Source of the DNA: Eutreptiella sp. 'Long Island Sound 2002'
Lineage: Eukaryota > Euglenozoa > Euglenophyceae > Eutreptiales > Eutreptiaceae
Assembly (NCBI GenBank): GCA_964036045.1
Contig: OZ038379.1
Location: 113,983,604 to 114,047,603 of the forward strand
Direction of reading: 5' to 3'
DNA length: 64,000 bases
Under the pieces are notes generated by a model. The model saw only the letters and a program-made list of their open reading frames with translations. It ran no database searches and was not told the DNA's origin. Positions 1 through 64,000 of this stretch are shown here, piece by piece; the stretch's first letter is position 1, and each line of letters opens with the position of its first letter. The position numbers were made by a program, and so were the translations under genes.

Positions 1-3000
1 CCTTGCTTTGACGAGTGGCCTGATGGTCCGCACCTTGGATGCAATGGTTCTCTACACCTCAAAGACTTGTTTTGGCGAGTGGCCCGATGGTCCGCATACT
101 GGATGCAATGGTTCTCTACACCCCAAACCTTGTTTTGACAAGTGGCCTTATGGTCCACACACGGGCGGCAATGGTTCTCTACACCCGGAACCTTGTTTTG
201 ACGAGTGGCTTGATGCTCCACACACTAGATGCAATGGTTCTCTACACCCCAAACCTTGTTTTGACGAGTGGCCTGATGGTCCGCACACTGGATGCAATGG
301 TTCTCTACACCCCAAACCTTGTTTTCACGAGTGGCCTGATGGTCCGCACACTAGATGCAATGGTTCTCTACACCCCAAACCTGGTTTTGACGAGTGGCCT
401 GATGGTCCGCACACGGGATGCAATGGTTGTCTACACCCCAAACCTTGTTTTGACGAGTGGCCTGATGGTCCGCACACTCGATGCAATGGTTCTCTACACC
501 CCAAACCGTGTTTTGACGAGTCGCCCGATGGTCCGCACACTCGATGCAATGGTTCTCTACACCCCAAACCTTGTTTTGACGAGTGGCCTGATGGTCCGCA
601 CACTGGATGCAATGGTTCTCTACACCCCAAACCTTGTTTTCACGAGTGGCCTGATGGTCCGCACACTAGATGCAATGGTTCTCTACACCCCAAACATGGT
701 TTTGACGAGGGGCCTCATGGTCCGCACACGGGATGCAATGGTTGTCTACACCCCAAACCTTGTTTTGACGAGTGGCCTGATGGTCCGCACACTGCATGCA
801 ATGGTTCTCTACACCCCAAACCTTGTTTTGACGAGTCGCCTGATGGTCCGCACACTCGATGCAATGGTTCTCTACACCCCAAACCTTGTTTTGACGAGTG
901 GCCTGATGGTCCGCACACTGCATGCAATGGTTCTCTACACCCCAAACCTTGTTTTGACGAGTGACCTGATGGTCCGCACACTCGATGCAATGGTTCTCTA
1001 CACCCCAAACCTGGTTTTGACGAGGGGCCTCATGGTCCGCACCTTGGATGCAACGGTTCTCTACACCCCAAACCTTGTTTTGACGAGTGGCCGGATGGTC
1101 CACACACGGGATGCAATGGTTCTCTACACCCCTAACCTTGTCTTGACAAGTGGCCTGATGGTCCGCACATGGGATGCAATGGTTGTCTACACCCCTAACC
1201 TTGTCTTGACGAGTGGCCTGATGGCCCGCACACTGGATGCAATGGTTCTCTACACCCCAAGCCTTGTTTTGACGAGTGGCCTGATGGTCCGCACACTGGA
1301 TGCAATGGTTCTCTACACCCCAAACCTTGTTTTGACGAGTGGCCTGATGGTCCGCACACGGGATGCAATGGTTCTCTACACCCGGAACCTTGATTTGACG
1401 AGTGGCCTGATGGTCCGCACACTAGATGCAATGGTTCTCTACACCCCAAACCTTGTTTTGACGAGTGGCCTGATGGTCCTGATGGTCCGCACACTGGATG
1501 CAATGGTTCTCTACACCCCAAACCATGTTTTGACAGTGGCCTGATGCTCCGCGCTCTGGATACAATGGTTCTCTACACCCCAAACCTTGCTTTGACGAGT
1601 GGCCTGATGGTCCGCACACTCGATGCAATGGTTCTCTACACCCCAAACTTAGTTTTGACGAGGGGCCTCATGGTCCGCACACGGGATGCAATGGTTCTCT
1701 ACACCCCAAACCTTGTTTTAACGAGTGGCCTGATGGTCCGCACACTAGATGCAATGGTTCTCTACACCCCAAACCTTGTTTTGACGAGTGGCCTGATGGT
1801 CCGCACACGGGATGCAATGGTTCTCTACACCCCAAACCTTGTTTTGACGAGTGGCCTGATGGTCCGCACACTGCATGCAATGGTTCTCTACACCCCAAAC
1901 CTTGTTTTGACGAGTGGCCTGATGGTCCGCACACTCGATGCAATGGTTCTCTACACCCCAACCTTAGTTTTGACGAGGGGCCTCATGGTCCGCACAAGGG
2001 ATGCAATGGTTGTCTACACCCCAAACCTTGTTTTGACGAGTGGCCTGATGGTCCGCACACGGGATGCAATGGTTCTCTACACCCCAAACCTTGTTTTGAC
2101 GAGTGGCCTGATGGTCCGCACACGGGATGCAATGGTTCTCTACACCCCAAACTTTGTTTTGACGAGTGGCTTGATGGTCCGCACACTAGATGCAATGGTT
2201 CTCTACACCCCAAACCTTGTTTTGACGAGTGGCCTCATCGTCCGCACACTGGATGCAATGGTTCTCTACACCCCAAACCTGGTTTTGACGAGTGGCCTGA
2301 TGGTCCGCACCTTGGATGCAATGGTTCTCTACACCCCGAACCTTGTTTTGGCGAGTGGCCTCATGGTCCGCACACTGGATGCAATGGTTCTCTACACCCC
2401 AAACCTTGTTTTGACGAGTGGCCTGATGGTCCGCACACTAGTTGCAATGGTTCTCTACACCCCAAACCTTGCTTTGACGAGTGGCCTGATGGTCCGCACA
2501 CTGCATGCAATGGTTCTCTACAACCCAAACCTTGTTTTGACGAGTGGCCTGATGGTCCGCACACTCGATGCATTGGTTCTCTACACCCCAAACCTTGTTT
2601 TGACGCGTGGCTTGATGGTCCGCACACGGGATGCAATGGTTGTCTACACCCCAAACCTTGTTTTGACGAGTGGCCTGATCGTCCGCACAATGCATGCAAT
2701 GGTTCTCTACACCCCAAACCTTGTTTTGACGAGTGGCCTGATGGTCCGCACCTTGGATGCAATGGTTCTCTACACCCCGAACCTTGTTTTGGCGAGTGGC
2801 CTGATGGTCCGCACAGTGGATGCAATGGTTCTCTACACCCCAAACCTTGTTTTGACGAGTGGCCTAATGGTCCGCACACTGGATGCAATGGTTCTCTACA
2901 CTCCAAACCTTGCTTTGACGAGTGGCCTGATGATGCGCACCTTGGATGCAATGGTTCTCTACACCTCAAAGCTTGTTTTGACGAGTAGCCTGATGGTCCG

Positions 3001-6000
3001 CACACTGGATGCAATGGTTCTCTACACCCCAAACCTTGTTTTGACAAGTGGCCTTATGGTCCACACACGGGCTGCAATGGTTCTCTACACCCGGAACCTT
3101 GTTTTGACGAGTGGCTTGATGGTCCGCACACTAGATGCAATGGTTCTCTACACCCCAAACCTTGTTTTGACGAGTGGCCTGATGGTCCGCACACTAGATG
3201 CAATGGTTCTCTACACCCCAAACCTTGTTTTGACGAGGGGCCTCATGGTCCGCACACGGGATGCAATGGTTGTCTACACCCCAAACCTTGTTTTGACGAG
3301 TGGCCTGATGGTCCGCACACTCGATGCAATGGTTCTCTAAACCCCAAACCTGGTTTTGACGAGGGGCCTGATGGTCCACACATGGGATGCAATGGTTCTC
3401 TACACCCAGAACCTTGTTTTGACGAGTGGCCTGATGGTCTTGATGGTCCGCGCACTGGATGCAATGGTTCTCTATACCCCAAACCTTGTTTTGACGAGTG
3501 GCCTGATGCTCCGCACACTCGATGCAATGGTTCTCCACACCCCAAACCTTGTTTTGACGAGTGGCCTGATGGTCCGCACACTGGATGCCATGGTTCTCTA
3601 CACCCCAAACCTTGTTTTGACGAGTGGCCTGATGGTCCACGCACGGGATGCAATGGTTCTCTACACCCCAAACCTTGTTTTGATGAGTGGCCTGATGGTC
3701 CGCACACTAGATGCAATGGCTCTCTACACCCCAAACCTTGTTTTGACGAGTGGCCTAATGGTCTTGATGGTCCGCGCACTGGATGCAATGGTTCTCTATA
3801 CCCCAAACCTTGTTTTGACGAGTGGCCTGATGCTCCGCGCTCTGGATACAATGGTTCTGTACACCCCAAACCTTGTTTTGACGAGTGGCCTGATGGTCCG
3901 CACACTCGATGCAATGGTTCTCTACACCCCAAACCTTGTTTTGACGAGTGGCCTGATGGTCCGCACACTAGATGCAATGGTTCTCTACACCCCAAACCTT
4001 GTTTTCACCAGTGGCCTGATGGTCCGCACACTGGATGCAATGGTTCTCTACACCCCAAACCTTGTTTTGACGAGTGGCCTGATGGTCCACACACGGGATG
4101 CAATGGTTCTCTACACCCGAAACCTTGTTTTGACGAGTGGCCTGATGGTCTGCACACTAGATGCAATGGTTCTCTACACAAACCTTGTTTTGACGAGTGG
4201 CCGGATGGTCCGCACACTGGATGCAATGGTTCTCTACACCCCAAACCTTGTTTTGACGAGTGGCCTGATGGTCCGCACACTAGATGCACTGGTTCTCTAC
4301 ACCCCAAACCTTGTTTTGGCGAGTAGTCTGATGGTCCGCGCTCTGGATACAATGGTTCTGTACACCCCAAACTTGGTTTTGACGAGGGGCCTCATGGTCC
4401 GCACACGGGATGCAATGGTTCTCTACACCCCAAACCTTGTTTTGACGGGTGGCCTCATGGTCCGCACACCAGATGCAACGGTTCTCTACACCCCAAACCT
4501 TGTTTTGACGAGTGGCCTGATGTTCCGCACACTGGATGCAATGGTTGTCTACACACGGAACCTTGCTTTGACGAGTGGCCTGATGGTCCGCACACTAGAT
4601 GCAACGGTTCTCTACACCCCAAACCTTGTTTTGACGAGTGGCCGGATGGTCCGCACACGGGATGCAATGGTTCTCTACACCCCAAACCTGGTTTTGACGA
4701 GTGGCCTGATGGTCCGCACATGGGATGCAATGGTTCTCTACACACGGAACCTTGTTTTGACGAGTGGCCTGATGGTCCGCACACTGGATGCAATGGTTCT
4801 CTACACCTCAAGCCTTGTTTTGACGAGTGGCCTGATGGTCAACACAGGGGATGCAATGGTTCTCTACACCCCAAACCTTGTTTTGACGAGTGGCCTGATG
4901 GTCCGCACACTAGATGCACTGGTTCTCTACACCCCAAACGTTGTTTTGACGAGTGGCGTGATGGTCCGCACATGGGATGCAATGGTTCTCTACACACGGA
5001 ACCTTGTTTTGACGAGTGGCCTGATGGCCCGCACAGTAGATGCAATGGTTCTCTACACCGCAAACCTTGTTTTGACGAGTGGCCTGATGGTCCGCACACT
5101 AGATGCAATGGTTCTCTACACCCCAAACCTTGTTTTGACGAGTGGCCTGATGGTTCGCACACTGGATGCAATGGTTCTCTACACCCCAAACCTTGTTTTG
5201 ACGAGTGGCCTGATGGTCCGCACACGGGATGCAATGGTTCTCTACACCCCTAACCTTGTTTTGACGAGTGGCCTAATGGTCCACACACTTGATGCGACCG
5301 TTCTCTACACCCCAAACCTTATTTTGACGAGTGGCCTCATGGTCCGCAAACTCGATGCAATGGTTCTCTACACCCCAAACCTTGTCTTGACGAGTGGCCT
5401 GATGGTCGGCACACTAGAAGCAATGGTTCTCTAACCCCCAAACCTTGTTTTGACGAGTTGCCTGATGGTCCGCACACGGGATGCAATGGTTCTCTACACA
5501 TCAAACCTTGTTGTGACGAGTGGCCTGATGGTCCGCACACTGGATACAATGGTTCTCTACACCCCAAACTTTGTTTTGACGAGTGGCCTAATGGTGCGCA
5601 CAATGGATGCAATGGTTGCGGACCATCACGCCACTCGTCAAAACAAGGTTTGGGGTGTGGAGAACCATTGTATCCAGTGTGCGGACCATCAGGCCACTCG
5701 TCAAAACAAGGCTTGAGGTGTAGAGAACCATTGCATCCAGTGTGCGGACCATCAGGCCACTCATCAAGACAAGGTTAGGGGTGTAGACAACCATTGCATC
5801 CCATGTGCGGACCATCAAGCCACTCGTCAAAACAAGGTTTGGGGTGTAGAGAACCAGTGTATCCAGCGTGCAGACCATCAGGCCACTCATCAAAACAAGG
5901 TTTGGGGTGTAGAGAACCATTGTATCCCGTGTGCAGACCATACGGCCAGTCGTCAAAACAAGGTTTCGGGTGTAGAGAACCATTGCATCGAGTGTGCGGA

Positions 6001-6850
6001 CCATCAGGCCACTCGTCAAAACAAGGCTTGAGGTGTACAGAACCATTGTATCCAGAGTGCGGACCATCAGGCCACTCGTCAAGACAAGGTTAGGGGTGTA
6101 GACAACCATTGCATCCCATGTGCGGACCATCAGGCCACTCGTCAAAACAACGTTTGGGGTGTAGAGAACCATTGCATCCCGTGTGCGGACCATCCGGCCA
6201 CTCGTCAAAACAAGGTTTGGGGTGGATGCAATGGTTCTCTACACACGGAACCTTGTTTTGACGAGTGGCTTGATGGTCCGCACACTGGATGCAATGGTTC
6301 TCTACACCGCAAACCTTGTTTTGACGAGTGGCCTGATGGTCCGCACACTAGATGCAATGGTTCTCTACACCCCAAACCTTGTTTTGACGAGTGGCCGGAT
6401 GGGGCGCACACTGGATGCAATGGTTCTCTACACCACAAACCTTGTTTTGACGAGTGGCCTGATGGTCCGCACACTAGATGCAATGGTTCTCTACACCCCA
6501 AACCTTGTTTTCACGAGTGGCTTGATGGTCCGCACACCAGATGCAATGGTTCTCTACACCCCAGACCTTGTTTTGACGAGTGGCCTGATGGTCCGCACAC
6601 TAGATGCAATGGTTCTCTACACCCCAAACCTTGTTTTGACGAGTGGCCCGATGGTCCGCACACTGGATGCAATGGTTCTCTACACCCGGAACCTTGTTTT
6701 CACGAATGGCCTGATGGTCCGCACACTGGATGAAATGGTTCTCTACACCCCAAACCTTGTTTTGACGAGTGGGCTGATGGTCTGCACATTGGATGCAATG
6801 GTTCTCTACACCCCAAACCTTCTTTTGACGAGTGGCCTGATGGTCCAGAC
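1..6850. repeat. 63-bp tandem satellite array
   Basis: About 108 head-to-tail copies of a 63-bp monomer whose recurring core reads TACACCCCAAACCTTGTTTT followed by GACGAGTGGCCTGATGGTCC. Copies differ by scattered substitutions and a few longer monomers, for example near 1,467, 3,435 and 3,760 where the TGATGGTC piece is doubled. Because 63 is 21 codons, frames stay open over kilobases on both strands and give 21-residue peptide repeats. I treat these as by-products of the period, not genes. No promoter, intron or unique flanking exon is visible. The array runs off the left edge of the window, so its full length is unknown. Confidence 0.97.
5612..6224 (-). repeat. Inverted block inside the 63-bp satellite
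   Basis: At about 5,612 the array switches abruptly to the reverse complement of the monomer (units now read GGACCATCAGGCCACTCGTC). It stays inverted for about ten monomers and switches back at about 6,224, where GTTTGGGG meets TGGATGCAATGG. Both junctions fall inside a monomer. An inversion or a palindromic rearrangement of the array would explain it; an assembly join is the alternative. Confidence 0.9.
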
Positions 6851-6928
6851 AGACGCACCGCAAGGGCAGGGTCTTTGCGGCGGCCCTACCTCCAGCATGC
6901 CACAAAAAAAATCTGCTGTTCTGGTCCA

Positions 6929-8783
6929 TCAATCTTGCAATTCAAACTCCTCCAGTTTTGACAGCATGTGCACAGCTGGAGACAGATCGGACCACCGTGC
7001 CTCATCGAAGTCAATTACAGGTGCAACGTCTTCTCCATCACCGGTGTTCACCAATTCAGTGCTTGTTCCACTGCTACTGCTACTACTGCTGCTGCTGCTG
7101 CTACTACTGCTACTACTACTGCCACTAGAATTGAACCCAATAGTAACTTTGGGCGTCGTCTTTTGTGTAGGCATTGAGGGCAGGTCCTCACTGCTGCCTC
7201 CGTCAGAATCACTGGTGCTGCCCTCCTCCTTACATACTGTGGGCTTCAAACCCACACGGCACTCGCAAACTAGGTTTCTGCGTCGCCTCCAAAGGTCTGC
7301 ATCTGATGCATCCTGGCTGAACTCAGCATCAAATGCGATGGGTGGCTTACGGCTGCTGCTACTGATGTCCACCGCTCCCTTTTTCCTCTCCTTACTAGAC
7401 AAAAAGACGCGATGAGGTGTGCACGGGACCAAGGGCCAACCCTGAAACGTAGTCATATCAAATGGCTTCCAGTGCCGTGTGTGATTGAGTGCCTGTGCAG
7501 ACTGCCCACATACACAGCAGATGTCACTACGTCCTTTCACACCTGGCAGTCCCAACTTCAAACTGTGGGTACCCTCGTCCACGTACAATGTGGCCTCTGG
7601 TATGGCCATCCACAGCGTCTGAACATGCACCATGCCCTCCCGCCAGGCTGTGCCGGCTCCAAAAATACATGGCTCCAGGATGATGGGCCTACGTTCCGGT
7701 CGCCACAAGCGACCTTGACGCCGAGTTGCACTTGTCTGCACTAGCTTCATATACAATTCATGTGTCAAACACTCGCGAACGCTGTCATCAGGGACCGTGG
7801 AGGTTACGCGGGCAAAGCGCTTGCTGAGACGGAGATTGCTCTCACCGGCCTCATCACTGGTGTGTACAAATACTCTGGACGAACCCCATCTGTGTAACAA
7901 GGAATGGCAATACAACGTACAGGTACTCCTGCCCTCTGCGAGTTCAATAACGAGCAGTGCAAGGAAGCTATAAGTGGCACCTCCTGCTCTCCATTGAATG
8001 GTAGGCAGCTGGAAGTCACATGCATACAACAATACTGCCACATGGCACAGTGCCAGAGCAGCAAAGGGGAAGGGTAAAGGCAGATGCATCCCCAAAAAAA
8101 CCGTCGCTATCGGCTCACGTGACTCGTGCCCTGTGAGGCTCAATCGTGACGTAAACCGTTGACAGGCCTCTGCCCGTGCCTGTTGTGCATTGTCAGCCAC
8201 AGCGTATCCTTTTGCCACGCTCGAAAGCACCCGCAAAAATGTAACCTGCACGGGGCCATCCATGGCTCGTCCAAAAAAACGGGACACAATACCCTTTAGG
8301 TTGTGAAGGATGGGCTGCACAAACTGCATGTTCTCTACGTTTTGGACTGCACTAAGCCGTAATCTAGGATTGGTGGTGAGGTTGTGTGTACCCCAGAAAA
8401 GCTTTTGCATGTGGTCCTTGCGCAACCACGGACACAATGAACACTTACTAGTGCGGATCTCTGTCCAAATAAAATGGTGGTCCCCTGAAATCTGGGCTTA
8501 TGGCACCGGTGGATTGTGTGATTGGGCATTTCATTTCTTGTAGAAGGTTTGGCTCCTCGATGCGTCCTTCCATCCGCCACACATTGACTTCCTTCTTTGA
8601 CATCTCCCGCCATGTAATTAGCATGGTGCTACCAAGTATGTCGGTATCTATAGGGGGGATAAGGTTGCCAGATCAATCTACAATGGCCACTTGTAAATTA
8701 ATATTGCCGCGGCCACGCGGGGAAACCAGATCCGCAAACATGAACAGCGACAAACGGGTCAGTTCCCGTGTGCACGGTTTCAT
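6929..8783 (-). CDS. Large unidentified protein with Ser-rich, acidic C-terminus
   Basis: I do not recognise this protein. Reading starts at the ATG at 8,783-8,781 and gives about 610 residues if two lesions are allowed: an in-frame TGA at 8,673-8,675 and a one-base frame change near 8,481-8,490. The rest, 8,437 to 6,929, is one open frame of 502 codons. A CSLC pair near 8,440 and a CCVCG...H...H cluster near 7,500 could bind zinc. The C-terminal quarter is rich in Ser, Asp and Glu. A CTG/CTA trinucleotide tract at 7,066-7,125 encodes a run of about 18 Ser. The gene sits between the 63-bp satellite and an 85-bp minisatellite with nothing else beside it. It could be the body of another mobile element whose ends are hidden in the satellites, or a host gene. 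The long open frame and protein-like composition make coding likely. Confidence 0.6.
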
Positions 8784-8943
8784 CTTTTTGGCTGCACTCC
8801 GAAGCAGAAAAAAAACAGACATCCACAAGAAGGCTTGAATTGGTTAGTTCCCTATCAAATAAGGGGAGCGGTTTCTTTTCTGCCTTTAAAAGTTCCCCGC
8901 TAGTGCTTTGCAGGCTTGGGCAAAGTCGGTGTAAAACGTGATG

Positions 8944-9305
8944 AATCAGAAGTGGCCCACCTGTGGGCAATGTGGGTACGTAACCACTTCCGCCTCGGGG
9001 ATCTCCACCGCCTCAGAGCGGGGGGCAGAATCAGAAGTGGCCCACTTGTGGGCAAGGTGGCTGCTAACCCCTGCCGCCTCGGGGATCCCCACCGCTTCGG
9101 AGCGGGGGGCAAAATCGGAAGTGGCCCACTTGTGGGCAACGTGGCTACGCACCACCTGCCCTCTCGGGGATCCCCCCGGCTTCAAGGCAGGGGGCAGAAT
9201 CAGAAGTGGCCCACTTGTGGGCAAGGTGGCTACGTAACCCCAGCCGCCTCGGGGATCCCCACCGGTTCAGAGCGGGGGGCACAATCAGAAGTGGCCCAGC
9301 TTTTT
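8944..9305. repeat. 85-bp minisatellite, about 4.2 copies
   Basis: AATCAGAAGTGGCCCAC recurs at 8,944, 9,029, 9,114, 9,198 and 9,283, a spacing of 84-85 bp. Each unit holds the dyad GCCCACTTGTGGGC and the palindrome GGGGATCCCC. Both elements also occur in the 79-bp satellite at 23,319-43,950, so the two arrays share an ancestor or a constraint. Confidence 0.93.
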
Positions 9306-9319
9306 GTCAAATCCAAATT

Positions 9320-9846
9320 CACGGGTCATCCTGAAGGCAAAGCCTACATGAATTGCGGAAAATTTTACAGGTACATTTCATGGGTCATCGTGAAGGCAAA
9401 GCCTACACGAACTGCGGGCAATTTTACAGGCACATTTCACGGGTCATCCTGAAGGCAAAGCCTACACGAACTGCGGGCAATTTTACAGGCACATTTCACG
9501 GGTCATCCTGAAGGCAAAGCCTAAATGAACTGCGGGTAATGTTACAAGCACATTTGACGGGTCATCCTGAAGGCACAGCCTACACGAATTGCGGGTAATG
9601 TTACAAGCACATTTGACGGGTCATCCTGAAGGCAAAGCCTACACGAACTGCGGGTAATTTTACAGGCCCACTTGACGGGGCATGCTGAAGGCAAAGCCTA
9701 CAGGAACTGCGGGTAATTTTACAGGCACAATTGACGGGTCATCCTAAAGGCAAAGCCTACACGAACTGCGGGTAATTTTACAGGCACATTTCACGGGTCA
9801 TCTTGAAGGCAGTTCCTACACGAACTGCGGGTAATTTTACAGGCAT
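9320..9846. repeat. 59-bp minisatellite, about 9 copies
   Basis: Units begin GGGTCATCCTGAAGGCAAAG and end in ACAGGCACATTTCAC, with a 59-bp period and about 90% identity between neighbours. The unit shows no relation to the 85-bp repeat directly to its left. No gene overlaps it. Confidence 0.95.
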
Positions 9847-10039
9847 TATGGCGGGGAACGTCCGGAAACTTACAGGTGTGGGCACCCGGCAAGGAGCATG
9901 CATAATCATAGGTTTTTAACGTGTGCAAATGCACCTGGGGTACACGGGCGATTTTCAAACCTATGGTATGAAAATTGTGTAGGACGAGCACTACGGTGAC
10001 ATGTGAAGAAATGCACATGCGAGTGACTATGGCCGTCAA

Positions 10040-11261
10040 AGGCACCAACCCAGGATTTGCGCATCCACCCACGGTCTGGAATGGGCCACGGGGATCCCCT
10101 ATCCCTAGCACTTTTCGGTGGCATTGGTCTGCGATGTAGGCAGACTGCAATGTCCAGTTAAGATTTTGCTTTACGCAGACCATATATTGCTCATGGTACC
10201 GGGCAGTAACACACCGGCTAAAGCAGACATTGAGGCGGTTTTGTATGTGCTGGCGGTGTTTGGCAGGTCCTCTGGGTTCCGGGTTAATGCTTCCAAAACT
10301 TATGCTTTGGTCAAGCAGTCAGTGGTTGGGCCTTCCAGCTGGATTGCGGGATTTGCAGTTCGGGAATCCGTGTGTTATTTGGGGGTGCTTTTGGGACATC
10401 TCACACTAGTGCAAGCTTATGGCCTAGTGGTCGCAAAAATGATGCTGCGGGCTTATTTTGTTTGAACACTACCGCTCACTCTCAGGGTGAAAGCTCATAT
10501 TCTGAAAACGTGGAAAGCGCCCTGTTGTTACTTGGTGACTCGAGTTCATAAAACTACGCCGGCAGTAGTTAGGCTGCTGAATATCGTGCAGTTTGTGATC
10601 GTTAGCATCAATTCTTGGGGCCTGAAAAGGGATATAATGAGTGAGCCAGAGACTCAAGGGAGTATATCTCTCGCGGGGCTCCAGCCGCACACCTTGTGGG
10701 TGGAGTCAGAAACATTCGTCAAGTGTGTTCAAGGGGCGGCGGCAAATAGTTTGTATTCCACACGGTCCTTCGAGCACTGGCCTCAAGGGGTGGAACTTCT
10801 GCTAGAGGAGCGCATCTCCTCTACATGCGCCTCGCACATCCGTGCCGTCGACTAGCTAGGGGACTTTGGGTCAGCGTGCATGGCCTGGAGGAGACTAAGC
10901 GGGTATGCACCCGCTATGCCGCTTCCATCAGTGGGTGTTGGGACTTTGGCAGAATGCGCTGTTTTTAGGGGCCCGAGGAAGGGCTGTGGCTCCCAAACCA
11001 GCTATCAAGCTGAGGTCCCTTTGGTGGTGTGATGGAGCCTATCACGATTATTTGAAAGCTAACTTTTGGGTAGCTCTGAAACCTTTTGATCTACAGCACT
11101 TTGCCAAAGGGCTACATGGCCACGGTGGTTGGTATGCAGACTGGCCTTTCCCGGTGGCGGGCGGAGGCGTTTGTGGCCTCATGTGCTGGCCAAAGAAATG
11201 GTTTAGCCAGCATATGCGGCAACCTCCTCCGGGCGGGTGTTTAACGGGCCTGCTGGCATGA
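10040..11261 (+). pseudogene. LINE (non-LTR retrotransposon) reverse transcriptase remnant
   Basis: Two diagnostic reverse transcriptase blocks are visible. GMGHGDPLSLALF at about 10,078-10,116 matches the QGDPLSPxLF block of LINE polymerases. After a frame change, LLYADHILLMVPG at about 10,166-10,204 matches the catalytic YADD block, followed by the usual FGxxSGFRVNASKT stretch. The second catalytic Asp is His (YADH), so the enzyme should be dead. The thumb region continues in the same frame past a TGA at 10,463-10,465 to 10,855, and a further piece lies in another frame at 10,905-11,261. No endonuclease domain or 5' part is seen, as in a 5'-truncated LINE copy. The clade is not determined. 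Confidence 0.8.
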
Positions 11262-11414
11262 GGGGTGTGGATCGGAGAGCGTTCTCATACCTCCGAGTGC
11301 CGGAGTTGGATTATGACTTCGTCCGCAAGGCACTGTGGCTTAAGCTGCCAATGGCAAAGAGATAAGTGGCGGTCACCAAATCCAAAAGTCTGCCTTCATG
11401 GCAAAGTTTGGCCA

Positions 11415-12458
11415 CTAGCCCTCTAGCCACCGCGTTCTCGTCAGCGACACCGGTACCGCTCTGACACCACGGAGGCATGTCATGACGCCCTTCAGCATCG
11501 TCATATTGGGTCTTAGGTTCAAATCAGCGTTTCGCTCTGTAGGCTGACAGACTAGTGTCCACAAGGCCGGGATGCAGTCCTTCACACAATCCATTTCCGC
11601 ACCGTCCATCAATTCAAGGAATCATGCTTCATTGTCCATTGCATCGGCCTCCAAAATGGGGCCGTGCTCATGCAAGACGCCGTCCGTCAATTTGTCATTG
11701 TCCCAAAAGCGGGACACATACTTGCAGAAAGGCACCGGCCCGCACAACAGCAACCTGAACAGCACTTGTGGGCTAGCAAAGACCAATGGCTTCTTGGAGC
11801 CTAGGTCCCGTACCTTGAGCAGCTACGCCTTGCACATGAGTGGCACCCCCGCAATCTTCCTCTTCGCGGCGGCCTGAGATTTGGTGTCAACCTCGGCCAC
11901 TTCCTTGGGGGTACCTGCCATGGCCAAGCGTTGCTGTTAAACCAGCTTGTTGAGCTCTTGCAGTTTAGGTGTCACTACTGAGGGTAGTTGCTCGGGTGGC
12001 GTCGGCTGCACAAACCCCACACCCTCCACATCCAACTCACACCCAGCCATGCCGCAAAACGCCCGAGACATCTTGGGGAATACTGCATCACTGTCCAATG
12101 AAACCCTAAACTTCTGTGTGAAGTTGTCTTCCCACTCTTCGAGCCTTCCAGCTAGCCAACGCCACTTCTACCTTGGACGGCGACCGAGCAATCACGTCGC
12201 CCGAGCAATCTCGACCAAGGGCACGCTGTAGATAACCGCATAGTATATGGAGCCCTTGGCGAATACTGCGAAAACTGTGACTGACATACTGATAGACGGG
12301 GTGCAGCTTGTTATCACGGGGCAGGCTCTATGTGCCCCCCGAGCTGATGTGGAAGCTCCAATGGAATGAATTGCATTATGGGTTGAAGACACATACATGC
12401 ATACTGCACGCACATACACACACAAACACATATCAAACAGAGGTAAACCATAGGTCAA
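11415..12458 (-). pseudogene. Unidentified coding remnant with five in-frame stops
   Basis: One minus-strand frame runs from about 12,458 to the terminal TAG at 11,415 without a frameshift. It is broken by TGA at 12,192, TAG at 12,168, TAA at 11,937, TAG at 11,823 and TGA at 11,622. Between the stops the sequence is protein-like, for example EEWEDNFTQKFRVSLDSDAV, then VLFRLLLCGPVPFCKYVSRF, then CVKDCIPALWTLVCQPTE. Every stop is one C:G-to-T:A change away from Trp, Gln or Arg. No domain is recognised. It lies downstream of the 12,556-14,257 remnant on the same strand and may belong to the same element. Confidence 0.55.
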
Positions 12459-12459
12459 A

Positions 12460-12650
12460 AAGTGAGCTAATCTTGGAGCATCTCACCGAGTTGTATCTCA
12501 AATCTCGTCTTACCCTTTGCAACACCAATCACCAACAAGTCATCCACGTAACATTTCACCACAAGCAACGTGATCCCCAACTCGGCAACAAAGCACCGTA
12601 CTGCTCTTGGACAAAATAGCCGTGTCTCTTTCCAACCAAGCAACACACTT
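12460..12650 (-). pseudogene. Possible Ty1/copia-like reverse transcriptase core (YVDD box)
   Basis: The minus-strand frame through 12,537-12,557 reads ITLLVVKCYVDDLLVIG, which has the form of the copia-type catalytic block (hydrophobic strand, [FY]VDD, then LLxxG). A few preceding residues (VRCFVAELG) could be the strand before it, and FEIQLGEML follows. Upstream the frame is lost, so the rest of the polymerase cannot be followed. The motif is short. I call it copia-like from this block alone. Confidence 0.45.
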
Positions 12651-14257
12651 CAAAACGTGTACACATGGGCGGCCACCGCATTCCTAAAGCATCGTGCCAC
12701 TTTATCATGCAAACAAAGTGAAAAAAAGCAATTGCATGTGCAAGTGTGTGATGCAAATATCGTGGTGTGTTTTGGGGACTCGTTAATTCATACACAGCAA
12801 TAACCCCCCGTACCCATCTTGCCCGTTTGTAGGAGATGGTGCCCCCGCGCAACATGTGCACCACAGACGCCGCCATCTCCACTGTAGGCAGGCAAAACAA
12901 CTGGCCACGCCAGTGCTGTCGCTCACCGAGACATGACCCCACCATAATGCTATTTTTCTCTAAATTTAACGGTACTGGCAAAAGTGTCATGTTTGCATGG
13001 TTAGGCTTCTCGTTGGATCCGTCAAATACCACCAACGGCCCCCTAGACTGTACGCATGTACCATCAGCTGCCCATGCGTAATAGGTCGCCAAAACCGCAC
13101 AAACAACGTTCGCCGTTTGCACAAATGCCGCCCGTATGCATTCGCACCACACCTAAACTGGTATACGCATGTCTCCCGTGTCTCCAATTCATTTCCCCAA
13201 AATCTCATCAATCACCGACCACTCTGTGGTTGTTAGCGGCAAGATGAACTCCATGTTTAGCGTGCCCTTCCAAGGTGGTGTGATTCCACACAGAACCTCC
13301 ATCATCGAGTTGTGATGCACCACGAACCTGGACGTCTCGACCAAACTAGTCAACTTGCATCAACAACAGCCCAAGGTTGGCCGGAAACAACCGCGGATAT
13401 TCATAGCCCCGTCCCATTGCCTCCACCATGTGCAGCAGAACATCCTCCCTAGACGTTCCATATGTCTTCTTGTAACACTTCCTCGTCTCAAAAGTCTACC
13501 GATACAGAACGGTGTCGTTCTTGGGGATGATCGGATGGCTCAAAACCAATGACGTTTGCGGAGTGTTGGATGGCTTGTCCTTTGGCGGGTTTGCCACACC
13601 GGGACACTTCATCTAGCCAAAAGTGCACAGTGTTGCCTTCATTCGTATTTGTGGTTCCCTGTTTTGCGGCGGTAGTGGCAATATCATTGCATGCTTCATG
13701 ATGTTGTCTTGTGGGGTCATTACATGATGTGGTGCCACTTGCGTCCTGCCACCGTCCCAAATACATGAGCCTATCCATGGCACACCCACCTAGACCACGT
13801 TGGATGTGCCCCCCTCTTCACCAGAGGCACATGCAATTCAAGAAGAGGGACTGTGCACAAATTTGGTTACGATAAACTGGACTCGTGCTTCGCCGTGTGC
13901 GAACATGTTTCCTTGGCTGTTGCTCTGATTCGCCAACCAACGCATCAATGCGTTAGGCACCAAGCCCAAGAGCTTGTCAATCATTCTCCTACATCGTTTG
14001 ATGCTCCACAATGTTGTGCCACGCACGGCCTTCCTCTTGGGCCACAACAACACCAACTTACGCATCCTCCAATGCGACGTATACAACAAGAGCGCATCCC
14101 AGCAGTTTTTAATTGTCCACGTGTGAACTGTTTGGTCGTGGCGGGTTGGAAGCCAAGGACAATGGCCTTGTATGCGATGCAGCTGTGGGTGCTGCGGGCG
14201 CTGTGGGCGCTGCGATCGGCTAGACGTATTGCCACGGGTGCGGGGTGGTGGATGCAC
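12556..14257 (-). pseudogene. Unidentified long coding remnant split by stops and one frameshift
   Basis: From about 14,257 one frame continues to about 13,360, crossing TGA at 13,838, TAG at 13,790, TAG at 13,613 and TAG at 13,496. A single frame change then leads into another frame that continues to 12,556, crossing TGA at 13,189 and TAG at 13,153. The text is protein-like throughout: RRMIDKLLGLVPNALMRWLA, CTFG-stop-MKCPGVANPP, TTTEWSVIDEILGK, then FDGSNEKPNHANMTLLPVPL. I do not recognise the family. Its upstream end stops about 275 bp from transposon A1, and similar minus-strand coding text resumes on the far side at 21,407-22,157. A1 may therefore have inserted into it. Confidence 0.5.
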
Positions 14258-14540
14258 CGCATCCGTTCTTCCGGAGGTTGTTTAGCTTGGGCACAAGGGC
14301 CATAATCATGCGGGCGGCTGTCGGGAGAACGTGAGTCTGGACATGCGGTTCGCTCAGATTTGTGGCATTGGGGGTCATTGAGCCGCACCGTTGGTTCTTT
14401 TGGGGCTAATTGCTTGTTTTCATGCGATTATATGCACACAATGCTACGTGTTAGGGGCCACAGTAGCAATCTGGACGTCCCCAAAGTGATTTATATACCC
14501 ATATCAGTGGTATTTAACACACAACATCACTATTTTTTTC

Positions 14541-14705
14541 GAAGGTTAGTTCGACTAAGCCGAGCCAATAGAACCCCGATTGAATCGCAAGTGAGCGCTC
14601 AGTCCGGGGTTGACTTAGCTTTCATTTAGCTTTCACTAAGCTTTCACTAAGCTTTCACTAAGCTTTCGCTCAGAGCTAGATTTGGTAACTTTAGGGTTCA
14701 TTCAA
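14541..14705 (+). repeat. A1 left terminal inverted repeat
   Basis: The repeat begins GAAGGTTAGTTCGACTAAGC and carries four to five tandem AGCTTTCACTA units at 14,620-14,665. It ends in GGGTTCATTCAAGGTGC. It pairs with 21,008-21,204. Confidence 0.88.
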
Positions 14706-14805
14706 GGTGCATTTAACATGCAACGAGCAAAAAAGCTGGCCCTTCACAATGTTACATCCTTCATTGCAGTGTGCGCTTCACGATGCTATCCACCACGGCT
14801 TCCCT

Positions 14806-16498
14806 TCACTTTCTCTCCCGCCAGGCACGTGACCAAGCCATGCACCGGCGTTGGTACCCCAGTTGCTTGGTCACTGCCCCACTAGTCACCTTCCAACCCT
14901 CCTTGCGGAGGTGTTCATCCAACGTGTGGTTGTCCACCACACGTTGGAGGCCTGACTTGTTGTATAGGAGACTAACCGCCTCAATATTCCTCGGGAGCCT
15001 CTTCAATCGTACATGGCTCCCTTCCAAGGCAAAGCAGTTGAACCTTGCCAAGTTCCCCCATCTACAAAGGTACGCAAACATGTGGTCCATCCACATGTGC
15101 GTCCACAAGGTCTTGGTCCACCATAGAGCAAGACGCCTTGCCCCCACAGTGAAATGTTGCTGCAGAGGGGCCCGTTGTTCATGGCCACTGACAAAGTCGC
15201 GGTTCCATGCAACGTTGGCCATGGAAGTGAAGGCCTGCAACTGGTCCCTACATACATCCACCCAAGGGGGGCCCCCCACTTGATGGCCCCCAATGATGGT
15301 TTCCACTTTTTGGAGCAATGGGAGCCACAACCTAACCCTCAGAAAAAGTACGGTGGCCCCGAAATTGATGCGTTTTGGGCGCTTTTTGTTGGCCTTTTCA
15401 GAACCCCATCGCGCAGGGCGTGCAGTGCGGACCACCATCCGTGCCCCATTTATAGAATCTTGCACGAGTTTTACCGCTAAGGGAGGGAACATACCCCCGT
15501 GTTCCCGCAACACACTCACCATCCCGTTCAGTGTACACTGGGACACCCGAAGCACGCCATGTACCCCGTGATCAGGGATGAGGCGCTCCGACGGAATCTC
15601 ATGAAAGACACCTGTGAGGCGGGGTCGCACCTCAATGCCTGCCATGGCGACTTCAGCTCCACGGAACCGTTGCAACACAGATCCGCAATTCTTGCCACAA
15701 CAATGGCCAACCATGGCCCCCGGGCTCTTCTTGGTGAAGGAATCCCCTCCGGCCAAGATCACATGGGCCTTGCCATCGGCCCAAAGGAAGAGCAACGGGT
15801 GGTGTTCCACACGATTAGCATGGTGCAAACGCAAAGCCTGGGCCGCCCGGATTTGGGCATCAAAGTTGCACTCGTTTTGCATCCGGTACACCGTTGCCCA
15901 TTGCCCGCTACCCTCAAAGAGCCACCACCTGGCGAGGTTGTTGGGCCCAAACCACGGGCCAGCCACTGCACAGCGACATACCCCCTATTCCCCTATTGGT
16001 GCCATCCACGCCGATGGTGACCCATGTGTACCGCGAGCCTCCCGTTTGCATTGTGTCCGGTGCTTGCAGAGCGCGCACTTCATACATCAGCTCCAAGCGT
16101 TCTGAGAAGGGACGATAGGCCCCGCGCATCTCATCGGACCCCTCCAAAATGGTGACCGGCTGGCTAGCAGGGTCGCTTAGCCTAGTCCACCACGGCGCAA
16201 CATCCGCCAAGCTCACGGAGCAATCCAGGTTTTGCAGCAGGTAGATCATGTCCCGGAGCGAGATTGGCAAGCTACGCATCCGCCATACGACACGTAGTGC
16301 TCCGCTCTTGTAATCCGGGACGATGTCATCGCTATGTGCGTTGGTGCGCTCCAACACTAGCAAAACGCTACCATCGGGCTGCACTTCCGCCTTGTACGGT
16401 TCACGGAGCTCGGCCGTAACAACGGCCTCTAGGTCACCCACGCGGCGCCGAATGTGCCGGTGGGATGTCACAAGTGAAATTGGTCCCTTTACGGGCAT
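14806..16498 (-). pseudogene. A1 transposase, DDE-type candidate
   Basis: The start is taken at the ATG at 16,498. The N-terminal part runs to TWVTIGVDGTNR at about 15,985, where a 2-bp deletion relative to copy A2 shifts the frame. The C-terminal part continues from about 15,970 to 14,806. Block 1 is VTIGVDGTN (candidate first Asp). Block 2 is WADGKAHVILAGGD, followed by CHCCG, a likely metal-binding pair and candidate second Asp. Block 3 is FALEGSHVRLKR (candidate Glu with trailing basic residues). The same three blocks occur in the B and D transposases here. It is about 60-70% similar to A2 over its length. It should act in the nucleus on the A-type TIRs. The catalytic assignment is by pattern only. 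Confidence 0.75.
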
Positions 16499-16639
16499 TG
16501 TGCGTTGCACCTATGAGAGGATTGCATGCACAATGAGCGACGTGGGGGGTGAGCCTACATGGCGCCGTGTTGGGGGTGCTAGGGGGGGGGGGGGGTTGAC
16601 CGATTGTTGAGGAAGGGCTTGCAACGAACCTTGAATGAA

Positions 16640-16725
16640 CCGTTTTTTAGCTTTCACTGAGCTTTCATTTGGGGCCAAGTGCCCTTTTCGCGCGCGCAGT
16701 GAACGCTAAGTGAACGATCAGCCTC
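16640..16725. repeat. A-type short-repeat array between the two A1 genes
   Basis: TAGCTTTCACTGAGCTTTCA is followed by TTTGGGGCCAAGTGCCC and GTGAACGCTAAGTGAACG. These are the same words that fill the A1 ends. The array lies directly upstream of the transposase start on the minus strand, where a promoter or 5' untranslated region would be expected. Confidence 0.75.
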
Positions 16726-18256
16726 CGCAATGGGACACATAGTTTGTAAGTAGACCATGGGGGCACTGCAGCCTGCAATGCAGGGCGTTGGAGATGGCTC
16801 CCAAGTCGTAGGTTGTGTGCCGCACTCGCACCTGCAAAACAAAAAAGGACCGTTGTGGGCAGGGTGGTGTGCATTGTGCAACAACGGGGCGGGTCACAGA
16901 AGCCTTACTTGTCCCACAAAGGTGCAGTCAGGCCGGTCCGTGAGGCAGGGTACGATCGTTGGGCTTGCCCGCTAGACCTCGATTCCACAGTTTGCAATCG
17001 AGGACCTTCCCTGGGTGGACAAGACACTGCAGACGCGGCTGACTTTTGTTGATGCCCGTTTCAAAACGGACCGCATTGCGGCAGCTCAGCAGCCTAGTTG
17101 GGTTGGGGAAGTTGGCTCACGTTCAGATGTGGGTAGCCCACGTACGCAGCTGACAGCAGAATGACTGAGCATCAGGCATCAGGCACGCTAGGCATAATCC
17201 ATGAGGCCCGCTGCCAGAAAATTGATTGACTCCCCAGCGGGACTGTGTGCAGCACTTGCAGATGCAGCCGCTTTGGGTGATTGGATCGCAGCGGAAGCCT
17301 CGAGATGCAGACCGTTAGACGTCTGCATCACGTCGTACCGGGCTTCTGCCGCGGCCCGCTGCCGCTCCGAGGCTACGAGCTCGTCATGAAGGTTCTTCAG
17401 TTTCTCCTTCACAATGGCTAGCTCCTGCTCTACCAGAGGGGCTGCACGTGCTGCCACACGTGCAGTATCCCTCTCCTGAACCCACATCCCTCTCCTCACA
17501 CACCTTCCGGTATACGGAAATGGGAACTGTACAAAGTGAGTCACGGGACGGACTGCCAACGGGCACAACATCGGTTGACACCTCAGCCACCACACCCTTG
17601 ACCGACCCCTTCCCCGACCCCTTACCCGACGTGTCTGCCTTGCGGAAACCCTTCTTGGGGGGCGGGGGGGGGGGGGGGTTACTGCTGCACGGTATCGTTG
17701 CGCCTGCAACGCTTGCTGCCAGACTCACTCCTATCGCTCCCGTCCCTCCTATCCCTGCGGTAGCCATCGGCAGCGTCCGCAATGTCCACTTTGAATCCCT
17801 CGCTGTCCCCAGTACGGAAGTTGGCGACGTGGGCGCGCATCGCAGTCCACGCCTTTGAAAAAAGATGTTCGTCCTGCCCCCCCCCGGACTGCACCAGCCG
17901 AAAGCTGGCTACCCAAGCGCGCACAAGGGTGTCCCCCCGCCCCCTACCACAACGCACCAGTGCTTCGACCCAAGCCTGTAGGCGAAGCGCGCGATCAGGT
18001 AATCCTCCCCCTCCAAAGGGAAGAACCCCGGAGTGGTCGGTTGAAGCCGGCAGGGGAAGTGCATTACACTCTTGCAGGCCGCTTGCGGCAGCTGCACCCC
18101 CTCCACGGAGACGGTCCAATACCAACATTCCGTAGAGGAGCGTGGCACCCCCTTGACGACCACGTTGCACGGCAGGATGTATGCAAGGGCGGCTTGCCGC
18201 GATACATTGGCAATTTGAAGCGGGCGAATGAACGGGCCCGGAGTTTGGACATCGGT

Positions 18257-18347
18257 GTACTGTTGCTTCACACGGAATGGGATTGGCGAACCCAACAGCA
18301 GCTGGTCCATAGAGGGACCCGCAGGCCCAGGGGAATCTTGTGCAGAA
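18257..18347 (+). repeat. Inverted duplicate within the A1 companion gene, left arm
   Basis: This ~90-bp segment (TGTTGCTTCACACGGAATGG onward) recurs as its reverse complement at 18,857-18,940 with about 80% identity. The two arms straddle the intron at 18,571-18,773. Confidence 0.85.
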
Positions 18348-18570
18348 TGGTTTGTCGTCAACTGGAGCGCCCGAGCCACATGCACGGTCCTATCGTTGGG
18401 TAGCTGCACTTGAACGCCTGCTGGTGCAATAGATGGTCGAATTTCTTGTGAGGGCGGCCAAAAGCCTCGCAGACCGGCTAGTGTAGGGGTATGCAATTCT
18501 TTAAACAAAAACGAAACGTTTCTGCAACTAACAATGCAAAAAGTCCGCCATAGCACCGTGCAAGCTGCGG

Positions 18571-18773
18571 CTGCAAGCCAACTGAAGCATTTTCAGCTCT
18601 GAGTGAGCTTTCATTTGGGGCTAAGTGGCCTTTTCGCACAATCGGTGAACGCTCAGTGAACCCTCAGTGAGCTTTTAGTGAGCACGCCAAAAGGTCATTT
18701 AGCCGTGAATGAAACCTCCATGAGAGCTAAAGAGGGTTCACTACGTTCACATGCTAAACAATGGGTCACAGAC
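18571..18773 (-). other. Intron in the A1 companion gene carrying A-type repeats
   Basis: On the minus strand it begins GTCTGTGACCC and ends CAGTTGGCTTGCAG. The 203-bp interior contains AGTGAGC, GTGAACGCTCAGTGAACC and TTTGGGGCTAAGTGG repeats (18,595-18,740), the same words as the A1 ends. Splice sites are inferred from GT/AG and flanking coding text; no frame test was possible because the neighbouring frames are damaged. Confidence 0.55.
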
Positions 18774-18856
18774 CCCCCCTCGAGCACACCGATTGCAGCC
18801 CCATCCAAAGTCCGCCACTTGTTGCCCTGATCATCCATTTCACTATTATGGCCCAG

Positions 18857-18940
18857 ATTGCCCTGCACAAGATGGCCCTGGGCCCTCTATGCAGTAGCTT
18901 GCGTTGGGTTCCCCGATCCCATTCCCTATGAAGCAACGGT
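18857..18940 (-). repeat. Inverted duplicate within the A1 companion gene, right arm
   Basis: Reverse complement of 18,257-18,347. Shared words include GAATGGGAT, GAACCCAAC, CATAGAGGG and ATCTTGTGCAG. Confidence 0.85.
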
Positions 18941-21007
18941 ACGCCGCCACGACCAAATGCGTAGCCTCCCTCGCAGCGTGTCCCCGACATACATCCCACA
19001 ACCACACAGCACACGAACACTTTGCTAGGACATGGGCAGCGCATCCAAAGCGGCGTCTCTGCATCAGCGTCGGCGCGGCGGGTCTCGGGGCCGGCGTGCC
19101 ACTTCAAGCCCAGCTCCAGGGCTTGTGCCGTGGACAGGGGCCCATCGGCAGGGGCCCAGCATTGCTGCAATAGATGGGTCTGCCGGCGGTGTGGGTTGGC
19201 CAGATCCACCCATGCAGGCCCGGACACCCACGAGACATCCCCCTCGGCAATGAAGACGACCCCCATCCGGTCATCCGCTTCGGCGGCAGGGTGTCACAAC
19301 AGCCGGGGGTGGGAAGGGCTGCCGGGCGCGTCTCGCCAATGACGGCAGGCCGGGCCTCGAAATGCCGTATGCTGGGAAGGCGGATTGTGCCCTGCAGTCC
19401 TTGGCCAAAGGCAAAGAACTGCCCCTAATGCGGGATGCGCAAAGGGGTGGGCAGCCGCCGGTCTCCCCGAGGATAGTGGGCCGGTTCATCCTTGGCCCCC
19501 CGAAGAGGGTCAAAGATGAACCAGGCCCTCGTCCGGCCACTGATGCTGCACATCCGGGGTGAGGAAGCGGAAGAGGACAATTAGCTTCCCCAACCCGAGC
19601 ACTGAGCACAAACCGCGGTGTCTGGGCGTGGATGCGAACACAACGACGTGACCACGCGCACACACCACGGCTTGCACCTGGAGGGCATCGTGGTTCCTGA
19701 GGTGATTGCCCACGTGCACATGCAGATGATACTTGTCCGATGGGACAAGCATCATCGAGAGGTGCGTGGGCAGTGCACCCCTAGTAGGAAGCGTCGCCGG
19801 CAACTGATCAACATTAGCGTGCCAATCTTGCTGCCCACCATCCTCCCCCGTCGGAAGTGATTACCACTGTCTTGCGTGGAGATCCTTTGCAAGGGGCCGA
19901 CGAGGAGCGAAAAAGTTCGTTGGCTCGCTTCAAGAGATCTCTTCGCAAAGCAATGGGCAACTTGCCGGGCCGCGTTTGCTAACGCTGAGGAAGTGTGGAA
20001 TCTGCCAAGAAGGGCTCACGTGAGGCGTGGTTGGAGATCAAATACCACACTTCCTCCCGTTGACTCCCCGTGGACTCCAAGGAAGGTCTCACAATGGCGT
20101 ACCACAGTGAGGCTTCCTCTTGGTCCACGACCCCCTTCAACGCCCGGAAGCCCAGCTGCTTCAACAACTCGTCCCACGCCAGATCAGACGAGGGAAGGTC
20201 ATGGGAGAAAACCGGGGATGTGAGGGAGATAAAGGGGAGGGGGATACCACACCCCTGGAGGAAAGAAGGTTCCTCCGCGGTGAACACCGCGGGGGTGGTA
20301 AAGTTGGGAACGACGTGGGATTTCTCCGGTACGATGGGACACACACGGAGTGTTTCCCACCAGTCCCCATTTACCATTCCACGGTGTAAGGGAGGTGCGG
20401 TAGTATCCCCTTTTTGAGTGGCACCTCTGTGACCCGAACATCTGCAGTATATCAATACCATAGATTGCTGGTGTCCACGATCTCGAACCCACATTGTCTA
20501 GGGAAGGTGTCTAGCTTTCCGGTGGCCTGCTGGCACGAATTGAGCACAGCATCCACCGGAAAGCGAAAGCCGATGGCCCGCAGTCTTGGATGTGCCGAGC
20601 GCAACTCATCCCCCATTCCCATTCACTCCCACGGCCCATCCCCAACTTCACCTTCGCGTCACTTGTTGCTAGTTACATGACCATTGGTATCGGACACCCC
20701 AAGGGTTTTCATATGGTTAGGACATCCCCTTGTATCATCTCTTTCGTCACTCAAAGTTGTGTTCTCCTAGGTCTAGAACCACTCAATGGGACCGTGCTTG
20801 TGTCAAGGCCTTGGAGCCCTTCCTGAGGCTCCCCCGTGCACCGGTCTTGCTCGCTGAGGCCGGGTGCACGGGAGTGCCTACAGAAGCCCTTCAGCCATGG
20901 GCCACGTGGGCGTAGCAGCCCCCCCCCCCCCCAGATGTGGTCCACATCAACGTTGTTGATGGGACCCTTCTAGGTAAGGGTTGGATGTACCGGGTCAACA
21001 GGAGGAA

Positions 21008-21204
21008 GGGAGGTATACTTGAATTACCCTTGAATGAACCTTGAATGAACCCCAAAGCGACCAAATCTAGCTCTCAGTAAAAGCTCAGTGAAAGCTCAGT
21101 GAAAGCTCAGTGAAACCTAAATGAAAGCTAAGTGAACCCCGGACTGGGCCCTCACTTGCGGTTCGGTCGGGGTTCATTGGCTCGGCTTAGTCGAACTGAC
21201 CTTC
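21008..21204 (-). repeat. A1 right terminal inverted repeat
   Basis: Read on the minus strand it begins GAAGGTCAGTTCGACTAAGC, then carries AGCTTTCACTG units (21,070-21,130) and ends in GGGGTTCATTCAAGGTTCAT. It mirrors 14,541-14,705. Confidence 0.88.
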
Positions 21205-21406
21205 AAAAAAAAAACCACCCACCCACAACCTTGACCAGACATCAATGTGAATCACCTAAACACATTAAAAGAACATTATCTAGCATGCAAGAAGCAAATA
21301 AAACGGGCACAAAGACATAGCACTAGGCAATGAACGGCAAATAAACCCCAACTTCACAAGTCCTCTTAGCCACCAACGAAATTGGACGTACATCGTTGAC
21401 GGATGC

Positions 21407-22157
21407 TTAGGTGTAGGGCAGAGAAGCAGTGGCAAGTGGTGAAGGTGGCGCAAGTGGAGCTGGGCGACAAGCTATAGACAGGGAAAAAGATGTATTGGAG
21501 TGGCTGGCAAGCCCACCCGACCACCAATCTAAGGGACTAGAGGCGCAAAATGCGACGATTGCCTTTATCTTCCGCACTATACAACTGCGCGGTGATGTCT
21601 CTTGGCGCATGTACTCCAGTGCTTCAAAATTTCTCAGGACAAGAAAATCCTCATGCACCATGGCCAACTGTCCCACTGCCACTCTCAGCAATTGTGCGAT
21701 CCGATGACTCCGGAAACCATACCAACTCCAACGTACACAAGACCGGCCCCCCTTGGTTTTTGTGAGCGGACGATGCTATCTGCAGGTTGTCAATGTACTT
21801 TTGAAGCGCCTCCCAGATGGCACAATTATCCTCCTTCAACTTGCACACCACCTTTGGCAATCCTGTGTAATGCTCCATCCCTTTCGGGACACAGAAGACA
21901 CTCGTATTGTCATCTACATCGACCCTTTTGCAAATTCATGTGCCCCGTCATCTTCCCTAGTATATCATCATGCATCCATGATATCCCTTGTTTGTTGTCG
22001 CACTCATCCGTCCTCTTGGTCAGACTCCTGTGCCTGCTTGCAGCCCGCACCTCCTTTTCCTCACAATTGCTACATCAAACTCCGCGATGAACGCCACGTG
22101 CAATGCTTCCACATATTCTAGGAATAGCATATGCGGCGGCACAGTTGCAGCCATGTT
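21407..22157 (-). pseudogene. Unidentified coding remnant, upstream side of A1
   Basis: It starts at an ATG at about 22,157 (MAATVPPHMLFLEYVEALHV) and passes through at least three frame pieces. One is MEHYTGLPKVVCKLKEDNCA (21,878-21,651). The last is RVAVGQLAMVHEDFLVLRNF...MRQETSPRSCIVRKIKAIVA, ending at 21,407. The composition is protein-like but no family is recognised. It lies just outside the A1 right end on the same strand as the 12,556-14,257 remnant, so the two may be halves of one gene or element split by A1. Confidence 0.45.
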
Positions 22158-22189
22158 CATTTAGAAGAAGAAATTGACAAACAATAGGA

Positions 22190-23318
22190 CGGCAAAAGTT
22201 GGGTGTCAAGCCTCGGCCACCACCGTGCTCTGGAGGGGGGGACGTAGGAGCGTTGTACGTCGTAACATAAGCGGGTGGGGGGGGGGGGGATAGGCAATGC
22301 CGCACAAAATTCATCCCCCCCCATACGGCTTGGAATCCCCTTCTTGCGCCTGCCTCAAGACATGCAAGCCGCTTGCCCGTTGCTGGCACAACCTCCAATG
22401 TTGAGGGCGGTGCAGGAGTGTAGCAGCCCACCTTACGAGGACGGCGGTGTGGGGCAACAGGCCCTTGCGAAGGGGATACCACCCCCCCCTGTGCGTGCCT
22501 CTTCTCCCCCTTTCCCCGCCTAGAGCACACCAAGGCGATGCCCCTCCCCCCGCGCGCCAACGTGGTGTTAAAGGCTCAAACCATTGCTCATGTGGTGGCA
22601 GTGCCAATGCTTGGATGCGCTAAACACTAGTGTGGCGCGACGCGAGGTGTTAGCGAGGGTGAACTCCACGCTTGCTCTATGGCAGCCATCGTAGCAACCT
22701 CCTCCCTCTGGCCCCACCGCCCCCTACAAGCGGTTTTGCCAACCCACAATCACCCTCGAATCATAGAGTGGCGCAGGGTGTCATGCGGAGGCCGCAACGC
22801 CCCACCTCATGGGTCTTCGCGCAAAACGTTTTACAAAAAAGCCATGGCGCACGAGGAGGACCCCGTGTTGGTATGGTAGGGTACACTATCCCCGGGGGGG
22901 GGAGGTCGGCACAATGGGCCATACGCCAACTCCTTCCCCGTTCGGTGCGACTTTCACAGCGGGGGGGGGGGCTGGGTTTTGGGGGGGGGGGCAGCTAGAG
23001 GGGGCCGGGGGGCCCTAGACCCCTGCATATATGGTGTGAAATGGCGGCCTCATTCCTCAGATCACTTTGAGGTAGAGATGTAGGAGCAAAAAAAATGCAA
23101 CAAGGGTGGGGGGGGGGGCATGGTAGGTGGTACTTTTGTTTAAGGGCATAGTCGATTCCCGTCCACTATTGCTAGTGGCACCCGAGCCAGGCCGAACCAG
23201 CGGTTTTCAAGGCACATTTGTTGTATGTTTCGAAACCCTTTGGAGGACCACGGGGAGGAGGGGTGTCTGCATCACGTGCAGTACGTCTTTTTCAAAAAAA
23301 AAAAAAAAAAAAAAAGGG
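22190..23318. other. Intergenic, G/C-run-rich spacer with no supported gene
   Basis: Open frames exist but are Pro/Gly-rich by-products of G and C runs. Runs of nine or more G occur near 22,270, 22,965, 22,982 and 23,109. A 21-base A-run ends the spacer at 23,296-23,316, directly before the first satellite monomer. Confidence 0.6.
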
Positions 23319-26300
23319 TCCCTGCGCACAAGTGCGCGAAAATGCTACACCACCCCGGCATTCTCGGGGATCCCCAAACAACGGGGGACAAAATTAGAAT
23401 TGGCCCACAAGTGGGCGCAAATGCTACATCACCCCTGCATTCTCGGAGAGCCCCAAATAAAGGAGGACAAAATCAGAATTGGCCCACAAGCGGGCGGTAA
23501 TGCTACAACACCCCTGCATTCTCGGGGATCCCCAAAAAACGGTGTACAAAAGCGGAATTGGCCCACAAAAGGGCGGAAACGCTACATCAACCCTGCATTC
23601 TCGGGGATTCCCAAACAAACGGGGACAGAATCAGAATTGGCCCACAAGTGGGCGGAAATGCTACAGCACCCCTGCATTCTCGGGAATTCCCAAATAAAGG
23701 AGGACAAAATCAGAACTGGCCCACAAGTGGGCGGAAATGCTACATCACCCCTGCATTCTCGGGGATCCCCAAACAACGGGGGACAGAATCAGAATTGGCC
23801 CACAAGTGGGCGGAAATGCTACACCACCCCTGCATTCTCGGGGGTTCCCCAAACAACGGGGGACAAAATCAGAATTGGCCCACAAGTGGGCGGAAATGCT
23901 ACATCACCCTAGCATTCTCGGGGATCCCCAAATAAAGGAGGACAAAATCAGAATTGGCCCACAAGTGAGCGGAAATGCTAGATCACCCCTGCATTCTCGG
24001 GGGTTCCCCAACAAAGGGGGACAAAATCAGAATTGGCCCACCAGTGGGCGGAAATGCTACATCACCCCTGCGTTCTCGGGGATTCCCAAACAAACGGGGA
24101 CAAAATCAGAATTGGCCCACAAGTGGGCGGAAATGCTACATCACCCCTACATTCTCAGGGATCCCCAAACAAACGGGGACAGAATCAGAATTGGCCCACA
24201 AGTGGGCGGAAATTCTACATCACCCCTGCGTTCTCGGGGATCCCCAAATAAAGGAGGACAAAATCAGGGGTGGCCCACAAGCGGGCGGAAATGCTACAAC
24301 ACCCGTGCATTCTTGGGGATTCCCAAACAACAGGGGACAAAATCAGAAGTGGCCCGCAAGTGGGCGGAAATGCTATATCACCCCTGCAGTCTCGGGGATC
24401 CCCAAATAAAGGAGGACGAAATCAGAATTGGCCCACAAGTGGGCGGAAATGCTACATCACCCCTGCATTCTCGGGAATCCCCAAATAAAGGAGGACAAAA
24501 TCAAAACTGGCCCACAAGTGGGCGGAAATGCTACATCACCCCTGCATTCTTGGGGATCCCCAAACAACGGGGGACAGAATCAGAATTGGCCCACAAGTGG
24601 GCGGAAATGCTACATCTCCCCTGCATTCTCGGGGGTTCCCCAACAAAGGGGGACAAAATCAGAATTGGCCCACCAGTGGGCGGAAATGCTACATCACCCC
24701 TGCGTTCTCGAGGATTCCCAAACAAACGGAGACAGAATCAGAGTTGGCCCACAAGTGGGCGGAAATTCTACATCACCCCTGCGTTCTCGGGGATCCCCAA
24801 ATAAAGGAGGACAAAATCAGAATTGGCCCACAAGTGGGCGGAAATGCTACATCACCCCTGCATTCTCAGGGATCCCCAAACAAACGGAGACAGAATCAGA
24901 ATTGGCCCACAAGTGGGCGGAAATTCTACATCACCCCTGCGTTCTCGGGGATCCCCAAATAAAGGAGGACAAAATCAGAGGTGGCCCACAAGTGGGCGGA
25001 AATGCTACATCGCCCGTGCATTCTTGGGGATTCCCAAACAACGGGGGACAAAATCAGAATTGGCCCACAAGTGGGCGGAAATGCTACATCACCCCTGCGT
25101 TCTCGGGGATCCCCAAATAAAGGAGGACAAAATCAGAATTGGCCCACAAGTGAGAGGTAATGCTACTTCACCCCTGCATTCTCGGGGGTTCCCCAACAAA
25201 GGGGGACAAAACCAGAATTGGCCCCCCAGTGGGAGGAAATGCTACATCACCCCTGCGTTCTCGGGAATCCCCAAATAAAGGAGGACAAAATCAGAATTGG
25301 CCCACAGGTGGGCGGAAATGCTACATCACCCCTGCATACTCATGGATCCCCAAACAAACGGGGACAGAATCAGAATTGGCCCACAAGTGGGCGGAAATGC
25401 TACATCACCCCTGCGTTCTCGGGGATCCCCAAATAAAGGAGGACAAAATCAGAATTGGCCCACAAGTGGGCGGAAATGCTACATCACCCCTGCATTCTTG
25501 GGGATCCCCAAATAACAGGGGACAAAATCAGAATGGGCCCACAAGTGGGCGGAAATGATACATCACCCCTCCATTCTCGGGGATTCCCAAACAACGGGGG
25601 ACAAAATCAGAAGTGGCCCGCAAGTGGGCGGAAATGCTATATCACCCCTGCATTCTCGGGGATCCGCAAATAAAGGAGAACGAAATCAGAATTGTCCCAC
25701 AAGTGGGCGGTAATGCTACATCACCCCTGCATTCTCGGGGATTCCCAAACAAAAGGGGACAAAATCAGAATTGGCCCACAAGTGGGCGGAAATGCTACAT
25801 CACCCGTGCGTTCTTGGGGATCCCCAAATAAAGGAGGACAAAATCAGAATTGGAGCACAAGTGGGCGGAAATGCTACATCACCCCTGCATTCTCGGGGAT
25901 CCCCAAATAAAGGAGGACGAAATCAGAATTGGCCCACAAGTGGGCGGAAATGCTACATCACCCCTGCATTCTCGGGAATTCCCAAACAAAGGAGAACAAA
26001 ATCAGAATTGGCCCACGAGCAGCGGTAATGCTACATCACCCTTGCATTCTCGGGGATTCCAAACAAAGGGGGACAAAATCAAAATTGGCCCACAAGTGGG
26101 CGGAAATGCTACATCACCCCTGCATTCTCGGGGATTCCCAAACAAACGGGGACAGAATCAGAATTGGCCCACAAGTGGGCGGAAATGCTACATCACCCCT
26201 GCGTTCTCGGAGATCCCCAAATAAAGGGGGACAAAATCAGAATTGGCCCACAAGTGGGCGGAAATGCTACATCACCCCTGCATTCTCGGGGATTCCCAAA

Positions 26301-29300
26301 CAACGGGGGACAAAATCAGAATTCGGCCACAAGTGGGCGGAAATGCTACATAACCCCTGCATTCTCGGTGATCCCCAAATAAGGGAGAACAAAAGCACAA
26401 TTGGCCCACAAGCAAGCGGAAATGCTACATCACCCCTGCATTCTCGGGGATTCCCAAACAAAGGGGGACAAAATCAGAATTGGCCCACAAGTGGGCGGAA
26501 ATGCTACATCACCCCTGCATTCTCGGGAATCCCCAAATAAAGGAGGACAAAATCAGAATTGGCCCACAAGTAGGCGGAAATGCTACATCACCCCTGCATT
26601 CTCGGGGATTCCCAAATAAAGGAGGACAAAATCAAAATCGGCCTACGAGCAGCGGTAATGCTACATCACCCGTGCATTCTCGGGGATCCCCAAAGAAACG
26701 AGGAAAAAATCAAAATTCGTCCACAAGTGGGCGGAAATGCTACAGCACCCCTGCATTCTCGGGGATCCCCAAATACAGGAGGACAAAATCAGAATTGGCC
26801 CACAAGTGGGCGGAAATGCTACATCACCCCTGCGTTCTCGGGGATCCCCAAATAAAGGAGGACAAAATCAGAATTGGCCCACAAGTGGGCGGAAATACTA
26901 CATCACCCCTGCATTCTCGTGGTCCCAAAACGGCAGGGGACAAAATCACAATTCGTCCACGAGTGGGCAGAAATGCTACATCACCCCTGCGTTGTCGGGA
27001 ATCCCCAAATAAAGGAGGACAAAATCAGAATTGGCCCACAAGTCGGCGGAAATGCTACATCACCCCTGCATTCTTGGGGATTCCCAAACAAAGGGGGACA
27101 AAATCAGAACTGGCCCACAAGTGGGCGGAAATGCTACATCACCCCTGCATTCCCGGGGATCCCCAAATAACCGGGGACAAAATCAGAATGGGCCCACAAG
27201 TGGGCGGAAATGCTAGATCACCCCTGCATTCTGGGGGATCCACAAAGAACGGGGACAAAATCAGAATTGGCCCACAAGTGGGCGGAAATGCTACATCACC
27301 CGTGCATTCTCGGGGATTCCCAAACAACGGGGGACAAAATCAGAACTGGCCCACAAGTGGGCGGAAATGCTACATCACCCCTTCATTCTCGGCAATCCCC
27401 AAACAAAGGGGGATAAAATCAGAATTGGCCCAAAAGTGGGCGGAAATGCTACATCACCCCTGCATTCTCGGGCATCCCCAAATAGAGGAGGACAAAATCA
27501 GAATTGGCCCACAAGTGGGCGGAAATACTACATCACCCCTGCATTCTCGGGGATTCCCAAACAAAGGGGGTCAAAATCAGAATTCCTCCACAAGTGGGCG
27601 GAAATGCTACATCACCCCTGCGTTTTTGGGCATCCCCAAATAAAGGGGGACAAAATCAGAATTAGCCCACAAGTGGGCGGAAATACTACATCGGCCCGGC
27701 ATTCTCGGGGATTCCCAAACAAAGCAGACAAAATCAGAATTCGTCCACAAGTGGGCGGAAATGCTACATCACCCCTGCGTTCTCGGGGATTCCCAAATAA
27801 AGGAGGACAAAATCAGAATTGGCCCACAAGTGGGCGGAAATGCTCCATCACCCCTGCATTCTCGGGGATTCCCAAACAAACGGGGACACAATCAGAATTG
27901 GCCAACCAGTGGGTGGAAATGCTACATCACCCCTGCGTTCTCGGGGATCCCCAAATATGAGAAGGACAAAATCAGAATTGGCCCACCAGTGGGCGTAAAT
28001 GCTACATCACCCCTGCGTTCTCGGGGATCCCCGAATAAAGGAGGACAAAATCAGAATTGGCCCACAAGTGGGCGGAAATGCTACATCACCCCTGCATTCT
28101 TGGGGATTCCCAAACAAAGGGGGACAAAATCAGAATGGGGCCACAAGTGGACAGAAATGCTACATCACCCATGCGTTCTCGGGGATCCCCAAATAAAGGA
28201 GGACAAAATCAGAATTGGGCCACAAGTGGGCGGAAATACTACATCACCCTTGCATTCTCGGGGATTCCCGAACAAAGGGGGACAAAAATCAAAATTGGCC
28301 CACAAGTGGGCGGAAATGCTACATCACCCCTGCATTCTCGGGGATTCCCAAACAAATGCGATCACAATAAGAATTGGCCCACAAGTGGGCGGAAATGCTA
28401 CATCTCCCCTGCCTGATTGGGGATCCCCAAATAAAGGAGAACAAAAGGGAGTGGCCCACAAGCGGGCGGTAATGCTACATCACCCCTGCATTCTCGGGGA
28501 TTCCCAAACAAACGGGGAAAGAATCAGAATTGGCCCACAAGTGGGCGGAAATGCTACATCACCCCTGCATTCTCGGGGATCCCCAAATAAAGGAGGATAA
28601 AATCAAAATCGGCCTACGAGCAGCGGTAATGCTACATCACCCGTGCATTCTCGGGGATTCCCAAACAAAGGGGGACAAAATCAGAAGGGGCCCACAAGTG
28701 GGCGGAAATGCTACATCACCCCTCCTTCTCGGGGATCCCCAAATACAGGAGGACAAAATCAGAATTGGCCCACAAGTGGGCGGAAATGCTACATCACCCC
28801 TGCATTCTTGGGGATTCCCAAACAAAGGGGGACAAAATCAGAATTGGTCCACAAGTGGGCGGAAATGCTACATCACCCCTGCATTCTCGGGGATTCCCAA
28901 ACAAAGGGGGACAAAATCAGAATTGGCCCACAAGTGGGCGGAAATGCTACATCACCCCTGCATTCTCGGGAATTCCCAAATAAAGGAGGACAAAATCAGA
29001 ATTGGCCCACAAGTGGGCGGTAATGCTACATCACCCCTGCGTTCTCGGGGATTCCCAAACAAAGCAGACAAAATCAGAATTGGGCCACAAGCGGGCGGTA
29101 ATGCTACATCACCCCTGCATTCTCGGGGACTCCCAAACAACGGAAGACGAAATAAGAATTGGCCCACAAGTGGGCGGAAATGCTACATCACCCCTGCATT
29201 CTCGGGGATTCCCAAACAAAGGGGGACAAAATCAGAATTGGCCCACAAGTGGGCCGAAATGCTACATCACCCCTGCATTCTCGGGAATTCCCAAATAAAG

Positions 29301-32300
29301 GAGGACAAAATCAGAATTGGCCCACAAGTGGGCGGAAATGCTACATCACCCCTGCATTCTTGGGGATTCCCAGACAAACGGGGACACAATAAGAATTGGC
29401 CCACAAGTGGGCGGAAATGCTACATCACCCCTGCATTCTCGGGAATTCCCAAACAAAGGAGAACAAAATCAGAATTGGCCCACGAGGAGCGGTAATGCTA
29501 CATCAGCCTTGCATTCTCGGGGATTCCAAACAAAGGGGGACAAAATCAGAATTGGTCCACAAGTGGGCGGAAATGCTACATCACCCCTGCATTCTCGGGG
29601 ATTCCCAAACAAACGGAGACAGAATCAGAATTGGCCCACAAGTGGGCGGAAATGCTACATCACCCCTGCATTCTCGGGAATTCCCAAATAAAGGAGGACA
29701 AAATCAGAATTGGCCCACAAGTGGGCGGAAATGCTACATCACCCCTGCGTTCTCGGGGATCCCCAAATATGAGAAGGACAAAATCAGAATTGGCCCACCA
29801 GTGGGCGTAAATGCTACATCACCCCTGCGTTCTCCGGGATCCCCGAATAAAGGAGGACAAAATCAGAATTGGCCCACAAGTGGGCGGAAATGCTACATCA
29901 CCCCTGCATTCTTGGGGATTCCCAAACAAAGGGGGACAAAATCAGAATTGGCCCACAAGTGGGCGGAAATGCTACATCACCCCTCCATTCTCGGGGATCC
30001 CCAAATAAAGGAGGACAAAATCAGAATTGGCCCACAAGCGGGCGGTAATGCTACATCACCCCTGCATTCTCGGGGATTCCCAAACAAACGGGGACAGAAT
30101 CAGAATTGGCCCACAAGTGGGCGGAAATGCTACATCACCCCTGCATTCTCGGGGATCCCCAAATAAAGGAGGATAAAATCAAAATCGGCCTACGAGCAGC
30201 GGTAATGCTACATCACCCGTGCATTCTCGGGGATTCCCAAACAAAGGGGGACAAAATCAGAAGGGGCACACAAGTGGGCGGAAATGCTACATCACCCCTC
30301 CTTCTCGGGGTTCTCCAAATACAGGAGGACAAAATCAGAATTGGCCCACAAGTGGGCGGAAATGCTACATCACCCCTGCATTCTTGGGGATTCCCAAACA
30401 AAGGGGGACAAAATCAGAATTGGTCCACAAGTGGGCGGAAATGCTACATCACCCCTGCATTCTCGGGGATTCCCAAACAAAGGGGGACAAAATCAGAATT
30501 GGCCCACAAGTGGGCGGAAATGCTACATCACCCCTGCATTCTCGGGAATTCCCAAATAAAGGAGGACAAAATCAGAATTGGCCCACAAGTGGGCGGTAAT
30601 GCTACATCACCCCTGCATTCTCGGGGATCCCCAAACAAAGGAGAACAAAATCAGAATTGGGCCACAAGCGGGCGGTAATGCTACATCACCCCTGCATTCT
30701 CGGGGACTCCCAAACAACGGAAGACGAAATAAGAATTGGCCCACAAGTGGGCGGAAATGCTACATCACCCCTGCATTCTCGGGGATTCCCAAACAAAGGG
30801 GGACAAAATCAGAATTGGCCCACAAGTGGGCCGAAATGCTACATCACCCCTGCATTCTCGGGAATTCCCAAATAAAGGAGGACAAAATCAGAATTGGCCC
30901 ACAAGTGGGCGGAAATGCTACATCACCCCTGCATTCTCGGGGATTCCCAGACAAACGGGGACACAATAAGAATTGGCCCACAAGTGGGCGGAAATGCTAC
31001 ATCACCCCTGCATTCTCGGGAATTCCCAAACAAAGGAGAACAAAATCAGAATTGGCCCACGAGCAGCGGTAATGCTACATCAGCCTTGCATTCTCGGGGA
31101 TTCCAAACAAAGGGGGACAAAATCAGAATCGGTCCACAAGTGGGCAGAAATGCTACATCACCCCTGCATTCTCGGGGATTCCCAAACAAAGGGGGACAAA
31201 ATCAGAATTGGCCCACAAGTGGGCGGAAATGCTACATCACCCCTGCATTCTCGGGAATTCCCAAATAAAGGAGGACAAAATCAGAATTGGCCCACAAGTG
31301 GGCGGAAATGCTACATCACCCCTGCATTCTCGGGGATTCCCAGACAAACGGGGACACAATAAGAATTGGCCCATAAGTGGGCGGAAATGCTACATCACCC
31401 CTGCATTCTCGGGGATCCCCAAACAAACGAAAACAAAAGCAGAATTGGCCCACGAGCAGCGGTAATGCTACATCACCCTTGCATTCTCGGGGATTCCCGA
31501 ACAAAGGGGCACAAAATCAAAATTGGCCCACAAGTGGGCGGAAATGCTACATCACCCCTGCATTCTCGGGGATTCCCAAACAAAGGGGGACAAAATCAGA
31601 ATTGGCCCACAAGTGGGCGGAAATGCTACATCACCCCTGCATTCTCGGGGATTCCCAAACAAACGGGGACACAATAAGAATTGGCCCATAAGTGGGCGGA
31701 AATGCTACATCACCCCTGCATTCTGGGGGATCCCCAAACAAAGGAGAACAAAATCAGAATTGGCCCACGAGCAGCGGTAATGCTACATCACCCTTGCATT
31801 CTCGGGGATTCCCAAACAAAGGGGGACAAAATCAAAATTGGCCCACAAGTGGGCGGAAATGCTACATCACCCCTGCGTTCTCGGGGATCCCCAAACAAGG
31901 GAGGGCAAAATCGGAATTGGCCCACAAGCGGGCGGTAATGCTACATCACCCCTGCATTCTCGGGGACTCCCAAACAACGGGGGACAAAATCAGAATTGGC
32001 CCACAAGTGGGCGGAAATGCTACATCACGCCTGCATTCTCGGGAATCCCCGAATACAGGAGGACAAAATCAGAATTGGCCCACAAGTGGCCGGAAATGCT
32101 ACATCACCCCTGCATTCTTGGATATTCCCAAACAAAGGGGGACAAAATCAGAATTGGTCCACAAGTGGGCGGAAATGCTACATCACCCCTGCGTTCTCGT
32201 GGATCCCCAAAGAAGAGAGGATAAAATCAGAATTGGCCCCCCAGTGGGCGAAAATGCTACATCACCCCTGCGTTCTCGGGGATCCCCAAATAAAGGAGGA

Positions 32301-35300
32301 CAAAATCAGAATTGGCCCACAAGTGAGCGGAAATGCTACATCACCCCTGCATTCTCGGGGGTTCCCCAACAAAGGGGGACAAAACCAGAATTGGCCCCCC
32401 AGTGGGCGGAAATGCTACATCACCCCTGCGTTCTCGGGAATCCCCAAATAAAGGAGGGCAAAATTGGAATTGGCCCACAAGCGGGCGGTAATGCTACATC
32501 ACCCCTGCATTCTCGGGGATTCCCAAACAACGGGGGACAAAATCAGAATTGGCCCACAAGTGGGCGGAAATGCTACATCACCCCTGCATTCTTGGGGATT
32601 CCCAAACAAAGGGGGACAAAATCAGAATTGGGCCACAAGTGGGCGGAAATGCTACATCACCCCTGCGTTCTCGGGGATCCCCAAAGAAGAGAGGACAAAA
32701 TCAGAATTCGCCCACAAGTGGGCGGAAATGCTACATCACCCCTGCATTCTCGGGGATCCCCAAATAAAGGAGGACAAAATTAGAAGTGGCCCACAAGTGG
32801 GCGGAAATGCTACATCACCCCTACATTCTCGGGGATCCCCAAATAACGGGGGACAAAATCAGAATGGGCCCACAAGTGGGCGGAAATGCTACATCACCCC
32901 TCCATTCTCGGGGATTCCCAATCAATGGGGGACAAAATCAGAAGAGGCCCGCAAGTGGGCGGAAATGCTACATCACCCCTGCATTCTCGGGGATCCCCAA
33001 ATAAAGGAGGACGAAATCAGAATTGGCCCACAAGTGGGCGGAAATGCTACATCACCCCTGCATTCTCGGGGATTCCCAAACAAACGGGGACAAAATCAGA
33101 ATTGGCCCACAAGTGGGCGGAAATGCTACATCACCCCTGCGTTCTTGGGGATCCCCAAACAAAGGAGGACAAAATCAGAATTGGCCCACGAGTGGGCGGA
33201 AATGCTACATCACCCGTGCATTCTCGGGGATCCCCAAACAACGAGGGACAAAATCAGAATTGACCCACGAGCAGCGGTAATGCTACATCACCCCTGAATT
33301 CTCGGGGATTCCCAAATAAAGGAGGGCAAAATCAGAATTGGCCCACAAGTGGGCGGAAATGCTACATCACCCCTGCATTCGGGGATTCCCAAACAAACGG
33401 GGACACAATAAGAATTGGCCCATAAGTGGGCGGAAATGCTACATCACCCCTGCATTCTCGGGGATCCCCAAACAAAGGAGAACAAAATCAGAATTGGCCC
33501 ACGAGCAGCGGTAATGCTACATCACCCTTGCATTCTCGGGAATCCCCGAATACAGGAGGACAAAATCAGAATTGGCCCACAAGTGGGCGGAAATGCTACA
33601 TCACCCCTGCATTCTTGGGGATTCCCGAAAAAAGGGGGACAAAATCAGAATTGGCCCACAAGTGGGCGGAAATGCTACATCACCCCTGCGTTCTCGGGGA
33701 TCCCCAAATAAAGGAGGGCAAAATCGGATGGCCCACAAGTGGGCGGAAATGCTACATCACCCCTGCGTTCTCGGGGATCCCCAAAGAAGAGAGGACAAAA
33801 TCAGAATTGGCCCACAAGTGGGCGGAAATGCTACATCACCCCTGCGTTTTCGGGAATCCCCGAATACAGGAGGACAAAATCAGAATTGGCCCACAAGTGG
33901 CCGGAAATGCTACATCACCCCTGCATTCTCGGGGGTTCCCCAACAAAGGGGGACAAAACCAGAATTGGCCCCCCAGTGGGCGGAAATGCTACATCACCCC
34001 TGCGTTCTCGGGAATCCCCAAATAAAGGAGGACAAAATCAGAATTGGCCCACAAGAGGGCGGAAATGCTACATCACCCCTGCATTCTCAGGGATCCCCAA
34101 ACAAACGGGGACATAATCAGAATTGGGCCACAAGTGGGCGGAAATGCTACATCACCCCTGCATTCTCGGGGATCCCCAAATAAAGGAGGACAAAATTAGA
34201 AGTGGCCCACAAGTGGGCGGAAATGCTACATCACCCCTGCGTTTTCGGGAATCCCCGAATACAGGAGGACAAAATCAGAATTGGCCCACAAGTGGCCGGA
34301 AATGCTACATCACCCCTGCATTCTTGGGGATTCCCAAACAAAGGGGGACAAAATCAGAATTGGTCCACAAATGGGCGGAAATGCTACATCACCCCTGCGT
34401 TCTCGGGGATCCCCAAAGAAGAGAGGACAAAATCAGAATTCGCCCACAAGTGGGCGGAAATGCTACATCACCCCTGCATTCTCGGGGATTCCCAAACAAC
34501 GGGGGACAAAATCAGAATTGGCCCACAAGTGGGCGGAAATGCTACATCACCCCTGCGTTTTCGGGAATCCCCGAATACAGGAGGACAAAATCAGAATTGG
34601 CCCACAAGTGGCCGGAAATGCTACATCACCCCTGCATTCTTGGGGATTCCCAAACAAAGGGGGACAAAATCAGAATTGGTCCACAAATGGGCGGAAATGC
34701 TACATCACCCCTGCGTTCTTGGGGATCCCCAAAGAAGAGAGGACAAAATCAGAATTCGCCCACAAGTGGGCGGAAATGCTACATCACCCCTGCGTTCTCG
34801 GGGATCCCCAAATAAAGGAGGACAAAATCAGAATTGGCCCACAAGTGAGCGGAAATGCTACATCACCCCTGCATTCTCGGGGGTTCCCCAATAAAGGGGG
34901 ACAAAACCAGAATTGGCCCTCCAGTGGGCGGAAATGCTACATCACCCCTGCATTCTCGGGGATCCCCAAATAAAGGAGGACAAAATTAGAAGTGGCCCAC
35001 AAGTGGGCGGAAATGCTACATCAACCCTGCATTCTTGGGGATCCCCAAATAACGGGGGATAAAATCAGAATGGGCCCACAAGTGGGCGGAAATGCTACAT
35101 CACCCCTCCATTCTCGGGGATTCCCAAACAATGGGGGACAAAATCAGAAGTGGCCCGCAAGTGGGCGGAAATGCTACATCACCCCTGCATTCTTGGGGAT
35201 CCCCAAATAAAGGAGGACGAAATCAGAATTGGCCCACAAGTGGGCGGAAATGCTACATCACCCCTGCATTCTCGGGGATTCCCAAACAAACGGGGACAAA

Positions 35301-38300
35301 ATCAGAATTGGCCCACAAGTGGGCGGAAATGCTACATCACCCCTGCGTTCTTGGGGATCCCCAAATAAAGGAGGACAAAATCAGAATTGGGCCACAAGTG
35401 GGCGGAAATGCTACATCACCCCTGCATTCTCGAGGATCCCCAAACAACGGGGGACAAAATCAGAATTGGCCCACAAGTGGGCGGAAATCCTACATCACCC
35501 CTGCATTCTCGGGGATTCCCAAATAAAGGAGGGCAAAATCAGAATTGGCCCACAAGTGGGCGGAAATGCTACATCACCCTTGCATTCTCGGTGATTCCCA
35601 AACAAGAGAGGACAAAATCAGAATTGGCCCACGAGTGGGCAGGAAATGCTACATCACCCCTGCATTCTCGGGGATCCCCAAACAACGAGGGACAAAATCA
35701 GAATTGGCCCACGAGCAGCGGTAATGCTACATCAGCCTTGCATTCTCGGGGATTCCCAAATAAACGAGGGCAAAATCAGAATTGGCCCACAAGTGGGCGG
35801 AAATGCTACATCACCCCTGCATTCTCGGGGATTCCCAAACAAAGGGGGACAAAATCAGAATTGGCCCACAAGTGGGCGGAAATGCTACATTACCCCTACG
35901 TTCTCGGGGATCCCCAACACAGGAGGAGAAAATCAGAATTGGCCCACAAGTGGGCGGAAATGCTACATCACCCCTGCATTCTCGGGGATTCCCAAAAAAA
36001 GTGGGACAAAATCAGAATTGGCCCACAATTGGGCGGAAATGCTACATCACCCCTGCATTCTCGGAGATTCCCAAACAACGGGGGACAAAATCAGAATTGA
36101 CCCACAAGTGGGCGGAAATGATACATCACCCCTGCGTTCTCGGGGATCCCCAAATAAAGGAGGACAAAATGGGATTTTGGCCCACAAGTGGGCGCAAATG
36201 CTACATCACCCCTGCATTCTCGGGGATTCCCAAACAACGGGGGACGAAATCAGAATTCGGCCACAAGTGGGCGGAAATGCTACATCACCCCTGCATTCTC
36301 GGGGATTCCCAAACAAAGGAGGACAAAATCAGAATTGTCCACAAGTGGGCGGTAATGCTACATCACCCCTGCATTCTCGGGGATTCCCAAACAACGGGGG
36401 ACAAAATCAAAACTGGCCCACAAGTGGGCGGAAATGCTACATCACCCCTGCGTTCTCGGGGATTCCCAAAAAAAGGAGGACAAAATCAGAATTGGCCCAC
36501 AAGTGGGCGGAAATGCTACATCACCCCTGCATTCTCGGGGATTCCCAAATAAAGGAGGACGAAATCAGAATTGGCCCACAAGTGGGCGGCAATGCTACAT
36601 CACCGGTGCATTCTCAGGGATTCCCAAACAACGGGGGACAAAATCAGAATTCGGCCACAAGTGGGCGGAAATGCTTCATCACCCCTGCATTCTCGGGGAT
36701 TCCCAAATAGAGGAGGACAAAATCAGAACTGGCCCACAAGTGAGCGGAAATGCTACATCACCCCTGCATTCTCGGGGATTCCCAAACAAACGGGGACGAA
36801 ATCAGAATTGGCCCACAAGTGGGCGGAAATGCTACATCACCCCTGCGTTCTCGGGGATCCCCAAATAAAGGAGAACAAAATCAGAATTGGGCCACAAGCG
36901 GGCGGAAATGCTACATCACCCCTGCGTTCTCGGAGATTCCCAAACAACGAGGGACAACATCAGAATTGGCCCACAAGTGGGCGGAAATGCTACATCACCC
37001 CTGCATTCTCGGGGATTCCCAAACAAACGGGGACGAAATCAGAATTGGCCCACAAGTGGGCGCAAATGCTACATCACCCCTGCATTCTCGGGGATTCCCA
37101 AACAACGGGGGACAAAATCAGAATTGGCCCACAAGTGGGCGGAAATGCTACATCACCCCTGCATTCTCGGGGATTCCCAAATAAAGGAGGACAAAATCAG
37201 AATTGGCCCACAAGTGGGCGGAAATGCTACATCACCCCTGCATTCGCGGGGATTCCCAAACAAAGGAGGACAAAATCAGAATTGGCCCACAAGTGGGCAG
37301 AAATGCTCCATCACGCCTGCATTCTCGGGGATTCCCAAACAAAGGGGGACAAAATCAGAATGGGCCCACAAGTGGGCGGAAATGCTACATCACCCCTGCG
37401 TTCTCGGGAATCCCCAAATAAGGGAGGACAAAATCAAAATTGGCCCACAAGTGGGCAGAAATGCTCCATCACGCCTGCATTCTCGGGGATTCCCAAACAA
37501 GCGAGGACACAATAAGAATTGGCCCACCAGTAGGCGGAAATGCTACACCCCCCGTCCATTCTCGGGGATCCCCAAATAAAGGAGAACAAAAGCAGAATTG
37601 GCCCACAAGCGGGCGGTACTGCTACATCACCCCTGCATTCTTGGAAATTCCCAAACAAAAGGGGACAAAATAAGAATTGGCCCACAAGTGGGCGGAAATG
37701 CTACATCACCCCTACATTCTCCGGGATCCCCAAATAAAGGAGGACAAAATCAGAATTGGCCCACAAGTGGGCGGAAATGCTACACCCCCCCTGCATTCTT
37801 GGGGATCCCCAAATAAAGGAGAACAAAAGCACAATTGGCCCACAAGCGGGCGGTACTGCCACATCACCCCTGCATTCTCGGGGATCCCCAAACAACGAGG
37901 GACGAAATCAGAATTGGCCCACGAGTGGGCGGAAATGCTACATCACCCCTGCATTCTCGGGGATTCCCAAACAACGGGGGACAAAATCAAAATTGGCCAA
38001 CAAGTGGGCGGAAACGCTACATCACCCCTGCATTCTCGGGCATCCCTAAATAAAGGAGGACAAAATCAGAATTGGCCCATGAACAGCGGTAATGCTACAT
38101 CAACCTTGGATTCTCGGGGATTCCCAAACAGAGGGAGACAAAATCAGACTTGGCCCACAAGTGGGCGAAAATGCTACATCACCACTGCATTCTCGGGGAT
38201 CCCCAAATAAAGGAGGACAAAATCAGATTTTGGCCCACAAGTGGGCGGAAATGCTACATCACCCCTGCGTTCTCGGGGATCCCCAAATAGAGGAGGACAA

Positions 38301-41300
38301 AATCAGAATTGGCCCCCGAGCAGGCGGTAATGCTAGATCACCCCTGCATTCTCGGGGATTCGCAAACAAAGGAGGACAAAATCAGAATTGGCCCACAAGT
38401 GGGCGGAAATACTACATCACCCCTGCATTCTCGGGAATCCCAAACAAAGGGGGACAAAATCAGAATTGGCCCACAAGTGGGTGGAAATGCTAGATCACCC
38501 CTGCATTCTCGGGGATTCGCAAACAAAGGAGGACAAAATCAGAATTGGCCCACAAGTGGGCGGAAATAGTACATCACCCCTGCATTCTCGGGGATTCCCA
38601 AACAAAGGGGGACAAAATCAAAATTGGCCCACAAGTGGGCGGAAATGCTACATCACCCCTGCATTCTCGGGGATTCCCAAACAAAGGGGGATAAAATCAA
38701 AATTGGCCCACAAGTGGGCGGAAATGCTACATCACCCCTGCATTCTCGGGGATTCCCAAACAAAGGAGGACAAAATCAGAATTGGCCCACGAGCGGGCGA
38801 TAATGCTACATCACCCCTGGATTCTCGGGGATTCGCAAACAAAGGGGGACAAAATCAGAATTGGCCCACAAGTGGGCGGAAATGCTACATCACCCCCGCA
38901 TTCTCAAGGATTCCCAAACAAACGGGGACAAAATCAGAATTGGCCCACAAGTGGGCACAAATGCTACACCACCCCTGCATTCTCGGAGATTCCCAAACAA
39001 CGGGGGACAAAATCAAAATTGGCCCACAAGTGGGCGGAAATGCTACATCACCCCCTGCATTCTCGGGGATCCCCAAATGAAGGAGGACAAAATCAGAATT
39101 GGCCCACAAGTGGGCGCAAATGCTACATCAACCCTGCATTCTCGGGGATTCCCAAACAACGGGGGACAAAATCAAAATTGGCCCACAAGTGGGCGGAAAT
39201 GCTACATCACCCCTGCATTCTCGGGGATTCCCAAATAAAGGAGGACAAAATCAGAATTGGCCCACAAGTGGGCGGAAATACTACATCACCCCTGCATTCG
39301 CGGGGATTCCCAAACAAAGGAGGACAAAATCAGAATTGGCCCACAAGCGGGCGGAAATGCTACATCACCCCTGCGTTCTCGGCAATCCCCAAATAAAGGA
39401 GGACAAAATCAGAATTGGCCCACAAGTGGGCGGAAATGCTACATCACCCCTGCATTCTCAGGGATTCCCAAACAAAGGGGGACAAAATCAGAATGGGCCC
39501 ACAAGTGGGCAGAAATGCTACATCACCCCTGCGTTCTCGGGAATCCCCAAATAAGGGAGGACAAAATCAAAATTGGCCCACAAGTGGGCAGAAATGCTCC
39601 ATCACGCCTGCATTCTCGGGGATTCCCAAACAAGCGAGGACACAATAAGAATTGGCCCTCCAACAGGCGGAAATGCAACACCCCCCGTCCATTCTCGGGG
39701 ATCCCCAAATAAAGGAGAACAAAAGCAGAATTGGCCCACAAGCGGGCGGTACTGCTACATCACCCCTGCATTCTTGGAAATTCCCAAACAAAAGGGGACA
39801 AAATAAGAATTGGCCCACAAGTGGGCGGAAATGCTACATCACCCCTACATTCTCCGGGATCCCCAAACAAAGGAGGACAAAATCAGAATTGGCCCACAAG
39901 TGGGCGGAAATGCTACACCCCCCCTGTATTCTTGGGGATCCCCAAATAAAGGAGAACAAAAGCAGAATTGGCCCACAAGCGGGCGGTACTGCCACATCAC
40001 CCCTGCATTCTCGGGCATCCCCAAACAACGAGGGACAAAATCAGAATTGGCCCACGAGTGGGCGGAAATGCTACATCACCCCTGCATTCTCGGGGATTCC
40101 CAAACAACGGGGGACAAAATCAAAATTGGCCAACAAGTGGGCGGAAACGCTACATCACCCCTGCATTCTCGGGGATTCGCAAACAAAGGAGGACAAAATC
40201 AGAATTGGCCCACAAGTGGGCGGAAAAAGTACATCACCCCTGCATTCTCGGGGATTCCCAAACAAAGGGGGACAAAATCAGAATTGGCCCACAAGTGGGC
40301 GGAAATGCTACATCAGCCATGCGTTCTCGGGGATCCCCAAATAAAGGAGGACAAAATCAGAATTGGCCCACAAGTGGGCGGAAATGCTACGGCACCCCTG
40401 CATTCTCGGGGATTCCCAAACAAAGGGGGATAAAATCAGAATTGGCCCACAAGTGGGCGGAAATGCTACATCACCCCTGCATTCTCGGGGATTCGCAAAT
40501 AAAGGGGGACAAATTCAGAATTGGCCCACAAGTGGGCGGAAATGCTACACCACCCCTGCGTTCTCGGGGATCCCCAAATAAAGGAGGACAAAATCAGATT
40601 TTGGCCCACGAGTGGGCGCAAATGCTACATCACCCCCGCATTCTCAAGGATTCCCAAACAAACGGGGACAAAATCAGAATTGGCCCACAAGTGGGCACAA
40701 ATGCTACATCACCCCTGCATTCTCGGAGATTCCCAAACAACGGGGGACAAAATCAAAATTGGCCCACAAGTGGGCGGAAATGCTACATCACCCCTGCGTT
40801 CTCGGGGATCCCCAAATGAAGGAGGACAAAATCAGATTTTGGCCCACAAGTGGGCGCAAATGCTACATCACCCCTGCATTCTCGGGGATTCCCAAACAAC
40901 GGGGGACAAAATCAGAATTCGGCCACAAGTGGGCGGAAATGCTACATAACCCCTGCGTTCTCGGAGATCCCCAAATGAAGGAGGACAAAATCAGATTTTG
41001 GCCTACAAGTGGGAGGAAATGCTACATCAACCCTGCATTCTCGGGGATTCCCAAATAAAGGAGGACAAAATCAGAATTGGCCCACAAGTGGGCGGAAATG
41101 CTACATCAACCCTGCATTCTCGGGGATTCCCAAACAAAGGAGGACCAAATCAGAATTGGCCCACAAGCGGGCGGAAATGCTACATCACCCCTGCGTTCTC
41201 CGCAATCCCCGAATAAAGGAGGACAAAATCAGAATTGGCCCACAAATGGGCGGAAATGCTACATCACCCCTGCATTCTCAGGGATTCCCAAACAAAGGGG

Positions 41301-43950
41301 GACAAAATCAGAATTGGCCCACAAGTGGGCGGAAATAGTACATCACCCCTGCATTCTCGGGGATTCCCAAACAAAGGGGGACAAAATCAGAATTGGCCCA
41401 CAAGTGGGCGGAAATGCTACATCACCCATGCGTTCTCGGGGATCCCCAAATAAAGCACGACAAAATCAGAATTGGCCCACAAGTGGGCGGAAATGCTACG
41501 TCACCCCTGCATTCTCGGGGATTCCCAAACAAAGGGGGATAAAATCAAAATTGGCCCACAAGTGGGCGGAAATGCTACATCACCCCTGCATTCTCGGGGA
41601 TTCCCAAATAAAGGAGGACAAAATCAGAATTGGCCCACGAGCGGGCGATAATGCTACATCACCCCTGGATTCTCGGGGATTCGCAAACAAAGGGGGACAA
41701 AATCAGAATTGGCCCACAAGTGGGCGGAAATGCTACACCACCCCTGCGTTCTCGGGGATCCCCAAATAAAGGAGAACAAAATCAGATTTTGGCCCACAAG
41801 TGGGCGCAATTGCTACATCACCCCAGCATTCTCAGGGATTCCCAAACAAACGGGGACAAAATCAGAATTGGCCCACAAGTGGGCACAAATGCTACATCAC
41901 CCCTGCATTCTCGGAGATTCCCAAACAACGGGGGACAAAATCAGAATTGGTCCACAAGTGGGCGGAAATGCTACACCACCCCTGCGTTCTCGGGGATCCC
42001 CAAATAAAGGAGAACAAAATCAGATTTTGGCCCACAAGTGGGCGCAATTGCTACATCACCCCAGCATTCTCAGGGATTCCCAAACAAACGGGGACAAAAT
42101 CAGAATTGGCCCACAAGTGGGCACAAATGCTACATCACCCCTGCATTCTCGGAGATTCCCAAACAACGAGGGACAAAATCAGAATTGGCCCACAAGTGGG
42201 AGCAAATGCTACATCACCCCTGCATTCTCGGGGATTCCCAAACAACGGGGGACAAAATCAGAATTCGGCCACAAGTGGGCGGAAATGCTACATCACCCCT
42301 GCGTTCTCGGGGATCCCCAAATGAAGGAGGACAAAATCAGATTTTGGCCTACAAGTGGGCGGAAATGCTACATCAACCCTGCATTCTCGGGGATTCCCAA
42401 ACAAAGGAGGACAAAATCAGAATTGGCCCACAAGCGGGCGGAAATGCTACATCACCCCTGCATTCTCGGGGATTCCCAAACAACGGGGGACAAAATCAGA
42501 ATTGGCCCACAAGTGGGCGGAAATGCTACATCACCCCTGCATTCTCAGGGATTCCCAAACAAAGGGGGACAAAATCAGAATGGGCCCACAAGTGCGCGGA
42601 AATGCTACATCACCCCTGCGTTCTCGGGAATCCCCAAATAAGGGAGGACAAAATCGAAATTGGCCCACAAGTGGGCAGAAATGCTCCATCACGCCTGCAT
42701 TCTTGGGGATTCCCAAACAAGCGAGGACACAATAAGAATTGGCCCACCAGAAGGCGGAAATGCTACACCCTCCGTCCATTCTCGGGGATCCCCAAAGAAA
42801 GGAGAACAAAAGCAGAATTGGCCCACAAGCGGGCGGTACTGCTACATCACCCCTTCATTCTTGGAAATTCCCAAACAAAAGGGGACAAAATAAGAATTGG
42901 CCCACAAGTGGGCGGAAATGCTACATCACCCCTACATTCTCCGGGATCCCCAAATAAAGGAGGACAAAATCAGAATTGGCCCACGAGTGGGCGGAAATGC
43001 TACACCCCCCCTGCATTCTTGGGGATCCCCAAAATAAAGGAGAACAAAAGCAGAATTAGCCCACAAGCGGGCCGTACTGCCACATCACCCCTGCATTCTC
43101 GGGGATCCCCAAACAACGAGGGACAAAATCAGAATTGGCGCACAAGTGGGCGGAAATGCTACATCACCCCTGCATTCTCGGGGATTCCCAAAGAACGGGG
43201 GACAAAATCAAAATTGACCAACAAGTGGGCGGAAACGCTACATCACCCCTGCATTCTCGGGCATCCCTAAATAAAGGAGGACAAAATCAAAATTGGCCCA
43301 CGAACAGCGGTAATGCTACATCACCCTTGGATTCTCGGGGATTCCCAAACAAAGGGGGACGACATCAGACTTGGCCCTCAAGTGGGCGGAAATGATACAT
43401 CACCACTGCGTTCTCGGGGATCCCCAAATAAAGGAGGACAAAATCAGATTTTGGCCCACAAGTGGGCGGAAATGCTACATCACCCCTGCATTCTCGGGGA
43501 TCCCCAAATAGAGGAGGACAAAATCAGCATTGGCCCACGAGCGGGCGGTAATGCTAGATCACCCTTGCATTCTCGGGGATTCGCAAACAAAGGAGGACAA
43601 AATCAGAATTGGCCCACAAGTGGGCGGAAATACTACATCACCCCTGCATTCTCAGCGATTCCCAAACAAAGGGGGACAAAATCAGACTTGGCCCACAAGT
43701 GGGCGGAAATGCTACATCACCCATGCGTTCTCGGGGATCCCCAAATAAAGGAGGACAAAATCAGAATTGGCCCACAAGTGCGCGGAAATGCTACATCACC
43801 CCTGCATTCTCGGGGATCGCCAAACAACGAGGGACAAAATCAGAATTGGCCCACAAGTGGGCGGAAATGCTACGGCACCCCTACATTCTCGGGGATTTCC
43901 AAACAAAGGGGGACAAAATCAAAATTGGCCCACAAGTGGGCGGCAAGGGG
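23319..43950. repeat. 79-bp tandem satellite, about 260 monomers
   Basis: Consensus pieces in order are AATCAGAATTGGCCCACAAG, TGGGCGGAAATGCTACATCA, CCCCTGCATTCTCGGGGATC and CCCAAATAAAGGAGGACAA. Each unit carries two dyads: GCCCACAAGTGGGC (6-bp arms, 2-base spacer) and GGGGATCCCC, though the second is often GGGGATTCCC. Variants recur in blocks: CATTCTC or CGTTCTC, AAACAAAGG or AAATAAAGG or AAACAACGG, and a shortened form CACGAGCAGCGGTAATG. Because 79 is not a multiple of three, a read passes through all three frames, and the many overlapping open frames are artefacts. The array begins after an A-run and ends at the A2 element. Confidence 0.97.
28530..31270. repeat. Higher-order duplication of about 1,576 bp in the 79-bp satellite
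   Basis: The rare monomer pair with CGGCCTACGAGCAGCGGTAA and the truncated CCCCTCCTTCTCGGGG occurs at 28,612-28,735 and again at 30,187-30,310, and the surrounding monomers match in order. The offset of about 1,576 bp is close to 20 monomers. A comparable 27-monomer (2,133-bp) duplication links the 37.4-38.0 kb and 39.6-40.2 kb blocks, part of which recurs near 42.7 kb. Confidence 0.85.
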
Positions 43951-44053
43951 AATCAGGAGGGGGGGATAGCAAAGAGATATGAACAGAGATAATTGTGCCG
44001 CAAGCACGGGGACTGCATGTGGCACTACACCTATACCACAGGTGCTACACAAA

Positions 44054-45777
44054 ATGCCACCTAAACATCCCTTTTCCTTGTTGGGGACGCAGCGCCAGCG
44101 CGCAAACCGGATTGAGCATTGGGAGGCCGCGGTGGCGGCCTCCCTATGCGAGGAATATCGGGCCGAGGTCCAACCCGATGGTAGCATTTTGCTAGTCCCT
44201 AAGGACTATAGTCAGCCCACGGACACCAATCCCGACATCAGATCGGAGGCCTTGCGCGTGCTGTGGCGGATGCGTAGTTCACAGATGTCGCGCCGCGACA
44301 TGGCCTACGTGCTGCCCGACCTGTACAGCACCGTTAGCTGGGCCGACGTGGCCCCCCGGCTGAAGCACCTCAGCCAAGCTGCTAGCCGGCGGGTTTGTAT
44401 CCTTGAGGGGGAGTATGAAATGCAAGGGGCGTACTGCATTATTGCTGAGCGGCTAGCCCTGCTCTATGAAGTGCGTGCCGTACGCACACCGGAAGCCTTG
44501 CAACCGGGCGCGCATCGCAGCACCTGGGTGACCATCGGCGTTGACGGCACCAACCGGTAGAATCGGGCCAACGTGCACTGTGCAGTGGCTGCACCGGGTT
44601 GTGGGCCCACACAGCTTGCCAGCTGGTGGCTATTCGAGGGTAGCGAGACGTGGGCCATGGTGTACAGCCTGCAATCGGAGTGTGACTTCGATACTCAGCT
44701 CCGCGCTGCTACGGCCCTGCAATTGCCGCATGCGGATGGGGTGGCGCGCAGCCCCCTATTCTTCGTCCGGGCCGATGGCAAGGCCCACATCATGCTGGCC
44801 GGCGGGGACGGCTGCACCAAGAAGAGCCCCGGGGCCATGGTGTGCCACTGCTGCGGCGCAAACCGTGAAACGGTTTTGCGCAACCTTTGGGGCCAAGAGG
44901 TTGCCCTGGAAGGAATCAAGGGCCATGTACGTGTGACCGGGGTGTTTCGTGACATCCCGGCGGACCGCCGCGTTCCTAATTTCGGTGCGCATGGAGTCAT
45001 GCGTGTTGCCATTGCGGGGGTCAATGGAGTTGTGCGGAAGCTCGTGACCCATGGAGGAGTATCTAGGAATAGTGCGGCCACCATGGTGCAGGGGGTTCTA
45101 AACGGGGCACGGAAAGTGGCCCGCACGGTGCCGCTTGGAAAGTGGGGGGCGGACGAGGCAAATGCCAAAGGACAAGTGCGCATGGAGTTGGGGGCTGCTG
45201 CGCACTTTGTGAAGTCCCGGCTGTGGGGCCCAATGTTGCAGCTGGTTGCACCGGTGATAGGCAACCATCAAGTGGGGGGCAGGCCATGGGTTGATGTGTG
45301 CACGGAGTGGTGGGAGGCGTTTGCGACCATGGCCGAGGTGGCACTTTCTGAGTGGTGCAGAGCAACGCGCCTTGCTGCAACGCCAACTAACCATGGGGGC
45401 AAGGCACCTTGACCTGGGACGGGGGAAGACCTTGTGGACGCACATGTGGGTTGACCACATGTATGCGTATGTTGCACGGTGGGGGACCATTGCAAAGTTT
45501 AGTTGCTTTGCATTGGAGGGCAGCCATGTGCGATTGAAACGGCTGCTTAGGAATAGTGGGGGGGGTCAGCTTCCTGAACGATAGGTCGGGCTTGCAGTGT
45601 GTGGTGGAGAACCACACACTAGATGATGACCTCCGCAAGGAAGGTTGGGAGGTGGACAGTAGGGCTGTGACCAAGCAAAGGGGTTTCCAAGGGCGGTGCA
45701 CGACTTGGTCACGTACCCGGCGGGAGAGGAAGGGGAAAGAGAACATGGTGAGGAGGATTGTGGAACGTGCATTGTGA
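44054..45777 (+). pseudogene. A2 transposase, DDE-type candidate
   Basis: The start is taken at ATG 44,054. One frame runs to 45,412 except for TAG at 44,558, directly after block 1 (VTIGVDGTNR). The TAG aligns with the Trp that follows DATSL in the B and D transposases. Block 2 is VRADGKAHIMLAGGDG, followed by CHCCG. Two frame changes follow, near 45,350 and in a G-run near 45,565. Block 3, FALEGSHVRLKR, is at about 45,508-45,543. About 570 residues in all if continuous. The upstream context is satellite, with CCACAG at 44,036-44,041 as a possible 3' splice site. The copy appears inactive. Confidence 0.78.
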
Positions 45778-45834
45778 CAAAGGACCAAGTAAGTGTTTAT
45801 GATGGAAGATTTGTGCCCGTGCATGTTATGGCTC

Positions 45835-45960
45835 ACTTAGCGCTCAGTGAGCCATTTGGCGCGCTCAATGAGAGCTAAGTGAGAGCTAAGTGAGCCGGAC
45901 CAGTGACCACTCGGTGACGGCTCACTCGAGGTGCTCACTCAACTGAGCCGTCGAAAAAAA
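45835..45960. repeat. A-type terminal array of A2
   Basis: Tandem words GCTCACTTAGCGCTCAGTGA, GAGAGCTAAGTGAGAGCTAA and GTGACGGCTCACTCGAGG fill this end, then CTGAGCCGTCG and an A-run. They are diverged forms of the A1 end repeats. A related GGCCCCAAATGAGCCG piece lies further out, at 46,085-46,130. Confidence 0.7.
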
Positions 45961-46114
45961 AGAAACCCCCCCGGTCGAATCCTCTTGGCCTAGGGATAGG
46001 TATCCCTTTGGGGACATTCCAAAACCCCAACCCATCCCCGAAAGCCAGAACTTTTCACATTAAACCCCTTGAAAAACACCACTTGGCCCCAAATGAGCCG
46101 TTTTGGCCCCAACT

Positions 46115-47351
46115 TCACATTTCCAAGTGAGCCGCAGGTACATTAGAGCCATCCATGCCACGTGACATCTTGCCATGGGGACCCTGCCAACATTTTAGCC
46201 ATGACCCGCTCCAACTGCCTAGGTCCCCATAATACCGAATCATTGGGGCCTCATCCCAGTTTTTGGATCGCCCACCAATGGAGGAATCCGAGCCAACAAA
46301 TTGCCCACTGTCGCGTCCTTCTTGTAAACGCCCTACGGTTGACCGTTTTGTCCCAAAACGTGATCGTGCACCTGAGACCACCCAGGCCTCCGACTTTGAC
46401 ACCCGCCGTTTCTCCCCCTTGTAGCCTACCACCGTCGAAAATACCGCTGGTGCCACCACCGCCCACTCGGTTGGGTTTTGGGCGTTGGCAGCCATTGTCT
46501 GCACGGCCGCAACTGATCCCCATAGATCCTTTTTGTCATCCCATGCATTTTCCGCTCCTTTGACATATCTCGAGAAGAACCTGGCGACATTGGGCCTCGC
46601 GATCCCCGTGGACACGGCCCACGTGGCCGCTGATAGCCACGTTTTGATGGTGTTGGGGCTTCTGCCCATGGCCAATTCTTCTTGGTGCTGTTCTTCTAGG
46701 ATCGTCCATTCGGGCTCGTCTGGGGGTGTCGTGTGCCTTGGTCCCCGCTTTCTGAGATTTCATACAAACGTCGACAGGGATGAAGTTTTCCATGCAAGGG
46801 CCCAAAGGGTTCTTTTGCTAGGAGGTTCTCCCAACCTTCTCCGCTGGATGATGCCACCAAAGATTGGCGCCGCTGTTTTGTAGGTAGGCCAGGATCTCGG
46901 ACATCCCCATTTGTCATCCCCCTCCTCGCCATCGGAGCCCGTGCTTTCCTCCGCTTCCCGCTCTTCTCAACTTCTGCTTCCCGATTTCATTGCCTTGTTG
47001 TACCTGGGTTGGTGATCCCCTAGCGATATGATGCTTCGGGGGTACAAGCTTGCCGCGGCAATACACGGGGTACTTTTCTCCCAATAATGTCACCTGCCCT
47101 CCTTCATCTCCCCCGACCGCTGGCGATCGCAAGAATTTACCATTCCACGGGATGGTGCTGTGTAAAACTAGGTGGCTCGTCCACACCTTGTGACCCTTGT
47201 CACACACCCTACACTTTTTTGTCGGGTGGTTGTTCAGGTTGTATGCGTCGCCAGCCTTCGAGACATAGCATTTGTCGTCTTCAAAATGCATACGCCGGAA
47301 CTAATTTGCCTAGGTCTTCTCCCGGTACTTCTTTCCACCCGTGTAGAGCAT
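46115..47351 (-). pseudogene. Unidentified gene remnant with CxxC...H motif
   Basis: The frame from ATG 47,351 runs to about 46,540 with TAG at 47,310 and 47,301 and a TGA near 46,916. It contains MHFEDDKCYVSKAGDAYNL, KKCRVCDKGHKVWTSHLVLH (a possible zinc-binding cluster) and MSEILAYLQNSGANLWWHHP. A frame change near 46,600 leads into WLSAATWAVSTGIARPNVAR, which continues to the stop at 46,115. The family is not recognised. It ends 210 bp before the left TIR of transposon B. Unrelated-looking minus-strand coding text resumes beyond the right TIR at 58,675-59,041, so B may have split one gene; this is unproven. Confidence 0.5.
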
Positions 47352-47560
47352 CTGGTCCACCGACAGCTTACCCTTTTTCCTAGGCCAAGATCATTGCGAC
47401 TGTGAGTTCCATTTTCCGTTGCCTTGTCATTCCTCGGGCTTCTGTTGATACTTTGCGGAATAAGACTCTTTTGTGTCCCGCGTTGTGCACCACACCTCGT
47501 TGCTCAAGAACTAAATAAGTTTCGTACCCTCATAGCCCCGAGGGTTCTTGAGCAGCTGCT

Positions 47561-47597
47561 GGGATGTGGCGTTTTAGGGTGTGGTGCGGAACCCCTG
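47561..47597 (+). repeat. B left terminal inverted repeat
   Basis: Reads GGGATGTGGCGTTTTAGGGT followed by GTGGTGCGGAACCCC. A separate hairpin lies just outside it at 47,478-47,555 (TTGCTCAAGAAC pairing with GTTCTTGAGCAG). Confidence 0.8.
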
Positions 47598-47756
47598 GTT
47601 AGAGCATAATTTCTAGAACACCTTGCTGGCCTTAATTTTGGGGCAAACCACCAAAAAAATGGATCCGGCATCCTCAAAAAACCCCCATCCCATTTCTTTC
47701 CCCAAGGAACCCTCATTGTAGGGGTGGTTTCTAGGGGGGATTTGGCCAAAGTGCTC

Positions 47757-47880
47757 TTTTGAGTTAGAGCAGAGTTAGAGCACAGTTAGAGCACCTTGCT
47801 CTAACTGGTTAGAGCACGAGTTATCGCGCGATAACTGAGTTATGGCGCAGCTATCGCGGGTAGTTATCGCGCACCCCTCC
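47757..47880. repeat. B-type short-repeat array, left subterminal
   Basis: Four to five copies of GTTAGAGCA are followed by GCGATAAC/GTTATCGC words in both orientations, including the palindrome TTATCGCGCGATAA. It lies between the left TIR and the transposase stop. Confidence 0.85.
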
Positions 47881-47941
47881 CACATCCCTCACTAGGACAA
47901 ACAAGGCAAAACACTTGGCACACAGCATTTGTGGTCTTTCT

Positions 47942-50083
47942 TCACACAAACTCCTCAATGTCTGAGGCCTTGGCTGCCTCCAAACCCACTTGCTCCAGGG
48001 CGGTCATGGACATGCAAGGGTGCATGTGGCGGAGGGACATACTTGGCCTCACCAAGGACCAAACCTTGAAACAATGTTCGAGCCTCCTCTTGTAACGCCC
48101 ACGCCTATACTCTGTGGGGATGTAGGAAAACTGAAAAATATTCCTCCACTTCTCAGCAAAAAAAGTGGAATGTGCCAAGCACCAATTGGACCCACCTGGT
48201 AGGGGACCAACCTGGGTCTCCCCAAGTTTTCGAAAACTTTGTGGTTAACGCACAGTGGCGTTCCGCTTGGGTTAGAGCGTACATGTCCCTCACGCTCCGA
48301 AGCTCATACAAACCCTCAATGCATTTCACCATGACATGCACAACAACCCATAATGGAGGTCATCACGGAGGGGACATGCTCTTTGGGGCAATCCACAAAT
48401 TGCCTTTGGAAGGGGGGGGGGATGAGGAACACTTTGGTGCTCGTAGGATCAAAATCTTTTTCCTCGGGCCTTGAGGCCGAGGGGAGACGTTCCCTCACAG
48501 GAATGCCTGAGGTCTCATCCTTGAGGGCTTGTTTGAAGGCCTGCTAATGTCCAAGAGCTTGGGCTTTACTAGGGGTACCAGGGGGGAGGGCCTGAAGGAT
48601 GGTTTGTGTGCGCTTTGTAATGCCATTAAGGATGCGGCATGCTGCATGTTGGTAGTCCCCAGGCCGTCTGTTGGGGGTCACACATCTCAAAAATGCCCCC
48701 CATCTTGAGGTGGACTCCACCCCCATTTGCTCAAATATACCATTGGGGTCTTTGCACAACCAACACTTAGAGTTAGCCCCACCCATTGCTTGTATCCCTT
48801 TCCCATCCCAAGTCAAAATAACAATGCAAGTCAAAAATTGGTTTTGAAATAGGACAATGTCCTCCTCCACATCCTGCACCTCTTGATTGAGGTTGGCGGA
48901 GACATCAAGGCTTCTGAAAAAAGCCTGTTCATCCCCGCCATCCTTGCAAAACCATGAGGCCCATAGCTTCACCTTCGGAGCATACTTTGGCCACCCCCAT
49001 ACATTGACCCATACATCCGCACGGGTAGAGGATGCCTTCCACAAGGAAGTCGCATCCACTGAAATGACGACAATGGCAACACTGCGAAGGGAGGGTTTCC
49101 CAAGAACTCGGGGCACAAAAATTGCATTATTCACAATTGACTGCGAAGGCACATGGGCGGCTACCCTATTGCGGCCTGTGGTGGACCTTATAATAGTTGA
49201 TTGGGGAAGGTAGGGCATGATCCGTTGCCAAACGGTCCTTAGGTCCTGTTGGGTACAACAGCGAGGCATTGGCAAAAGGGCCCGCTGGGAAGGATGCATG
49301 CTGCATGCCATGCGTAGCATGCTTAGGGCCTCATGCTCCTGAGCTGCGAATGCAAGATGGCCACCAAGTGGGGCAGAGAGGGCTGTGCAAGACCCACCAC
49401 TCAAACAAACTTCTCCCTTGGTGTTGGTACCACACACGATGTTGGGATGCCCCAAGAGAACTCGATCAAAACTGTGAACAGCCTTCAACCGCTGCTGCCG
49501 GGCATTGGGACATTGCAACTCGTTGTCTCGCCGCAGGTTAGCTGAATTCGGAGCCCTTAGGGCCTCATTAACAGCAATATCCATAACAATAAGAGGTCCT
49601 TCATTGGAAATGAGGGATGGTTTTCACGGAGGGGCCCGAAAAACACGCGAGATAACCCACGCCACAACTCGCGCGATAACTAGGTTATCGCGCGATAACC
49701 CCCGCGAAAAGCCCCCGCGATAACTCAGTTAGAGCGCGATAATCTCCTCCCTTGAAAGAGCCCACACACACAATCAGCGCCATGGGCGCCCCATCACACA
49801 AATGGGCGTGAAGGCCCATGGTCTCAGTCGCTTGGGGGCGTACAATTTGGAGGCTACACCATGTGAACCATGGTGGTGCAGTCCGATTGCAATACTCATG
49901 GAACCCCACAACCAAGGGAGGGAGGACAGGCTTCAAGGTAGTAGCAGCCACCCTGATTGACCTAAAATTAGAGGGGTTGGGGTTTCCGCTTCCCACAAGG
50001 CCCAAGTGCCACATGTCCACTTGGGCCCCATATCTCTGGCCCCCCCTGAAAATGCCCTTAGGCAACCCTCTCAGCAAACCCAC
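47942..50083 (-). pseudogene. B transposase, DDE-type candidate
   Basis: The upstream exon, 50,083-49,750, includes TTLKPVLPPLVVGFHEYCN. The main exon is one open frame, 49,584-48,544. It holds block 1 VVISVDATSLWKAS (Asp codon at 49,054-49,056) and block 2 ILTWDGKGIQAMGGANSKCW with a CWLC pair, then RWGAFLRCV. The frame continues past TAG 48,544 to about 48,330. Frame changes there and in a T-run at 48,160 lead to the C-terminus (stop 47,942) with block 3, FSYIPTEYRRGRYKRR. Homology to the D transposase is clear around KCW, WGAFLR and the final block, and A shares all three blocks. About 640 residues in all. It should act on the B TIRs. The copy appears inactive. Confidence 0.75.
49640..49750. 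repeat. B-type short-repeat array within the transposase gene
   Basis: GCGATAACTAGGTTATCGCG, CCCGCGATAACTCAGTTAGA and related words lie between two transposase coding blocks. They probably sit in an intron: the upstream coding text stops near 49,750 and resumes at about 49,600. Splice sites could not be fixed by frame. Confidence 0.75.
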
Positions 50084-50879
50084 GAGTTATCGACTCCCAC
50101 TCCTGCCGCTACCTTGCCTCTGCACCCCTGCCTGCTGGGCGGTGAAGGTGGCACTGAGGGTGGAGGTGAGGCTGCGCACCTGCGCCTCAGCCAGCCCCAG
50201 GCGCTGCTGGAGGTCATCCCTCGTCCTCCGCAACACCTCCACCTCGACCGTCACCTTTGCTGCGTCCGGCTCGGCCTTCTGCCCCCCCTCATTGGGATCC
50301 TTTAGGTCCCCCCTCACCGCCTCCTCCTTCCCCCTCTTGTTGGGCATTTCGAGGGCACGTTCCAGGGCACGCTGAGTGTTGCCCTGGTCCTTCTGTACCC
50401 TCCACAAGGCCAACCTGCTGACCGCCGCCCTCCCCGTGGCCAATATGGCCTCCACCCCCGTGACGGCCGCTTGCTGCACTCAAGTGTTGCAAGCGTCCGT
50501 CACGTGGGTGGCCACGGTGGCGGCCAAGGCCCGCACATCAGGAGCGGGCTGGGGGGGGGGGGGGCTGGGCCGCCACCTTGGCCACCTTCGATGGCTTGGG
50601 GAGGCTTGGGGGCTTCACCCTTAGCCTTGGGGTGGGGGGGTGACTCTCCTCCGCCTCCACCACCACCACTTCATGCCCCCACTTTATGGGCCTTCCCCCT
50701 TGGGGCGCATAGTCCTGGGCACCCAAAGCGGTTGCATCACACACACTTTGGAGGGGGTTGTACCCCCCCACCCGGTGTACGTCCGACTCCCTGCCCAGCT
50801 TGTCCCACACCTCCCGCCAAGTCTATTCCCCCGTTGCTTCATCAACGAAGCAGAGTCTGAGAAGGAAATAGCTTTTTCG

Positions 50880-51074
50880 CTAGGGGGGGGGGGGTCGCTA
50901 ATCCCAAACAAACACAAAAACGCAGCAATTGTGTCCCCCTCAAGCAAATTTGGCCAAGTGGTCAAAGCCCCCCCCCCCCAACCCACACATAGGAGGGGAG
51001 GGTGAGGTTGGTCTTCCTCTCCACCCCCCGCTCCTTTTCCATGATGCACTAACCCTAACCCTAACCATGGTTAC
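50880..51074 (-). other. Intron in B companion gene with two telomere-like units
   Basis: It starts GTAACCATGG and ends in a C-run followed by CTAG. Coding text resumes with CGAAAAAGC. TTAGGGTTAGGG appears just inside the 5' end (51,053-51,066), so this telomere-like tract is intronic and not a chromosome end. Confidence 0.55.
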
Positions 51075-51302
51075 CTGCCGGTACCATCCAGTCCCCGCCT
51101 GCCGGCAGGCCTCGTCTGCCGGCTCCCCCCACCATCCAAGCTGCCCCCTCGGCCAGCTTCTTGATCTCGCCCCCCCTCCAGCTCCGCACGGGCCGCCACC
51201 GGCTTGTCGACCCGTGCTCTAGCTGCTTCTGCTACTCTTGCTGCAGTGGCCTCGCCCACCTCCTTGGTGAATAGACGCGGTAGCTGCACGATTAATTGTC
51301 GT

Positions 51303-51534
51303 CTGCAAAGGACGAAAAAAAACAAAAAAAAAACACGCGATAAGTCCCGAGATAACTCGCACGATAACTCAGGTAGAGAGTGATAACCCCCCCGCGACAA
51401 CCCCCGCGATAACGAGTTAGAACACGACAACCTAGCGCAATAACTAGTTAGAGCACCCAGTTAGAGCGCAATGACTACCGCGATAACTAGTTAGAGCAGA
51501 GGTTAGAGCGGGGTTTAGTGTGCAGTATTCACAC
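51303..51534 (-). other. Intron in B companion gene carrying B-type repeats
   Basis: The 5' end GTGTGAATACTGC follows CPCHHV, and the 3' end is CGTCCTTTGCAG. The 232-bp interior is almost entirely GCGATAAC and GTTAGAGC words (51,333-51,515), identical in kind to the arrays at both ends of B. Confidence 0.7.
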
Positions 51535-52024
51535 GTGGTGACATGGGCACATGCATTTGCCCGCCTCCTTCTCGGGGTCGTTCAGCACTAGGTTCATCGT
51601 CCGCAGCCACACAAAGTCCGTGAGGGCTGCATACTCCTAGACTTGCCTGCACTCCACCACCTGGGCCACCCCGTCGAGCTCCGGAGGAACCCTCGCCATC
51701 CCTCCATACATTCCCTTCCTCACCACCAAAACGGTGCCCGCCGGCACCTTAATCCCAACATGCTCTTGCAAGCTAGGTCACTGTAGTGCCTCCCCATGGC
51801 ACACCTCAGCCAAAGGGCACCGGTCAAGGTGTCTTGCCACCCTCCCCACCTCCTCGTTGGTGAGGGGAGCAACCACCTCCCCCCACCCCCCCACCCCCTC
51901 AACAAAAAATGCATGGTGGTTGTTCCCAGCGGGAGCAAGCATTGAGCACATTGCTCAATGCGGACCCCATTGGGGTCCTCCCGCCCCCTCCTCCCCCTCC
52001 GCCCCTTCAGCTCCTCCCCCTCCT

Positions 52025-52120
52025 CCCTTGGTACCTGTATGAAAAGTAGTATTGTTCATAATTCATATTTCATATATGAACGCTTCATATATGAACCATG
52101 AATTATGAATAGCTTTTATG
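52025..52120 (+). repeat. C left terminal inverted repeat and hairpin array
   Basis: The TIR (52,025-52,059) is followed by TTCATAATTCATATTTCATA, its complement ATGAACCATGAATTATGAAT, and further words to 52,120. The inner region can fold back on itself. Confidence 0.85.
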
Positions 52121-52147
52121 AACGCTTCTTTGTCCACATATTTTGTT

Positions 52148-54079
52148 ATGTCTTACCCTCCCCCCGTCTTCACGGAGCTGAACATGATGCTTGTTCGGCT
52201 CAGTGGTGCCACCAGTCTTCGGGACGGCAAGTGTTCCGACGTGTTGGCCCAATGGATATCATCGTCCCCCCTCATCCGGGCCCGTTTTACGGAGGCAATG
52301 GACCACGCTCCCCTCCCGGCGGTCCACCAAAACAAGGTGCAGGCCATCCGTACGTATGCGGAGGCCCTCTTTCCCGCACCCTATGTGATAGGGCTCCTTA
52401 TGGAGTTGGGTGCCACACGCTCCGGCTTCCGGGTGTTGTCTGAGTAGATCACCCGCCAGGGCGACGCGTACACCGCCCGCACGGGACTGCCCTTCCCACG
52501 GCCCATCCCCACACGGGACCAATTTGACGCAACGTGGAAGTCATTGACCGTTCCGCTTGTGTTGTCCCCCCCGGTGGATTGTGCCGACCCCCCATCATCG
52601 GGTCGCTGCTGGCCCCTGCGCTCGTGGGTACGATACGTGCAATCCCGGACGGCACTGTGCCAGTCTATTGACTGGACCCGCCCCCTCACCTTTGTGGTGC
52701 AGGGTGACGGGTATCCTTGCGCTGGTGGCAGTTGGTCGCAGCTATCGGTGGGGCTATTGAACCATGGGCTAAAGGCGAGTACACCCGCCTTCCTATGGGT
52801 CATCGGCATGGCCGTCACGGGGGACAAGGATATGGTTGCCCTGGGCCAAATGTTGGCTCAGGTGCTACAGGTTTGTAGTTTGCATTTTCGTGTTCATAAG
52901 TTGTTCATAATTCGCGCGTTCATAATTCGAGAACTGCCGTCATAAAACGCCGTGCTGCAGTTTTATGAATTATGAGCGCGTTTTATGAACACGAATTATG
53001 AACACCTTTTATGAACACAGGCCCTGCAGTCCATCATTGACTGCAAAAAATTTTACTGGTGCAACAACTGAGTGCCGGCAGAGGTCCTCCTTGGTGAGGA
53101 CCAGCCGTGGCTCGGGCGGCTACTGGGCATTAGCGTGGCTCCCCAAGTGGGGAGCATTTTCAACGAGGCCGTGCGTGACAACACGGCCTAGCAATGGAAT
53201 GGCGTCGCTGCTTGGAGAACAATGCGGTCTGATGCGAACAATCATCGTCGCCATCTGATGACCCGCAAAAGTTTGGATGCAGCAGGATGCACCGGCGAGC
53301 CGCTGCTCGTCATAGCCAGAACCCGGGTATTTTTGTGCATTTTGCACTGTTGCATGGCCTTCGGGAGGCTCTTCGTGGCCTTCCTGGAGACCCAGGCGGG
53401 AAATCATCCCCTTGAGGTTGCGGGGGAGGTGCAGAAGATTTTGTACCGCAACCGGTGTGGCGTTCGTTTGGGGGCGCACAACGCACCGGACGGTGAGGAG
53501 GCCCACAACCAGTTCTGGGCCTGGGAGCAGATTGGGCCGCTGCTTGCATACGTCGAGGAGGACCCCACGTGGCAAGCGGTTGTGGGGCTGCAAACATTGC
53601 TGCGCACTTTGTACTCGCCGATTCCGGTTGTGCTGAGCCCTTCATGCCGACCTGTTGCTGCTGCGTTTCGGTAACATCGCTGCGGGGAGTAGGGGTCACA
53701 CTATTTGTTGTTCCTCGAACAGGACTGTGATGCCATGCTCGAGAGTGCGGATGCATGTGGGGTGGGATTGGCTGCTGTGTCACGGGACGTTGTGGAGAGA
53801 GTAAATTACATTTTGAAGAAGGGATACAATGGGCATAGTGCTAGGGGTGGGGGTGCGGGTAAGAGTGCAGAGGAACGGGAAGCAATGGCAGTCCAGCGGG
53901 TTTGGGAATGGTGGTTTCTACCCTTTGACCTGCCGTTGCTGCACTACAACACCCCACACACCGCGGCGTGCACCGCGGCTTCACTTCTTAAGCACTACTC
54001 CCCACGCACCCCCCACCCACGCGCCCTCTCCGACCCAGCTCTCTTATTCTGCACCAATCCATGGACGCCGCCGAGATGA
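52148..54079 (+). pseudogene. C transposase-like protein
   Basis: The start is taken at ATG 52,148. The first exon runs to 52,870 with TAG at 52,445. Exon 2 begins at 53,021 in the same frame and carries TGA at 53,069 and TAG at 53,189. Notable text: FVVQGDGYPCAGGSWSQLSV (possible first Asp), VFLCILHCCMAFGRLFVAFL, and after a double frame slip near 53,640-53,700 YLLFLEQDCDAMLESADACG. Then comes VVERVNYILKKGYNGH, which matches in form the E...K block of the A, B and D transposases, and VWEWWFLPFDLPLLH. The tail overlaps the start of the next gene by 19 bp. It is a more distant relative, or an independent family with a convergent layout. The assignment as a transposase rests on position and the final block. 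Confidence 0.55.
52871..53020 (+). other. Intron in C transposase-like gene, hairpin of C-type repeats
   Basis: Starts GTTTGTAGTTTGC and ends ATGAACACAG; 150 bp, so both exons stay in one frame (VLQ | ALQ). The first half repeats GTTCATAATTCG and the second half its complement, GAATTATGAAC, giving a foldback almost the length of the intron. Confidence 0.85.
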
Positions 54080-54123
54080 GAAAGCTGCTGGAGAAGAGCC
54101 ATAGGGCGACGCTGGCCCTGGTG

Positions 54124-54276
54124 GTATGCTGTCTGTCGCGTTCATATTGCGTTCATAATTCGGCGTTCATAAAACCGAAACTGCCGTCATAAATGAATTA
54201 TGAACCGATTTATCAACTTATGAATTATGAACAGTTTTTATGAACGAATTATGAGCCGTGTCCCCCATGTCCACAG
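54124..54276 (+). other. Intron in C companion gene with C-type hairpin
   Basis: Starts GTATGCTGTC and ends CATGTCCACAG. It joins ALV to EKRLAA in frame. The interior carries GTTCATAATTCGGCGTTCAT and complementary TGAATTATGAACC words. Confidence 0.85.
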
Positions 54277-55108
54277 GAGAAGCGACTGGCAGCCCATGCT
54301 GCAGCTCCTCCGCCTCCTCCGCATCCTCAAGCTCAACTTCCACCTCAACCTCCACCTCAAGCTCCTCCGCCTCCTCAAGCCCAGCCCCCACCCCACAGCG
54401 CTCAACCCGCCTCCGCCTGCCGACCCGCCGCCAACTCCTCGAGTGAGGAGTCGACAGACTCCTCAGCACGCGAGAGGAAGAGGAGGAAGAAGGAGAAGAA
54501 GAAGGAGGAGAAGAATAGGAAGAAGGAGAAGAAGAGGGAGGAGACGAAGAAGAAGGAGGAGGCAGCGGGGGGGTAGGTGAAAGAGGGGAGGCCGCGGAGG
54601 ACATCGAGGAGGTGAAGGCCCAGGGGACGTGGCAGTGGAGGGGGAGGGGGCAGGGGGGGGGGAGGGGGTTTTGGTTGCGACCCCCTGGTTGAGGGGGGAG
54701 GCAGGCCATGCCTGGGGCCTCGCCCAGGCCACCCAGCGGCTAGTGCTGACCCTCCCCTGGCCGGGGGGGCGCTTGATGCGGAGGTCTCATTGGGAGCTGT
54801 GGTTCCTCCACCGGGAGGAACGGGGGTGGGTGAAGCTGCAGCGCACCGGGCGCAAGTTGGAGTGCATCCCCCGGTAGGAATCCATTTTGGGGGGGGTGTA
54901 TGACCCGGGGCAGGAGGCCTCGTAAGAGGGGGCCGTGGGGGGCCTCACCATCACCCGCCCCGCCAAGCCCCTTGCCCGGGCAGCCCCGGCCACCAGCAGC
55001 ACCACACGCCCCACCGGCGCCGCCCCGGGCGCCCCTCCCAGTGCAGCGGCGAACGTGCGGACCGCCTTGACCACCATGGGCACCATCGGACTAGAGCCGG
55101 ATTTCGAG

Positions 55109-55249
55109 ATATTTGCGTTCATAATTCGTTTATAATTCGTTCATAATTCCGTGTTCATAATTCATAATTGCTGCACTACCCGTTCATGAACCATGAACGC
55201 GATTTATGATCGCGTTTTAGGAACGCATTTATGAATGGCACTGTCACAG
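55109..55249 (+). other. Probable C-type intron with AT instead of GT at the 5' end
   Basis: The frame is kept if 141 bp are removed between EPDFE and VVDVEV. The 3' end is CTGTCACAG, but the 5' end is ATATTTGCG where GTATTTGCG would be expected, a G-to-A change. The interior is again TTCATAATTC words and their complement. Confidence 0.6.
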
Positions 55250-56369
55250 GTCGTGGACGTGGAAGTGAACCCGGCGGACGTCGCGAGGGTCCGCATCCGG
55301 TACAAGTTGGGCAACGCCAAGTTCAGCATCGCGCTGTCCGCCCTGTACCAGCTGCTGCTGCTCAACCCCCAGCGGGGGTGTGCCATCCTGTCCGGGCTGC
55401 GGGAGTGGGAGCGCTCCCGCCGCCTGACAGACTCGTGGGCGGCCAACACCCCCTGCTGGGCGGCCCTCGGGGAGTTGGGGTGGGAGGGGTGTTCGGACGA
55501 GGACATCCTGATGTCCAGCTGTGGGAAGAACCCCCCCACCCCGGCCAGCCCCCGCAGTGCCTGACCAGCAAAGCCCGCCCCCGCCGAGAAACCCAAACCC
55601 CCTGCCGTGGCCCCCCCCAAACCCCCGCAAAGCAAGAGGCGCCCACCGGCGCGCAAGTCCTTCGAATCCGGCAGCAGCTCGTCGTCGGACCAGGCACTCC
55701 CCCGTCCCCATGGGAAGGGGAAGGGGAAGCAGGCGCACCAAAAGCGGCGCGAGGAGCCCCCCTCTTTGGAGGGGGATGAGTCACCTGACTACCTGCTTGG
55801 TGAGCAGGTGTATGTGCCCTACAACGATGGTGTCTACCCGGGGGTTGTAACCTCGGTTGTGGCAGGGGGGGGGGGGGAGGTGTGGGTGGAATACCCAGGG
55901 GAAAAGGAGATGTTTCGGGTTGAGAGGCATTTGTTGTATGCCTCTCATGCTGCAGCAGTGACCCATTGGGAGAACCAAAAGGGTGACAGGGCCGCCAAGG
56001 CCAAGGCCAAGGCCAAAAAGAAGTCTAACCCCAAACCGAGCGCTCACCCGCCGGCTGAGCCGGCCCCCAAGCCAGCCAAACCTGAACCCAAGCCTGAGGC
56101 TAAGCAGGCCCCTCAGCCCAAGCCCAAAGCTGCCCCTCAGGCCGCCCCCATGGAGGTGGATGCCCCAGCGCACCCCTCGGCCGAACCCACAGCCAAACCA
56201 CCAGCCCGAACCCATGCCCTGGCCCCAGATGGAGGTGAAACCTAGGCCACGGCCCCGCTTTGGGAGGACCCAACAGGCCCCAGCCCTGAGGTGTAGGGCG
56301 GCATGAACCTGCAAGGACAAGCAAGCACAAGCAAGTACAAGAAAGATTGAAGCCTGAGCGATTGTGTGC

Positions 56370-56696
56370 CTGTGCTGTTGTTCATAAATGCGTTCATAAA
56401 ACGCGTTCATAGAACGCTATGCGCGTTCATAAAACGAGAACTGAATTATGAACTGAATTATAAACAGAATTATGAACAGGGGAGGAGGTTTTCATACTTT
56501 TCAAAAACGGGCAAAAATGGCAATTTTTCCAAAAAACCCCCGGCGGAAAAAAAAAACTCACCCCAAGGGTGGTGACCCAACCCCCCCAATTTTGAACGAA
56601 CATAGCCCGTGGGTACCCTAGCATGAGCAAAATCCGTTCATATTTCATAAAACGATTTATGATGAACAAAACTACCTTTCATACAGGCGCCAAGGG
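56370..56696 (-). repeat. C right end: hairpin array and terminal inverted repeat
   Basis: GTTCATAAAACG words and complementary GAATTATGAAC words span 56,380-56,480 and resume at 56,632-56,668, followed by the TIR (56,662-56,696). CAG after each array (56,477-56,479 and 56,684-56,686) could serve as a 3' splice site. Confidence 0.75.
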
Positions 56697-58366
56697 CTGG
56701 CATGGCACAGAAAGCCCCTCTTTGTGTGTTGTGCACAAACCTGCTAGCTCGCAGCCGCAGCACTTGCCAACAACCTTCCCCGTACACCTAACCGCCCCCT
56801 AACATGGTGTTGTCTTGGCACCCCGGCCACCAAGCGCCCACACCTGAGGCCGCTTAATGGCCTTGGTGACATGCAGGTTGGGGAACCACATGTTAGGGCC
56901 TTGGGTTAGCTCAATTGCAAAAAATGCCATGAGGCAAGGATCGGACACACCGGTGGGTGTGGCCTTTGGATTGCCCGACCCCCAGTGGACATCAAGGGCA
57001 CGAAAAAAAAGGCAGACCCCCTCTTGAATGGCACAGCCCTCTCCACCCAAGGGTCAAGGAACCCCGAACTGCTGAAGGGAACAAAAAGAAAATGCGACCC
57101 ATCCTCGGCCTCATGATTATGCGTAAGAATAATCAAACAATTAACAATCAATGTGCCTTGCGGCACAGTGCCACGGGGCGCATCGCCATGCAGGTGCTGC
57201 GGGGTGTGGTCATAGCACGAAATTTTTGCCCTGTCGAGAATGGTGCAGCTCCTCCCCCCCCCACCCCCACCACACTCTTCTTCGCAGTCTCAAGCGCAAG
57301 ATCTGCCATCCTTTTGAGGACCCGCAGATCGTGGAGCTTGTGGGGGTTGTGCTTGTGGTGGTTGCGGCCCCCATAGTGGCTGTAGACTCTGCGGCCGCCC
57401 CCTAAATCTTGGGGTCTGCCCACAATGGGGGGGTTCTCATTGAAAATGGGTGCTTCTTTGAGAGAGGCACCCTCCCAAGATCTTCCAAAAGACTCTCGAG
57501 CTGCACATGACTCAAAAAATTGTGCTCAAGCAAGTGCTTCACCACCAACCTATCCCCGGTGGTGACCACAAGATCCATTGGATCCCTATTAAAAGCCCCA
57601 ATGGGCTCTGCCTCAACCACTTCCTTGTCCTCCCCAATAAGGAGAGGTGTTGCCCCAAAAAGAAAAAGAATCACTCCCTTGCCCAAAACAATGTTGGGAG
57701 TGGTGACCCCATACCACTCACACTCCCACTCCCATGTGGGGCAAAGAGAGTGCATGAGGAGTTTAGTTTCGGGGTCCTCAGTGCAGACCCGGCGGGTGTT
57801 GTGGGTAAGGGGTTGGGGAAACCAACCATCCGTCTTCCCCTTCCCCTTACCAGGTCTGATCCTTACCTTCTGAACACTAATCATGAGGGGGTGGTGGGGC
57901 TTAGCGCCCCCCCCCCCACCCCCACTTCCTCCACCTCCTCCGCTTCCTCCTCCACATCCTCCTCTTCCTCCTGACCCACATAGAGGGTCGTCTTCGTCCC
58001 CGCACCCCTCTCGGCATGGGCCGTGACAAACTCCACCACCGTCGCCACATCCTCCATATGAAGCTGGATCAAAAATCCACCAACCCCTGGATTTACCTCT
58101 AGCAACTCGAAGATGTAGTTGCTGACAACCAGGGGGTCCTTGTCGTCCGCCATGAAGGGGGAATGATGGATCATGAGTCCAAAGTCCACACGCTTCTCAA
58201 AAGGACTCGCCACACGGTGCCGCACTTGGGTGTCACCCATGGTAAACCCCTTAGGTCCGCCATGGCGACGAACCTCAAAGAGCTTTGACTGCTGCTCGCA
58301 CCAAGCATGGGCAGCAGCAAGGGTCATAGTAAATAATTTGAGAGCTAAGGCGAAGATGGGAAACAT
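56697..58366 (-). pseudogene. B companion gene (ORF1), 5' part
   Basis: It starts at ATG 58,366 (MFPIFALALKLFTMTLAAAH, a hydrophobic N-terminus) and contains VRRHGGPKGFTMGDTQVRHR and an acidic EEEEDVEEEAEEVEEV stretch. It continues in pieces with WECEWYGVTTPNIVLGKGVI and QLESLLEDLGRVPLSKKHPF (57,884-57,402), then LHDLRVLKRMADLALETAKK (57,423-57,148) and FRALDVHWGSGNPKATPTGV (57,050-56,799). Breaks often coincide with C-runs. The middle piece resembles the first piece of the A1 companion (a TTP/TPA strand, then LL+ xLG). C interrupts it at 56,696. Confidence 0.5.
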
Positions 58367-58377
58367 GGAACAAGAGC

Positions 58378-58485
58378 AAACGAAGCGAGATAACCCCCGC
58401 TATAACTCGCGCGATAACTAGTTTTCGCGCGACAACTAGCAGGATAACTAGTGCTCTAACCCCGTTCTAACTAGTTGGAGCACAA
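58378..58485. repeat. B-type short-repeat array, right subterminal
   Basis: Words such as GCGATAACTAGTTTTCGCGC, GGATAACTAGTGCTCTAACC and GTTCTAACTAGTTGGAGCAC lie between the companion start codon (58,366) and the right TIR, so they occupy the likely promoter region. Confidence 0.82.
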
Positions 58486-58621
58486 AAAGAGCAAATCGCA
58501 AAAAGTGCAAAACGGGCAATACCGAGGAAACGAGACATAGAAGGCACAGTGTTGCATCATAGTGCACCCATGTAACACGTAAAAATCCGGGTTCCAGCCA
58601 TATTGACAACCCCCAAAATTG

Positions 58622-58658
58622 GGGGGGTTCCGCACCACGCCCTAGAACAGCGCATCCC
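58622..58658 (-). repeat. B right terminal inverted repeat
   Basis: GGGGTTCCGCACCACGCCCT and AGAACAGCGCATCCC, the reverse complement of the left end at 47,561-47,597. Confidence 0.8.
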
Positions 58659-58674
58659 GGCACTAATGCAGCTC

Positions 58675-59041
58675 CTAATTTCTCCATCCACTTGGGCACT
58701 CCCTCTTCTGAGAGCACTGGTTATGCTGCCTGTTCGGACAATTTCGGCCGCACCTTTTCTTTTCCTTGCTCGGCTTGGCGTCCACCTCCTTGATTCTCCA
58801 GCTAAGGTCTTCTACCATTAGTTCTCGTTCATTGTCCCCTTCAAGAGATTTGGCACTGCGCATGAGCTTCAAGGGTTGTGTCCGTGTACAGTGCATAGAC
58901 TCGCAAGACGTCTTGACCACTGAACCCTAGGCCCTGCACCATGGTCGGGAGCATGTTCCTCACACTGAACTTCTCAACCCCGGTTTTCGCCATCCTAAGG
59001 CCCACATTTGCTACTATTTTGGCGAGCAGGAGACCATCCAA
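58675..59041 (-). pseudogene. Unidentified coding fragment with Cys/His tail
   Basis: The frame from 59,041 reads LLLAKIVANVGLRMAKTGVE and LPTMVQGLGFSGQDVLRVYA. A frame change near 58,870 gives EELMVEDLSWRIKEVDAK-like text, then KKRCGRNCPNRQHNQCSQKR and REC, a Cys/His-rich end stopping at 58,675, 17 bp from the B right end. No family is recognised. It may be the 5' side of whatever gene B interrupted. Confidence 0.45.
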
Positions 59042-59106
59042 ATCTGGTAAGAACAGCTCCCAAAGCTATAGCGACAAAGTTTGACACTTTCTAAGTTAGA
59101 CCGTGA

Positions 59107-59466
59107 TACAAGCTAATCAACATCACGTCTCTTCGTGGTGGACCTCAGGCATCCAAGGCAGCCCTGAATTCCACACACCTCAAATATCGATTTTCTGATG
59201 CGCCGCCTCGTACGGCAAGTTCCCTTCAACAAATTGGAGTCATCGCCGGTGAAGCCGCTAGCCTGTGGCAGTTGTCACAGCCACTCATGCTTGTCCACAC
59301 CCGCCTTTTGAATTTCACTGAGTACCTCCACCGGTGCCTTGCCTACCCGAGCGACATGTTTACTATTGAGGAAGGTGTGCAACTCTTACGTGCACACACA
59401 TTGACTAAACGTCGGGGCTGCCACATTTCCTATGATACCACCAACAAGGGGAGGGGCGGGGAGTGA
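59107..59466 (+). CDS. Unidentified coding fragment
   Basis: An open frame of about 120 codons follows a TGA at 59,104. It includes LRGGPQASKAALNSTHLKYR, LQQIGVIAGEAASLWQLSQP and FTEYLHRCLAYPSDMFTIEE, and ends at TGA 59,464. The text is protein-like, with no start codon evident near the left end, so it is probably an exon or a truncated piece. The family is unknown. Confidence 0.4.
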   Translation, partial: YKLINITSLRGGPQASKAALNSTHLKYRFSDAPPRTASSLQQIGVIAGEAASLWQLSQPLMLVHTRLLNFTEYLHRCLAYPSDMFTIEEGVQLLRAHTLTKRRGCHISYDTTNKGRGGE

Positions 59467-59884
59467 TTACCCAGATATTCAAATTTTCTAAGATCCAAAA
59501 TGAACAAAGGAATGGGAAATCTCGCGATTCCCGTGAATCCATGAGCGGCACGATGGGCGGCAATACCTCTTTGCGATGGAGATTCTTGTAAACATCCCAT
59601 AATGGTGGAACCGATGGTGTATTACTGTGTGAAGCACCACACAATAGGCAAGCGATGCACATTGAGGTCATACACTTGTTCTTGTGAATCTTTCAGAGCC
59701 CACGTGCCACGCCGAAAAAATTACACACATCGGCCGAAACCAACACACGTGTATGTGTGTGTCTATGTGTTAGGTGCCCTCGTTCCTCTGATCCATCCAT
59801 AGCTAACACAACTTGCTCCACCATAGCTGTTTGTATGGGAATTGGGTACTATGCCTTGCGCATAGTGTGCTACCGCAGCGTTGC
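59467..59884. other. Spacer without a supported gene
   Basis: Short frames on both strands only. A GTGTATGTGTGTGTCTATGT microsatellite-like stretch lies at 59,750-59,769. Confidence 0.5.
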
Positions 59885-60104
59885 CCATTGTTGGGTGCGT
59901 CGCTAGAAGGTGTGCGCAAGAACCCCCCCCTTCTAGCGCCCTTTTTGCATGATTACCCAAGCCACACCACCTTGTGTGGTTGGAAAGTGGTTTGGGGCCA
60001 ATCACCACATGTTTACGCCCCTTTTGGTGGCTGATTTTCACTTTTGTCCGAAACGATCCGTTTTGCCGGATTTTCTACACCCCCCCCATTCGCTGGAAGG
60101 GGAG

Positions 60105-60275
60105 TTCTAGCACCCTTTCTGCACCCTTTCTGCACCCTTTCTGCACCCATTCTGCACCCTTTGTGCGCCCTTTGTGCACCCCCCTTACTGCGCTAGAACC
60201 CCCTTTCTGAACCCTTTCTGCACACCCTTTGTGCGCTAGAACCCCCTTTCTGCACCCTTTCTGCGGGGGATTTTC
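60105..60275. repeat. D-type subterminal 11-bp repeats
   Basis: Ten or more tandem CTGCACCCTTT units, some as TGTGCGCCCTT, are interleaved with GCTAGAACCCCCTTTCTG. They lie between the left TIR and the transposase 3' end. Confidence 0.9.
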
Positions 60276-60336
60276 TGCGCCAAGGATTTTTGCAAGAAGG
60301 GCACCAAATGCATCCACCGGGTTCAAATTTGGTTTC

Positions 60337-62299
60337 TCAAGCGTACAAGCAGTGCCTTTTTCTTCGGTCCTTTGTGGCCTCGCCATGGGCAAGCCTTTGC
60401 CGGGCCGCTCGGTGTCGTAACCCCACGGCAAGGGTCTCCATGTTCAATACATGGGTGAGACCACGTCGTGAAACGCGTGGGCGGCGGAGGCACCACCCAC
60501 ACATGCTGTTTTTGACAGCAAGTTTGAAAGGCTTATGCCTGTGTTCCGCAGGTATACTGCTGAACACATAAAGGTTACGATACTTTTGGAGCACCGCTCC
60601 ACAATGGGCCACTGTCCAGTGGACCCATGGGGTTGACTCCCAACCCAATTGGAGCCATGCCTCACCGATTTTACGAAAGTGCGTCTTGCCCTCTTGTACC
60701 TAACCATTGGTCAATGGTGTCTTTTGCCTCCACAAGGTATATAGGCTACGCATATTGCGCAGCAACACTTCAATAAGTGTCCACAAGAGGACACCACCAA
60801 ACATGGTGTTAGGAAATTGGTTCCTGAGACCATGTAGAATTCGAACATGGTACTTGGGGTCTGTCAAGAACAACATAGAGGTGCCGATATTAAATTGCCC
60901 TACCTTAGTGGTCTTTTGGAAAAGCCTGTCATCGGGAGGCACATCTTTTACATCTGCCAAAAGGGTAGACCATACATCGGCAAACTCACTAGCAATTCGC
61001 CGCACTCCAACAACACCGACTGTTAACGTGGTAATAGTTTCTGTTAGGCGCTTCTTGAAAGCATTGGTTACCCTACAACCTGCGTGTGCATAGTCTCCAA
61101 TGCGAATACACACACTGCGAAGAAATGCCCCCCATTGAATTTTGTTTACCGTGCCCTCTATCGGCACCGAGCCCCTAGCATCGGGGCAGCCCCACCAACA
61201 CTTCCTGCCCCCCGTTCGTCACCATCATTACTTTCCCATCCCCTGTCACTTTACATTGAAACTTTTTGGTTTCGTTTTTGACACGGAATGTACAACTTTC
61301 CTGTAGATGGAGGATTTGGGCATTTGGGCCCGCATTCTCATCTAAAGCCTGCAGCCATGCGGCGTCATCAGGCCCATCCATGCACACCCACATCACCCAT
61401 TTGTGGATGTCCCCCGCAGTAGAAAACCCCGAGGCCTAGCCGTTTACAAAAACAGCGACCTTAGTGACCGATGTGTGCCACAATGACGTTGCATCGGGGC
61501 ATATTAAAATCCAAATCTTCTCAGTATCCACTTCAAGCTCCCCTAGGGTCTCGGCTATCTTCAACTGCGTAAAAACCAGGTCTTCTAGTGTTGCTGTCGC
61601 TGCGCACCGCCACTCGATCATGTTGGGGCCATTGATAGCCTAGGTTGTGGTGGAGCGCGGTGTTAACCTTGTGCGCGCTTCGGCAACATCGCGGCGCGTA
61701 CGTTCGCGCGGGAGGGCCAACATCTGCCGTATTGATAACTTCAATCTCCTACCGGTGGCCCATAGTCCGATTGCGCGCACTACACGAGGCTCCTCATCGT
61801 CGTCATGCCCGGCGAAACGGATGTACAAGCCTCCACCACCCTCAACGACAACTGCCTCCGGATCCAGTAAAAGTTCCTGCATGATGGTGTGTATGTGGTG
61901 CCGCCGCTCTGCTCGGGCCTTCCCCTTGATGGCCGTGTATGGCTTAAGCTGTGGGATGCTATCCACAAGTGCGGCAACCGCATTTCCCATGGTTTCTGTG
62001 ACAAACGGGAAAGGTGTGACCGCTGGAACCCCTGCTGGAACCCCATGGTGGAACCCCTTTCTGCGTTGGAACCCTTTGCTGGAACCCTTTGCTCGAACCC
62101 CTTCCAACGCTGGATGGTGGTGCCCGAGGGGATCGCCACCTTGGTGTTGGGTTGGGCGGCGAGATCGGTGCAGCCCAACCCATCGGGGCCAGCATAGCCC
62201 CAAGTGCCCACGGCAGCCCGGGCAGCCGGCAGCCCGGGCAGCCGGCAGCCCGGGCAGCCTTGGCCCAGTCGACCAAGGGGGCCAACAAAGGCATCTGGG
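60337..62299 (-). pseudogene. D transposase, DDE-type candidate
   Basis: Exon 62,299-62,109 (DLAAQPNTKVAIPSGTTIQ) joins in frame, across an intron, to exon 61,995 onward (QTMGNAVAALVDSIPQLKPY). That frame continues through TAG 61,640, block 1 ICPDATSLWHTS, TAG 61,436 (aligned with Trp of B in VNVWGW), and block 2 VTGDGKVMMVTNGG. After a frame change near 61,195 come CWWGCPDARGSVPIEG and IQWGAFLRSVCIR, matching B. The frame continues past TAG 60,700 to block 3 FSSIPAEHRHKPFKLAV and RGLTHVLNMETLAVGLRH, ending at 60,337. About 640 residues. It is the clearest link between the B and D elements. Confidence 0.75.
61996..62108 (-). other. Intron in D transposase carrying D-type repeats
   Basis: Starts GTTGGAAGGGG and ends CCGTTTGTCACAG. 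Phase 1, and the joined codon CAA keeps the protein frame (TTIQ | QTMG). The interior is GGGTTCCAGCA-type repeats, the minus-strand form of GCTGGAACCC. Confidence 0.85.
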
Positions 62300-62487
62300 C
62301 TGAAATGCAAGGGAACAAAGGTGAAACAAAGGTGCTGGAACCCTTGCTGGAACCCCTTGCTGGAACCCCTTTGTGCGCTGGAAACCTCTGCTGGAACCTT
62401 GCTGGAAGCCGCATTCTGCGCTGGAACCCCTGCTGGAACCCCTGCTGGAACCCCCCTTTCTGCGCTCGAACCCCTGTTGGAACCCAC
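62300..62487 (-). other. Second D intron carrying D-type repeats
   Basis: The 3' end CCCTTGCATTTCAG directly precedes the exon at 62,299. The 5' site GTGGGTTCCAAC at 62,487 is tentative. Ten or so GCTGGAACCCC units lie inside. Confidence 0.7.
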
Positions 62488-62687
62488 CTTTGTGCGCTTT
62501 TGGTCAGTTTTGGAAATTCAACATAGCGTGTGGCCCTTCACAACCTAGGCTTGCTTTGGACTTAGGACACTTATAGGAACTCCTACAGTGACTCTTAGGC
62601 ATTGTAAACACGTGCACATCGTGGTTCTAGTGGTACCCAAAAGGGGGGGCGGTTTCTGCGCCCACCTTCTAGCGACACACCCCATGG

Positions 62688-63545
62688 CGTCTAGAACCAA
62701 ACACCGTGCACCCATCGGTGGACTCAGTGATTTGGTCTGGAGACTTTTGCCTAGAACCAGCCAACATTCATTTCTCCGCCCTCGTCACATTGCATTTCTT
62801 ACACTTTGTATTTGGAACAATACAACAACAGATATTTAGGCAGCTTTCGAATTGCAATTAAGACACCCCGGTGCTCAGCAAAAACCTTTGCCATATTTCA
62901 TCACATCCAACTCAGTACGGAAATACCCCATGCAAGTCGAAAGGTTTGGTAGGTTGGCTGAACATTGCGCATCATGTAATGCTACACAAACCCAACAATG
63001 GACGCGCCCCCCGAATCATTGAGCCACTACAAGCACTACCCCACCAAATCAAGGAATCCCGGACAAAAAGTCTAAGTGTGAAGAGATTATGCGGATGGCC
63101 CGAGGGACCCTGCGGGATGATAAAAATGCGATCTCTTCACACTTCCCTAGTGTTAGGGGTGGTTTTCCGGGCCAAATCGTGACGCATGGCAATCTCAGCA
63201 CCGTGCTCTGTCCGAATCCCTCTCAAATGAAACATGCTCACAGCATGCAACAATGCAGGACATAATGTAATGTCGATTTCTTCGATTTAGTGCACATAAA
63301 TGATCATCCAATGTCTTTCAACCATTGCAATCACATGCATAGTTCAATTTAATTGCCCCCCACAAATGTGTCATTAGGGTTAGGGTTAGGGTTAGGGTGT
63401 GCTAAATTTGCTTTCTCTGCCAAAGGGCCCACCTTTATCATAGAGTTCTCCCTTGCACCAAACAAAAGAGTAGGAAAGCATCATTTAGGGCTAGGGTCGG
63501 GTCCTCCGCAACACCACATTGGCTCTACTTAGGGTTAAGCTCAAT
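62688..63545. other. Intergenic, with telomere-like tract and small hairpin
   Basis: No convincing gene. AGTGTGAAGAGAT at about 63,077 is the reverse complement of ATCTCTTCACACT at about 63,131, forming a hairpin. TTAGGG units are at 63,374-63,397. Single TAGGG words follow to about 63,533. Confidence 0.5.
63374..63397 (+). repeat. Interstitial (TTAGGG)4
   Basis: Four exact TTAGGG units surrounded by non-telomeric sequence. Confidence 0.95.
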
Positions 63546-63550
63546 CCTCC

Positions 63551-63811
63551 TCACCCAAGCTCGTCCCAGAGCTTGCCAGCAGTAATGCAACAATTTACAT
63601 TGTTGCGCACCAACAAGGTGTTCACGCCGTGAAGCATAGCAACTTTCTGATTCACGCTATGCTTCGACCGTACACGGATGCGGTTATGGTTAGTGCGTTG
63701 GGATTCCATTGGTTGCTCATCAGCATACCCGCAAAACCAAGCAAAGTGGACACCATCTTCCAATGACTTTGGTGCGCAACCAACCCTCAAACGAAGGCAA
63801 TCGTATGACAT
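63551..63811 (-). CDS. Small unidentified open frame
   Basis: 86 codons from ATG 63,811: CLRLRVGCAPKSLEDGVHFA, GYADEQPMESQRTNHNRIRV and LLVRNNVNCCITAGKLWDEL. It is uninterrupted and reads like protein, but a second frame on the same strand also has coding-like text (LLGFAGMLMSNQWNPNALTI) with TGA stops, so the true frame is uncertain. The family is not recognised. Confidence 0.35.
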   Translation of the reverse strand: MSYDCLRLRVGCAPKSLEDGVHFAWFCGYADEQPMESQRTNHNRIRVRSKHSVNQKVAMLHGVNTLLVRNNVNCCITAGKLWDELG

Positions 63812-64000
63812 GCACCATGTTCAATTTCGGCGCCTTGTTGGCCTCCCCCACTTGCAACTTCAAGAAATCGAAAGGCAACTTGAATTTTCATCGGTTCCCT
63901 TTGTGCAGCCAACACGCGCGAACTGTCCAAGAAGTTATCACCCCAATGATTAAGAAAGGAGCGTAACCCACAATCCAAAGGTGTGTCGTTTGACCGTGCT

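Follow-up and report, generated by a model that had tools for sequence, protein, structure and literature searches.

The closest described systems are En/Spm and other CACTA elements, Mutator-like elements with internal or tandem TIRs, and introners. According to the relevant passages of PMC2613891 and PMC8978399, TNPA binds the subterminal repeats of En/Spm and can block RNA polymerase sterically, and CACTA motifs vary between subfamilies and species. Mutator-like elements with additional whole TIRs are, in the part of PMC3310237 concerned with them, a rare plant variant (61 in tomato, mostly with the TIRs in tandem at the ends) with a target duplication of 9-11 bp. Literature searches confined to the PMC open library listed no element family whose introns contain arrays of the end type.

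The window analyzed here is a stretch of 64,000 nucleotides from Eutreptiella sp. 'Long Island Sound 2002' and contains elements A, B, C and D. Like the En/Spm/CACTA elements described in the passages of PMC2613891 and PMC8978399, they carry many copies of a short motif (about 12 bp in En/Spm/CACTA) near both ends in direct and inverted orientation, the motif varies by subfamily, and a second gene is present besides the transposase (a second protein in En/Spm/CACTA). Both ends carry a subterminal array built from a 10-20 bp motif, a feature used to recognize CACTA elements. Unlike in En/Spm/CACTA, introns and the region ahead of the transposase also contain arrays, the ends are not CACTA/G (B, TGGGATG; A', TGTACCTG; C, CCCTTGG), the target duplication is 2 bp instead of 3 bp, and no tnp2 Pfam match (E≤1) was obtained for the transposase pieces of A, A', B and D or for the C protein. 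A putative D..DGK..CxxC..E layout may resemble that of the tnp2 family. As in the Mutator-like elements with internal TIRs (PMC3310237, in part), end sequence is repeated inside and the internal copy has no flanking target duplication; unlike in those elements, short words stand in introns and do so in several families, and the 2-bp target duplication differs from the 8-11 bp of Mutator-like elements. Introners, as characterized in part of PMC7789003, share the repeat-built introns, inverted repeats and predicted hairpins, but they are spread over host genes and have direct repeats at their splice sites, whereas the introns here interrupt genes of the element itself and share their words with the element ends.

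Element A occupies approximately 14,338-21,392 on the minus strand, its ends being estimated from the sister copies L043/L044 and L047, in which the A-type ends TGTACCTGCGG.. are present; its outer arrays, taken for TIRs in the sequence-only reading, are subterminal. They lie at 14,613-14,690 (3'; AGCTTTCACTA, period 11) and 21,018-21,145 (5'). The transposase (14,809-16,510) is a broken copy in two overlapping frames, the first sharing 63% identity with 610-aa frames elsewhere. Internal arrays were found upstream of the transposase (16,630-16,720) and within the gene 1 intron (18,590-18,770), which has a counterpart intron in A'; all these features are on the minus strand. Subfamily A', with a 2-bp target duplication CA, is represented in the window by fragment E (44,573-45,970, plus strand), a transposase piece and 3' array with 93.7% nucleotide identity to A'.

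Element B (47,560-58,659, minus strand; TIR TGGGATG.., 2-bp target duplication GC/GC as read) is split by element C. Its features, all on the minus strand, are subterminal arrays at 47,762-47,872 (3') and 58,387-58,480 (5'), a transposase frame of 346 aa (48,544-49,584; 552 aa in P0003), an internal array at 49,640-49,745, and a gene 1 intron with an array at 51,303-51,534, aligned to sister copies. The internal array lies 5' of the transposase ATG and not, as initially read for 49,640-49,750, in a gap inside the transposase. Gene 1 consists of a first exon of 708 aa, with a weak 2OG-oxygenase Pfam match under the cut-off, followed by an exon of 402 aa. Young B copies are 7,104 bp long with four arrays at constant positions, and a 28-mer of the B array occurs 2,509 times in the genome (reversed control, 0). 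The gene 1 junction is held by 6 of 12 fetched B loci, and in all six the intron (241-242 nt, phase 0, GT-AG) is filled by the array. In a sample of the best-scoring of 113 transposase loci scored, which is best-preserved and not random (30 loci including the window copy), the array before the transposase is kept in 27 of the 29 non-window loci (exceptions L002 and L027) and the 3' array is in range in 28 (exception L008). The expectation that internal arrays recur in other copies held for almost all best-preserved B copies examined. A single B array was found in 42 of 63 chains, taken from the first 100 places listed. Three B arrays (5', intron and leader) have the same polarity, with GTTAGAGC-type words ahead of GTTATCGC-type words. 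Passive copying could account for array similarity within an element.

With the end base picked after the flanks were seen, a 2-bp target duplication was read in six of the nine B loci with both ends (L031, L032, L034, L040, L041 and L042) and was absent at L033, L037 and L038. In 12 B loci the TIR (≤5 substitutions) was present at the element ends only and never at the intron, the borders of which do not show the TIRs and target duplication of an introner; the missing TIR also led to rejection of the idea that insertion of a B-type MITE had formed the intron. The idea that the arrays are regular deletion breakpoints was likewise rejected: L032 and L034 break inside the leader array or on its margin, and L033, L037 and L040 break elsewhere. 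L034 (the same locus as L002), which retains end arrays only, and L032 (the same locus as L010) had been considered proof of movement without internal arrays. This was withdrawn because the 2-bp duplications may predate the deletion and each junction was seen at one locus only.

Element C (52,025-56,696, plus strand) lies inside B and has the TIR CCCTTGGNNCCTGTATGAAA; its target duplication is CT in the window and TG at L046. It carries, on the plus strand, a 5' terminal array (GTTCATAATTC, 52,054-52,125), a 3' subterminal array (56,379-56,478), intron 1, which is mostly array (52,871-53,020, 150 nt), and intron 2, also with an array (54,124-54,276, 153 nt), both in phase 0. Of the three array-bearing introns originally assigned to C these two stood; the third internal array (55,110-55,249) is a probable intron with an acceptor CACAG at 55,249. 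Element D (59,892-62,684, ends approximate, minus strand) has a transposase homologous to that of B, a 3' subterminal array (CCCTTTCTGCA, CGCTAGAACCCC; 60,105-60,275), an internal array directly 5' of the D gene (GCTGGAACCCC; 62,022-62,100) and a 5' subterminal array at 62,333-62,498, all on the minus strand. The last had been assigned to an intron at 62,300-62,487, which it is not.

The arrays and the coupling between ends and interior are real, and the words are family-specific, recurring with a period of 11 bp in both A subfamilies and of 11-13 bp in the other families. The 7-mers of an element's own ends cover 0.60-0.98 of its internal arrays, with a mean of 0.11-0.33 in 200 dinucleotide shuffles, the array limits being set by eye. 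Because of these by-eye limits, a 10-mer scan with ends defined by position (outer 420 bp, 330 for C) was used; a sliding 7-mer scan was too noisy. The interior of each element re-uses 10-mers of its own ends at the internal arrays, with windows covered by at least 50% on internal arrays in B' (2), A' (2), B (2), C (3), C' (3), D (1) and A (1); the array of the A gene 1 intron is below 50%. In an unbiased 8-mer count of each element against the remaining window, satellites excluded, GTTAGAGC occurs 13 times in B and 0 times elsewhere, CGCGATAA 12 and 0 (B), GTTCATAA 21 and 1 (C), CATAATTC 15 and 0 (C), AGCTTTCA 10 and 2 (A), and TGGAACCC 12 and 2 (D). The observation of the sequence-only reading, that each family has short words of its own at the ends and inside, is confirmed. 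Its statement that words never cross between types is for the most part correct: between-family 10-mer cover in the best 60-bp window is at most 0.43, with the sole exception of C ends on B' (0.52), but the A and D vocabularies overlap somewhat: 7-mers of A ends cover the D internal array to 0.47, a figure to be set beside the 0.33 that shuffles reach with the ends of D itself.

A and A' provide one phylogenetic contrast. Their transposase DNA is 67.6-69.7% identical and their 10-mer cover in the best 60-bp window is 0.63-0.65. At the ends and inside, A uses the word AGCTTTCA (23 against 4, over eight arrays) and A' the word AGCGCTCA (41 against 0, over six arrays); AGCTTTCA is found only once in the array of the A gene 1 intron and AGCGCTCA only once in fragment E. 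The A' arrays align to each other with local scores of 124-283 and to the same position in A with scores of 34-50. These comparisons support a joint difference of the A and A' arrays at the ends and inside. The co-evolution of intron and terminal arrays that the sequence-only reading put forward for testing finds agreement in this one subfamily pair.

The transposases of A, B and D are homologous, yet their words differ. The C protein scanned has no detectable homology to A, B or D, and C would therefore be a separate case. Pfam (E≤1) gave no transposase family for the transposase pieces of A, A', B and D or for the C protein, and no DNA-binding domain above the cut-off in the element proteins scanned; PDB sequences compared with the B transposase gave no transposase family, and two AlphaFold2 predictions had a mean pLDDT of 45 and 41.

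The arrays are considered, with about even confidence, to be putative target sites of an element-encoded protein specific to the family, the internal ones serving self-regulation. A DNA-binding protein of the same element family would occupy the array clusters; near both ends the bound arrays would act in transposition, comparable to the TNPA-bound subterminal repeats of En/Spm, and in the intron and before the transposase the same protein may be re-used for self-regulation. When plentiful, it would occupy its own intron and leader arrays and presumably impede both the downstream exon and the transposase gene, either in transcription or in processing. The specificity of the words would drift along with the protein, and selection, gene conversion or both would keep the arrays of an element alike.

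A functionless origin, in which subterminal arrays were duplicated or gene-converted inward and made harmless by splicing, introner-like within the element, is rather unlikely. It agrees with the long blocks that the B' arrays at the 5' end, in the intron and in the leader have in common (139/149, 141/149 and 164/176 identical in local alignments), with the proto-splice contexts CAG/G or AAG/G at B I1, C I1 and A' I1 (C I2 has neither), and with phase 0 in all four introns checked (B I1, C I1, C I2 and A' I1). The recurrence of the arrangement in A, B, C and D, the lack of any array-free B intron among six, the fairly even spacing and the B intron without TIR argue against it, and the joint A/A' word difference would need continued exchange. 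As to the introner-like process proposed by the sequence-only reading, copying or homogenizing of arrays within the element is supported by the alignments; a strict introner is not supported for B, in which the TIR was found at the element ends only. Coincidence or local simple-repeat slippage, with ends and introns unrelated, is extremely improbable: Tandem Repeats Finder detects short tandem arrays at several sites, but the cross-family matrices, the shuffles, the A/A' contrast and the conservation in copies contradict it.

Foldback introns, with hairpins that join the splice sites or make double-stranded RNA controlling the element, would give the internal arrays a role at the RNA level. 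Those of young copies fold strongly (z of -14.8 in A' I1, -12.7 in A' I2, -7.5 in C' I1, -7.4 in B' I2, -5.5 in B' I1 and -5.1 in C' I2), and inverted repeats and predicted hairpins are reported for introners in part of PMC7789003. Terminal arrays also fold (B' 5', -6.6; B' 3', -5.0), and folding may therefore stem from words in both orientations. Folding is weak in the internal array of D (-0.3) and in the decayed B intron of the window (-1.4), and the words common to ends and interior are left unexplained; such a role is quite improbable. Regularly spaced sites might instead have the element's own protein cover it for protection against self-insertion, or fold it for synapsis. The gaps between A' arrays are 2,520, 2,540 and 2,462 bp, and the chance of such even spacing under uniform internal positions, calculated post hoc with array limits set by eye, is 0.0002 for A', 0.005 for C', 0.007 for the window A and 0.008 for B', the values of A, A' and B not being independent because of shared ancestry. 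Immunity to self-integration is described for phage Mu in part of PMC2837660. At L035, fetched on one side, a B element reads as starting within another B, in the transposase of the latter and immediately past its position 6,326, and self-recognition of this kind is decidedly improbable.

In the literature found, subterminal motif arrays are known from transposon ends; here the same arrays stand in introns that interrupt genes of the element itself, and their distribution suggests that every family has a control or recognition signal in a word of its own. It is tentatively possible that these elements represent a superfamily of eukaryotic DNA transposons with one self-specific word per family, placed at both ends and at near-equal intervals in introns, concerted along the element and changing together with each new family, so that the family protein would recognize the whole element. 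Homologous transposases with different words make the co-evolution of protein and site testable in more than 100 closely similar natural copies. The arrangement suggests that introns may be used as carriers of cis-acting sites within otherwise coding DNA.

Arrays of short repeats with coupled words, placed both at the ends and inside of the transposons A, B, C and D, are real. The words that the sequence-only reading had assigned to each type rank highest for the respective element in unbiased 8-mer counts of A, B, C and D, and these top 8-mers are almost missing from the remaining window. With array limits set by eye, 7-mers from an element's own ends cover 0.60-0.98 of its internal arrays (mean 0.11-0.33 for shuffled arrays). 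Much as had been claimed, words hardly cross between families: cover by foreign-end 7-mers is at most 0.47, the maximum being A ends on the D array. Because these limits were set by eye, a position-only test was also applied, in which the ends were the outer 420 bp of each element (330 bp for C) and interior windows required at least 50% cover by end 10-mers. Such windows coincide with internal arrays in B (2), A (1), C (3), D (1) and the young sister copies A' (2), B' (2) and C' (3) outside the window; the intron array of A falls under the threshold. The B' peak at element positions 2,501-2,750 (locus L031, 4,852-5,101) corresponds to the intron at 4,862-5,103.

Predicted GT-AG introns of phase 0, with the frame open across them, are B I1 (242 nt), C I1 (150 nt), C I2 (153 nt in both C copies) and A' I1 (751 nt); frame continuity was read from the sequence for B and checked separately for A' and C. 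The array makes up most of B I1 and C I1 and a smaller share of A' I1. In A, B and D a CAG acceptor-like site separates the transposase ATG from the array 5' of it, so that a leader intron around this array is possible. Words recur on the same strand at 11, 22 and 32 bp in A', 11 bp in A, 12-13 bp in B' and C', and 11-13 bp in D. B has its 3' array inverted relative to its other three (5', intron and leader), which have a common polarity. Array midpoints, which depend on limits set by eye, are 2,520/2,540/2,462 bp apart in A', 2,372/2,278/1,954 bp in B' and 868/1,242/860/1,212 bp in C', a fairly even spacing (post-hoc chance 0.0002, 0.008 and 0.005, respectively). Foldback is strong in young arrays (A' I1, z -14.8; A' I2, z -12.7) and not in the decayed window copies (B I1, z -1.4; D I1, z -0.3).

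Genome-wide counts were taken over the 2.28-Gb eukaryotic assembly, in which the window lies on contig C2. Of 4,364 first-look candidates for B, 113 were scored; the window copy shares 80-82% identity with the other 112, which are mostly within a 584-aa open frame. For A (5,394 candidates, 105 scored), two relatives have 70% identity and the remainder 57-63%, many within a 610-aa frame (subfamily A'). C has 4,460 candidates and D 3,013, with in-frame stops in many of those listed. Among the 29 best-scoring non-window B loci, the array before the transposase is kept in 27 and a 3' array lies within the fetched 4 kb in 28. Three of twelve 9.9-kb B loci (L038, L041, L042) are 98.5-98.9% identical to L031 along the full 7,104 bp; the remaining loci are deleted, nested or cut off. 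The intron array is kept in all six loci with the junction of gene 1, the second gene (L031, L036, L038, L040, L041, L042), as a 241-242 nt intron, CACCAG/GTGTGA..TTCAG/GCTACC. The other six lack this stretch, among them L037, whose apparent acceptor is spurious. The B array 28-mer GTTATCGCGCGATAACCTAGTTATCGCG occurs 2,509 times in the genome (reversed control, 0). The first 100 listed places give 92 arrays in 63 chains, 42 of them with a single array; 27 of 40 same-strand neighbours up to 8 kb apart are spaced 2,200-2,500 bp, like full elements.

The B TIR is TGGGATGCAGCG.., and a 2-bp target duplication was found at 6 of 9 B loci having both ends and, by reading, as GC in the window copy. 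Duplications are CT (window) and TG (L046) for C, and CA for A'. Locus L034 has end arrays only (matching duplication AT), and L032 has end arrays and part of the leader array (TG). Each deletion junction was seen at one locus only; the deletions may therefore be younger than the insertions, and neither proves movement without internal arrays. Strict self-immunity, as a form of the proposed self-recognition, is contradicted by L035, read from one side as a B element within the transposase of another B. A C element lies within B in the window and, by eye, in an A-type transposase frame in L046. The window also holds satellite arrays at 1-6846 (63-bp unit, switching orientation at about 5,617-6,224) and 23327-43943 (79-bp unit, 20.6 kb). 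Directly after the latter comes fragment E (44573-45970), which belongs to the young subfamily A' and has 93.7% nt identity to it. Short interstitial CCCTAA/TTAGGG runs occur at 51049-51066 and 63374-63398.

Gene 1 of B (L031:2741-4864) and A' (L043:5952-7433) resembles a 2OG-Fe(II) dioxygenase with a further exon after it. Pfam gave weak matches for B exon 1, both under curated cut-offs (PhyH, E 0.0097; 2OG-FeII_Oxy_3, E 0.076), and nothing for A' gene 1 or the ORF that precedes the leader array of B, in both of which similar dioxygenase-like motifs may be read. Related proteins are unnamed ENA entries and two JGI 'hypothetical protein' entries, P0136 and P0238. P0136 is a D-type transposase (contig of 1,443 bases, 15 member sequences) and P0238 an A'-type one (1,546 bases, 60 members), so environmental data may include the host or a close relative.

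A joint difference of end and internal words is seen between A and A'. In eight arrays of A and loci L047 and L048 (mutual identity 86-88% in the transposase region), AGCTTTCA occurs 23 times and AGCGCTCA four times, all in two 3' arrays. In six arrays of A', E and the A'-type end of L042, AGCTTTCA is absent and AGCGCTCA occurs 41 times (A' 10, 10, 4, 8; E 1; L042 8). Transposase DNA of the two groups is 67.6-69.7% identical. A' arrays score 124-283 among themselves and 34-50 against the same positions in A; arrays inside decayed A score 27-127. The closer pairs give a different picture, and joint change at ends and inside thus has one clear contrast: C/C' and window B arrays resemble the sister array at the same position more than they resemble arrays elsewhere in their own element, and in B' the two kinds of match are comparable. 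As a second line of evidence, the words of A, B and D differ although their transposases match each other (B and D-type P0003 and P0122, 31.6% of 275 residues identical, score 139 bits; A and B+D by hhalign, probability 97.3, E 2e-11, 330 columns). One C protein, compared as a single sequence, matched none of them (probability 0.1-0.2), so that C, as far as seen, shares the array design and apparently not the transposase.

Known precedents are the subterminal arrays of family-specific motifs in CACTA elements, whole TIRs in the interior of MULEs, where they are a rare state, and the introners of host genes. No description of end-type arrays in elements' own introns was found in the open-access PMC literature. 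Passive copying of arrays inside the element is the strongest rival explanation, because, within a single B' element, the 5' array, the intron array and the leader array align locally over 149-176 columns at 93-95% identity; it is considered rather unlikely. TNPA serves as the analogy for the main reading: according to PMC2613891, it attaches to subterminal repeats and can obstruct RNA polymerase. On this model, an about even chance is given to the arrays being binding sites for a family-specific protein of the element; the internal arrays would then be sites of self-regulation by the same protein.
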